From the NCBI GenBank assembly GCA_037783545.1, contig JBBELK010000296.1:338979-402978 (forward strand): a stretch of DNA of 64,000 nt, read 5' to 3'. The notes beneath the pieces are model-generated. The model made no database searches. It was not told the DNA's origin and saw nothing but the letters and a program-made list of their open reading frames with translations. This DNA is from Henricia sp. BOLD:AAB3569. Taxonomy: Eukaryota > Echinodermata > Asteroidea > Spinulosida > Echinasteridae. Shown here in pieces: positions 1-64,000 of the stretch (its first letter is position 1; each line of letters begins with the position of its first letter). Made by a program: the position numbers and the translations under genes.

Positions 1-3000
1 ATTGCGTATGAAGTGGTCGCTATTTTGGAACTGAAGGAATTTCCAGACAAATTTCAAATTTTGCTTGCTTAAACAACTCTATATCCCAAACGTGTTCTGT
101 AAATTTCAGCAATTTCCCGTTTAAACCGACCGAGTTATCGGCGAATCTAGCAAAAACTCCCTGCCGGCACATTTTTTGCACAAGCATACGCCGCTTTCGA
201 TAAACATTGCGTCTGAAGCGGTCGCTATTTTGGAACTGAAGGAATTTCCAGACAAACTTCAAATTTTTCCTGCTTAAACAACTCTATATCCCAAACGTGT
301 TCTGCAAATTTCAGCAATTTCCCGTTTAAACCGATCGAGTTATGGACGAAACTAGCAAAAACTCCCTGCCGGCACATTTTTTGCACAGGCATACGCCGCT
401 TTCGATAAACATTGCGTCTGAAGCGGTCGCTATTTTGGAACTGAAGGCATTTCCAGACAAACTTCAAATTTTGCCTGCTTAAACAACTCTATATCCCAAA
501 CGTGTTCTGCAAATTTCAGCAATTTCCCGTTTAAACCGATCGAGTTATGGGCGAATCTAGCAAAAACTCCCTGCGGCACATTTTTTTGCACAAGCAGACG
601 CTGCTTTCGGAAAACATTGCGTATGAAGTGGTCGCTATTTTGGAACTGAAGGAATTTCCAGACAAATTTCAAATTTTGCTTGCTTAAACAACTCTATATC
701 CCAAACGTGTTCTGCAAATTTCAGCAATTTCCCGTTTAAACCGACCGAGTTATGGGCGAATCTAGTAAAAACTCCCTGCCGGCACATTTTTTGCACAAGC
801 ATACGCCGCTTTCGGGAAACATTGCGTCTGAAGCGTTCGCTATTTTGGAACTGAAGGAATTTCCAGACAAACTTCAAATTTGTCCTGCTTAAACAACTCT
901 ATATCCCAAACGTGTTCTGTAAATTTCAGCAATTTCCCGTTTAAACCGACCGAGTTATCGCCGAATCTAGCAAAATATCCCTGCCGGCACAGTTTTCGCA
1001 CAAACAGACGCCGCATTCGGAAAACATTGCGTATGAAGTGGTCGCTATTTTGGAACTGAAGGAATTTCCAGACAAACTTCAAATTTTGCCTGCTTAAACA
1101 ACTCTATATCCCAAATGTGTTCTGCAAATTTCAGCAATTTCCCGTTTAAACCGATCGAGTTATGGACGAAACTAGCAAAAACTCCCTGCCGGCACATTTT
1201 TTGCACAGGCATACGCCGCTTTCGATAAACATTGCGTTTGAAGCGGTCGCTATTTTGGAACTGAAGGCATTTCCAGACAAACTTCAAATTTTGCCTGCTT
1301 AAACAACTCTATATCCCAAACGTGTTCTGCAAATTTCAGCAATTTCCCGTTTAAACCGATCGAGTTATGGGCGAATCTAGCAAAAACTCCCTGCGGCACA
1401 TTTTTTTGCACAAGCAGACGCTGCTTTCGGAAAACATTGCGTATGAAGTGGTCGCTATTTTGGAACTGAAGGAATTTCCAGACAAATTTCAAATTTTGCT
1501 TGCTTAAACAACTCTATATCCCAAACGTGTTCTGCAAATTTCAGCAATTTCCCGTTTAAACCGACCGAGTTATGGGCGAATCTAGTAAAAACTCCCTGCC
1601 GGCACATTTTTTGCACAAGCATACGCCGCTTTCGGGAAACATTGCGTCTGAAGCGTTCGCTATTTTGGAACTGAAGGAATTTCCAGACAAACTTCAAATT
1701 TGTCCTGCTTAAACAACTCTATATCCCAAACGTGTTCTGTAAATTTCAGCAATTTCCCGTTTAAACCGACCGAGTTATCGCCGAATCTAGCAAAATATCC
1801 CTGCCGGCACAGTTTTCGCACAAACAGACGCCGCATTCGGAAAACATTGTGTATGAAGTGGTCGCTATTTTGGAACTGAAGGAATTTCCAGACAAACTTC
1901 AAATTTTGCCTGCTTAAACAACTCTATATCCCAAACGTGTTCTGCAAATTTCAGCAATTTCCCGTTTAAACCGATCGAGTTATGGACGAAACTAGCAAAA
2001 ACTCCCTGCCGGCACATTTTTTGCACAGGCATACGCCGCTTTCGATAAACATTGCGTCTGAAGCGGTCGCTATTTTGGAACTGAAGGAATTTCCAGACAA
2101 ACTTCAAATTTTGCCTGCTTAAACAACTCTATATCCCAAACGTGTTCTGCAAATTTCAGCAATTTCCCGTTTAAACCGATCGAGTTATGGGCGAATCTAG
2201 CAAAAACTCCCTGCGGCACATTTTTTTGCACAAGCAGACGCTGCTTTCGGAAAACATTGCGTATGAAGTGGTCGCTATTTTGGAACTGAAGGAATTTCCA
2301 GACAAATTTCAAATTTTGCTTGCTTAAACAACTCTATATCCCAAACGTGTTCTGCAAATTTCAGCAATTTCCCGTTTAAACCGACCGAGTTATCGGCGAA
2401 TCTAGCAAAAACTCCCTGCCGGCACATTTTTTGCACAAGCATACGCCGCTTTCGGAAAACATTGCGTATGAAGTGGTCGCTATTTTGGAACTGAAGGAAT
2501 TTCCAGACAAACTTCAAATTTTGCCTGCTTAAACAACTCTATATCCCAAACGTGTTCTGCAAATTTCAGCAATTTCCCGTTTAAACCGATCGAGTTATGG
2601 ACGAAACTAGCAAAAACTCCCTGCCGGCACATTTTTTGCACAGGCATACGCCGCTTTCGATAAACATTGCGTCTGAAGCGGTCGCTATTTTGGAACTGAA
2701 GGCATTTCCAGACAAACTTCAAATTTTGCCTGCTTAAACAACTCTATATCCCAAACGTGTTCTGCAAATTTCAGCAATTTCCCGTTTAAACCGACCGAGT
2801 TATGGGCGAATCTAGTAAAAACTCCCTGCCGGCACATTTTTTTGCACAAGCATACGCCGCTTTCGGGAAACATTGCGTCTGAAGCGTTCGCTATTTTGGA
2901 ACTGAAGGAATTTCCAGACAAACTTCAAATTTGTCCTGCTTAAACAACTCTATATCCCAAACGTGTTCTGTAAATTTCAGCAATTTCCCGTTTAAACCGA

Positions 3001-3916
3001 CCGAGTTATCGCCGAATCTAGCAAAATATCCCTGCCGGCACAGTTTTCGCACAAACAGACGCCGCATTCGGAAAACATTGCGTATGAAGTGGTCGCTATT
3101 TTGGAACTGAAGGAATTTCCAGACAAACTTCAAATTTTGCCTGCTTAAACAACTCTATATCCCAAACGTGTTCTGCAAATTTCAGCAATTTCCCGTTTAA
3201 ACCGATCGAGTTATGGACGAAACTAGCAAAAACTCCCTGCCGGCACATTTTTTGCACAGGCATACGCCGCTTTCGATAAACATTGCGTCTGAAGCGGTCG
3301 CTATTTTGGAACTGAAGGAATTTCCAGACAAACTTCAAATTTTGCCTGCTTAAACAACTCTATATCCCAAACGTGTTCTGCAAATTTCAGCAATTTCCCG
3401 TTTAAACCGATCGAGTTATGGGCGAATCTAGCAAAAACTCCCTGCGGCACATTTTTTTGCACAAGCAGACGCTGCTTTCGGAAAACATTGCGTATGAAGT
3501 GGTCGCTATTTTGGAACTGAAGGAATTTCCAGACAAATTTCAAATTTTGCTTGCTTAAACAACTCTATATCCCAAACGTGTTCTGCAAATTTCAGCAATT
3601 TCCCGTTTAAACCGACCGAGTTATCGGCGAATCTAGCAAAAACTCCCTGCCGGCACATTTTTTTGCACAAGCATACGCCGCTTTCGATAAACATTGCGTC
3701 TGAAGCGGTCGCTATTTTGGAACTGAAGGAATTTCCAGACAAACTTCAAATTTTTCCTGCTTAAACAACTCTATATCCCAAACGTGTTCTGCAAATTTCA
3801 GCAATTTCCCGTTTAAACCGACCGAGTTATCGCCGAATCTAGCAAAATATCCCTGCCGGCACAGTTTTCGCACAAACAGACGCCGCATTCGGAAAACATT
3901 GCGTATGAAGTGGTCG

Positions 3917-5720
3917 CTATTTTGGAACTGAAGGAATTTCCAGACAAACTTCAAATTTTGCCTGCTTAAACAACTCTATATCCCAAACGTGTTCTGCAAA
4001 TTTCAGCAATTTCCCGTTTAAACCGATCGAGTTATGGGCGAATCTAGCAAAAACTCCCTGCGGCACATTTTTTTGCACAAGCAGACGCTGCTTTCGGAAA
4101 ACATTGCGTATGAAGTGGTCGCTATTTTGGAACTGAAGGAATTTCCAGACAAATTTCAAATTTTGCTTGCTTAAACAACTCTATATCCCAAACGTGTTCT
4201 GCAAATTTCAGCAATTTCCCGTTTAAACCGACCGAGTTATCGGCGAATCTAGCAAAAACTCCCTGCCGGCACATTTTTTGCACAAGCATACGCCGCTTTC
4301 GATAAACATTGCGTCTGAAGCGGTCGCTATTTTGGAACTGAAGGAATTTCCAGACAAACTTCAAATTTTTCCTGCTTAAACAACTCTATATCCCAAACGT
4401 GTTCTGCAAATTTCAGCAATTTCCCGTTTAAACCGACCGAGTTATCGCCGAATCTAGCAAAATATTCCTGCCGGCACAGTTTTCGCACAAACAGACGCCG
4501 CATTCGGAAAACATTGCGTATGAAGTGGTCGCTATTTTGGAACTGAAGGAATTTCCAGACAAACTTCAAATTTTGCCTGCTTAAACAACTCTATATCCCA
4601 AACGTGTTCTGCAAATTTCAGCAATTTCCCGTTTAAACCGATCGAGTTATGGACGAAACTAGCAAAAACTCCCTGCCGGCACATTTTTTGCACAGGCATA
4701 CGCCGCTTTCGATAAACATTGCGTCTGAAGCGGTCGCTATTTTGGAACTGAAGGAATTTCCAGACAAACTTCAAATTTTGCCTGCTTAAACAACTCTATA
4801 TCCCAAACGTGTTCTGCAAATTTCAGCAATTTCCCGTTTAAACCGATCGAGTTATGGGCGAATCTAGCAAAAACTCCCTGCGGCACATTTTTTTGCACAA
4901 GCAGACGCTGCTTTCGGAAAACATTGCGTATGAAGTGGTCGCTATTTTGGAACTGAAGGAATTTCCAGACAAATTTCAAATTTTGCTTGCTTAAACAACT
5001 CTATATCCCAAACGTGTTCTGCAAATTTCAGCAATTTCCCGTTTAAACCGACCGAGTTATGGGCGAATCTAGTAAAAACTCCCTGCCGGCACATTTTTTG
5101 CACAAGCATACGCCGCTTTCGGGAAACATTGCGTCTGAAGCGTTCGCTATTTTGGAACTGAAGGAATTTCCAGACAAACTTCAAATTTTTCCTGCTTAAA
5201 CAACTCTATATCCCAAACGTGTTCTGCAAATTTCAGCAATTTCCCGTTTAAACCGATCGAGTTATGGGCGAATCTAGCAAAAACTCCCTGCGGCACATTT
5301 GTTTGCACAAGCAGACGCCGCTTTCGGAAAACAATGCGTATAAAGTGGTCGCTATTTTGGAACTGAAGGAATTTCCAGACAAACTTCAAATTTTGCCTGC
5401 TTAAACAACTCTATATCCCAAACGTGTTCTGCAAATTTCAGCAATTTCCCGTTTAAACCGACCGAGTTATCGGCGAATTTTGCAAAAACTCCCTGCCGGC
5501 ACATTTTTTGCACAAGCATACGCCGCTTTCGATAAACATTGCGTCTGAAGCGGTCGCTATTTTGGAACTGAAGGAATTTCCAGACAAACTTCAAATTTTG
5601 CCTGCTTAAACAACTCTATATCCCAAACGTGTTCTGCAAATTTCAGCAATTTCCCGTTTAAACCGACCGAGTTATCGGCGAATCTAGCTATTTTGGAACT
5701 GAAGGAATTTCCAGACAAAC
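3917..5720. repeat. Satellite block duplicated at 8149-9952 (offset 4232 bp)
   Basis: The order of monomer types here recurs almost exactly 4232 bp further on. The diagnostic marker is a shortened 131-bp monomer, with 74 bp lost between CGAATCTAG and CTATTTTGG. Its junction lies at about 5687 here and about 9919 in the second block. One substitution (near 4470) separates the two copies within the D-type monomer. This indicates a multi-kilobase segmental duplication inside the satellite, larger than the 820-bp higher-order unit. Confidence 0.8.
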
Positions 5721-8700
5721 TTCAAATTGTGCCTGCTTAAACAACTCTATATCCCAAACGTGTTCTGCAAATTTCAGCAATTTCCCGTTTAAACCGACCG
5801 AGTTATCGGCGAATCTAGCAAAAACTCCCTGCCGGCACATTTTTTGCACAAGCATACGCCGCTTTCGATAAACATTGCGTCTGAAGCGGTCGCTATTTTG
5901 GAACTGAAGGAATTTCCAGACAAACTTCAAATTTTGCCTGCTTAAACAACTCTATATCCCAAACGTGTTCTGCAAATTTCAGCAATTTCCCGTTTAAACC
6001 GATCGAGTTATGGACGAAACTAGCAAAAACTCCCTGCCGGCACATTTTTTGCACAGGCATACGCCGCTTTCGATAAACATTGCGTCTGAAGCGGTCGCTA
6101 TTTTGGAACTGAAGGCATTTCCAGACAAACTTCAAATTTTGCCTGCTTAAACAACTCTATATCCCAAACGTGTTCTGCAAATTTCAGCAATTTCCCGTTT
6201 AAACCGATCGAGTTATGGGCGAATCTAGCAAAAACTCCCTGCGGCACATTTTTTTGCACAAGCAGACGCTGCTTTCGGAAAACATTGCGTATGAAGTGGT
6301 CGCTATTTTGGAACTGAAGGAATTTCCAGACAAATTTCAAATTTTGCTTGCTTAAACAACTCTATATCCCAAACGTGTTCTGCAAATTTCAGCAATTTCC
6401 CGTTTAAACCGACCGAGTTATGGGCGAATCTAGTAAAAACTCCCTGCCGGCACATTTTTTGCACAAGCATACGCCGCTTTCGGGAAACATTGCGTCTGAA
6501 GCGTTCGCTATTTTGGAACTGAAGGAATTTCCAGACAAACTTCAAATTTGTCCTGCTTAAACAACTCTATATCCCAAACGTGTTCTGTAAATTTCAGCAA
6601 TTTCCCGTTTAAAACCGACCGAGTTATCGCCGAATCTAGCAAAATATCCCTGCCGGCACAGTTTTCGCACAAACAGACGCCGCATTCGGAAAACATTGCG
6701 TATGAAGTGGTCGCTATTTTGGAACTGAAGGAATTTCCAGACAAACTTCAAATTTTGCCTGCTTAAACAACTCTATATCCCAAACGTGTTCTGCAAATTT
6801 CAGCAATTTCCCGTTTAAACCGATCGAGTTATGGACGAAACTAGCAAAAACTCCCTGCGGCACATTTTTTTGCACAAGCAGACGCTGCTTTCGGAAAACA
6901 TTGCGTATGAAGTGGTCGCTATTTTGGAACTGAAGGAATTTCCAGACAAATTTCAAATTTTGCTTGCTTAAACAACTCTATATCCCAAACGTGTTCTGCA
7001 AATTTCAGCAATTTCCCGTTTAAACCGACCGAGTTATGGGCGAATCTAGTAAAAACTCCCTGCCGGCACATTTTTTGCACAAGCATACGCCGCTTTCGGG
7101 AAACATTGCGTCTGAAGCGTTCGCTATTTTGGAACTGAAGGAATTTCCAGACAAACTTCAAATTTGTCCTGCTTAAACAACTCTATATCCCAAACGTGTT
7201 CTGTAAATTTCAGCAATTTCCCGTTTAAACCGACCGAGTTATCGCCGAATCTAGCAAAATATCCCTGCCGGCACAGTTTTCGCACAAACAGACGCCGCAT
7301 TCGGAAAACATTGCGTATGAAGTGGTCGCTATTTTGGAACTGAAGGAATTTCCAGACAAACTTCAAATTTTGCCTGCTTAAACAACTCTATATCCCAAAC
7401 GTGTTCTGCAAATTTCAGCAATTTCCCGTTTAAACCGATCGAGTTATGGACGAAACTAGCAAAAACTCCCTGCGGCACATTTTTTTGCACAAGCAGACGC
7501 TGCTTTCGGAAAACATTGCGTATGAAGTGGTCGCTATTTTGGAACTGAAGGAATTTCCAGACAAATTTCAAATTTTGCTTGCTTAAACAACTCTATATCC
7601 CAAACGTGTTCTGCAAATTTCAGCAATTTCCCGTTTAAACCGACCGAGTTATGGGCGAATCTAGTAAAAACTCCCTGCCGGCACATTTTTTGCACAAGCA
7701 TACGCCGCTTTCGGGAAACATTGCGTCTGAAGCGTTCGCTATTTTGGAACTGAAGGAATTTCCAGACAAACTTCAAATTTGTCCTGCTTAAACAACTCTA
7801 TATCCCAAACGTGTTCTGTAAATTTCAGCAATTTCCCGTTTAAACCGACCGAGTTATCGCCGAATCTAGCAAAATATCCCTGCCGGCACAGTTTTCGCAC
7901 AAACAGACGCCGCATTCGGAAAACATTGCGTATGAAGTGGTCGCTATTTTGGAACTGAAGGAATTTCCAGACAAACTTCAAATTTTGCCTGCTTAAACAA
8001 CTCTATATCCCAAACGTGTTCTGCAAATTTCAGCAATTTCCCGTTTAAACCGATCGAGTTATGGACGAAACTAGCAAAAACTCCCTGCCGGCACATTTTT
8101 TGCACAGGCATACGCCGCTTTCGATAAACATTGCGTCTGAAGCGGTCGCTATTTTGGAACTGAAGGAATTTCCAGACAAACTTCAAATTTTGCCTGCTTA
8201 AACAACTCTATATCCCAAACGTGTTCTGCAAATTTCAGCAATTTCCCGTTTAAACCGATCGAGTTATGGGCGAATCTAGCAAAAACTCCCTGCGGCACAT
8301 TTTTTTGCACAAGCAGACGCTGCTTTCGGAAAACATTGCGTATGAAGTGGTCGCTATTTTGGAACTGAAGGAATTTCCAGACAAATTTCAAATTTTGCTT
8401 GCTTAAACAACTCTATATCCCAAACGTGTTCTGCAAATTTCAGCAATTTCCCGTTTAAACCGACCGAGTTATCGGCGAATCTAGCAAAAACTCCCTGCCG
8501 GCACATTTTTTGCACAAGCATACGCCGCTTTCGATAAACATTGCGTCTGAAGCGGTCGCTATTTTGGAACTGAAGGAATTTCCAGACAAACTTCAAATTT
8601 TTCCTGCTTAAACAACTCTATATCCCAAACGTGTTCTGCAAATTTCAGCAATTTCCCGTTTAAACCGACCGAGTTATCGCCGAATCTAGCAAAATATCCC

Positions 8701-9173
8701 TGCCGGCACAGTTTTCGCACAAACAGACGCCGCATTCGGAAAACATTGCGTATGAAGTGGTCGCTATTTTGGAACTGAAGGAATTTCCAGACAAACTTCA
8801 AATTTTGCCTGCTTAAACAACTCTATATCCCAAACGTGTTCTGCAAATTTCAGCAATTTCCCGTTTAAACCGATCGAGTTATGGACGAAACTAGCAAAAA
8901 CTCCCTGCCGGCACATTTTTTGCACAGGCATACGCCGCTTTCGATAAACATTGCGTCTGAAGCGGTCGCTATTTTGGAACTGAAGGAATTTCCAGACAAA
9001 CTTCAAATTTTGCCTGCTTAAACAACTCTATATCCCAAACGTGTTCTGCAAATTTCAGCAATTTCCCGTTTAAACCGATCGAGTTATGGGCGAATCTAGC
9101 AAAAACTCCCTGCGGCACATTTTTTTGCACAAGCAGACGCTGCTTTCGGAAAACATTGCGTATGAAGTGGTCG

Positions 9174-11485
9174 CTATTTTGGAACTGAAGGAATTTCCAG
9201 ACAAATTTCAAATTTTGCTTGCTTAAACAACTCTATATCCCAAACGTGTTCTGCAAATTTCAGCAATTTCCCGTTTAAACCGACCGAGTTATGGGCGAAT
9301 CTAGTAAAAACTCCCTGCCGGCACATTTTTTGCACAAGCATACGCCGCTTTCGGGAAACATTGCGTCTGAAGCGTTCGCTATTTTGGAACTGAAGGAATT
9401 TCCAGACAAACTTCAAATTTTTCCTGCTTAAACAACTCTATATCCCAAACGTGTTCTGCAAATTTCAGCAATTTCCCGTTTAAACCGATCGAGTTATGGG
9501 CGAATCTAGCAAAAACTCCCTGCGGCACATTTGTTTGCACAAGCAGACGCCGCTTTCGGAAAACAATGCGTATAAAGTGGTCGCTATTTTGGAACTGAAG
9601 GAATTTCCAGACAAACTTCAAATTTTGCCTGCTTAAACAACTCTATATCCCAAACGTGTTCTGCAAATTTCAGCAATTTCCCGTTTAAACCGACCGAGTT
9701 ATCGGCGAATTTTGCAAAAACTCCCTGCCGGCACATTTTTTGCACAAGCATACGCCGCTTTCGATAAACATTGCGTCTGAAGCGGTCGCTATTTTGGAAC
9801 TGAAGGAATTTCCAGACAAACTTCAAATTTTGCCTGCTTAAACAACTCTATATCCCAAACGTGTTCTGCAAATTTCAGCAATTTCCCGTTTAAACCGACC
9901 GAGTTATCGGCGAATCTAGCTATTTTGGAACTGAAGGAATTTCCAGACAAACTTCAAATTGTGCCTGCTTAAACAACTCTATATCCCAAACGTGTTCTGC
10001 AAATTTCAGCAATTTCCCGTTTAAACCGATCGAGTTATGGACGAAACTAGCAAAAACTCCCTGCCGGCACATTTTTTGCACAGGCATACGCCGCTTTCGA
10101 TAAACATTGCGTCTGAAGCGGTCGCTATTTTGGAACTGAAGGAATTTCCAGACAAACTTCAAATTTTGCCTGCTTAAACAACTCTATATCCCAAACGTGT
10201 TCTGCAAATTTCAGCAATTTCCCGTTTAAACCGATCGAGTTATGGGCGAATCTAGCAAAAACTCCCTGCGGCACATTTTTTTGCACAAGCAGACGCTGCT
10301 TTCGGAAAACATTGCGTATGAAGTGGTCGCTATTTTGGAACTGAAGGAATTTCCAGACAAATTTCAAATTTTGCTTGCTTAAACAACTCTATATCCCAAA
10401 CGTGTTCTGCAAATTTCAGCAATTTCCCGTTTAAACCGACCGAGTTATGGGCGAATCTAGTAAAAACTCCCTGCCGGCACATTTTTTGCACAAGCATACG
10501 CCGCTTTCGGGAAACATTGCGTCTGAAGCGTTCGCTATTTTGGAACTGAAGGAATTTCCAGACAAACTTCAAATTTTTCCTGCTTAAACAACTCTATATC
10601 CCAAACGTGTTCTGCAAATTTCAGCAATTTCCCGTTTAAACCGATCGAGTTATGGGCGAATCTAGCAAAAACTCCCTGCGGCACATTTGTTTGCACAAGC
10701 AGACGCCGCTTTCGGAAAACAATGCGTATAAAGTGGTCGCTATTTTGGAACTGAAGGAATTTCCAGACAAACTTCAAATTTTGCCTGCTTAAACAACTCT
10801 ATATCCCAAACGTGTTCTGCAAATTTCAGCAATTTCCCGTTTAAACCGACCGAGTTATCGGCGAATTTTGCAAAAACTCCCTGCCGGCACATTTTTTGCA
10901 CAAGCATACGCCGCTTTCGATAAACATTGCGTCTGAAGCGGTCGCTATTTTGGAACTGAAGGAATTTCCAGACAAACTTCAAATTTTGCCTGCTTAAACA
11001 ACTCTATATCCCAAACGTGTTCTGCAAATTTCAGCAATTTCCCGTTTAAACCGACCGAGTTATCGGCGAATCTAGCTATTTTGGAACTGAAGGAATTTCC
11101 AGACAAACTTCAAATTGTGCCTGCTTAAACAACTCTATATCCCAAACGTGTTCTGCAAATTTCAGCAATTTCCCGTTTAAACCGACCGAGTTATCGGCGA
11201 ATCTAGCAAAAACTCCCTGCCGGCACATTTTTTGCACAAGCATACGCCGCTTTCGATAAACATTGCGTCTGAAGCGGTCGCTATTTTGGAACTGAAGGAA
11301 TTTCCAGACAAACTTCAAATTTTGCCTGCTTAAACAACTCTATATCCCAAACGTGTTCTGCAACTTTCAGCAATTTCCCGTTTAAACCGATCGAGTTATG
11401 GACGAAACTAGCAAAAACTCCCTGCCGGCACATTTTTTGCACAGGCATACGCCGCTTTCGATAAACATTGCGTCTGAAGCGGTCG
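9174..11485. repeat. 1156-bp higher-order unit in tandem within the satellite
   Basis: Five full monomers plus the shortened 131-bp monomer make a 1156-bp unit (5 x 205 + 131). It occurs twice in tandem, with the shortened-monomer junctions at about 9919 and about 11,075. The third example of the shortened monomer, at about 5687, belongs to the distant 4232-bp duplicate. Sharing one rare deletion shows that these blocks descend from a single ancestor. Confidence 0.75.
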
Positions 11486-14400
11486 CTATTTTGGAACTGA
11501 AGGCATTTCCAGACAAACTTCAAATTTTGCCTGCTTAAACAACTCTATATCCCAAACGTGTTCTGCAAATTTCAGCAATTTCCCGTTTAAACCGATCGAG
11601 TTATGGGCGAATCTAGCAAAAACTCCCTGCGGCACATTTTTTTGCACAAGCAGACGCTGCTTTCGGAAAACATTGCGTATGAAGTGGTCGCTATTTTGGA
11701 ACTGAAGGAATTTCCAGACAAATTTCAAATTTTGCTTGCTTAAACAACTCTATATCCCAAACGTGTTCTGCAAATTTCAGCAATTTCCCGTTTAAACCGA
11801 CCGAGTTATGGGCGAATCTAGTAAAAACTCCCTGCCGGCACATTTTTTGCACAAGCATACGCCGCTTTCGGGAAACATTGCGTCTGAAACGTTCGCTATT
11901 TTGGAACTGAAGGAATTTCCAGACAAACTTCAAATTTGTCCTGCTTAAACAACTCTATATCCCAAACGTGTTCTGTAAATTTCAGCAATTTCCCGTTTAA
12001 ACCGACCGAGTTATCGGCGAATCTAGCAAAAACTCCCTGCCGGCACATTTTTTGCACAAGCATACGCCGCTTTCGATAAACATTGCGTCTGAAGCGGTCG
12101 CTATTTTGGAACTGAAGGAATTTCCAGACAAACTTCAAATTTTTCCTGCTTAAACAACTCTATATCCCAAACGTGTTCTGCAAATTTCAGCAATTTCCCG
12201 TTTAAACCGATCGAGTTATGGACGAAACTAGCAAAAACTCCCTGCCGGCACATTTTTTGCACAGGCATACGCCGCTTTCGATAAACATTGCGTCTGAAGC
12301 GGTCGCTATTTTGGAACTGAAGGCATTTCCAGACAAACTTCAAATTTTGCCTGCTTAAACAACTCTATATCCCAAACGTGTTCTGCAAATTTCAGCAATT
12401 TCCCGTTTAAACCGATCGAGTTATGGGCGAATCTAGCAAAAACTCCCTGCGGCACATTTTTTTGCACAAGCAGACGCTGCTTTCGGAAAACATTGCGTAT
12501 GAAGTGGTCGCTATTTTGGAACTGAAGGAATTTCCAGACAAAATTCAAATTTTGCTTGCTTAAACAACTCTATATCCCAAACGTGTTCTGCAAATTTCAG
12601 CAATTTCCCGTTTAAACCGACCGAGTTATGGGCGAATCTAGTAAAAACTCCCTGCCGGCACATTTTTTTGCACAAGCATACGCCGCTTTCGGGAAACATT
12701 GCGTCTGAAGCGTTCGCTATTTTGGAACTGAAGGAATTTCCAGACAAACTTCAAATTTGTCCTGCTTAAACAACTCTATATCCCAAACGTGTTCTGTAAA
12801 TTTCAGCAATTTCCCGTTTAAACCGACCGAGTTATCGCCGAATCTAGCAAAATATCCCTGCCGGCACAGTTTTCGCACAAACAGACGCCGCATTCGGAAA
12901 ACATTGCGTATGAAGTGGTCGCTATTTTGGAACTGAAGGAATTTCCAGACAAACTTCAAATTTTGCCTGCTTAAACAACTCTATATCCCAAACGTGTTCT
13001 GCAAATTTCAGCAATTTCCCGTTTAAACCGATCGAGTTATGGACGAAACTAGCAAAAACTCCCTGCCGGCACATTTTTTGCACAGGCATACGCCGCTTTC
13101 GATAAACATTGCGTCTGAAGCGGTCAGTATTTTGGAACTGAAGGCATTTCCAGACAAACTTCAAATTTTGCCTGCTTAAACAACTCTATATCCCAAACGT
13201 GTTCTGCAAATTTCAGCAATTTCCCGTTTAAACCGATCGAGTTATGGGCGAATCTAGCAAAAACTCCCTGCGGCACATTTTTTTGCACAAGCAGACGCTG
13301 CTTTCGGAAAACATTGCGTATGAAGTGGTCGCTATTTTGGAACTGAAGGAATTTCCAGACAAATTTCAAATTTTGCTTGCTTAAACAACTCTATATCCCA
13401 AACGTGTTCTGCAAATTTCAGCAATTTCCCGTTTAAACCGATCGAGTTATGGACGAAACTAGCAAAAACTCCCTGCCGGCACATTTTTTGCACAGGCATA
13501 CGCCGCTTTCGATAAACATTGCGTCTGAAGCGGTCGCTATTTTGGAACTGAAGGCATTTCCAGACAAACTTCAAATTTTGCCTGCTTAAACAACTCTATA
13601 TCCCAAACGTGTTCTGCAAATTTCAGCAATTTCCCGTTTAAACCGATCGAGTTATGGGCGAATCTAGCAAAAACTCCCTGCGGCACATTTTTTTGCACAA
13701 GCAGACGCTGCTTTCGGAAAACATTGCGTATGAAGTGGTCGCTATTTTGGAACTGAAGGAATTTCCAGACAAATTTCAAATTTTGCTTGCTTAAACAACT
13801 CTATATCCCAAACGTGTTCTGCAAATTTCAGCAATTTCCCGTTTAAACCGACCGAGTTATGGGCGAATCTAGTAAAAACTCCCTGCCGGCACATTTTTTG
13901 CACAAGCATACGCCGCTTTCGGGAAACATTGCGTCTGAAGCGTTCGCTATTTTGGAACTGAAGGAATTTCCAGACAAACTTCAAATTTGTCCTGCTTAAA
14001 CAACTCTATATCCCAAACGTGTTCTGTAAATTTCAGCAATTTCCCGTTTAAACCGATCGAGTTATGGACGAAACTAGCAAAAACTCCCTGCCGGCACATT
14101 TTTTGCACAGGCATACGCCGCTTTCGATAAACATTGCGTCTGAAGCGGTCGCTATTTTGGAACTGAAGGCATTTCCAGACAAACTTCAAATTTTGCCTGC
14201 TTAAACAACTCTATATCCCAAACGTGTTCTGCAAATTTCAGCAATTTCCCGTTTAAACCGATCGAGTTATGGGCGAATCTAGCAAAAACTCCCTGCGGCA
14301 CATTTTTTTGCACAAGCAGACGCTGCTTTCGGAAAACATTGCGTATGAAGTGGTCGCTATTTTGGAACTGAAGGAATTTCCAGACAAATTTCAAATTTTG

Positions 14401-17400
14401 CTTGCTTAAACAACTCTATATCCCAAACGTGTTCTGCAAATTTCAGCAATTTCCCGTTTAAACCGACCGAGTTATGGGCGAATCTAGTAAAAACTCCCTG
14501 CCGGCACATTTTTTTGCACAAGCATACGCCGCTTTCGGGAAACATTGCGTCTGAAGCGTTCGCTATTTTGGAACTGAAGGAATTTCCAGACAAACTTCAA
14601 ATTTGTCCTGCTTAAACAACTCTATATCCCAAACGTGTTCTGTAAATTTCAGCAATTTCCCGTTTAAACCGACCGAGTTATCGCCGAATCTAGCAAAATA
14701 TCCCTGCCGGCACATTTGTTTGCACAAGCAGACGCTGCTTTCGGAAAACATTGCGTATGAAGTGGTCGCTATTTTGGAACTGAAGGAATTTCCAGACAAA
14801 TTTCAAATTTTGTTGCTTAAACAACTCTATATCCCAAACGTGTTCTGCAAATTTCAGCAATTTCCCGTTTAAACCGATCGAGTTATGGGCGAATCTAGCA
14901 AAAACTCCCTGCGGCACATTTTTTTGCACAAGCAGACGCTGCTTTCGGAAAACATTGCGTATGAAGTGGTCGCTATTTTGGAACTGAAGGAATTTCCAGA
15001 CAAACTTCAAATTTTGCCTGCTTAAACAACTCTATATCCCAAACGTGTTCTGCAAATTTCAGCAATTTCCCGTTTAAACCGATCGAGTTATGGGCGAATC
15101 TAGCAAAAACTCCCTGCGGCACATTTTTTTGCACAAGCAGACGCTGCTTTCGGAAAACATTGCGTATGAAGTGGTCGCTATTTTGGAACTGAAGGAATTT
15201 CCAGACAAATTTCAAATTTTGCTTGCTTAAACAACTCTATATCCCAAACGTGTTCTGCAAATTTCAGCAATTTCCCGTTTAAACCGATCGAGTTATGGGC
15301 GAATCTAGCAAAAACTCCCTGCGGCACATTTTTTTGCACAAGCAGACGCTGCTTTCGGAAAACATTGCGTATGAAGTGGTCGCTATTTTGGAACTGAAGG
15401 AATTTCCAGACAAATTTCAAATTTTGCTTGCTTAAACAACTCTATATCCCAAACGTGTTCTGCAAATTTCAGCAATTTCCCGTTTAAACCGACCGAGTTA
15501 TGGGCGAATCTAGTAAAAACTCCCTGCCGGCACATTTTTTGCACAAGCATACGCCGCTTTCGGGAAACATTGCGTCTGAAGCGTTCGCTATTTTGGAACT
15601 GAAGGAATTTCCAGACAAACTTCAAATTTTCCTGCTTAAACAACTCTATATCCCAAACGTGTTCTGCAAATTTCAGCAATTTCCCGTTTAAACCGACCGA
15701 GTTATGGGCGAATCTAGTAAAAACTCCCTGCCGGCACATTTTTTGCACAAGCATACGCCGCTTTCAGGAAACATTGCGTCTGAAGCGGTCGCTATTTTGG
15801 AACTGAAGGAATTTCCAGACAAATTTCAAATTTTGCCTGCTTAAACAACTCTATATCCCAAACGTGTTCTGCAAATTTCAGCAATTTCCCGTTTAAACCG
15901 ATCGAGTTATGTGCGAATCTAGCAAAAACTCCCTGCGGCACATTTGTTTGCACAAGCAGACGCCGCTTTCGGAAAACAATGCGTATAAAGTGGTCGCTAT
16001 TTTGGAACTGAAGGAATTTCCAGACAAACTTCAAATTTTGCCTGCTTAAACAACTCTATATCCCAAACGTGTTCTGCAAATTTCAGCAATTTCCCGTTTA
16101 AACCGACCGAGTTATCGGCGAATTTTGCAAAAACTCCCTGCCGGCACATTTTTTGCACAAGCATACGCCGCTTTCGATAAACATTGCGTCTGAAGCGGTC
16201 GCTATTTTGGAACTGAAGGAATTTCCAGACAAACTTCAAATTTTGCCTGCTTAAACAACTCTATATCCCAAACGTGTTCTGCAAATTTCAGCAATTTCCC
16301 GTTTAAACCGATCGAGTTATGGACGAAACTAGCAAAAACTCCCTGCCGGCACATTTTTTGCACAGGCATACGCCGCTTTCGATAAACATTGCGTCTGAAG
16401 CGGTCGCTATTTTGGAACTGAAGGCATTTCCAGACAAACTTCAAATTTTGCCTGCTTAAACAACTCTATATCCCAAACGTGTTCTGCAAATTTCAGCAAT
16501 TTCCCGTTTAAACCGATCGAGTTATGGGCGAATCTAGCAAAAACTCCCTGCGGCACATTTTTTTGCACAAGCAGACGCTGCTTTCGGAAAACATTGCGTA
16601 TGAAGTGGTCGCTATTTTGGAACTGAAGGAATTTCCAGACAAATTTCAAATTTTGCTTGCTTAAACAACTCTATATCCCAAACGTGTTCTGCAAATTTCA
16701 GCAATTTCCCGTTTAAACCGACCGAGTTATGGGCGAATCTAGTAAAAACTCCCTGCCGGCACATTTTTTGCACAAGCATACGCCGCTTTCGGGAAACATT
16801 GCGTCTGAAGCGTTCGCTATTTTGGAACTGAAGGAATTTCCAGACAAACTTCAAATTTGTCCTGCTTAAACAACTCTATATCCCAAACGTGTTCTGTAAA
16901 TTTCAGCAATTTCCCGTTTAAACCGACCGAGTTATCGGCGAATCTAGCAAAAACTCCCTGCCGGCACATTTTTTGCACAAGCATACGCCGCTTTCGATAA
17001 ACATTGCGTCTGAAGCGGTCGCTATTTTGGAACTGAAGGAATTTCCAGACAAACTTCAAATTTTTCCTGCTTAAACAACTCTATATCCCAAACGTGTTCT
17101 GCAAATTTCAGCAATTTCCCGTTTAAACCGATCGAGTTATGGACGAAACTAGCAAAAACTCCCTGCCGGCACATTTTTTGCACAGGCATACGCCGCTTTC
17201 GATAAACATTGCGTCTGAAGCGGTCGCTATTTTGGAACTGAAGGCATTTCCAGACAAACTTCAAATTTTGCCTGCTTAAACAACTCTATATCCCAAACGT
17301 GTTCTGCAAATTTCAGCAATTTCCCGTTTAAACCGACCGAGTTATGGGCGAATCTAGTAAAAACTCCCTGCCGGCACATTTTTTGCACAAGCATACGCCG

Positions 17401-18099
17401 CTTTCGGGAAACATTGCGTCTGAAGCGTTCGCTATTTTGGAACTGAAGGAATTTCCAGACAAACTTCAAATTTGTCCTGCTTAAACAACTCTATATCCCA
17501 AACGTGTTCTGTAAATTTCAGCAATTTCCCGTTTAAACCGACCGAGTTATCGCCGAATCTAGCAAAATATCCCTGCCGGCACAGTTTTCGCACAAACAGA
17601 CGCCGCATTCGGAAAACATTGCGTATGAAGTGGTCGCTATTTTGGAACTGAAGGAATTTCCAGACAAACTTCAAATTTTGCCTGCTTAAACAACTCTATA
17701 TCCCAAACGTGTTCTGCAAATTTCAGCAATTTCCCGTTTAAACCGATCGAGTTATGGACGAAACTAGCAAAAACTCCCTGCCGGCACATTTTTTGCACAG
17801 GCATACGCCGCTTTCGATAAACATTGCGTCTGAAGCGGTCGCTATTTTGGAACTGAAGGAATTTCCAGACAAACTTCAAATTTTGCCTGCTTAACCCTTT
17901 CATTCCCGGAGGCGCCAAAAGGAGCCCTTTGTTTTTTTCGCTTTAATCCCAAAGGCACCAAATGGTGCCCGAGATTGTCTTTCAGTTGAGACCCAAGGCG
18001 ACTTTTGTCACCACCTGCAAATGCTTTCAGAGTTTTTTGGTTTGGCGCCCTCTATTGGCATGAATGAAGACGGTTCAAGTTTTACACGCGCGCCCGCCC

Positions 18100-18107
18100 T
18101 ATATAAA
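18100..18107 (+). promoter_or_regulatory. TATA box of transposase copy 1
   Basis: TATATAAA lies 98 bp upstream of the proposed start codon at 18,205, directly after a GC-rich stretch (CGCGCGCCCGCCC). It is conserved in all four copies. The spacing suggests transcription starting near 18,130. Confidence 0.6.
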
Positions 18108-18204
18108 TTCACAAAACTAAAAAGGGACAACAATAGGGTGGGTTTGCCGGGAATACATAAAAGGGGAGGACGCACAGTACAGACGCCATTTGCATCCTGA
18201 AACT

Positions 18205-20451
18205 ATGATGGCAACAGACGTCGATGGCATGTTGGCCGAAATTTTGGCAGACAGTGGCTCAGAATCAGATGAAGGTTCCATTCAAGATGAGTCTTCTGAC
18301 GACGATCCCGAAACGGCAGAAGACGGCATTACTGCAGCATTTCGTGAGGTAATAATGGAATTCGGTAATAATTAATACTAATTCTTTGGTGAACATTATC
18401 AGCAGCATGATCGGTGTTATGTTAATGAATCAATTAGGCTAATGTAATTCGCCAGGCCCAGTATTTTTGTAGGCCCACCCCTAACGTCGGCCTATATAGG
18501 TCTATGGGGTTACAAATGCTGAAATTGAGAAATGTACATCATTACATGTAGTTAAAAAATGGCTCAATCAGTCTTGGTGACCAAATCCCTCCCCCCCCCC
18601 CCTCCCCCCCTCTGAAAATCTGAAAGTAATTACCAACATTCCTACAACACAAAAGAAGGGGGCTGTCCCGCTTGCCAAATATCTTGCAAATGCTATAAGC
18701 TGCTTTGAAAGAAATGAGGAAATTTGCATCTTCAAAATTTCGCATAAAATTGAACAGTTATTGGCAACGACCTTAATAGAGGGTGCCATTTTTTTCTTGT
18801 TTCCTTGTTTGCAACTACAAAGATTATACTCTAATGTTATAGTTTGTTTTTGTTGCAGCTTACCGACCAACCTGACCACCTGCCAAAATCGAGCAAGACT
18901 GCGAAGGTAGATTTCCGATCCGGTTGGGAGCAACGAGACCATTTCCAGTGTCCGACTGTGCCCTTCACGGGGAATCCTGGCCCGACCGGCGACTTTGCTA
19001 CGCTCTCAGCAGTGGAGATCTTCAAGCTGTATTTCTGTGACCTTGTGTGGCAGATGCTGGTGAACGAGACTAATCGCTATGCGCAACAAACAATAGACTC
19101 TAACCCTGATAAACAAGTTTCCTGGCACCCGACCAATATTCCAGAAATGATGGCATTTGTGGCACTTATCGTTGCTATGGGCATGAACAAATCATCTCAA
19201 TATAGAATGTACTGGTCGACATCTGAACTGTTTAGCTTGCCATTCTATCCGTCGATCATGTCACGCAATCGGTTCCTTTCAATTCTGAGATTCTTTCACA
19301 TATCCAATAACCAAATTGCTCAGACAGCCTCGGCTAAACGTGATAAACTTTCCAAAGTTCGACCCTTGATAGAAGTACTCGTCCCGAAGTTTCTAAACCT
19401 GTATAACCCTGCGCAGAATTTGTCTCCAGACGAGAGCATGTTAAAATTCAAGGGACGATTAAGTTTTGTTCAGTACATGCCGAAAAAACCAATCAAACGG
19501 GGTATGAAAGCCTTCTCCCTGAATGAATCAAAAACAGGGTACACATGTAATTGGAAACTATACACGGGAAGTGAGAACACCCAAACTGTTTATGTTGCAC
19601 ACATAAGTTCAGACTGCCCGCATCCAAACATACTGACCAAGCCCGCAAAATTAGTCATTGATCTGGTCCAGGGACTTGAGAATAAGGGTCATATACTATA
19701 TTGTGACAATTACTTCAATAGCCCAGCTCTTGTAGCTGAACTGTCTGAACTAGGATTCGGGTGTTGTGGTACTGTTCGGTACATGACCCAGGGGATTCCC
19801 CATGTTGCGAACCCCAAAAAACACAAAATGAAGAGAGAAGATGTCCCCCTTTTTTGGGTAAAAGGTGGGCAGTTGTGTATCGTTTGGCAAGACAAAAAAT
19901 CGGTAACACTTTTAACAAATATCGGGAACTCTGATGTGTCAAAAAAGCAAATTCGTTGCAAGAAGAGCACAAGTGGATTTCGTGACGTTCTGAAGCCAAA
20001 TTGTGTTGACCTGTATAATTTGAATATGGGAGGTACTGATGTTGCAGATCAATGTTTTCAGTACTACAATCATACGCACAGGAGTTTAAAATGGTGGAAA
20101 CGAATTTTTTTCCGTATGCTCGATATTTGTATTGTCAATAGCCGAGTAATTTTTAACGGCATAGAGGGCAACAGACATGTCAGTAACCTAGATTTTCGTG
20201 TAGGTATTGTACAAGGCTTGCTGTTAGGTTGGGAACGTACTAATGCAACAAGTCGGCCGAGATACCACATTCCTATTGATTTGGCAAGACAACAACACTA
20301 TCCTGGCAAAAACCGCAATGGAAAGAAACGCGACTGCATTGTTTGTAGCAACCGCACATTAAACAGGCGAAAACAGACCCGGATGATCTGTAAAGAATGT
20401 AATAAACCAATGTGCACAGTTCCTTGTTTTGAAAAATATCATACCAAATGA
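18205..20451 (+). CDS. piggyBac transposase, copy 1 (spliced, 578 aa)
   Basis: DDE-type piggyBac transposase; the family excises and integrates at TTAA without leaving footprints. I infer two exons, 18,205-18,348 and 18,859-20,451, joined in phase 0. The donor is CGTGAG|GTAATA and the acceptor TTTTTGTTGCAG|CTTACC. The start is the first ATG of ATGATGGCAACA, downstream of a TATA box. Exon 1 encodes an acidic, Ser/Glu/Asp-rich N-terminus of 48 residues. Exon 2 has the catalytic aspartates in SPDESM (D239), YCDNYF (D331) and MGGTDVADQ (D442, with D445 nearby). It ends in a Cys/His-rich domain (CIVCSN, CKECN, MCTVPCFEKYH), which is the usual C-terminal zinc-binding module that contacts the element ends. 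Length is normal for the family and the frame is unbroken. Residue 258 is Pro here (KKPIKRG) and Thr in copies 2 and 3. It is the only long plus-strand gene of the unit. Confidence 0.9.
18349..18858 (+). other. Transposase intron, copy 1
   Basis: A 510-bp GT..AG intron separates the acidic N-terminal exon from the catalytic exon. It holds a C tract near 18,590-18,608 whose length varies among copies (introns of 510, 518, 514 and 511 bp). The acceptor is preceded by a T-rich tract (GTTTGTTTTTGTTGCAG). Stops lie between the two open frames, so splicing is needed to produce the full enzyme. Confidence 0.75.
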
Positions 20452-20498
20452 TAAGTATGTATATGTACAATCTGCTCGCCTTCAAATCTGCCCCCGCC

Positions 20499-20583
20499 CC
20501 CCGCCCCCCACCCCATTCAATGTTGAAGACTGGTTCGACAAGCCACGGATTCAAACCAACATTGAATGGGGTGGGGGGCGGGG
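20499..20583. repeat. 26-bp perfect hairpin in transposase 3' UTR, copy 1
   Basis: The arms at 20,499-20,524 and 20,558-20,583 are perfect inverted repeats of 26 bp around a 33-nt loop. The outer part is C/G-tract (CCCCGCCCCCCACCCC) and the inner part is ATTCAATGTT. It begins 48 bp after the stop codon and would form a very stable RNA stem or DNA cruciform. The same structure sits at 29,048-29,132 and 37,585-37,669. Confidence 0.9.
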
Positions 20584-20830
20584 AGGGGGAGGGGCGAGAG
20601 AAAATACAAGTACATGCAGAAGTAGGGTTGAAGACACATCTTTTTAGACATTCAAGCATTTTTAATTTCTTAGATTTTTAACTTTTGAGTGCTTCATTTT
20701 CTTTTGTATTGTATACTTTTTAGGTATTTTCATTAGGATTTTCTTTTCTATATTGATGTACGAGTACAGGGCCTTGTATTACCAGTTTGTATTACTTTTG
20801 TTGTGTAAAAACTAGCTTGAAATTACACTT

Positions 20831-20836
20831 AATAAA
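20831..20836 (+). promoter_or_regulatory. Polyadenylation signal, transposase copy 1
   Basis: AATAAATAAA follows the transposase stop by about 380 bp, before the right piggyBac end. This is a plausible signal for 3' end formation inside the element. Confidence 0.5.
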
Positions 20837-21550
20837 TAAAAAGATGCACACTAAATTTCTCTTCTTTTTGTATGATTTGTGTCATCAGGTGTACACAAAA
20901 TCATCAGAGCTATTTAGTGCATGTAAACCACAGAGGGCTCACTTCAATGAAATGTCTCCCAAACCAGTGGGTCTCTAGTGACACTGGGCTCGTAATTGCT
21001 GTGGTAAACAAGGGTACTGTCTTATATGAGTGGGTGGTATTGAAAGGGTTAAACAGTTCACTAGTTTTTATTGAAGACCTGCATAAATTTCTTTCTCTTG
21101 GGCATTTAAGACGTTTTTTATTTGAGAAAGCTAGTGCATTAATGAACAGTAGCATTCAACTCTGAATTAACTTCTCAGTTAAACATGTTATTGACTATTG
21201 TAGACAATCTGTTATTCATAGTGGCAACATGCAACAATTATTTCTTTCACAAGTTGTAGGTTTTCCAAACAAGTGGTTTTCAAACCTGCACAACTTTTGT
21301 GGAAGATATTTTAGTCACATGGTGGCAATCATTGAAGACTGTCCGAAAATATAATTTTATCATAAATGTCTATATTGGATTAATCTGTATTTCATGAAAA
21401 GAAGTAAACAATAAATGAATAAATTGACAAGTCACCGACAGATTCTTGTGCACATTTCATTTGTAAGTTTTAATTTCTATTTTGACATTATGCATAGCCT
21501 ACACACTTATAATGCACATTACACTTTATTTATATTGATGACCTCATAAA

Positions 21551-21952
21551 ACATATGCGATGCAATCGAGCAAAATGAGTCGTAAGTCGGGATTTCTGAT
21601 TTTGAAATATAGACCATAATGTGAGCTTGGGCTGGATTTTTCAGCATTAGGAAACTATCCATCTTTCACACAGTGAAAACAAATATGATTTTTGGAAGGG
21701 AACAGGTAAAAAGTGAGTTTTCAAAAGTGGGCTTTTTAACGACTCCATGCAATACTATAACTTTAAACCTGATTTTCTCTCTTTCCGTACTTTCAATGTG
21801 TCCTAACTCCACGCCATAACTTTTGAACCAAAAGTCGTACCAATTTGGAGTTTCCACCAAATTAAAGCTTAAAGTGCCCTTGAAATGAAAATATAACTAA
21901 AAAGTGACCAGTTTTGACTTAAGACTCATTTTGCCCGATCGCATCACATATA
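21551..21952. repeat. Fold-back element 1, copy 1
   Basis: Imperfect inverted arms of about 38 bp (21,551-21,588 and 21,915-21,952) share GAGCAAAATGAGTC..TAAGTC around a 326-bp centre. It resembles a MITE or the end of a palindromic replicon. No gene is seen in it. Confidence 0.8.
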
Positions 21953-22287
21953 AGCTATTCATTAAATTTTCGGTATACTTGGCAATATGATCGAGACTTT
22001 TAGAGTTAAGTTATTTTTTGCCTTTATTCGGTAGCTTGTCATAGTTTGGTTGTTTTTACAATGGTCACTTCATAATGTGGCTTAAAATTAGCCGGTGTGA
22101 CTTGTTTCTAGTTTTGTTGGAAATGGTCACATTGATAAATTGTATTCATACATTGTTTTTTCAATTTTCTTGATTAACATCTGAAAAACAAAATTAAATT
22201 ACTACCGGTATATTGTACCACACATTTTCTAAAGAACATAAAATTTGTTTTCAACTATACACACAATTCCAAAATACACCCCTTTCC

Positions 22288-22649
22288 TACTCTCTAAATG
22301 TAAAAGAGTGAAAAACTCACTCTTCAAAAGAGTGACTCCCTTAAAAAACCACTCGGAAACAGTGAAAATCACTCTAAAAAGAGGGAAATTTTGTAAAAAG
22401 AGTGGCAATCACTCCAAAAAGAGTGCCAAAACCACTCAAAGAAGGAGCCATATAAAGGACAGCTCTTTTTCGAGCTGTCCTTTATATGGCTCCTTCTTTG
22501 AGTGGTTTTTGCACTCTTTTTGGAGTGATTGCCACTCTTTTTACAGAATTTCCCTCTTTTTAGAGTGATTTTCACTGTTTCCGAGTGGTTTTATAAGGGA
22601 GTCACTCTTTTGAAGAGTGAGTTTTTCATTCTTTTACATTTAGAGAGTA
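22288..22649. repeat. 362-bp near-perfect palindrome, copy 1
   Basis: Two arms of about 178 bp are nearly perfect inverted repeats around a centre reading GACAGCTCTTTTTCGAGCTGTC at about 22,460-22,480. The arms are rich in the motif AAAGAGTG/CACTCTTT, repeated about ten times per arm, so the hairpin could also fold into many small stems. Short reading frames on both strands here are palindrome artefacts. It is the longest palindrome in the unit and the best candidate for a hairpin terminus or replication structure. Confidence 0.95.
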
Positions 22650-22699
22650 CCCTTATAATTTTGGTTCTAATGGTGTTTGGTTGGGTGTATATTTGCACA

Positions 22700-22848
22700 G
22701 GTAGTATACACCCTTTGCAAACAAGAAACAAACAGTGAATTACTATTAAACTTGTACATTTGGTGAATCATAATATGAATCCCCCCCCCCCCCCCATATA
22801 TCGCCCCCATTGTATAAATTCAAGCAAGAGCAAAGGGTGTATACTACC
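22700..22848. repeat. Short inverted repeat with C tract, copy 1
   Basis: Perfect 19-bp arms (GGTAGTATACACCCTTTGC and its complement) lie at 22,700-22,718 and 22,830-22,848. A run of 16 C lies between them and varies in length among units. It has the look of a small MITE. Confidence 0.75.
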
Positions 22849-22977
22849 TTGAAACCACCTGGCAGTGAGAATATTTGTGAGACATTCTGGCAACATTGAT
22901 TCCAAACTGGGCACAGGCTGCAGTGGAGAAAAAGGAAAAACAATTAAATATGGGTTTCGGTCATTTAGGGTGTAACA

Positions 22978-23270
22978 TTGTGAATGGCCTGGATGTGATG
23001 TTTCTACAAAAATGGAAAGGCGACTTTCATGGATGTGATTTTGGTGGATATTACCCAATACCACATTCACACCCGAGCCAGAAATCACATCCAGGATTAT
23101 GTCGTTCAAGTCCAATATCATCCTGTGTAATTGAACCTGGATGTGATTTTTGGCTCGGATGTGATTTTGGATAATTGCTGCCAAAATCACATTCTAGCTC
23201 CAATATTGCATCCACTAAAACCACCTTTCCATTTTTGTAGAGAAATCACACCCAGGCCATCCACAGTGTA
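22978..23270. repeat. Imperfect palindrome with GGATGTGATT repeats, copy 1
   Basis: The outer arms (GGCCTGGATGTGATGTTTCT and a near-complement at about 23,240-23,260) enclose several direct and inverted copies of GGATGTGATTTTGG. It is a compound fold-back of about 293 bp, ending about 200 bp from the stop codon of the Rep gene. Confidence 0.85.
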
Positions 23271-24225
23271 AGATTGTTGGAGGTTTGTATTCTGTCTATT
23301 CTTTTTAAAGTATCTGCAAATCCTGCACCCTTCCCTTCTTCTGTCTCAAGTTGCCAGAATGGCACACATTTTCTGTTATCACTGCTAAATTAACGCATTT
23401 GAGCATGTTGCACAAACAAAAATTCACAAATATTAATGTTTAAAAATGATTGCAAACAGTCATTCGAGTAGTACTTAATGGTCGTCTACATGTACGTCAC
23501 TAATATTATCCAGTATGAAATGTGCGAAGCAAAATTTACAGGGACCTATATCCTTTTGTTGTTCTTGTGGAATTTGATACGAAAATGTGAATGTGTTCCA
23601 TCTGACTGTCATCATTTCTGTTTCACGAAAATCTATCGACCCCCCAGTAATGTAAACCAAGGGCTGCTTTCCAGTGCAAAATATGGGAGTATCTTTATCA
23701 AAAACGAGGTCTTTTGCATAATAACTCTTGGGTGCAGGCAGATGGACTGTTTGACCTTCTAAAAGAAGCAGCATGTCATTCCAAGGCAAGACTTGTGCAG
23801 TCCAACGAAAATCATTAAGAAACACAACCTCACTAGTTTCTGCTCCAACCCAGGCAAATGAACCTGTTGCTGGATTAGTAAAGGTTTTGAATACGGTATT
23901 TAATGGATTCAATAAAAAAGTTTTTCCGCAATTTGCTGGCCCGGTTATCATTATATTTCGATATTTTCCTCTCCCCTTTTGTAACAACAAATATATGCCA
24001 TTTACAAATGTACTTATCTCAATGTTATTTTGTTCCAGTATTTCTCGAGCACAGTCAAGCCACACCCCATTGCAATTACAGCCAGCTGGTGTAGCTGCAA
24101 CCTCACAAAGAACCTCAATTCTTGTATGCGAATCCCGTTCGAGCTGTTCTGGCGCTCCATGTAGATCCCAAGCATTCTGTGAATACATAATTAGATACAT
24201 TAATATGTAAATAAGACTGGTAACG

Positions 24226-24497
24226 AAGGGAGGGGTGTGGGGGGTGGGGTGAGGGGTGTGGGGGTGGGGTGAGGGGGGGGGGGGGGGGTGAGGGGGGTTG
24301 GGGGGGGGGGGGGGGGGTGGTGGGGGTCCTGGGGGGCAGGGTTGATGGGGGGACGAAGAGGAAGGAGGAATGGGGTGGGGACTGTCAGAATGAGGGGAGG
24401 GGGTGGGTGCGGTGGGTGGTTGTGGAATAGGTGGGGTGGGGGCTGGTGGGGGGGGGGAGGGGGTGGAGGGAGGGGAGGGGGAGGGGGGAGGGGGGTG
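24226..24497 (+). repeat. G-rich tract in the Rep intron, copy 1
   Basis: About 270 bp of GGGGTG, GGGGAG and G-run sequence on the plus strand (C-rich on the Rep sense strand). It has many runs of three or more G and could form G-quadruplexes. Length varies among copies. Reading frames through it are Gly/Trp/Arg artefacts. Confidence 0.9.
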
Positions 24498-24528
24498 ATG
24501 AAATAGAGAAATGAAAAACTAGGGCATG

Positions 24529-24737
24529 TATGGCTATACTATAGCCATAGGGCTAGTAGTAGCTAGTGTAGTAGCACTAAGTACATGTACTAAGTACCTA
24601 TTTCCCTCGGCCTTCGGCCTCGGGAAATAGGACCCTCTTGTGGTCACTCACAGTCCCTCGGGGCCCATAGACGTGCACTAGTGACCTCATTGCCAGTCGA
24701 TGTGTATACTAGTAGTAGTACTGTACTACTACTACTA
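24529..24737. repeat. Cluster of small palindromes in the Rep intron, copy 1
   Basis: Within about 200 bp lie several hairpin-capable motifs. They are TATGGCTATACTATAGCCATA (one mid-base off perfect) at 24,529-24,549, AGTACATGTACT at 24,579-24,590, a TATTTCCC..GGGAAATA stem at 24,599-24,629, and a GTAGTAGTAC/GTACTACTAC stem at 24,711-24,737. No coding potential is visible. Confidence 0.7.
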
Positions 24738-24936
24738 CGATGCAGACACACGCTGACACAGTAAACTCTAGGTGGCCGTGGCGGCACCCTGCCGATCAAC
24801 ATGCGTTAAAATATAATTTTCAACCGCTATACTTTAAACTTACTATTTACAGTTGGTGAAACCCCCATGTCGTGCTTGAGAATGAGAGACTGTATTCCTT
24901 GCCTAAAACCTTAACCCAAATCAGGCATCAGGCCCG

Positions 24937-24993
24937 TTATGTAAACAATATGCACGCGTAAGCGTGCTGCACGGCCCGGTATTGTTTACATAA
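24937..24993. repeat. Nested stem-loop (candidate replication origin), copy 1
   Basis: A perfect 14-bp stem (TTATGTAAACAATA and its complement) encloses a second hairpin, GCACGCGTAAGCGTGC, giving a T-shaped fold. It is identical in all three full units (33,483-33,539 and 42,130-42,186). Rep proteins of the HUH class nick at or near such hairpins, so it is a candidate origin. The nick site itself cannot be told from the sequence. Confidence 0.75.
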
Positions 24994-25900
24994 GAGGCGC
25001 CCTCTTTCGTTATCAACGGGTACACGCAAACTTTTATAAAAGAGGAAGGTTGTGGCCTCCTCTCGAGATGTACATGTACACATTGTGTACTTCATTGAAC
25101 AAAGTGATTTAATTGGATAAAATGTTGAAATGATTTGGCTAAGAGTCCCCATACATAGATCGAGTACCACATTTTGTACACTATAAACCGAAATAAGCAA
25201 TGCAAATTCTACTATAATTATATAAAAGGGCATACCTGTATTACTTCGTTTATGGCCTTTTGGCCGCGGTTGATAATGAACCGAGCCAGATCCGTACGCC
25301 CTGCGACTTCTGTAGATTAGCAAAGGCCATCAGTTCCAAGCGCGTCCTGAACCCCTTCTCGACAACAATTTCTGAAACGTCATACGAAGTCAGTCGCGTA
25401 CGACCACGCCCACGCCCACGCCCACGCCACGCCCACGAGCTGACAACTTGTCTTCCGATGATGGGTGCTGCTCGGATGTAGTTGGCTGTAATGTTGCTTT
25501 TGAGGCATTATCAGTCACGGGTAACCCCAAATCAGGATGACCAATTGACTGTATCAACTCACTGTCCTCTTTCGTAATATAATTCCACGCACTATAATAA
25601 TTATGGTGGTTAGACGAAAAGTGTACATTTATGCCATATACTCGGGATAAATACTTGCGAATTTGGACCCAACGTTGGGTTTTTTTCAAGTTTTATACAC
25701 AAATGGTAGTGTTTTCCGCCATTTCTATGCGACTCTTGACAGCAGGCCCACTGAATCACTTTTGCCACACCACACAAATTGAAAGCATCGACTATTTTAG
25801 TAGCAAAATTCTCACGAGTTGGAACTATTTCTAAATTGGCTTGGCTATACGTTATCAAATAAACTTGGCGAACCTGTCGAGGTCCCAACTCGGCTGACAT

Positions 25901-26432
25901 TATCAACGAAAAACGGAGGAGACAGACGGGACGGACGATGCAACATGCTCAAATGCGTTATGACTCTTGGCTTACACGAACGGCCGTTGTTATGTGTAGA
26001 AGGAGCCGATAGGATGGCGTTTATTCAAATTCGACCGGCAGGCAAGAATAATGGCACGTTTGTTCTCCCCACATACCAATTACGTCAAGCGTTACACGTT
26101 CACGTGAGGGTCCTGGGTATACTAGTTGACCGCAGAAAAGCACGCACCGACCCACTTCGCCAAGTGAACCCAAAACTTCACCAAATACTTAACCCAAAAC
26201 TTTACCAACTTTACCCCAAATCCCATTAAAACATGCACACGGTTGTCCATTTCAAGACATTAAAGCTTTGACTCTGAAAGTCTTTTAACCTTAAATGTTT
26301 ACTGGTAAACCGACAAACTTTACCAATAATCCTGTAAATAGGTTAAACACGTGGTTCTTAACTTCATTAGCCTAACAAAACAAGTCTCACACACGCATTC
26401 CATTCTGTCAAAACACAATGTGAAACATGCCA
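25901..26432. other. Gene-free stretch upstream of Rep copy 1
   Basis: This is the 5' flank of the Rep gene up to the next piggyBac end. It includes A/C-rich degenerate repeats of CCAAAACTT and TTTACC at 26,168-26,225. I see no clear TATA box on the minus strand and no reading frame that looks coding. The promoter of the Rep gene should lie here. Confidence 0.5.
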
Positions 26433-26641
26433 TTAACCCTTTCATTCCCGGAGGCGCCAAAAGGAGCCCTTTGTTTTTTTCGCTTTAATCCCAAAGGCAC
26501 CAAATGGTGCCCGAGATTGTCTTTCAGTTGAGACCCAAGGCGACTTTTGTCACCACCTGCAAATGCTTTCAGAGTTTTTTGGTTTGGCGCCCTCTATTGG
26601 CATGAATGAAGACGGTTCAAGTTTTACACGCGCGCCCGCCC

Positions 26642-26649
26642 TATATAAA
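26642..26649 (+). promoter_or_regulatory. TATA box of transposase copy 2
   Basis: TATATAAA lies 97 bp upstream of the ATG at 26,746, in the same context as copy 1. Confidence 0.6.
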
Positions 26650-26745
26650 TTCACAAAACTAAAAAGGGACAACAATAGGTGGGTTTGCCGTGAATACATA
26701 AAAGGGGAGGACGCACAGTACAGACGCCATTTGCATCCTGAAACT

Positions 26746-29000
26746 ATGATGGCAACAGACGTCGATGGCATGTTGGCCGAAATTTTGGCAGACAGTGGCT
26801 CAGAATCAGATGAAGGTTCCATTCAAGATGAGTCTTCTGACGACGATCCCGAAACGGCAGAAGACGGCATTACTGCAGCATTTCGTGAGGTAATAATGGA
26901 ATTCGGTAATAATTAATACTAATTCTTTGGTGAACATTATCAGCAGCATGATCGGTGTTATGTTAATGAATCAATTAGGCTAATGTAATTCGCCAGGCCC
27001 AGTATTTTTGTAGGCCCACCCCTAACGTCGGCCTATATAGGTCTATGGGGTTACAAATGCTGAAATTGAGAAATGTACATCATTACATGTAGTTAAAAAA
27101 TGGCTCAATCAGTCTTGGTGACCAAATCCCTCCCCCCCCCCCCCCCCACCCTCCCCCCCTCTGAAAATCTGAAAGTAATTACCAACATTCCTACAACACA
27201 AAAGAAGGGGGCTGTCCCGCTTGCCAAATATCTTGCAAATGCTATAAGCTGCTTTGAAAGAAATGAGGAAATTTGCATCTTCAAAATTTCGCATAAAATT
27301 GAACAGTTATTGGCAACGACCTTAATAGAGGGTGCCATTTTTTTCTTGTTTCCTTGTTTGCAACTACAAAGATTATACTCTAATGTTATAGTTTGTTTTT
27401 GTTGCAGCTTACCGACCAACCTGACCACCTGCCAAAATCGAGCAAGACTGCGAAGGTAGATTTCCGATCCGGTTGGGAGCAACGAGACCATTTCCAGTGT
27501 CCGACTGTGCCCTTCACGGGGAATCCTGGCCCGACCGGCGACTTTGCTACGCTCTCAGCAGTGGAGATCTTCAAGCTGTATTTCTGTGACCTTGTGTGGC
27601 AGATGCTGGTGAACGAGACTAATCGCTATGCGCAACAAACAATAGACTCTAACCCTGATAAACAAGTTTCCTGGCACCCGACCAATATTCCAGAAATGAT
27701 GGCATTTGTGGCACTTATCGTTGCTATGGGCATGAACAAATCATCTCAATATAGAATGTACTGGTCGACATCTGAACTGTTTAGCTTGCCATTCTATCCG
27801 TCGATCATGTCACGCAATCGGTTCCTTTCAATTCTGAGATTCTTTCACATATCCAATAACCAAATTGCTCAGACAGCCTCGGCTAAACGTGATAAACTTT
27901 CCAAAGTTCGACCCTTGATAGAAGTACTCGTCCCGAAGTTTCTAAACCTGTATAACCCTGCGCAGAATTTGTCTCCAGACGAGAGCATGTTAAAATTCAA
28001 GGGACGATTAAGTTTTGTTCAGTACATGCCGAAAAAAACAATCAAACGGGGTATGAAAGCCTTCTCCCTGAATGAATCAAAAACAGGGTACACATGTAAT
28101 TGGAAACTATACACGGGAAGTGAGAACACCCAAACTGTTTATGTTGCACACATAAGTTCAGACTGCCCGCATCCAAACATACTGACCAAGCCCGCAAAAT
28201 TAGTCATTGATCTGGTCCAGGGACTTGAGAATAAGGGTCATATACTATATTGTGACAATTACTTCAATAGCCCAGCTCTTGTAGCTGAACTGTCTGAACT
28301 AGGATTCGGGTGTTGTGGTACTGTTCGGTACATGACCCAGGGGATTCCCCATGTTGCGAACCCCAAAAAACACAAAATGAAGAGAGAAGATGTCCCCCTT
28401 TTTTGGGTAAAAGGTGGGCAGTTGTGTATCGTTTGGCAAGACAAAAAATCGGTAACACTTTTAACAAATATCGGGAACTCTGATGTGTCAAAAAAGCAAA
28501 TTCGTTGCAAGAAGAGCACAAGTGGATTTCGTGACGTTCTGAAGCCAAATTGTGTTGACCTGTATAATTTGAATATGGGAGGTACTGATGTTGCAGATCA
28601 ATGTTTTCAGTACTACAATCATACGCACAGGAGTTTAAAATGGTGGAAACGAATTTTTTTCCGTATGCTCGATATTTGTATTGTCAATAGCCGAGTAATT
28701 TTTAACGGCATAGAGGGCAACAGACATGTCAGTAACCTAGATTTTCGTGTAGGTATTGTACAAGGCTTGCTGTTAGGTTGGGAACGTACTAATGCAACAA
28801 GTCGGCCGAGATACCACATTCCTATTGATTTGGCAAGACAACAACACTATCCTGGCAAAAACCGCAATGGAAAGAAACGCGACTGCATTGTTTGTAGCAA
28901 CCGCACATTAAACAGGCGAAAACAGACCCGGATGATCTGTAAAGAATGTAATAAACCAATGTGCACAGTTCCTTGTTTTGAAAAATATCATACCAAATGA
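26746..29000 (+). CDS. piggyBac transposase, copy 2 (spliced, 578 aa)
   Basis: Exons 26,746-26,889 and 27,408-29,000, joined in phase 0 across a 518-bp intron that contains a long C tract. In copies 2, 3 and 4 the open frame of exon 1 extends upstream to an ATG at 26,563. That extension covers the TATA box, so I prefer the downstream ATG. Domains are as in copy 1: an acidic N-terminus (residues 1-48), the DDE core with D239, D331 and D442, and the C-terminal Cys-rich domain (about 540-578). Residue 258 is Thr (KKTIKRG). No stops or frameshifts, so the copy is potentially active. The Rep-like gene of the same unit is convergent to it. Confidence 0.9.
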
Positions 29001-29047
29001 TAAGTATGTATATGTACAATCTGCTCGCCTTCAAATCTGCCCCCGCC

Positions 29048-29132
29048 CCCCGCCCCCCACCCCATTCAATGTTGAAGACTGGTTCGACAAGCCACGGATT
29101 CAAACCAACATTGAATGGGGTGGGGGGCGGGG
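29048..29132. repeat. 26-bp perfect hairpin in transposase 3' UTR, copy 2
   Basis: Identical to the copy 1 hairpin, again 48 bp after the stop codon. Confidence 0.9.
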
Positions 29133-29379
29133 AGGGGGAGGGGCGAGAGAAAATACAAGTACATGCAGAAGTAGGGTTGAAGACACATCTTTTTAGACAT
29201 TCAAGCATTTTTAATTTCTTAGATTTTTAACTTTTGAGTGCTTCATTTTCTTTTGTATTGTATACTTTTTAGGTATTTTCATTAGGATTTTCTTTTCTAT
29301 ATTGATGTACGAGTACAGGGCCTTGTATTACCAGTTTGTATTACTTTTGTTGTGTAAAAACTAGCTTGAAATTACACTT

Positions 29380-29385
29380 AATAAA
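29380..29385 (+). promoter_or_regulatory. Polyadenylation signal, transposase copy 2
   Basis: AATAAATAAA downstream of the stop, inside the element, as in copy 1. Confidence 0.5.
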
Positions 29386-30099
29386 TAAAAAGATGCACAC
29401 TAAATTTCTCTTCTTTTTGTATGATTTGTGTCATCAGGTGTACACAAAATCATCAGAGCTATTTAGTGCATGTAAACCACAGAGGGCTCACTTCAATGAA
29501 ATGTCTCCCAAACCAGTGGGTCTCTAGTGACACTGGGCTCGTAATTGCTGTGGTAAACAAGGGTACTGTCTTATATGAGTGGGTGGTATTGAAAGGGTTA
29601 AACAGTTCACTAGTTTTTATTGAAGACCTGCATAAATTTCTTTCTCTTGGGCATTTAAGACGTTTTTTATTTGAGAAAGCTAGTGCATTAATGAACAGTA
29701 GCATTCAACTCTGAATTAACTTCTCAGTTAAACATGTTATTGACTATTGTAGACAATCTGTTATTCATAGTGGCAACATGCAACAATTATTTCTTTCACA
29801 AGTTGTAGGTTTTCCAAACAAGTGGTTTTCAAACCTGCACAACTTTTGTGGAAGATATTTTAGTCACATGGTGGCAATCATTGAAGACTGTCCGAAAATA
29901 TAATTTTATCATAAATGTCTATATTGGATTAATCTGTATTTCATGAAAAGAAGTAAACAATAAATGAATAAATTGACAAGTCACCGACAGATTCTTGTGC
30001 ACATTTCATTTGTAAGTTTTAATTTCTATTTTGACATTATGCATAGCCTACACACTTATAATGCACATTACACTTTATTTATATTGATGACCTCATAAA

Positions 30100-30501
30100 A
30101 CATATGCGATGCAATCGAGCAAAATGAGTCGTAAGTCGGGATTTCTGATTTTGAAATATAGACCATAATGTGAGCTTGGGCTGGATTTTTCAGCATTAGG
30201 AAACTATCCATCTTTCACACAGTGAAAACAAATATGATTTTTGGAAGGGAACAGGTAAAAAGTGAGTTTTCAAAAGTGGGCTTTTTAACGACTCCATGCA
30301 ATACTATAACTTTAAACCTGATTTTCTCTCTTTCCGTACTTTCAATGTGTCCTAACTCCACGCCATAACTTTTGAACCAAAAGTCGTACCAATTTGGAGT
30401 TTCCACCAAATTAAAGCTTAAAGTGCCCTTGAAATGAAAATATAACTAAAAAGTGACCAGTTTTGACTTAAGACTCATTTTGCCCGATCGCATCACATAT
30501 A
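30100..30501. repeat. Fold-back element 1, copy 2
   Basis: Same imperfect inverted arms (..GAGCAAAATGAGTC..) as at 21,551 in unit 1. Confidence 0.8.
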
Positions 30502-30836
30502 AGCTATTCATTAAATTTTCGGTATACTTGGCAATATGATCGAGACTTTTAGAGTTAAGTTATTTTTTGCCTTTATTCGGTAGCTTGTCATAGTTTGGTT
30601 GTTTTTACAATGGTCACTTCATAATGTGGCTTAAAATTAGCCGGTGTGACTTGTTTCTAGTTTTGTTGGAAATGGTCACATTGATAAATTGTATTCATAC
30701 ATTGTTTTTTCAATTTTCTTGATTAACATCTGAAAAACAAAATTAAATTACTACCGGTATATTGTACCACACATTTTCTAAAGAACATAAAATTTGTTTT
30801 CAACTATACACACAATTCCAAAATACACCCCTTTCC

Positions 30837-31198
30837 TACTCTCTAAATGTAAAAGAGTGAAAAACTCACTCTTCAAAAGAGTGACTCCCTTAAAAAACCA
30901 CTCGGAAACAGTGAAAATCACTCTAAAAAGAGGGAAATTTTGTAAAAAGAGTGGCAATCACTCCAAAAAGAGTGCCAAAACCACTCAAAGAAGGAGCCAT
31001 ATAAAGGACAGCTCTTTTTCGAGCTGTCCTTTATATGGCTCCTTCTTTGAGTGGTTTTTGCACTCTTTTTGGAGTGATTGCCACTCTTTTTACAGAATTT
31101 CCCTCTTTTTAGAGTGATTTTCACTGTTTCCGAGTGGTTTTATAAGGGAGTCACTCTTTTGAAGAGTGAGTTTTTCATTCTTTTACATTTAGAGAGTA
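30837..31198. repeat. 362-bp near-perfect palindrome, copy 2
   Basis: Identical arrangement to 22,288-22,649, with the centre GACAGCTCTTTTTCGAGCTGTC. The arm mismatches are preserved between units, so the palindrome was already present when the unit was amplified. Confidence 0.95.
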
Positions 31199-31526
31199 CC
31201 CTTATAATTTTGGTTCTAATGGTGTTTGGTTGGGTGTATATTTGCACAGGTAGTATACACCCTTTGCAAACAAGAAACAAACAGTGAATTACTATTAAAC
31301 TTGTACATTTGGTGAATCATAATATGAATCCCCCCCCCCCCCCCATATATCGCCCCCATTGTATAAATTCAAGCAAGAGCAAAGGGTGTATACTACCTTG
31401 AAACCACCTGGCAGTGAGAATATTTGTGAGACATTCTGGCAACATTGATTCCAAACTGGGCACAGGCTGCAGTGGAGAAAAAGGAAAAACAATTAAATAT
31501 GGGTTTCGGTCATTTAGGGTGTAACA

Positions 31527-31819
31527 TTGTGAATGGCCTGGATGTGATGTTTCTACAAAAATGGAAAGGCGACTTTCATGGATGTGATTTTGGTGGATAT
31601 TACCCAATACCACATTCACACCCGAGCCAGAAATCACATCCAGGATTATGTCGTTCAAGTCCAATATCATCCTGTGTAATTGAACCTGGATGTGATTTTT
31701 GGCTCGGATGTGATTTTGGATAATTGCTGCCAAAATCACATTCTAGCTCCAATATTGCATCCACTAAAACCACCTTTCCATTTTTGTAGAGAAATCACAC
31801 CCAGGCCATCCACAGTGTA
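31527..31819. repeat. Imperfect palindrome with GGATGTGATT repeats, copy 2
   Basis: Equivalent of 22,978-23,270, downstream of the Rep stop codon. The short C-tract inverted repeat of this unit is at 31,249-31,397. Confidence 0.85.
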
Positions 31820-32023
31820 AGATTGTTGGAGGTTTGTATTCTGTCTATTCTTTTTAAAGTATCTGCAAATCCTGCACCCTTCCCTTCTTCTGTCTCAAGT
31901 TGCCAGAATGGCACACATTTTCTGTTATCACTGCTAAATTAACGCATTTGAGCATGTTGCACAAACAAAAATTCACAAATATTAATGTTTAAAAATGATT
32001 GCAAACAGTCATTCGAGTAGTAC

Positions 32024-34441
32024 TTAATGGTCGTCTACATGTACGTCACTAATATTATCCAGTATGAAATGTGCGAAGCAAAATTTACAGGGACCTATAT
32101 CCTTTTGTTGTTCTTGTGGAATTTGATACGAAAATGTGAATGTGTTCCATCTGACTGTCATCATTTCTGTTTCACGAAAATCTATCGACCCCCCAGTAAT
32201 GTAAACCAAGGGCTGCTTTCCAGTGCAAAATATGGGAGTATCTTTATCAAAAACGAGGTCTTTTGCATAATAACTCTTGGGTGCAGGCAGATGGACTGTT
32301 TGACCTTCTAAAAGAAGCAGCATGTCATTCCAAGGCAAGACTTGTGCAGTCCAACGAAAATCATTAAGAAACACAACCTCACTAGTTTCTGCTCCAACCC
32401 AGGCAAATGAACCTGTTGCTGGATTAGTAAAGGTTTTGAATACGGTATTTAATGGATTCAATAAAAAAGTTTTTCCGCAATTTGCTGGCCCGGTTATCAT
32501 TATATTTCGATATTTTCCTCTCCCCTTTTGTAACAACAAATATATGCCATTTACAAATGTACTTATCTCAATGTTATTTTGTTCCAGTATTTCTCGAGCA
32601 CAGTCAAGCCACACCCCATTGCAATTACAGCCAGCTGGTGTAGCTGCAACCTCACAAAGAACCTCAATTCTTGTATGCGAATCCCGTTCGAGCTGTTCTG
32701 GCGCTCCATGTAGATCCCAAGCATTCTGTGAATACATAATTAGATACATTAATATGTAAATAAGACTGGTAACGAAGGGAGGGGTGTGGGGGGTGGGGTG
32801 AGGGGTGTGGGGGTGGGGTGAGGGGGGGGGGGGGGTGAGGGGGGTTGGGGGGGGGGGGGGGGGGTGGTGGGGGTCCTGGGGGGCAGGGTTGATGGGGGGA
32901 CGAAGAGGAAGGAGGAATGGGGTGGGGACTGTCAGAATGAGGGGAGGGGGTGGGTGCGGTGGGTGGTTGTGGAATAGGTGGGGTGGGGGCTGGTGGGGGG
33001 GGGAGGGGGTGGAGGGAGGGGAGGGGGAGGGGGGAGGGGGGTGATGAAATAGAGAAATGAAAAACTAGGGCATGTATGGCTATACTATAGCCATAGGGCT
33101 AGTAGTAGCTAGTGTAGTAGCACTAAGTACATGTACTAAGTACCTATTTCCCTCGGCCTTCGGCCTCGGGAAATAGGACCCTCTTGTGGTCACTCACAGT
33201 CCCTCGGGGCCCATAGACGTGCACTAGTGACCTCATTGCCAGTCGATGTGTATACTAGTAGTAGTACTGTACTACTACTACTACGATGCAGACACACGCT
33301 GACACAGTAAACTCTAGGTGGCCGTGGCGGCACCCTGCCGATCAACATGCGTTAAAATATAATTTTCAACCGCTATACTTTAAACTTACTATTTACAGTT
33401 GGTGAAACCCCCATGTCGTGCTTGAGAATGAGAGACTGTATTCCTTGCCTAAAACCTTAACCCAAATCAGGCATCAGGCCCGTTATGTAAACAATATGCA
33501 CGCGTAAGCGTGCTGCACGGCCCGGTATTGTTTACATAAGAGGCGCCCTCTTTCGTTATCAACGGGTACACGCAAACTTTTATAAAAGAGGAAGGTTGTG
33601 GCCTCCTCTCGAGATGTACATGTACACATTGTGTACTTCATTGAACAAAGTGATTTAATTGGATAAAATGTTGAAATGATTTGGCTAAGAGTCCCCATAC
33701 ATAGATCGAGTACCACATTTTGTACACTATAAACCGAAATAAGCAATGCAAATTCTACTATAATTATATAAAAGGGCATACCTGTATTACTTCGTTTATG
33801 GCCTTTTGGCCGCGGTTGATAATGAACCGAGCCAGATCCGTACGCCCTGCCGACTTCTGTAGATTAGCAAAGGCCATCAGTTCCAAGCGCGTCCTGAACC
33901 CCTTCTCGACAACAATTTCTGAAACGTCATACGAAGTCAGTCGCGTACGACCACGCCCACGCCCACGCCCACGCCCACGAGCTGACAACTTGTCTTCCGA
34001 TGATGGGTGCTGCTCGGATGTAGTTGGCTGTAATGTTGCTTTTGAGGCATTATCAGTCACGGGTAACCCCAAATCAGGATGACCAATTGACTGTATCAAC
34101 TCACTGTCCTCTTTCGTAATATAATTCCACGCACTATAATAATTATGGTGGTTAGACGAAAAGTGTACATTTATGCCATATACTCGGGATAAATACTTGC
34201 GAATTTGGACCCAACGTTGGGTTTTTTCAAGTTTTATACACAAATGGTAGTGTTTTCCGCCATTTCTATGCGACTCTTGACAGCAGGCCCACTGAATCAC
34301 TTTTGCCACACCACACAAATTGAAAGCATCGACTATTTTAGTAGCAAAATTCTCACGAGTTGGAACTATTTCTAAATTGGCTTGGCTATACGTTATCAAA
34401 TAAACTTGGCGAACCTGTCGAGGTCCCAACTCGGCTGACAT
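32024..34441 (-). CDS. Rep-like HUH endonuclease-SF3 helicase, copy 2 (intact, 453 aa)
   Basis: Two exons: 33,782-34,441 (220 codons) and 32,024-32,725 (233 codons plus stop). They join in phase 0 at GTAATACAG|GTATGC and TATTCACAG|AATGC. The start is ATG at 34,441; the open frame extends upstream only through TTG. Exon 1 has the three HUH-Rep motifs: YLITYSQ (14-20), KHYHLCIK with metal-binding H64/H66, and AWNYITKED with the probable catalytic Tyr107 and Lys110. An RG repeat follows (155-166). Exon 2 is an SF3 helicase with Walker A GPANCGKT (299-306), a Walker B-like VVFLNDF (337-343) and motif C PIFCTGK (384-390). This domain pair nicks and unwinds DNA in parvovirus and CRESS-type replication. 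I cannot assign a named family, and no capsid gene accompanies it. It may be a domesticated or transposon-borne relative of such viruses. Confidence 0.85.
32775..33042 (+). repeat. G-rich tract in the Rep intron, copy 2
   Basis: Same GGGGTG/GGGGAG tract as in unit 1, slightly different in length. Confidence 0.9.
33483..33539. repeat. Nested stem-loop (candidate replication origin), copy 2
   Basis: Identical to 24,937-24,993: a 14-bp perfect outer stem and an inner GCACGC..GCGTGC hairpin. Confidence 0.75.
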
Positions 34442-35182
34442 TATCAACGAAAAACGGAGGAGACAGACGGGACGGACGATGCAACATGCTCAAATGCGTT
34501 ATGACTCTTGGCTTACACGAACGGCCGTTGTTATGTGTAGAAGGAGCCGATAGGATGGCGTTTATTCAAATTCGACCGGCAGGCAAGAATAATGGCACGT
34601 TTGTTCTCCCCACATACCAATTACGTCAAGCGTTACACGTTCACGTGAGGGTCCTGGGTATACTAGTTGACCGCAGAAAAGCACGCACCGACCCACTTCG
34701 CCAAGTGAACCCAAAACTTCACCAAATACTTAACCCAAAACTTTACCAACTTTACCCCAAATCCCATTAAAACATGCACACGGTTGTCCATTTCAAGACA
34801 TTAAAGCTTTGACTCTGAAAGTCTTTTAACCTTAAATGTTTACTGGTAAACCGACAAACTTTACCAATAATCCTGTAAATAGGTTAAACACGTGGTTCTT
34901 AACTTCATTAGCCTAACAAAACAAGTCTCACACACGCATTCCATTCTGTCAAAACACAATGTGAAACATGCCATTAACCCTTTCATTCCCGGAGGCGCCA
35001 AAAGGAGCCCTTTGTTTTTTTCGCTTTAATCCCAAAGGCACCAAATGGTGCCCGAGATTGTCTTTCAGTTGAGACCCAAGGCGACTTTTGTCACCACCTG
35101 CAAATGCTTTCAGAGTTTTTTGGTTTGGCGCCCTCTATTGGCATGAATGAAGACGGTTCAAGTTTTACACGCGCGCCCGCCC

Positions 35183-35190
35183 TATATAAA
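35183..35190 (+). promoter_or_regulatory. TATA box of transposase copy 3
   Basis: TATATAAA 97 bp upstream of the ATG at 35,287. Confidence 0.6.
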
Positions 35191-35286
35191 TTCACAAAAC
35201 TAAAAAGGGACAACAATAGGTGGGTTTGCCGTGAATACATAAAAGGGGAGGACGCACAGTACAGACGCCATTTGCATCCTGAAACT

Positions 35287-37537
35287 ATGATGGCAACAGA
35301 CGTCGATGGCATGTTGGCCGAAATTTTGGCAGACAGTGGCTCAGAATCAGATGAAGGTTCCATTCAAGATGAGTCTTCTGACGACGATCCCGAAACGGCA
35401 GAAGACGGCATTACTGCAGCATTTCGTGAGGTAATAATGGAATTCGGTAATAATTAATACTAATTCTTTGGTGAACATTATCAGCAGCATGATCGGTGTT
35501 ATGTTAATGAATCAATTAGGCTAATGTAATTCGCCAGGCCCAGTATTTTTGTAGGCCCACCCCTAACGTCGGCCTATATAGGTCTATGGGGTTACAAATG
35601 CTGAAATTGAGAAATGTACATCATTACATGTAGTTAAAAAATGGCTCAATCAGTCTTGGTGACCAAATCCCTCCCCCCCCCCCCCCCCTCCCCCCCTCTG
35701 AAAATCTGAAAGTAATTACCAACATTCCTACAACACAAAAGAAGGGGGCTGTCCCGCTTGCCAAATATCTTGCAAATGCTATAAGCTGCTTTGAAAGAAA
35801 TGAGGAAATTTGCATCTTCAAAATTTCGCATAAAATTGAACAGTTATTGGCAACGACCTTAATAGAGGGTGCCATTTTTTTCTTGTTTCCTTGTTTGCAA
35901 CTACAAAGATTATACTCTAATGTTATAGTTTGTTTTTGTTGCAGCTTACCGACCAACCTGACCACCTGCCAAAATCGAGCAAGACTGCGAAGGTAGATTT
36001 CCGATCCGGTTGGGAGCAACGAGACCATTTCCAGTGTCCGACTGTGCCCTTCACGGGGAATCCTGGCCCGACCGGCGACTTTGCTACGCTCTCAGCAGTG
36101 GAGATCTTCAAGCTGTATTTCTGTGACCTTGTGTGGCAGATGCTGGTGAACGAGACTAATCGCTATGCGCAACAAACAATAGACTCTAACCCTGATAAAC
36201 AAGTTTCCTGGCACCCGACCAATATTCCAGAAATGATGGCATTTGTGGCACTTATCGTTGCTATGGGCATGAACAAATCATCTCAATATAGAATGTACTG
36301 GTCGACATCTGAACTGTTTAGCTTGCCATTCTATCCGTCGATCATGTCACGCAATCGGTTCCTTTCAATTCTGAGATTCTTTCACATATCCAATAACCAA
36401 ATTGCTCAGACAGCCTCGGCTAAACGTGATAAACTTTCCAAAGTTCGACCCTTGATAGAAGTACTCGTCCCGAAGTTTCTAAACCTGTATAACCCTGCGC
36501 AGAATTTGTCTCCAGACGAGAGCATGTTAAAATTCAAGGGACGATTAAGTTTTGTTCAGTACATGCCGAAAAAAACAATCAAACGGGGTATGAAAGCCTT
36601 CTCCCTGAATGAATCAAAAACAGGGTACACATGTAATTGGAAACTATACACGGGAAGTGAGAACACCCAAACTGTTTATGTTGCACACATAAGTTCAGAC
36701 TGCCCGCATCCAAACATACTGACCAAGCCCGCAAAATTAGTCATTGATCTGGTCCAGGGACTTGAGAATAAGGGTCATATACTATATTGTGACAATTACT
36801 TCAATAGCCCAGCTCTTGTAGCTGAACTGTCTGAACTAGGATTCGGGTGTTGTGGTACTGTTCGGTACATGACCCAGGGGATTCCCCATGTTGCGAACCC
36901 CAAAAAACACAAAATGAAGAGAGAAGATGTCCCCCTTTTTTGGGTAAAAGGTGGGCAGTTGTGTATCGTTTGGCAAGACAAAAAATCGGTAACACTTTTA
37001 ACAAATATCGGGAACTCTGATGTGTCAAAAAAGCAAATTCGTTGCAAGAAGAGCACAAGTGGATTTCGTGACGTTCTGAAGCCAAATTGTGTTGACCTGT
37101 ATAATTTGAATATGGGAGGTACTGATGTTGCAGATCAATGTTTTCAGTACTACAATCATACGCACAGGAGTTTAAAATGGTGGAAACGAATTTTTTTCCG
37201 TATGCTCGATATTTGTATTGTCAATAGCCGAGTAATTTTTAACGGCATAGAGGGCAACAGACATGTCAGTAACCTAGATTTTCGTGTAGGTATTGTACAA
37301 GGCTTGCTGTTAGGTTGGGAACGTACTAATGCAACAAGTCGGCCGAGATACCACATTCCTATTGATTTGGCAAGACAACAACACTATCCTGGCAAAAACC
37401 GCAATGGAAAGAAACGCGACTGCATTGTTTGTAGCAACCGCACATTAAACAGGCGAAAACAGACCCGGATGATCTGTAAAGAATGTAATAAACCAATGTG
37501 CACAGTTCCTTGTTTTGAAAAATATCATACCAAATGA
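35287..37537 (+). CDS. piggyBac transposase, copy 3 (spliced, 578 aa)
   Basis: Exons 35,287-35,430 and 35,945-37,537 with a 514-bp intron. The protein appears identical to copy 2, including Thr at residue 258, so copies 2 and 3 are closest relatives. The catalytic aspartates D239, D331 and D442 and the C-terminal Cys-rich domain are present and the frame is open, so this copy too may be active. Confidence 0.9.
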
Positions 37538-37584
37538 TAAGTATGTATATGTACAATCTGCTCGCCTTCAAATCTGCCCCCGCC

Positions 37585-37669
37585 CCCCGCCCCCCACCCC
37601 ATTCAATGTTGAAGACTGGTTCGACAAGCCACGGATTCAAACCAACATTGAATGGGGTGGGGGGCGGGG
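37585..37669. repeat. 26-bp perfect hairpin in transposase 3' UTR, copy 3
   Basis: Identical to the hairpin in copies 1 and 2. Confidence 0.9.
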
Positions 37670-37916
37670 AGGGGGAGGGGCGAGAGAAAATACAAGTACA
37701 TGCAGAAGTAGGGTTGAAGACACATCTTTTTAGACATTCAAGCATTTTTAATTTCTTAGATTTTTAACTTTTGAGTGCTTCATTTTCTTTTGTATTGTAT
37801 ACTTTTTAGGTATTTTCATTAGGATTTTCTTTTCTATATTGATGTACGAGTACAGGGCCTTGTATTACCAGTTTGTATTACTTTTGTTGTGTAAAAACTA
37901 GCTTGAAATTACACTT

Positions 37917-37922
37917 AATAAA
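37917..37922 (+). promoter_or_regulatory. Polyadenylation signal, transposase copy 3
   Basis: AATAAATAAA as in copies 1 and 2. Confidence 0.5.
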
Positions 37923-38636
37923 TAAAAAGATGCACACTAAATTTCTCTTCTTTTTGTATGATTTGTGTCATCAGGTGTACACAAAATCATCAGAGCTATT
38001 TAGTGCATGTAAACCACAGAGGGCTCACTTCAATGAAATGTCTCCCAAACCAGTGGGTCTCTAGTGACACTGGGCTCGTAATTGCTGTGGTAAACAAGGG
38101 TACTGTCTTATATGAGTGGGTGGTATTGAAAGGGTTAAACAGTTCACTAGTTTTTATTGAAGACCTGCATAAATTTCTTTCTCTTGGGCATTTAAGACGT
38201 TTTTTATTTGAGAAAGCTAGTGCATTAATGAACAGTAGCATTCAACTCTGAATTAACTTCTCAGTTAAACATGTTATTGACTATTGTAGACAATCTGTTA
38301 TTCATAGTGGCAACATGCAACAATTATTTCTTTCACAAGTTGTAGGTTTTCCAAACAAGTGGTTTTCAAACCTGCACAACTTTTGTGGAAGATATTTTAG
38401 TCACATGGTGGCAATCATTGAAGACTGTCCGAAAATATAATTTTATCATAAATGTCTATATTGGATTAATCTGTATTTCATGAAAAGAAGTAAACAATAA
38501 ATGAATAAATTGACAAGTCACCGACAGATTCTTGTGCACATTTCATTTGTAAGTTTTAATTTCTATTTTGACATTATGCATAGCCTACACACTTATAATG
38601 CACATTACACTTTATTTATATTGATGACCTCATAAA

Positions 38637-39038
38637 ACATATGCGATGCAATCGAGCAAAATGAGTCGTAAGTCGGGATTTCTGATTTTGAAATATAGAC
38701 CATAATGTGAGCTTGGGCTGGATTTTTCAGCATTAGGAAACTATCCATCTTTCACACAGTGAAAACAAATATGATTTTTGGAAGGGAACAGGTAAAAAGT
38801 GAGTTTTCAAAAGTGGGCTTTTTAACGACTCCATGCAATACTATAACTTTAAACCTGATTTTCTCTCTTTCCGTACTTTCAATGTGTCCTAACTCCACGC
38901 CATAACTTTTGAACCAAAAGTCGTACCAATTTGGAGTTTCCACCAAATTAAAGCTTAAAGTGCCCTTGAAATGAAAATATAACTAAAAAGTGACCAGTTT
39001 TGACTTAAGACTCATTTTGCCCGATCGCATCACATATA
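38637..39038. repeat. Fold-back element 1, copy 3
   Basis: Equivalent of 21,551-21,952. Confidence 0.8.
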
Positions 39039-39373
39039 AGCTATTCATTAAATTTTCGGTATACTTGGCAATATGATCGAGACTTTTAGAGTTAAGTTAT
39101 TTTTTGCCTTTATTCGGTAGCTTGTCATAGTTTGGTTGTTTTTACAATGGTCACTTCATAATGTGGCTTAAAATTAGCCGGTGTGACTTGTTTCTAGTTT
39201 TGTTGGAAATGGTCACATTGATAAATTGTATTCATACATTGTTTTTTCAATTTTCTTGATTAACATCTGAAAAACAAAATTAAATTACTACCGGTATATT
39301 GTACCACACATTTTCTAAAGAACATAAAATTTGTTTTCAACTATACACACAATTCCAAAATACACCCCTTTCC

Positions 39374-39735
39374 TACTCTCTAAATGTAAAAGAGTGAAAA
39401 ACTCACTCTTCAAAAGAGTGACTCCCTTAAAAAACCACTCGGAAACAGTGAAAATCACTCTAAAAAGAGGGAAATTTTGTAAAAAGAGTGGCAATCACTC
39501 CAAAAAGAGTGCCAAAACCACTCAAAGAAGGAGCCATATAAAGGACAGCTCTTTTTCGAGCTGTCCTTTATATGGCTCCTTCTTTGAGTGGTTTTTGCAC
39601 TCTTTTTGGAGTGATTGCCACTCTTTTTACAGAATTTCCCTCTTTTTAGAGTGATTTTCACTGTTTCCGAGTGGTTTTATAAGGGAGTCACTCTTTTGAA
39701 GAGTGAGTTTTTCATTCTTTTACATTTAGAGAGTA
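39374..39735. repeat. 362-bp near-perfect palindrome, copy 3
   Basis: Equivalent of 22,288-22,649. Confidence 0.95.
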
Positions 39736-40061
39736 CCCTTATAATTTTGGTTCTAATGGTGTTTGGTTGGGTGTATATTTGCACAGGTAGTATACACCCT
39801 TTGCAAACAAGAAACAAACAGTGAATTACTATTAAACTTGTACATTTGGTGAATCATAATATGAATCCCCCCCCCCCCCATATATCGCCCCCATTGTATA
39901 AATTCAAGCAAGAGCAAAGGGTGTATACTACCTTGAAACCACCTGGCAGTGAGAATATTTGTGAGACATTCTGGCAACATTGATTCCAAACTGGGCACAG
40001 GCTGCAGTGGAGAAAAAGGAAAAACAATTAAATATGGGTTTCGGTCATTTAGGGTGTAACA

Positions 40062-40354
40062 TTGTGAATGGCCTGGATGTGATGTTTCTACAAAAATGGA
40101 AAGGCGACTTTCATGGATGTGATTTTGGTGGATATTACCCAATACCACATTCACACCCGAGCCAGAAATCACATCCAGGATTATGTCGTTCAAGTCCAAT
40201 ATCATCCTGTGTAATTGAACCTGGATGTGATTTTTGGCTCGGATGTGATTTTGGATAATTGCTGCCAAAATCACATTCTAGCTCCAATATTGCATCCACT
40301 AAAACCACCTTTCCATTTTTGTAGAGAAATCACACCCAGGCCATCCACAGTGTA
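40062..40354. repeat. Imperfect palindrome with GGATGTGATT repeats, copy 3
   Basis: Equivalent of 22,978-23,270. The C tract of the small inverted repeat before it is two bases shorter than in unit 1. Confidence 0.85.
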
Positions 40355-40558
40355 AGATTGTTGGAGGTTTGTATTCTGTCTATTCTTTTTAAAGTATCTG
40401 CAAATCCTGCACCCTTCCCTTCTTCTGTCTCAAGTTGCCAGAATGGCACACATTTTCTGTTATCACTGCTAAATTAACGCATTTGAGCATGTTGCACAAA
40501 CAAAAATTCACAAATATTAATGTTTAAAAATGATTGCAAACAGTCATTCGAGTAGTAC

Positions 40559-43088
40559 TTAATGGTCGTCTACATGTACGTCACTAATATTATCCAGTAT
40601 GAAATGTGCGAAGCAAAATTTACAGGGACCTATATCCTTTTGTTGTTCTTGTGGAATTTGATACGAAAATGTGAATGTGTTCCATCTGACTGTCATCATT
40701 TCTGTTTCACGAAAATCTATCGACCCCCCAGTAATGTAAACCAAGGGCTGCTTTCCAGTGCAAAATATGGGAGTATCTTTATCAAAAACGAGGTCTTTTG
40801 CATAATAACTCTTGGGTGCAGGCAGATGGACTGTTTGACCTTCTAAAAGAAGCAGCATGTCATTCCAAGGCAAGACTTGTGCAGTCCAACGAAAATCATT
40901 AAGAAACACAACCTCACTAGTTTCTGCTCCAACCCAGGCAAATGAACCTGTTGCTGGATTAGTAAAGGTTTTGAATACGGTATTTAATGGATTCAATAAA
41001 AAAGTTTTTCCGCAATTTGCTGGCCCGGTTATCATTATATTTCGATATTTTCCTCTCCCCTTTTGTAACAACAAATATATGCCATTTACAAATGTACTTA
41101 TCTCAATGTTATTTTGTTCCAGTATTTCTCGAGCACAGTCAAGCCACACCCCATTGCAATTACAGCCAGCTGGTGTAGCTGCAACCCCATAGTCGAGATT
41201 AGATACATTTTTGTTATAGTATTTCTGTCCAACTGGCGCTCCATGTAGATCCCAAGCATTCTGTGAATACATAATTAGATACATTAATATGTAAATAAGA
41301 CTGGTAACGAAGGGAGGGGTGTGGGGGGTGGGGTGAGGGGTGTGGGGGTGGGGTGAGGGGGGGGGGTGAGGGGGGTTGGGGGGGGGGGGGGGGGTGGTGG
41401 GGGTCCTGGGGGGCAGGGTTGATGGGGGGACGAAGAGGAAGGAGGAATGGGGTGGGGACTGTCAGAATGAGGGGAGGGGGTGGGTGCGGTGGGGTGGTTG
41501 TGGAATAGGTGGGGTGGGGGCTGGTGGGGGGGGGAGGGGTGGAGGGAGGGGAGGGGGAGGGGGGAGGGGGGTGATGAAATAGAGAAATGAAAAACTAGGG
41601 CATGTATGGCTATACTATAGCCATAGGGCTAGTAGTAGCTAGTGTAGTAGCACTAAGTACATGTACTAAGTACCTATTTCCCTCGGCCTTCGGCCTCGGG
41701 AAATAGGACCCTCTTGTGGTCACTCACAGTCCCTCGGGGCCCATAGACGTGCACTAGTGACCTCATTGCCAGTCGATGTGTATCCTCGATCCTCCATATT
41801 CTGCGCACCTAACGCTTATGCACGCGCGCGCATTGGCCGGCAAACATTAATGTGAGTGCGTAGAAATAGGACCGCGTGGATTTAGGGGGTCTGACGATAT
41901 ACTAGTAGTAGTACTGTACTACTACTACTACGATGCAGACACACGCTGACACAGTAAACTCTAGGTGGCCGTGGCGGCACCCTGCCGATCAACATGCGTT
42001 AAAATATAATTTTCAACCGCTATACTTTAAACTTACTATTTACAGTTGGTGAAACCCCCATGTCGTGCTTGAGAATGAGAGACTGTATTCCTTGCCTAAA
42101 ACCTTAACCCAAATCAGGCATCAGGCCCGTTATGTAAACAATATGCACGCGTAAGCGTGCTGCACGGCCCGGTATTGTTTACATAAGAGGCGCCCTCTTT
42201 CGTTATCAACGGGTACACGCAAACTTTTATAAAAGAGGAAGGTTGTGGCCTCCTCTCGAGATGTACATGTACACATTGTGTACTTCATTGAACAAAGTGA
42301 TTTAATTGGATAAAATGTTGAAATGATTTGGCTAAGAGTCCCCATACATAGATCGAGTACCACATTTTGTACACTATAAACCGAAATAAGCAATGCAAAT
42401 TCTACTATAATTATATAAAAGGGCATACCTGTATTACTTCGTTTATGGCCTTTTGGCCGCGGTTGATAATGAACCGAGCCAGATCCGTACGCCCTGCCGA
42501 CTTCTGTAGATTAGCAAAGGCCATCAGTTCCAAGCGCGTCCTGAACCCCTTCTCGACAACAATTTCTGAAACGTCATACGAAGTCAGTCGCGTACGACCA
42601 CGCCCACGCCCACGCCCACGCCCACGAGCTGACAACTTGTCTTCCGATGATGGGTGCTGCTCGGATGTAGTTGGCTGTAATGTTGCTTTTGAGGCATTAT
42701 CAGTCACGGGTAACCCCAAATCAGGATGACCAATTGACTGTATCAACTCACTGTCCTCTTTCGTAATATAATTCCACGCACTATAATAATTATGGTGGTT
42801 AGACGAAAAGTGTACATTTATGCCATATACTCGGGATAAATACTTGCGAATTTGGACCCAACGTTGGGTTTTTTCAAGTTTTATACACAAATGGTAGTGT
42901 TTTCCGCCATTTCTATGCGACTCTTGACAGCAGGCCCACTGAATCACTTTTGCCACACCACACAAATTGAAAGCATCGACTATTTTAGTAGCAAAATTCT
43001 CACGAGTTGGAACTATTTCTAAATTGGCTTGGCTATACGTTATCAAATAAACTTGGCGAACCTGTCGAGGTCCCAACTCGGCTGACAT
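40559..43088 (-). CDS. Rep-like HUH endonuclease-SF3 helicase, copy 3 (variant, 453 aa)
   Basis: Exons 42,429-43,088 and 40,559-41,260, with splice sites as in copy 2 and a 1168-bp intron. The HUH, catalytic-Tyr and SF3 motifs all match copy 2. Residues 230-245, just after the exon junction, are entirely different (VGQKYYNKNVSNLDYG against EQLERDSHTRIEVLCE). The total length is unchanged and the frame is kept. The block is 41,187-41,233 (47 bp), while the rest of the gene is almost identical. The segment lies between the endonuclease and helicase domains, so activity may survive. Gene conversion from a diverged relative is the simplest explanation. Confidence 0.85.
41311..41572 (+). repeat. 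G-rich tract in the Rep intron, copy 3
   Basis: Same tract as in the other units; its first half has fewer G in the longest runs. Confidence 0.9.
41784..41900. other. 117-bp insertion unique to unit 3
   Basis: Units 1 and 2 read CGATGTGTATACTAGTAG. In unit 3 this is split after GTGTAT by 117 bp that include alternating GCGCGCGC (CACGCGCGCGCATTGG). There is no clear target duplication or inverted repeat. It may be the ancestral state lost from units 1 and 2, or a later insertion. Confidence 0.8.
42130..42186. repeat. Nested stem-loop (candidate replication origin), copy 3
   Basis: Identical to 24,937-24,993 and 33,483-33,539. Confidence 0.75.
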
Positions 43089-43829
43089 TATCAACGAAAA
43101 ACGGAGGAGACAGACGGGACGGACGATGCAACATGCTCAAATGCGTTATGACTCTTGGCTTACACGAACGGCCGTTTTTATGTGTAGAAGGAGCCGATAG
43201 GATGGCGTTTATTCAAATTCGACCGGCAGGCAAGAATAATGGCACGTTTGTTCTCCCCACATACCAATTACGTCAAGCGTTACACGTTCACGTGAGGGTC
43301 CTGGGTATACTAGTTGACCGCAGAAAAGCACGCACCGACCCACTTCGCCAAGTGAACCCAAAACTTCACCAAATACTTAACCCAAAACTTTACCAACTTT
43401 ACCCCAAATCCCATTAAAACATGCACACGGTTGTCCATTTCAAGACATTAAAGCTTTGACTCTGAAAGTCTTTTAACCTTAAATGTTTACTGGTAAACCG
43501 ACAAACTTTACCAATAATCCTGTAAATAGGTTAAACACGTGGTTCTTAACTTCATTAGCCTAACAAAACAAGTCTCACACACGCATTCCATTCTGTCAAA
43601 ACACAATGTGAAACATGCCATTAACCCTTTCATTCCCGGAGGCGCCAAAAGGAGCCCTTTGTTTTTTTCGCTTTAATCCCAAAGGCACCAAATGGTGCCC
43701 GAGATTGTCTTTCAGTTGAGACCCAAGGCGACTTTTGTCACCACCTGCAAATGCTTTCAGAGTTTTTTGGTTTGGCGCCCTCTATTGGCATGAATGAAGA
43801 CGGTTCAAGTTTTACACGCGCGCCCGCCC

Positions 43830-43837
43830 TATATAAA
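43830..43837 (+). promoter_or_regulatory. TATA box of transposase copy 4
   Basis: TATATAAA in the same position as in the other copies. Confidence 0.5.
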
Positions 43838-43933
43838 TTCACAAAACTAAAAAGGGACAACAATAGGTGGGTTTGCCGTGAATACATAAAAGGGGAGGAC
43901 GCACAGTACAGACGCCATTTGCATCCTGAAACT

Positions 43934-46015
43934 ATGATGGCAACAGACGTCGATGGCATGTTGGCCGAAATTTTGGCAGACAGTGGCTCAGAATCAGATG
44001 AAGGTTCCATTCAAGATGAGTCTTCTGACGACGATCCCGAAACGGCAGAAGACGGCATTACTGCAGCATTTCGTGAGGTAATAATGGAATTCGGTAATAA
44101 TTAATACTAATTCTTTGGTGAACATTATCAGCAGCATGATCGGTGTTATGTTAATGAATCAATTAGGCTAATGTAATTCGCCAGGCCCAGTATTTTTGTA
44201 GGCCCACCCCTAACGTCGGCCTATATAGGTCTATGGGGTTACAAATGCTGAAATTGAGAAATGTACATCATTACATGTAGTTAAAAAATGGCTCAATCAG
44301 TCTTGGTGACCAAATCCCTCCCCCCCCCCCCCTCCCCCCCTCTGAAAATCTGAAAGTAATTACCAACATTCCTACAACACAAAAGAAGGGGGCTGTCCCG
44401 CTTGCCAAATATCTTGCAAATGCTATAAGCTGCTTTGAAAGAAATGAGGAAATTTGCATCTTCAAAATTTCGCATAAAATTGAACAGTTATTGGCAACGA
44501 CCTTAATAGAGGGTGCCATTTTTTTCTTGTTTCCTTGTTTGCAACTACAAAGATTATACTCTAATGTTATAGTTTGTTTTTGTTGCAGCTTACCGACCAA
44601 CCTGACCACCTGCAAAATCGAGCAAGACTGCGAAGGTAGATTTCCGATCCGGTTGGGAGCAACGAGACCATTTCCAGTGTCCGACTGTGCCCTTCACGGG
44701 GAATCCTGGCCCGACCGGCGACTTTGCTACGCTCTCAGCAGTGGAGATCTTCAAGCTGTATTTCTGTGACCTTGTGTGGCAGATGCTGGTGAACGAGACT
44801 AATCGCTATGCGCAACAAACAATAGACTCTAACCCTGATAAACAAGTTTCCTGGCACCCGACCAATATTCCAGAAATGATGGCATTTGTGGCACTTATCG
44901 TTGCTATGGGCATGAACAAATCATCTCAATATAGAATGTACTGGTCGACATCTGAACTGTTTAGCTTGCCATTCTATCCGTCGATCATGTCACGCAATCG
45001 GTTCCTTTCAATTCTGAGATTCTTTCACATATCCAATAACCAAATTGCTCAGACAGCCTCGGCTAAACGTGATAAACTTTCCAAAGTTCGACCCTTGATA
45101 GAAGTACTCGTCCCGAAGTTTCTAAACCTGTATAACCCTGCGCAGAATTTGTCTCCAGACGAGAGCATGTTAAAATTCAAGGGACGATTAAGTTTTGTTC
45201 AGTACATGCCGAAAAAACCAATCAAACGGGGTATGAAAGCCTTCTCCCTGAATGAATCAAAAACAGGGTACACATGTAATTGGAAACTATACACGGGAAG
45301 TGAGAACACCCAAACTGTTTATGTTGCACACATAAGTTCAGACTGCCCGCATCCAAACATACTGACCAAGCCCGCAAAATTAGTCATTGATCTGGTCCAG
45401 GGACTTGAGAATAAGGGTCATATACTATATTGTGACAATTACTTCAATAGCCAGCTCTTGTAGCTGAACTGTCTGAACTAGGATTCGGGTGTTGTGGTAC
45501 TGTTCGGTACATGACCCAGGGGATTCCCCATGTTGCGAACCCCAAAAAACACAAAATGAAGAGAGAAGATGTCCCCCTTTTTTGGGTAAAAGGTGGGCAG
45601 TTGTGTATCGTTTGGCAAGACAAAAAATCGGTAACACTTTTAACAAATATCGGGAACTCTGATGTGTCAAAAAAGCAAATTCGTTGCAAGAAGAGCACAA
45701 GTGGATTTCGTGACGTTCTGAAGCCAAATTGTGTTGACCTGTATAATTTGAATATGGAGGTACTGATGTTGCAGATCAATGTTTTCAGTACTACAATCAT
45801 ACGCACAGGAGTTTAAAATGGTGGAAACGAATTTTTTTCCGTATGCTCGATATTTGTATTGTCAATAGCCGAGTAATTTTTAACGGCATAGAGGGCAACA
45901 GACATGTCAGTAACCTAGATTTTCGTGTAGGTATTGTACAAGGCTTGCTGTTAGGTTGGGAACGTACTAATGCAACAAGTCGGCCGAGATACCACATTCC
46001 TATTGATTTGGCAAG
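43934..46015 (+). pseudogene. piggyBac transposase, copy 4 (frameshifted and truncated)
   Basis: Exon 1 (43,934-44,077) is intact. Exon 2 begins at 44,589 and carries three one-base deletions relative to the other copies: a C near 44,613, a C near 45,451 (AATAGCCAGC against AATAGCCCAGC), and a G near 45,757 (ATATGGAGG against ATATGGGAGG). It then ends at the array breakpoint, about 45 codons before the normal stop, losing the C-terminal Cys-rich domain. The second lesion falls just after the second catalytic Asp. All are in short homopolymers. It has Pro at residue 258, like copy 1. Confidence 0.85.
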
Positions 46016-46095
46016 GATCCGACATTCTTTTTAAGTTGAATGCAACAGTACAGTACCACAAGAGGGCTCTGTTACTTTAGCCTGTCATCAGAAAT
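46016..46095. other. Unique junction between array and inverted satellite
   Basis: About 80 bp, from GATCCGACATTC to TCAGAAATGG, that match neither the array nor the satellite. There is no TTAA-bounded piggyBac end and no obvious microhomology. It may be filler from a break repair or an assembly join. Confidence 0.6.
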
Positions 46096-49000
46096 GGTAG
46101 ACAAAATTTGAAGTTTGTCTGGAAATTCCTTCAGTTCCAAAATAGCGACCACTTCAGACGCAATGTTTCCCGAAAGAGGCGTCTGCTTGTGCGAAAACTG
46201 TGCCGGCAGGGAGTTTGTGCTATATTCGACGATAACTCGGTCGGTTTGAACGGGAAATTGGTGAAATCTGCAGAACACGTTTGGGATATAGAATTGTTAT
46301 AGCAGGAAAAATTTGAAGTTTGTTTGGAAATTCCCTTCAGTTCCAAGATAGCGACCACTTTAGACGCAATGTTTCCCGAAAGAGGCGTCTGCTTGTGCGA
46401 AAACTGTGCCGGCAGGGAGTTTTTGCTAGATTCGACGATAACTCGGTCGGTTTAAACGGGAAATTGCTGAAATTTGTAGAACACGTTTGGGATATAGAGT
46501 TGTTTAAGCAGGCACAATTTGAAGTTTGTCTGGAAATTCTTTCAGTTCCAAAATAGCGACCACTTCAGACGCAATGTTTCCCGAAAGTGGCGTCTGCTTG
46601 TGCGAAAACTGTTCCGGCAGGGAGTTTTTGCTAGATTCGACGATAACTCGGTCGGTTTTAACGGGAAATTGCTGAAATTTGCAGAACACGTTTGGGATAT
46701 AGAGTTGTTTAAGCAGGCACAATTTGAAGTTTGTCTGGAAATTCTTTCAGTTCCAAAATAGCGACCACTTCAGACGCAATGTTTCCCGAAAGTGGCGTCT
46801 GCTTGTGCGAAAACTGTGCCGGCAGGGAGTTTTTGCTAGATTCGACGATAACTCGGTCGGTTTAAACGGGAAATTGCTGAAATTTGCAGAACACGTTTGG
46901 GATATAGAGTTGTTATAGCAGACAAAATTTGAAGTTTGTCTGGAAATTCCTTCAGTTCCAAAATAGCGACCACTTCAGACGCAATGTTTCCCGAAAGCGG
47001 CATCTGCTTGTGCGAAAACTGTGCCGGCAGGGAGTTTTTGCTAGATTCGACGATAACTCGGTCGGTTTAAACGGAAATTGCTGAAATTTGCAGAACACGT
47101 TTGGGATATAGAGTCGTTTAAGCAGGCACAATTTGAAGTTTGTCTGGAAATTCTTTCAGTTCCAAAATAGCGACCACTTCAGACGCAATGTTTTCCGAAA
47201 GTGGCGTCTGCTTGTGCGAAAACTGTGCCGGCAGGGAGTTTTTGCTAGATTCGACGATAACTCGGTCGGTTTAAACGGGAAATTGCTGAAATTTGCAGAA
47301 CACGTTTGGGATATAGAGTTGTTATAGCAGACAAAATTTGAAGTTTGTCTGGAAATTCCTTCAGTTCCAAAATAGCGACCACTTCAGACGCAATGTTTCC
47401 CGAAAGCGGCATCTGCTTGTGCGAAAACTGTGCCGGCAGGGAGTTTTTGCTAGATTCGACGATAACTCGGTCGGTTTAAACGGGAAATTGCTGAAATTTG
47501 CAGAACACGTTTGGGATATAGCAGGCAAAATTTGAAGTTTGTCTGGAATTCCTTCAGTTCCAAAATAGCGACCACTTCAGACGCAATGTTTCCCAAAAGC
47601 GGCGTCTGCTTGTGCGAAAACTGTTCCGGCAGGGAGTTTTTGCTAGATTCGACGATAACTCGGTCGGTTTAAACGGGAAATTGCTGAAATTTGCAGAACA
47701 CGTTTGGGATATAGAGTTGTTTAAGCAGGCACAATTTGAAGTTTGTCTGGAAATTCTTTCAGTTCCAAAATAGCGACCACTTCAGACGCAATGTTTCCCG
47801 AAAGTGGCGTCTGCTTGTGCGAAAACTGTGCCGGCAGGGAGTTTTTGCTAGATTCGACGATAACTCGGTCGGTTTAAACGGGAAATTGCTGAAATTTGCA
47901 GAACACGTTTGGGATATAGAGTTGTTATAGCAGACAAAATTTGAAGTTTGTCTGGAAATTCCTTCAGTTCCAAAATAGCGACCACTTCAGACGCAATGTT
48001 TCCCGAAAGCGGCATCTGCTTGTGCGAAAACTGTGCCGGCAGGGAGTTTTTGCTAGATTCGACGATAACTCGGTCGGTTTTAAACGGGAAATTGCTGAAA
48101 TTTGCAGAACACGTTTGGGATATAGAGTTGTTATAGCAGACAAAATTTGAAGTTTGTCTGGAAATTCCTTCAGTTCCAAAATAGCGACCACTTCAGACGC
48201 AATGTTTCCCGAAAGCGGCATCTGCTTGTGCGAAAACTGTGCCGGCAGGGAGTTTTTGCTAGATTCGACGATAACTCGGTCGGTTTAAACGGGAAATTGG
48301 TGAAATTTGCAGAACACGTTTGGGATATAGAGTCGTTTAAGCAGGCACAATTTGAAGTTTGTCTGGAAATTCTTTCAGTTCCAAAATAGCGACCACTTCA
48401 GACGCAATGTTTCCCGAAAGCGGCATCTGCTTGTGCGAAAACTGTGCCGGCAGGGAGTTTTTGCTAGATTCGACGATAACTCGGTCGGTTTAAACGGGAA
48501 ATTGCTGAAATTTGCAGAACACGTTTGGGATATAGAGTTGTTATAGCAGACAAAATTTGAAGTTTGTCTGGAAATTCCTTCAGTTCCAAAATAGCGACCA
48601 CTTCAGACGCAATGTTTCCCGAAAGCGGCATCTGCTTGTGCGAAAACTGTGCCGGCAGGGAGTTTTTGCTAGATTCGACGATAACTCGGTCGGTTTAAAC
48701 GGGAAATTGCTGAAATTTGCAGAACACGTTTGGGATATAGCAGGCAAAATTTGAAGTTTGTCTGGAAATTCCTTCAGTTCCAAAATAGCGACCACTTCAG
48801 ACGCAATGTTTCCCAAAAGCGGCGTCTGCTTGTGCGAAAACTGTTCCGGCAGGGAGTTTTTGCTAGATTCGACGATAACTCGGTCGGTTTAAACGGGAAA
48901 TTGCTGAAATTTGCAGAACACGTTTGGGATATAGAGTTGTTTAAGCAGGCACAATTTGAAGTTTGTCTGGAAATTCTTTCAGTTCCAAAATAGCGACCAC

Positions 49001-49256
49001 TTCAGACGCAATGTTTCCCGAAAGTGGCGTCTGCTTGTGCGAAAACTGTGCCGGCAGGGAGTTTTTGCTAGATTCGACGATAACTCGGTCGGTTTAAACG
49101 GGAAATTGCTGAAATTTGCAGAACACGTTTGGGATATAGAGTTGTTATAGCAGACAAAATTTGAAGTTTGTCTGGAAATTCCTTCAGTTCCAAAATAGCG
49201 ACCACTTCAGACGCAATGTTTCCCGAAAGCGGCATCTGCTTGTGCGAAAACTGTGC
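46096..49256. repeat. Inverted 205-bp satellite array (right side)
   Basis: About 15 monomers of the same satellite family as 1-17,890, in the opposite orientation. They are a different subfamily, with shared differences such as GATTCGACGATAACTCGG and GAAAACTGTGCCGGCAGG. Some monomers are shortened at GATATAGCAGG (near 47,520 and 48,740). The array stops inside a monomer at 49,256, at GAAAACTGTGCC|ACTGCATC. The 64-80 codon frames on the plus strand again begin at TTG. Confidence 0.95.
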
Positions 49257-49326
49257 CACTGCATCTTAAAGGGGCTAACTTTGATGCCAAAAAACAGCAC
49301 CTGTGTACAAACCGAGCCTGTCTATA

Positions 49327-49468
49327 GACCGTATCGAATAGCCGCCATTTCGTGGGGCAGTTTCTTTGTTCCTTAAGGACATGCATAGTTGCACATATTG
49401 TGCTACCATTGTTGAACAGTTTAAGTAACAAAAGGTGCCCCACGAAATGGCGGCTATTCGATACGGTC
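49327..49468. repeat. Fold-back MITE, 142 bp
   Basis: Arms of about 31 bp (GACCGTATCGAATAGCCGCC..TTTCGTGGGG and the complement) surround a 75-bp centre. No coding potential. Confidence 0.9.
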
Positions 49469-50685
49469 CATATCTAAAATACTCTATCAAAAAAATACTT
49501 TCTTTAACTGAACACATCTGGAATATGATAAATAATCGTATACAAAAGCTGGAAATATTTAACACGAAAATCGCATGTTTCACGATTGACCCCTAAAATT
49601 TTGGGAGTTAAAAATGTCGCTTTCGCGTCGGGGCATGCTTATACAATGTAGCTAAAATCGGTTACCAGAACCATTTTTGAACTTTCGGACAAAAATACAC
49701 ATTTCCGAAATGTCCACAAATGTAAAAAAAAATTAAAAAATACTGGAAAAAGAGTACTACAGCGCAAAAGACCAAACAAACGAAAACAACAAACATACAA
49801 ACAAATATATATATACAACATTTTCGAAAATTTTAACAACAAACAAAAATAATATGAAATACATGAACCTTGTTGGAGTGTACGTGAGTCATGAGTACTA
49901 TTTTGTTCAGCATTTTTATAAATATTGAATTGCAATTCAAGTCTTCGCCTTCCTGACACCTTTTGAAGTGAAAGGCGCTCTTCAATAAATTATCCCTGTG
50001 CCACAGAGAGTGTGATATGAAACCCTTGGGGTTTTCCAGGAATGTCATAGCCACAATCATTAGGAAAATGAACAGCAAAAAGTGGATTATAATGACGAAA
50101 ATTAAACAAAAAATATTTTGCAAACAGAAATGAAAATATTCCGAACATATTGTTAAATTTGTATTTTGTTGTGGCAAAAGACGCTTATCTGCATTTTTGT
50201 TGTTTTAATTTCAAGGAATGAATTTGATGCAGAAGCAAAAAGTATACACTTTTCCACCGGCGGCCATGACAGGGGGCAGCTTTTCATATTTAAATGATGC
50301 GACAATAGATCCACAAGGTGCCTAGTCGTGCATGATGTATAGTGACAATGTGACTGCCCCTGCCTATAGTCTTGCCTCCAAGAGACATATGCAGCACGAT
50401 GTCTCAAACATCCAAGGTATTCAAAAGGAATTCCTTTCAGTTTTTAGGGGGAGTTGGTGCGTCAACAAAGGGGAAGAGTGTGTTGAGTCATAGGGGCATT
50501 AGGGGGTTAGTCCTTAGGCCCCAAATCATGCCGAGTATACCAAGAGCGCACCGTCTGCGCGGTCATCGATTAGTTGCCTTTTCGATTCTGCCGTGTGATT
50601 GTTTTGACGTTAGTATCGATTCTTACGTTTTTGACCAAACTTTGACAAATTAGTACCCCCTGTCATGCCGCCCGTGCAAAGGGCT
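49469..50685. other. No gene recognised
   Basis: AT-rich single-copy-looking DNA with A/T runs (for example 49,720-49,850). Reading frames here are short and show no domain. A few rare plus-strand frames near 50,370-50,650 have no recognisable similarity. Confidence 0.5.
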
Positions 50686-50949
50686 ATCGATATATATACA
50701 CTGGATGAAGCAACGACGTATACAATTGAAGCCGCCATTGTAATTGTACCCTACCAATGCTTTGCCTAGACTGGTCACACTAGTCTACATCATGGTGTTA
50801 AGTGTTAAGTGGAATGCAAGCGATCGCATGGACCAGGGAGCAGTCTAGGCCAATCATTGTTCGTGGGGTACAATGGCGGCCGGCGCATGGCTTCAATTCT
50901 CGTATAGCCAACTGCTATTGCATACTTCATCCAGTGTATATATATCGAT
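50686..50949. repeat. Fold-back MITE, 264 bp
   Basis: Perfect outer arms of 25 bp (ATCGATATATATACACTGGA..) with further inner complementary stretches: TTGAAGCCGCCATTGTA against TACAATGGCGGCC, and CTAGACTG against CAGTCTAG. The long imperfect palindrome marks a non-autonomous fold-back element. Confidence 0.85.
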
Positions 50950-51287
50950 GGTTGCCACCATATTTTGAAAATTTTCAATACGTAAAAAAAACAAAACAAT
51001 TATTCTGAATATAATTTTGACTTCTAATTAAGAAGTTGCCGAGTACATGAACTAAAATCTAAAACTCTCAAAGTGGACGACTTTTGACAAGGGGTGTACG
51101 AAAACGTCTACAAAAACGTGTACAAAGGACGGACTTTACTGAACAAAGATTAACAAATTGTGAAGTAGGAGTTAATAAAAGGCAATGCTAAATAAAATAG
51201 TTGCAAAAAAGGAAAACAAAAAATACTTTTAATAGACCTAAGTTTGCATATGCGCTGAAAATTACATTGTCAGATAATGTAATAATA

Positions 51288-51444
51288 TACTAAAGTGTGA
51301 CGTCAGTTACCAAGGTAACCGGGTCTAAACATTCACTGGTAATCTGAAACGTCCATTGCTGAAGCATAGGTAAACAGTTCACTGGTTTTTGTGCAGACCC
51401 AGTAACCTTGGCAACACACAAAGGATGACGTTTTCACTTTAGTA
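51288..51444. repeat. Fold-back MITE, 157 bp
   Basis: Outer arms TACTAAAGTG..GACGTCA match their complement with a few changes. Inner arms CCAAGGTAACCGGGTCT and AGACCCAGTAACCTTGG are also complementary. Confidence 0.8.
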
Positions 51445-51483
51445 CTTCATTGACCGACAGTGTAGTAACATGCTGGTCAAATA

Positions 51484-51722
51484 TTGGTCAAATAATCAAT
51501 AATTGATATTGTAATCGATTATCGATAACATTATCAATTATTGATAGTCGATAATCAATAACATTATCGATAATGGATAATTGATAGTCGATTACATTAT
51601 CGATTACGGATAATTGATAGTCGATTACATTATCGATTATGGATAATTGATAATCGATTACATTATCGATTATTGATAATTGATTATCGATTATCGATAA
51701 TTGATTATCGATTGCTGATACA
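51484..51722. repeat. 33-bp AT-rich, self-complementary minisatellite
   Basis: About seven repeats of a 33-bp unit built from ATTATCGATTA and GGATAATTGATA. ATCGAT and TTATCGATAA palindromes occur throughout, so either strand folds on itself. The minus-strand frame with an 11-residue repeat (NVIDYQLSIID) only reflects the period. Confidence 0.9.
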
Positions 51723-51765
51723 GTATGGGCCAATATTTGTTTTATTATATCGGTTGGTCCCTGAT

Positions 51766-51799
51766 CCCTATTTAATTGCTGTACAGTAATTAAATAGGG
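51766..51799. repeat. Perfect stem-loop
   Basis: CCCTATTTAATT and its complement (12 bp each) flank a 10-nt loop. GGTCC..GGACC lies just outside. Function unknown. Confidence 0.8.
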
Positions 51800-53081
51800 G
51801 TTGTGGACCTGAGTGCATAGCCTGCTTACACTCACTTTAAAATGAACATTTAAATGAATATATCTGTTCATATGATACACCTTATTAATTCAAAAATGAA
51901 ATAAAGGCACATGGCTTTGATCCTGCTTAATATGAAATGCATAGAATCCTATTATGGAGAATTACATGTACGTCTGGGTAAATCGTTATAATTGTGAACA
52001 CAGCCTCAAATATCAAGGGAATTTTTTTAAAATGCATGTATGCAACTTACATGCAACTTAATAATATTAACAATCAGTTTGCAGTACTGTCCAATTTACT
52101 ACTGCCAATCATTTGAATATTGTTATAACAAATTTCTTAAATATTGGAATATAGGGAGTGTTATTAATGACAATACAAAGAAGCTATGGATTTACATCCC
52201 GTCCGAAGGATGTAGCAAATTTTGCTGCACGCTTTGAACACAAGTACCCTATCAAAATCACCAAGCTGTAGTACTTCACACGTACAAAATGTTTGGTGGG
52301 CAAAAAGACACGTTTTTTTGTGGCAAAAATATGCGAACATCCACAACAACTTTTTAAAATGTGCATATATCTTGAATACTGTAAGTGGAAGCTCTGTTCA
52401 TTTTTATGCTGCAAAAGTGCACATTAAATAAGGCACTGTTTTATTAAGCCATACAAAAATATGTTTAGCGTAAGTCGAAGTCTCCCAAAATGTTTTTGTG
52501 GGTTTTTTTTTGCTTTATGTTTTTTTTGGTAAGTGGATTCCAAGCAATAAAGTCAAGTTGACATGAAGCCAACAGGCGTGTTTTTAATTTAAACACCCAA
52601 CAGACGGTGCGTGTCCAAGTAAAAAAACACCTCTGACGTGCAGGGTTGAAAGTGACGTGCGCGCCAACGATATAGGTTTGTTTTTGTGAGTTTTTGAAGA
52701 AAAAAAAGATTTGATGCACTGGGTTGAAAATGACGCACGAGCTAATGCTAAACATATTTTAATTTTTTTATGGCTTTATCTTGTTAATTTTTAGGCAATT
52801 TTCTGTAACTTTAACAAGACAAAACTGGCTTCTTAAGAAATTTTAAATTCAAGAACGAGCTCATTTTCATATATAAATAGCCTTTCTTGTTTTCTTCCAA
52901 AAATATAAAGGTACATGAACTTTCTACACAAAATATTTTAGTAAAAATTATAGTAAAACTGTAAAAATATATTTATGTCAGCCTTTAATGTTTAGTATTT
53001 AAAGCATATCGTTTGGAAAGTACTATTCGATAGAAATGTAGAAAATTTCTATAAGTTTTTGGATGCAGTAAAAGCTAACAT
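51800..53081. other. No gene recognised; decayed SINE fragment inside
   Basis: AT-rich sequence with T and A runs. At about 52,192-52,220, ACATCCCGTCCGAAGGATGT resembles the tail of the SINE at 62,480-62,815 (ACATCCCTTCCGAAGGATGG), so an old SINE fragment is likely. No reading frame has a recognisable domain. Confidence 0.5.
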
Positions 53082-53153
53082 GGCTCCGCCGGGATTCGAA
53101 CCGTGGACCTTCTGCTTGACATGCAGACGCCCTACTAAATGAGCTATGAAGCC
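53082..53153 (-). tRNA. tRNA-Asp-like sequence, anticodon GTC (probably pseudogene)
   Basis: Read on the minus strand, 72 nt fold as a tRNA. The acceptor stem pairs 6 of 7 (GGCTTC with GGAGCC, one G-T), the D stem is GCTC/GGGC, and the anticodon stem is perfect (TCTGC/GCAGA) around ATGTCAA. The T loop is TTCGAAT. The T stem has two mismatches and the body does not resemble standard animal tRNA-Asp. It is probably a tRNA-derived repeat or pseudogene. Confidence 0.55.
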
Positions 53154-53261
53154 AACTAGTGGTCTCAAAATACGGTATTACAGTTGTTCTTCACTGATTT
53201 GGTATTTCTATCTCCACCTTGGAAATATTTCTAATGCCGTTATATTCATCAAAGCATATAG

Positions 53262-53441
53262 AGCGGTTTTTCACAGCTGTCACGGGTCACTGAACATCTC
53301 TCACGTTTGTCCTCCAGAAGGGAAGAGAACAATAGTATCCACAAGTGCATATCCCCACGTGGCTCTATTGTTCTCTCCTCAATCTGGATGACAAACGCGG
53401 GAGGGTTTAGTGACCCGCGACAGCTGTGAAGGTGAAACCGC
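53262..53441. repeat. Fold-back MITE, 180 bp
   Basis: GCGGTTTTTCACAGCTGTCA..GGGTCACT at the left has a near-complement at the right, with internal complementary stretches (ACGTTTGTCCTCCAG, GAGAACAATAG). No gene. Confidence 0.85.
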
Positions 53442-54467
53442 CCCCTATTGAATACAACATTTAACTTCTCTAAGCTCGGCTAACACATCCGAATACATAC
53501 ATTTGAATACATACACATGTACATATAAAGTGACCTTTTACATTTTCGTTCTGATTACATTTCTTTTCTGACAAGAAATAAAGTCTGTTTTAAAAAAAAT
53601 CCAAGTTTGAAAGACTGAGGGTGTTTTTAGCGAATGGTACACGGTCACATTCGCAAGTTCATGTTATATATATATATATAAAAATGGCGGCCATAGAAAG
53701 CCGTTGTCGGGTGCAAAAAAACTACCCTAGTTGGGTCCTGAAAAATCCATTTGGCAATGTTGCATGTCGTCAATATATGGGCCTCAATTAATGCTAAAAG
53801 GTGCCGTCCAAAGTTGTCAAAATGTTAACTGTTCTACAGAGCGTAGCATTTTTTAAGGCTCCCCGAAATACTACTTATCAACATTTTTCTGTCAGTACCA
53901 TGAAGTGTCAACATTTTACAGTGCATGAAATGTCCTACGCAGCCCTCGACCCCTGCCCCCTTCCTACACTTTGTAGAACCGTGAAAATGTCGACAACATT
54001 GGACGGCTCTAAGTTGAATACTTCCTAATCCTAAGTTAGCTTTTTACAGTACAAAATAGAAAGCTAGGATATACATTTGGTATAAAATGTGTCAGAAATT
54101 CCGACATAAATGCTTTAATTGTTTCCCCACGGAGAAACACGGCATCATATTATTTGGGACACCCTGCATAGTAGTTATCCGCTCACTGGGCCTCGCTGAT
54201 CAAATAAGTTAGGGATGTTGGTATGTTGTCAATTTTTTTTTCTTTTTTCAAATGACTGTTTTCACCTATTCCTGTGACAAGGTGTGTCTGTCATGCAGAT
54301 ACAGTTGTCTAATCATATACAAAATCATTCAAGCAGAATACATACCCTCAATACAATATCTGCGTACACCCCACAATATCCCCAACTTATTGTGAGTAGT
54401 GTATTATCCACAAAGATATCTCGAAACACAACTGAGCTTCTTCTCAGCCAAGTGTGACACACTACTA
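53442..54467. other. No gene recognised
   Basis: Contains a short TA repeat (about 53,666-53,680) and otherwise unremarkable AT-rich sequence. No fold-back or domain recognised. Confidence 0.45.
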
Positions 54468-54735
54468 TCACTGACCAATCAGTTTAGTTACCAACTTTCA
54501 CTGACCAATCATGCGAGTTCTCAACTTCCCTTGGCCAATCAGGTTCAGCCTTACATCATATCTTTTAGTATACTAACCTGTGATTGGTTACTACCTGCTC
54601 ACTGAAATAGTTATCAACTTCTTCTGACCAATCAACTTCTCTTGACCAATCAGGTGAGCTCTCAACTTCACTTGACCAATCAGATTTAGCCTTACAGCAT
54701 CTTGTTTAGTATACTGACCTGTGATTGGCTGTTAT
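54468..54735. repeat. Cluster of CCAAT motifs in a decayed tandem repeat
   Basis: The motif GACCAATCA or TGGCCAATCAG occurs at least six times in the plus direction, with two inverted GTGATTGG copies. They lie in two related blocks that each end with TTTAGTATACT..ACCTGTGATTGG. This suggests a duplicated block of about 180 bp. CCAAT boxes bind NF-Y in animals; any regulatory role is a guess. Confidence 0.65.
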
Positions 54736-55371
54736 TACCTGCTCACCGATTTCACCACAGGCTGGTAGGGGTATAATGACTGTGAACTAGGCCATTATTC
54801 GGACCTTTAGACTCCTCGTGACGCAAAGTGGTTGAGCTGCTTGCATTGAATGGAAACACCCTATGGTTGTTTTTGTTCATATCTGCCAGTAAAAAAAGGT
54901 TCCATTATAAATGCATCATATTTTTTCCCCTGTTCGGTTTCACATTACGAGAAATTTGTGAACTGCCCGTCTCAAATGAGGGCGCAGTAATTGTTTACAT
55001 GCAACTAAGGGCCAAGCATGCTTGACGCGCTACATGATGCACGATGCTGCGCTATAGTATACGTAGTCAGAGTAGATATTTGTACGTTTGTAATGCCAAT
55101 GTACATTCTAAAAGTTGACGTAAAAAGACATTATTTTGCAGTTGATGTAAACTTTAAAATACCCCCCTTTATTGACACTATTTGCAAATTTGCTACGGCT
55201 AGCCGTTTTCTTGGCAGATGGCCGGGCATATTGCATGCTCTCATATGCATTTTATTTTGCCTTGCAAATCATTGCACAAATGGGTGATTTACACTGGATT
55301 TTAATCAGTATTTTCGTCCAAAAATTACACCAAAAACACAATGATTAGATCTTTGGCGTTAGTGACCTTAC
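54736..55371. other. No exon recognised downstream of the SAM exon
   Basis: I looked for the last BICC1 exon here and did not find one I trust. The SAM exon could read through its donor for 14 more codons to a stop near 55,325, which would be an alternative end. Confidence 0.4.
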
Positions 55372-58300
55372 CAGATATGGCGAGAAGCATCTTCCGTCTA
55401 GCACCCAATGTCGTGATGCCTAACTCCTTGAGGTCATTCTCGGTCAGGGTTAAGAAAGTGGAGAGGTCAATCTGTAAGACATTATGAAAACCAGTTAGAC
55501 CGAAAATCCACGCATCCGTCACGCGTAGTGTGTAGTGCGTAGTGCGTTAACAAGTACGGATGCGCGGTGCATATTTTGAAAATCCATGTGTACGCATTTC
55601 TGTACTGAAAGCCTTGTACAAGATGTAACAAGCACCAGAAAGAAAATTCAGGTCATCATCAAAGAGCAAGTTCGGGCAGGCGACTATAGTTAACTAGACT
55701 AACCTACCCTGGTGCTTGGTTATTCTAGTCATACTAAATAGTCAAACCACACAGCGTTCGGGTGACATCTAGATCGACTATGAGCAAGTTCGGGCGGGCG
55801 ACTGTAGTTAACTAGACTAACCTACCCGCGGAGCTTGGTTCCTGAAGTCAGACTAGCTAGTCAAACCACGCAGCGTTCGGGTAATATCTAGGAACAAGTT
55901 CGGGCGGGCGACTATAGTTATAGACTAAACCATGGGATGTAGATGCCACCCGAACGCTGCGTGGTTTGACTAGCTAGTCTGACTAGAGGAACCAAGCCTC
56001 GGGGGTAGGTTAGTCTAGTTAACTGCAGTCAACTTGCTCTTATATGTCGCCTGCACGGACGTATATATCAATTCTGGTCGCCCGCCCGAACTTGCTCTAT
56101 GGTTATAGTCTAGTTAACTATAGTCGCCCGCTCGAACTAGCTCAAAGTTAGATTCGCTTTGGTAAGTTGGTGGGACAGTAACATTGTTTAGACTGTCATT
56201 ATTCTTACGTCGTCCAAAGTCGGATTTGTCTAATAGCCTCTTACTCTATAAAACCTTGGAAACTGTTTGAAGGAGCGTTTTTTCAGGCCATCTTCCAGTG
56301 GAAGACACTTGCTTAAAGGAAGAGGCTAGTCAGCATTGCGCGCGCACCAATTTTGTGCCACGAAATACGCAGCTCCATGCCTTTGCTATGCAGCTGCGTA
56401 TTTCGTGGCACGAATTTAGTGCACGCGCATTGCTGACGAGCCTGTCTTTAAGTGGAAGACACTTGTAAGCTTCATGCTGCGAATTGAAGTTTTGTAAACA
56501 TACGATACAAATGTGGACAAAGTTTGTTTAAAAGTTCCGTAAACATGTTAAATAAAAAATTAAATTTAAACGTGTGATACTAACTTCTTGTTGTTGAAAG
56601 ACGTTGAGATATTTTCCCAGACCCAAGTTGATTAATAAATCAGTCAAGTCTGGTTTAGTGGCGGGCAAGGAATGGTGTTCTCCACTAGGCCATAGGCCTT
56701 TGGTTGGTCGCGGTAGCGTCGCACCTCGATGTAATTGCTTGAGCTAAGGTTAGCGTATGCAACTGGAATCATAGGAAAAATATAAAACATAATTTTAACA
56801 ATAAAATTAATGATAGACTGGGGTCACACAGGAATTGTGTCCAGGGCCCAATTTCATAATGCAGTTTAATAGCAGAAAATTTTGATTAAAGGAGCGTGAC
56901 CAGATTACATTTTTGACCAACCCATTTTTCCTATGGATGTTGAGATTTTGATACCATACCATTTGTCATATTTTTGTCATCACCATTCTAAAATTTCGTG
57001 CTCTCAATCTGTATATTTTCAAGGATATCGTAAAAAAAACAGATGTTTTGTAAATTAATTTATCTGGTTCCGTAATTTCACCAACCCTTTAGCACGTGTG
57101 GTCTAGCCGTGCTTGTGATCGAAGGGTTATGGGTTCGAGCCCCAATCGTGCCAACGTGTTTGTGTCCGTGGGCAAGACACTTAATCTCAATTGCCTCGTC
57201 AACCCGAACGATATTTGGGGAGCTGTTAGGGGATTGCCACAATCTAACTGCTGATAGGGTTGTGCGCCTTGGCCAGGTAGCCACCTAGTTGAAGCGAAAT
57301 GGTTCTGGTGATTTCCTGATGGCAGCGGTAATAATGGCAACAGCGTCAGGAGCAACCCGCAGGGGCGGACATGTGCGCTATATAAGTATCCACCATTATG
57401 TAGCTTCAACGTCCAAATTGGAGATTGCAAATTTCTTTTCTTCCCATGGATGGTATTTCGGGGAGGTATTTTATACGATTGTTAGGTTGAAATGAATGTA
57501 ATTTTATGTGCGGAGCATATTGGAGGGTTTAAAGGCAGAGGCTCGTCAGCAATGCGCACGCGCGCAAATTTGTGCCACAAAATATGCAGGTCCATGCCTT
57601 TGCTATGGAGCTCCATGTTTCGTGGCATGAAATGGGCGCGCGCATTGCTGACGAGCCTGTGCCTTTAAGAGCCATTAAACTAACCTTTGTTTCTTCTGTT
57701 GGCAGGATATTCTCCGATTGCGACCGAGGAATTTGCCTGCTGATTCTCGCTTGGCGGTGACGGTATCAAATCTTCGGATGAGCATGACTGCTCTGGGGGC
57801 CAGCTACTCTCACCGGTACTCCGCTCTGCATCCTCTTTCAAGGAATTCTGTAAACCACATTTTTTTCAAATAGTTTTTTTTAAGTATTTCAAATTGTCCC
57901 ATTTACGCATCCTGAGATCTCAGGGAATTTCCAATCTGCAAAGCGACGTAACAATACCCTGAGGAAATACACGCAAATCTGTAGAGTGAGCCATGTTATG
58001 CCGAAAAGAAACGATTTCGAAATTGTATTGGGTTCCGTTCCTTATGACTGTCCCATTCCTACCAAACTTTCAAACAAGGATCTTAATTTACTCCGCAGTT
58101 TTTCAAATTAATAACAGGGATGCATGCTGACGAATGTAATGGAACGGATTCCCCAGTATGCTTTAAATAGCAGCCAATCGCCAACACGGACAACATTACC
58201 GAGTACATGTATCACATGCATGCACGGTGTTTACAATCTGCGCGCGTTACATTTGAATGCCTTTAATCATGTTGCAATGCACCGCCCACGCGTCCTGATT

Positions 58301-59108
58301 GGTCCAGCAGAGGCGACAACCTGTCTTGACAGGTCACATTTTAGGTGGATATTTGCAATTGATATATCCATGTTACCTCATAAGTGGTTGGAAGTTTCTC
58401 CGAGTCGAAGAGCGTGAATCCGTTGAGTTTCTGTTGTTCCCTGATCGCGGACTCCGGCATTGATTTTGAAAATCCTAAACCACTCCACATGTCTGTCGGT
58501 TTTTGCACTTCACTGACGACTGGTTTACGTTTCATAGCTGACGGTAAAGAACGTAATGATTGCATAAAAATAGAAGATGGAGGATAGAAGATATTTATGG
58601 ACCCTTTGCAGCCTAAAATGTAACACAAGTGTCCGTCCCCGTTACGAGCATATATTGTAAATTTGTACACAGGGTTTTTAGAAAGGCATGTTGTCACACT
58701 ATTTGTAACCCTTTTTGGGACCAAGTTATCTCTTCAGAACAACTTAACTTTATTTCTTTTATTTTGAGACCGGTCAAAGGTATTTCCTCGAAAATATGGA
58801 CTCTGTTGCCGCCAAAATGCCCCCTTTACTGCGGAAAGACCCAAATGTAAGTCAGAATTTCAAAAATTTCTTTAATACCTTTATCAGCGAGTAACTTCTT
58901 CTGGTCGTAATCATTTCTTGAATACGCCGTGAATGTCGACTGCAATGTCAACCTGTCCAATTCATATCTTTCTTCGTGGCTTCTCCTGCGTTCTATCTCG
59001 AAATCTTCTCGAGCGTGTTCGTGTTCCCTCTCACGTTCGCGTCTCTCGCAACCCGGGGCACGCTTGTCAGGGCTGTTTACGTCGCTGCCCGAATCGGACG
59101 TGCTTCTG
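55372..59108 (-). CDS. BICC1: Bicaudal-C homologue, C-terminal exons including SAM domain (partial)
   Basis: Bicaudal-C is a cytoplasmic RNA-binding protein; N-terminal KH domains bind mRNA and the C-terminal SAM domain polymerises. Five minus-strand exons with GT..AG borders are visible: 58,879-59,108, 58,377-58,537, 57,685-57,847, 56,585-56,762 and 55,372-55,471. The first is Arg/Glu-rich and ends LLADK. The second holds PTDMWSGLGFSKSMPE, a stretch I associate with this family. The third is Ser-rich. The last two encode the SAM domain (GLGKYLNVFQQQE joined to IDLSTFLTLTENDLKELG). Phases agree at every junction except inside 56,585-56,762, where the frame entering the exon (SSNYIEVRRYRDQPK) differs from the SAM frame by one base. 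The KH exons must lie beyond the right edge and the final exon was not found. Introns hold MITEs and a SINE. Confidence 0.8.
55664..56150. repeat. Compound fold-back element with repeated arms
   Basis: A unit of about 110-120 bp beginning GCAAGTTCGGGCGGGCGACT and ending near CAGCGTTCGGGT occurs in two direct copies (from about 55,667 and 55,788). A shortened third copy follows, and then inverted copies from about 55,955 to 56,145. It lies in the BICC1 intron between the two SAM exons. No gene is seen. Confidence 0.8.
56313..56451. repeat. TTAA-ended palindromic MITE, copy A
   Basis: Ends are TTAAAGG..AGAGGCT and the complement. The centre is palindromic too (GTGCCACGAAATACGCAG against CTGCGTATTTCGTGGCAC). 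A 15-bp direct repeat, AGTGGAAGACACTTG, flanks it at 56,297-56,311 and 56,451-56,465. Same family as 57,529-57,668. Confidence 0.85.
57090..57415 (+). mobile_element. tRNA-derived SINE
   Basis: A tRNA-like head (GTGGTCTAGCCGTGCTTGTG.. with B box GGGTTCGAGCCCC) is followed by TGTCCGTGGGCAAGACACTT, a core motif shared with other animal SINEs, then a body of about 230 bp. It lies in a BICC1 intron. It is surrounded by a repeat whose inverted counterpart is at 59,550-59,760. Confidence 0.7.
57411..57486. repeat. Dispersed repeat, inverted copy at 59,550-59,630
   Basis: CCAAATTGGAGATTGCAAA and CCCATGGATGG..TTCGGGGAGGTATTTTATA recur in inverted order near 59,550-59,630. The nearby stretch 56,985-57,035 likewise has an inverted match at 59,695-59,750. 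A larger element, probably interrupted by the SINE, is present in both orientations. Confidence 0.7.
57529..57668. repeat. TTAA-ended palindromic MITE, copy B
   Basis: TTAAAGGCAGAGGCTCGTCA and its complement form the ends, and the centre is palindromic. It is immediately downstream of the donor of the BICC1 exon ending at 57,685. Confidence 0.85.
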
Positions 59109-59929
59109 CTGTTTTTACGAAAAGACAAATATGTATACAGACGAAACGCGATAATAAGAGCACTGTTAATACAACATTCTGCTTATAACGAGGACAATTT
59201 TAAGTGTCAATTCCATTTTCTTCGTTGTTTGTATTCCTGATAATACAAGGTTCCTGTTATAACAAGTTAATAATTGTTTTCTCCGAACGTTACTGTTGTT
59301 GTGTTGTTGTTAATTTTATGGCATCTTCGGCAACTAAGGCCCTTTATGCCATTAACTATACGGGTTTAGCTTTAACTATACTTTATTATCAACTAGAGAT
59401 GACGAAGAAGGAGTTGCAGTTTTAGAAGTGGGAGGAAAACCCCTAGAGAAATCCCGCTACACCAAGAGTGCCACTCCCTTTTCAAGCTCTGGTAAATATT
59501 AAAGAGAGCTTGTTCAGATTTTTCTAGAAAATTGGATTTCGTTCTAACCTAACGATCATATAAAATACCTCCCCAAAATCCATGGGAAGAAAACAGGAAG
59601 TTTGCAATCTCCAATTTGGATGTTGAAGCAAAAGAGTTGGTGTAATCACTGCACTGCTTTATGGAACGGATAAATTAGTTTAGTGGTTTTTGACGATATC
59701 CTTGAAAACGTACGGATTGAGAGCGCGAAATTTCAGAATGGTAATGAGAACTAGACCTGTGTTCGTTCTTGACAACGAACACATGGCTGTTCCCCTCCTT
59801 TTTATAAACATATGTGGTGTTCGGGATGACCTCTGTTAGTGATCGTATATGAAGAAATCACGATCGTATGTCAAACGGTTGAGTTTTTATCGATTTTTAA
59901 ATATTGAATATTATTACATGCCCCTTTAA
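59109..59929. other. Probable BICC1 intron, no exon recognised
   Basis: No exon with coding character was found. It contains the inverted counterpart (59,550-59,760) of the dispersed repeat at 56,985-57,486. Confidence 0.5.
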
Positions 59930-61080
59930 TCTGACATGTAGGGAAGGTCAAAGGTGTTGCTATATGTTTGGATACCCCACCCTAGTCGAAGTGTAACACA
60001 GTTGACCCCATCGTGATATATTGTACCCCTTTCAAATGGCAAGGCAAAATCTGTTTGACCAATAGGAAACGAGGTCAAAGGTCAAGCCATGTGCGCATCT
60101 TAAAGACATTTGTTAGTGATCGTATATGCAGAAGGAATCAAATTTGTAGGTCAAACGGTAGATTTTTTATTGATTTTTGAATATTTAATTACGTAATCAT
60201 CTTGTCGCTAGAGGGCGCTATTTCGTACGATGACGTCGTCACTTATATTTTTGGAAAGCTTAAGGGCCTCTGGTAATAACACCATTGACCCTATCTCAAT
60301 ACCTCCTTTCACTTTCAAACTAAGGGCCACTTCCTGTTTCGACCGGAAGTGAGCAAGGTCAAAGGTCGCGGCCATATTTTTTGGATACACCACCCTAGGT
60401 CCAAGTGTAATACAGTTGACCACATCCAGATATCTTGTACCACTTTCAAATGGCAAGGCAAAATCTGTTAGACCAATAGGAAACGAGGTCAAAGGTCAAG
60501 CCCTGTGCGCATCTTAAAGACATTTGTTAGTGATCGTATATGCCACAGGAATCAAGATCGTAGGTCAAACAGTTGATTTTTTATTGATTTTTGAATATTT
60601 AATTACGTAATCATCTTGTCGGTAGAGGGCGCTATTTCGTACGATGACGTCATCACTTATATTTTTGGAAAGCTTAAGGGCCTCTGGTAATAACACCATT
60701 GACCCCATCTCAATACCTCCTTTCACTTTCAAACTAAGGGCAACTTCCGGTTTCGACCGGAAGTGAGCAAGGTCAAAGGTCACCAACATATTTTTTAGAT
60801 ACCCCACCCTAGTCGAAGTGTAACACAAGTGACTTTGTCCAAATATCTTGCACCACTTTCAAATGGCAAGGCAAAATCTATTTGACCAATAGGAAACGAG
60901 GTCAAAGGTCAAGGGGTGTGCGCATCTCAAAGACCTTTGTTAGTCATCGTATATGCCGAAGGAATCAAGATCGTAGGTCAAACGGTTGATTTGTTATTGA
61001 TTTTTGAATATTTAATTTATTAAACTTCATACCCCTTTAATCTGACACGTGATGACGTCATCATGACGTCATTAGTACTG
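59930..61080. repeat. 414-bp tandem repeat, about 2.7 copies
   Basis: GAGGTCAAAGGTCAAG recurs at 60,071, 60,485 and 60,898, so the period is 413-414 bp. Units share TTAGTGATCGTATATGC, GATGACGTC and TTTCGACCGGAAGTGAGC. Two minus-strand frames of 94 and 87 codons repeat with the period and are not genes. Confidence 0.9.
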
Positions 61081-61183
61081 TGCACAACTTTACATAGTGA
61101 CCAATGTCCATGTGAAGTTTGAAGTCAATCATCAATGTGCAAGTGTCCGAAATAGCGTCTGAAAAAAGTGGAAGAAGTAAAAG

Positions 61184-61187
<4 letters not shown>

Positions 61188-61226
<39 letters not shown>
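61188..61226 (+). repeat. Poly(A) tract
   Basis: About 38 A in a row, 26 bp before a hairpin (GGCTGTTCCGA..TCGGAACAGCC, 61,253-61,280). It could be the tail of a retroposed element, but no element body is recognised before it. Confidence 0.9.
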
Positions 61227-61228
<2 letters not shown>

Positions 61229-61363
61229 AATAAAAATCGTAACGAAAACAAAGGCTGTTCCGACCCGAATCGGAACAGCCAATAATATGACGCATGATAT
61301 AGTCTCAAAATCTCATCACCCATGAGGTACACGTAAAGTGGGGGTGAAAAACTGATCTGGTCA

Positions 61364-61738
61364 TTAAAGGCCCATTGTATCATTTGCAATGACCCAATTT
61401 TGTTTTTCATGAGTTGACAAGGAAAACCTTAATCAAAGTGTTGATAGTAACAAACACCACATGAATTTATTTCCGTCCAAAATGGTATTTCATGCTGGAA
61501 ATTGACAACCGAAGGTGGTTTTCTAAAAAAAAGTCCTGTGCACGGGACTTTTTTACCATTAACTTGTACACAAAATCCATATAGATTTTCAAGGTTTTCT
61601 GAAGCATTGATCGATGCATCCAAGTAGCTAAAATTTCTTCAGGCTAGTTTACCAACATTCTTCCTTAGATATGTTTACACTCTTATTCCACGAATCTGTA
61701 AAACGTTTTATCTTGCAAATGATACATAGGGCCTTTAA
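61364..61738. repeat. TTAA-ended fold-back MITE, 375 bp
   Basis: TTAAAGGCCCATTGTATCAT..TTGCAA and the near-complement at 61,713-61,738 form 25-bp arms with TTAA at both limits. The centre has no long gene; it includes a small palindrome, AAGTCCTGTGCACGGGACTT, at about 61,531-61,550. Confidence 0.8.
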
Positions 61739-62046
61739 AGCACCTTTAATTTCCAAGGAGTGGAGGATGAGTTTGAAAACAAAAACACCTGATTTTCAAA
61801 GGACGACACTTATTACATAACCATCTTGTTTATAATTCCTAAAACAGATGCTCCTGATCAGATGTAAAAATCACCGAGTACATGCTGCAAGATACTTTGT
61901 GAGGTAAAATGCAGGGTGTCTTAGAAAAAAAGGAAACCAAAATTACATTCTCCATTACTCGGTAATGATGAGAATTTTGGAAAAGGGCAATTATCATCCG
62001 TTTTATCACCGTGTCCTCTTTTTTGTGACACCAAGAAATCCAGAAT

Positions 62047-62343
62047 ACCTTCATGGACGGCTGAGCACCGTTGTTTCAAAGCGACCCAGTCAGAAATAGC
62101 TTTGTATGCCTACCAGCTAAAACAAAAAGATAAACAGGATTATAAAAAGACGATCACTTCAAAGATAATTTCTTCAAATATAAACGTTCATGCTCTAAAT
62201 GAAAGCACTAAGTAAATGATTTTTCTACTGATTATTTTGTTCCGTTTATCTTTTTTGTATCGATGAACTTATTCGTAATCTGGTACAAAGCTATTTCTGA
62301 CAGGCTCGCATTGACCAATCGGTGCTCAGTCATCCATGAAGGT
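62047..62343. repeat. Fold-back MITE, 297 bp
   Basis: ACCTTCATGGACGGCTGAGC..ACCG at the left and its near-complement at the right, with inner arms GTCAGAAATAGCTTTGTA and TACAAAGCTATTTCTGAC. Confidence 0.85.
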
Positions 62344-62371
62344 AGTCAAGATTGGAATGAGAGAGAAATCG

Positions 62372-62443
62372 TAAGGGACCTATTCGAACTCGAGACCTCT
62401 GACTCACCGGGCAGATGCTCTACCAGCTGAGCTATAAGGCACA
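62372..62443 (-). repeat. tRNA-derived sequence (SINE head)
   Basis: Read on the minus strand: GTGCCTTATAGCTCAGCTGG with TAGAGC (A box) and GAGTTCGAATAGG (B box). The anticodon arm is imperfect. An ATT microsatellite adjoins it at 62,444-62,463. Most likely a SINE head or tRNA pseudogene. Confidence 0.65.
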
Positions 62444-62479
62444 TTATTATTATTATTATTATTTCTTTCTGGTATTCAT

Positions 62480-62815
62480 ACCAAGGATTCCTCAATAGTG
62501 CTCATTGCACTGTCACTCGTACTCGTAAGCGTGAGGAAACCCATGAAGAATTAGAATTAGAAATGGCCAGAGACACCGGGGAATCCCCTTGCTCTTCACG
62601 AAAGAATGCTCTGGGATCTTTAGAGTGCGTTACCATTACATAACACACTGGACCAACGGCTTTACATCCCTTCCGAAGGATGGAGCAAGTGTGGTTGAGT
62701 GCCTTGCCCAAGGGCACAGGTACCGCAGCCGGATTCAAACCCCGCAACCCCAAGTTCTCACCCATGATTGCGAGTCAATGGCCCTAACCACTCGGCCACG
62801 GTATATGAACACAAG
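62480..62815 (-). mobile_element. tRNA-Ser-like SINE with conserved core
   Basis: On the minus strand it begins CGTGGCCGAGTGGTTAGGGC, like the 5' part of tRNA-Ser/Leu. It has the B box GGGTTTGAATCCGG, then TGCCCTTGGGCAAGGCACT and ATCCTTCGGAAGGGATGT. The core resembles that of deuterostome SINE families. It has decayed relatives at 57,090-57,415 and near 52,200. Confidence 0.75.
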
Positions 62816-62959
62816 AGGGCGCAGTATGCGAATGACGGAGCTGACAAAACTGCATAGCTGGTTGCTAAACTCGCCTTGTTAACGAGAACTCCATCTTTGC
62901 AGTATAAATGCCTTCATGCAGCTAAAATTTCAGGATGAAAGATAACTGAAATTTATCAC

Positions 62960-63800
62960 CAATTTGTTTTTAAAACACGAATCAGAAGATCAAAGTGTTG
63001 CAGAAAAAGGGGCAAACCCAAATCTGTTTTCATTTCAGAAATGTTACCCTTTCTCTACTTAAAAATTGTCATAGAGGAAACCCACAATTAAAAACAAAGA
63101 AAGAACATTACAGTTCAACATTACAATTCAAACCGTAACTGTACAGTAGTCCACTGATCCATTTTTGACCCAAACCAACTTGTTGGGATTGGTGCAATTG
63201 ACATACTAAACAAACTCAGTAAACTGTTACAGATCATAACACCAAGAAGTCACTGAAAATGACAAAAACGTTTGTACACTAGACATTGGAGATTTCCTCT
63301 GTTGTCCTGAGATGATATCACCGATTTGCTCATGAATATGTAAATTCATTAACATAAAATTATAAAACTTGCAATTATAGCAATTTGTTTTTACACACGG
63401 ATCAGAAATCAAAGTGTTGCAGAAAAAGGGGCAAACTCAAATCTGTTTTCATTTCAGAAAGAAGTTACCTTTTCTCTACTTCAAAATTTTCTTAACAGAC
63501 GAGGTCGCGGTTTATTGCTTGTCATGGAGGGAACCCACAGTTGAAAAACAAAGAAAGAACATTACATTTCAAACAGTAACAGTAGTCCACTGATCCATTT
63601 GTGACCCAAACTTGTTGGGATTGGTGCAAATGACATACTAAACAAACTCAGTAAACTGTTACAGATCATAACACCAAGAAGTCACTGGAAATGACAAAAA
63701 CTTTTGTACACAAGTCATTGGAAATTTCCTCTGTTGTCCCGAGATGATATCACGGATTTGCTCATGAATATGGAAATCATTAGCATAACATTAGAAAACG
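62960..63800. repeat. Tandem duplication, period about 419 bp
   Basis: CAAAGTGTTGCAGAAAAAGG occurs at 62,991 and 63,410. Long shared stretches follow in both copies, such as GTAGTCCACTGATCCATTT and CACCAAGAAGTCACTG. The copies differ by small indels. No gene is visible. Confidence 0.9.
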
Positions 63801-64000
63801 TGCAATTACAACAAAACGGAACAATCAAATTTTCTGAAGTTGACCGAAATGTGTAAAACACACCCTCTACTATTATTATATTTCATAAAACCCTATTTCA
63901 CATGTCCTTTAGGCCAACCTTGATAATTAAGCCGGGTTAAAATCGAGGACCAAAAGATGTGGCTGCATGGCATGAAAATGCGCGATGTGGTTATTGCGGC

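Follow-up and report, generated by a model that had tools for sequence, protein, structure and literature searches.

A piggyBac transposon and a gene predicted to encode a HUH nuclease and an SF3 helicase (Rep) are joined here in one tandemly repeated unit. The composite is real, and it is a new combination of known parts. It lies in the window, the whole 64,000-nt stretch of DNA that was analysed (Table 1).

Tandem array of piggyBac and Rep

Self-comparison of the window delimited a head-to-tail array at 17891-46015, with both limits exact and identical to those of the initial annotation. Three units are full (8542, 8541, and 8647 bp), each with an intact piggyBac and a 5.4-kb Rep segment, and the fourth is broken off inside its own piggyBac, which ends at 2395 of about 3160 bp with its reading frame broken. 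The unit-to-unit junction is identical at every recurrence. The comparison thus bears out a tandem unit of piggyBac and HUH-SF3 Rep with one fixed junction, as first described. That description also had a coding Rep segment in every full unit, but Rep is frame-broken in exon 1 of unit 1 and altered in unit 3.

Table 1. Positions of the array, its components, and its flanks in the window.
Feature	Positions	Strand	Observation
Satellite (205 bp), left of array	1..17890	+	
Unit 1	17891..26432		Rep exon 1 frame-broken
Unit 2	26433..34973		frames open in all four exons
Unit 3	34974..43620		replaced patch (helicase exon), longer Rep intron
Unit 4, partial	43621..46015	+	truncated piggyBac, frame broken (self-comparison)
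Same satellite, inverted, right of array	46102..49257	-	
piggyBac, unit 1	17891..21052	+	TTAA to TTAA
piggyBac, unit 2	26433..29601	+	end-pattern matches
piggyBac, unit 3	34974..38138	+	end-pattern matches
Transposase exon 1 (predicted), unit 1	18205..18348	+	48 aa; open frame, donor site
Transposase exon 2, unit 1	18859..20451	+	530 aa and stop; Pfam matches
Rep exon 1 (HUH nuclease), unit 2	33782..34441	-	220 aa; Gemini_AL1 0.0014; predicted fold
Rep intron (predicted), unit 2	32726..33781	-	splice-site strings; G/C-rich microsatellite
Rep exon 2 (SF3 helicase), unit 2	32024..32725	-	233 aa and stop; predicted fold
Rep exon 1, unit 3	42429..43088	-	open
Rep exon 2, unit 3	40559..41260	-	open, patch replaced
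Rep exon 1, unit 1	25236..25900	-	frame broken
Rep exon 2, unit 1	23475..24176	-	open
Palindrome (362 bp)	22288..22649, 30837-31198, 39374-39735	.	
Small hairpin in Rep intron	33483..33539	.	best found in unit 2; folding z -5.3

Small indels aside, units 1 and 2 agree at all 5371 aligned bases of their Rep segments, while their piggyBac copies differ at 2 of 3161. Units 2 and 3 agree at all 3165 aligned bases of piggyBac, and their Rep segments differ at 24 of 5358, mainly within a single patch some 50 bases long. In unit 3 this patch is replaced in the helicase exon, and the Rep intron has about 115 extra bases. Errors of assembly could have affected the number of units, the junction at the right, or the inversion of the satellite. 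Single-base indels that break frames in units 1 and 4 look, we infer, like consensus errors, and the right junction is odd. However, the private features of unit 3 (about 50 and 115 bases) indicate at least two kinds of unit, and the unit-to-unit junction recurs identically. We consider such an artefact highly improbable.

The piggyBac and Rep halves

The terminal inverted repeats of piggyBac are given as 12-19 bp in length, starting CCYT, in the relevant part of PMC5601938. The ends in the array start CCCT, and the unbroken match between them is only 8 bases. All three full copies have TTAA at both ends. A search of the whole window for the end pattern, allowing up to two mismatches, found exactly seven piggyBac ends, four left (17891, 26433, 34974, and 43621) and three right (21052, 29601, and 38138). 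In shuffled sequence the chance mean was 3.55 matches, and seven or more occurred in 6 of 100 shuffles; the weight of the matches comes from their register and low mismatch counts (0 in the four left ends, 1 in the three right ends) and not from their number.

The initial annotation proposed a spliced DDE transposase. A two-exon transposase is predicted here as well, and its exon 2 matched DDE_Tnp_1_7 at 4.5e-77 (profile positions 1-348 of 349). Exon 2 also matched zf-Tnp_2 (4.2e-07). Three positions of the transposase hold aspartates that align with aspartates of piggyBat, and these we take to be catalytic. The Pfam families suggested for Rep gave weak matches only. Rep exon 2 matched Parvo_NS1 at 0.12 and, outside the suggested families, PPV_E1_C at 0.026.

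Structure prediction points to a geminivirus/redondovirus-type HUH nuclease in Rep exon 1 and to a parvovirus/papillomavirus-type SF3 helicase in exon 2. The nuclease has a YxxK motif, and the helicase domain sits behind it, as in CRESS-type Rep. Four splice-site strings were searched in the window; the two from piggyBac occur four times each and the two from Rep three times each, which is once per copy. Checks of both piggyBac exons in unit 1 and both Rep exons in unit 2 showed open reading frames. Because the Rep exons of unit 2 are open and keep both nuclease and helicase motifs, Rep appears to have been coding recently. The intron motif was found in only 26 of 106 HUH matches, a tally that is suggestive only.

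Other coding and replication signals were sought. Among array frames of at least 120 aa no candidate capsid gene was recognized. Three unassigned array frames were without a Pfam match at E 1; the one at 34978-35457 (+ strand) overlaps piggyBac exon 1. A search of unit 2 gave no convincing stem-loop with a CRESS-type nonanucleotide. The 362-bp palindrome is the longest in the unit and is probably a nested fold-back insertion rather than an origin, a reading favored by the TA that ends it on both sides. At E 0.01, nothing in 49301-64000 matched the palindrome, the second fold-back, or 21053-22288. TA is self-complementary and could belong to the palindrome itself.

Known systems and possible relatives

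Teratorn is a piggyBac-herpesvirus fusion of medaka (PMC5601938). The initial annotation cited it as a known fusion, and it is supported as the closest published precedent. As far as the consulted part of that paper describes it, Teratorn has in common with the array a TTAA target, an open transposase, and the union of piggyBac with a virus-like partner that replicates. Here, unlike Teratorn, piggyBac is paired with a small Rep segment in tandem units, and within each unit only the transposase lies between the terminal repeats. Rep would therefore be mobile only through joint use of the ends of neighboring piggyBac copies. The outermost piggyBac copies may have enclosed the partner, but the array has lost its right end.

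RepE1 cressviruses of sea anemones have a papillomavirus E1-like Rep, capsid genes, and joined retrotransposon-like sequences, according to the section of PMC11071296 that treats them. They resemble the array in the E1-like Rep and in high-copy, rearranged integrations in marine invertebrates; they differ in carrying capsid genes, and that section mentions no piggyBac. Rep here may be of the RepE1 kind, a likeness seen in the E1-type helicase and the host groups. Structures in the PDB of geminivirus/redondovirus nucleases and parvovirus/papillomavirus helicases have similar folds at identities under about 21%, and both fold types are combined in one gene here. Replitrons, HUH transposons described in a review, also have a HUH enzyme in a eukaryotic transposable element but differ in their short direct terminal repeats and their plant and algal hosts.

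In a public protein set, a contig of 22,564 bp in length is listed both for the top match of the HUH exon and for a piggyBac transposase of the window's clade. This suggests that the piggyBac-Rep pairing recurs there at about 50% protein identity. No other contig size of at least 5 kb was common to the HUH and piggyBac matches, and no piggyBac match had the size of the long contigs that carry the next Rep relatives (18,309, 14,464, and 10,000 bp). Proteins of the window share clades with those of the 22,564-bp contig but are sister to them in neither tree. No relative was confirmed in IMG/VR with Rep queries (relative P0009 and alignment A1) or the piggyBac query, or in GTDB genomes with a Rep query. 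A literature search, with most subscription journals outside its reach, showed no piggyBac-Rep pairing among the papers listed.

Origin of the array and its meaning

The left edge of the array is exactly the left end of a piggyBac, at a TTAA (17891) of the 205-bp satellite, and piggyBac transposition therefore seems to have seated at least this end. At the right, the break inside piggyBac is followed by 86 unplaced bases and then by the inverted satellite. A piggyBac 3' remnant in the 86 bases was considered and rejected, since 26 of 300 shuffles scored at least as high. For 10 of the 44 right-flank frames of at least 70 aa, a Pfam scan gave no match at E 0.01.

The best explanation, which we hold tentatively and at nearly even chances, is a composite seated by piggyBac with Rep segments between piggyBac copies. 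piggyBac is seen in a TTAA of the segment carrying the RepE1-like rep gene, and the 8.5-kb unit is repeated head to tail, so that piggyBac copies bracket each Rep segment and the array resembles a composite transposon. If transposase originally used the first copy's left end together with the last copy's right end, it could have placed the array at a satellite TTAA; the left edge is observed and the right end is lost, and the two-ended move is what we infer. Multiplication may reflect either recombination between copies or rolling-circle concatemers driven by Rep, which the array does not distinguish. The rolling-circle amplification proposed initially is thus not shown by the array shape, which fits unequal crossing-over or recombination between piggyBac copies equally. 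Against the composite stand a right array end that is not a piggyBac end, the 22,564-bp contig as sole shared case, its position in the trees, and the altered Rep of units 1 and 3.

A distinct possibility is that one piggyBac inserted by chance into a chromosomal Rep segment that was multiplied by unequal crossing-over, the two halves never cooperating. Near-identical tandem copies require no special enzyme, the fold-backs in the Rep segment look like nested insertions, as in old chromosomal DNA, and hardly any other Rep relative matches the size of a piggyBac-bearing contig. Yet on the left the satellite runs directly into a piggyBac end, where the flank of an original locus is absent, the contig size of 22,564 bp recurs for both halves, and Rep is still open in unit 2. 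It is improbable that a solo piggyBac resided in the satellite and gained 8.5-kb units, whether circular or linear, through homologous recombination with their piggyBac copies. This would account for the left piggyBac end, the head-to-tail register, and the piggyBac flanking each Rep segment, but no circular form is known, and the right end, where the resident's satellite border is expected, is lost.

A stronger version of the composite seems rather unlikely. In it, two or more animal lineages would have kept a lasting partnership between a RepE1-type nickase-helicase and a piggyBac integrase, with head-to-tail concatemers made by Rep and piggyBac-Rep-piggyBac composites inserted at TTAA.

Rep-bearing viral elements can number as many as about a thousand in certain species, and their Rep endonuclease is thought to integrate them, which is experimentally unconfirmed, according to passages of a 2023 review. 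A Rep gene coupled to a DDE transposase is another possible route of integration. Fusions of piggyBac with viruses would then extend from giant herpesviruses to a small replicon, and other copies would be predicted to carry TTAA duplications and to have their Rep segments flanked by outer piggyBac ends.

Structure of the composite unit

Self-comparison of the window shows a head-to-tail array in which a piggyBac transposon and a Rep segment (predicted HUH nuclease and SF3 helicase exons) form a composite unit, present in three full copies and a fourth that is cut short. The full copies are nearly identical. Substitutions, counted apart from additional small indels, separate units 1 and 2 at 0 of 5371 aligned bases in the Rep segment and 2 of 3161 in piggyBac. 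For units 2 and 3 the counts are 0 of 3165 in piggyBac and 24 of 5358 in the Rep segment, where most of them cluster in a single patch of about 50 bases. This patch is found only in unit 3 and has no long match elsewhere in the window. The Rep frame is open in unit 2, and the helicase exon that carries the patch also remains open. Only unit 3 has a longer Rep intron; its additional bases match nothing else in the window over more than 12 bases. Because unit 3 has these private features, the copies are argued to be real rather than an artefact. Sequencing error may account for single-base indels in units 1 and 4.

Both piggyBac ends read CCCTTTCA; the unbroken match is limited to these 8 bases, with weak similarity further in. 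Each of the three full units keeps the main transposase frame open, and a first exon of 48 residues with in-frame splice sites is predicted. The 538-residue frame matches the Pfam profiles DDE_Tnp_1_7 (4.5e-77) and zf-Tnp_2 (4.2e-07) and the solved structures of piggyBat (7.8e-63) and a second transposase, 6x67 (5.2e-25), which we take to be piggyBac itself. The alignment to piggyBat takes in three aspartates, presumably the catalytic ones.

All three full units also contain a 362-bp palindrome that has TA as its last two bases at either end, with arms 98% complementary and a folding z of -38. Together with an adjoining second fold-back it looks like nested MITEs, in which case the segment would for a time have been ordinary chromosomal DNA. 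Of the larger frames in the array, none was recognised as a capsid candidate, so the segment is described as replicon-like or transposon-like rather than as a virus. The initial annotation had proposed this near-identical tandem composite, with a TTAA-bounded piggyBac, a spliced DDE transposase for which it suggested the DDE_Tnp_1_7 search, and long palindromes; the analysis bears out the composite, with the splicing as a prediction.

Features of the window, in order of position
Feature	Position	Description
205-bp satellite	1-17890	
Shortened 131-bp monomers (examples of a few)	5556-5819, 9788-10051, 10944-11207	within the 205-bp satellite
Head-to-tail array	17891-46015	
piggyBac, unit 1	17891-21052	TTAA at both ends
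Second fold-back	22975-23269	70-base arms, 81% complementary; beside 3' end of Rep gene
Replaced patch, unit 3	41187-41238	Rep helicase exon
Additional bases, unit 3	about 41784-41898	about 115 bases
Unplaced bases	46016-46101	86 bases
205-bp satellite, second block	46102-49257	opposite orientation
tRNA gene or tRNA-like sequence	53081-53153	minus strand; Rfam 46.5 bits
Tandem repeat, 414 bp	59944-61017	2.6 copies, 91% matches

Array edges and origin of the copies

In the left satellite, 44 monomers contain exact GCCTGCTTAA, followed in 44 of 44 by ACAACTCTATAT. The next in-register monomer reaches TTAA at 17891 and there turns into the piggyBac end; therefore, the left edge is a piggyBac integration site. 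Since the array occupies the right side of this edge, there are two candidate routes: a move of the whole array as a composite by its outer piggyBac ends, or the landing of a solo piggyBac to which recombination then added units. At the right edge the array is cut inside the fourth piggyBac, and the unplaced bases that follow, with no convincing match found in the window, lead to the inverted satellite. This satellite starts about 5 bases short of the monomer TTAA, near the position struck at the left edge.

We infer that Rep was active and that piggyBac ends would have moved the array. The head-to-tail units would be rolling-circle concatemers or products of unequal crossing-over, and their near-identity, if recent, is compatible with both alike.

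Relatives and recurrence of the pairing

In a 64-row HUH tree, the window clusters with four relatives from the public protein set, P0139, P0121, P0122 and P0124 (100/97), and this 5-row clade is nested in an 11-row group (98/89). A motif pattern was detected in 26 of 106 HUH hits, 15 of which run on into the helicase side. Among the other 11, six (P0121, P0122, P0123, P0124, P0125 and P0135) stop at the window's donor position with valine, and five lack a clean break there. In-frame reading through a GT donor would yield valine, so these proteins suggest a sub-clade with a common spliced intron.

Only the longest contig is listed per protein cluster, and it is 22,564 bp (ENA) both for P0121, the top HUH match (50% identity), and for P0231, a piggyBac match (53%, fifth in its list). 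No other size is common to the two lists. With jittered sizes, 58 HUH and 60 piggyBac contigs gave at least one chance coincidence at ≥5 kb in 2.0% of trials. For the window's own clades (3 HUH and 7 piggyBac contigs ≥5 kb, a subset picked once the trees were known) the figure was 0.09%. The helicase and piggyBac lists have 1487 and 2386 bp in common, probably by chance. The window and the 22,564-bp contig fall together in the 5-row HUH clade and in a 14-row piggyBac clade, without being sisters in either. The nearest piggyBac match, P0236 (74-75%), is listed on a contig of 13,352 bp, a size matched by no listed Rep.

The initial annotation regarded a piggyBac joined to a small Rep-type replicon as not established; the papers listed in literature searches from the piggyBac and Rep sides include none. 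In the literature as far as it was covered, the nearest published kind is the Teratorn-type piggyBac-herpesvirus fusion (PMC5601938). Judged from matching sizes of listed contigs, the piggyBac/Rep pairing, mostly not seen among relatives, probably recurs at least once.
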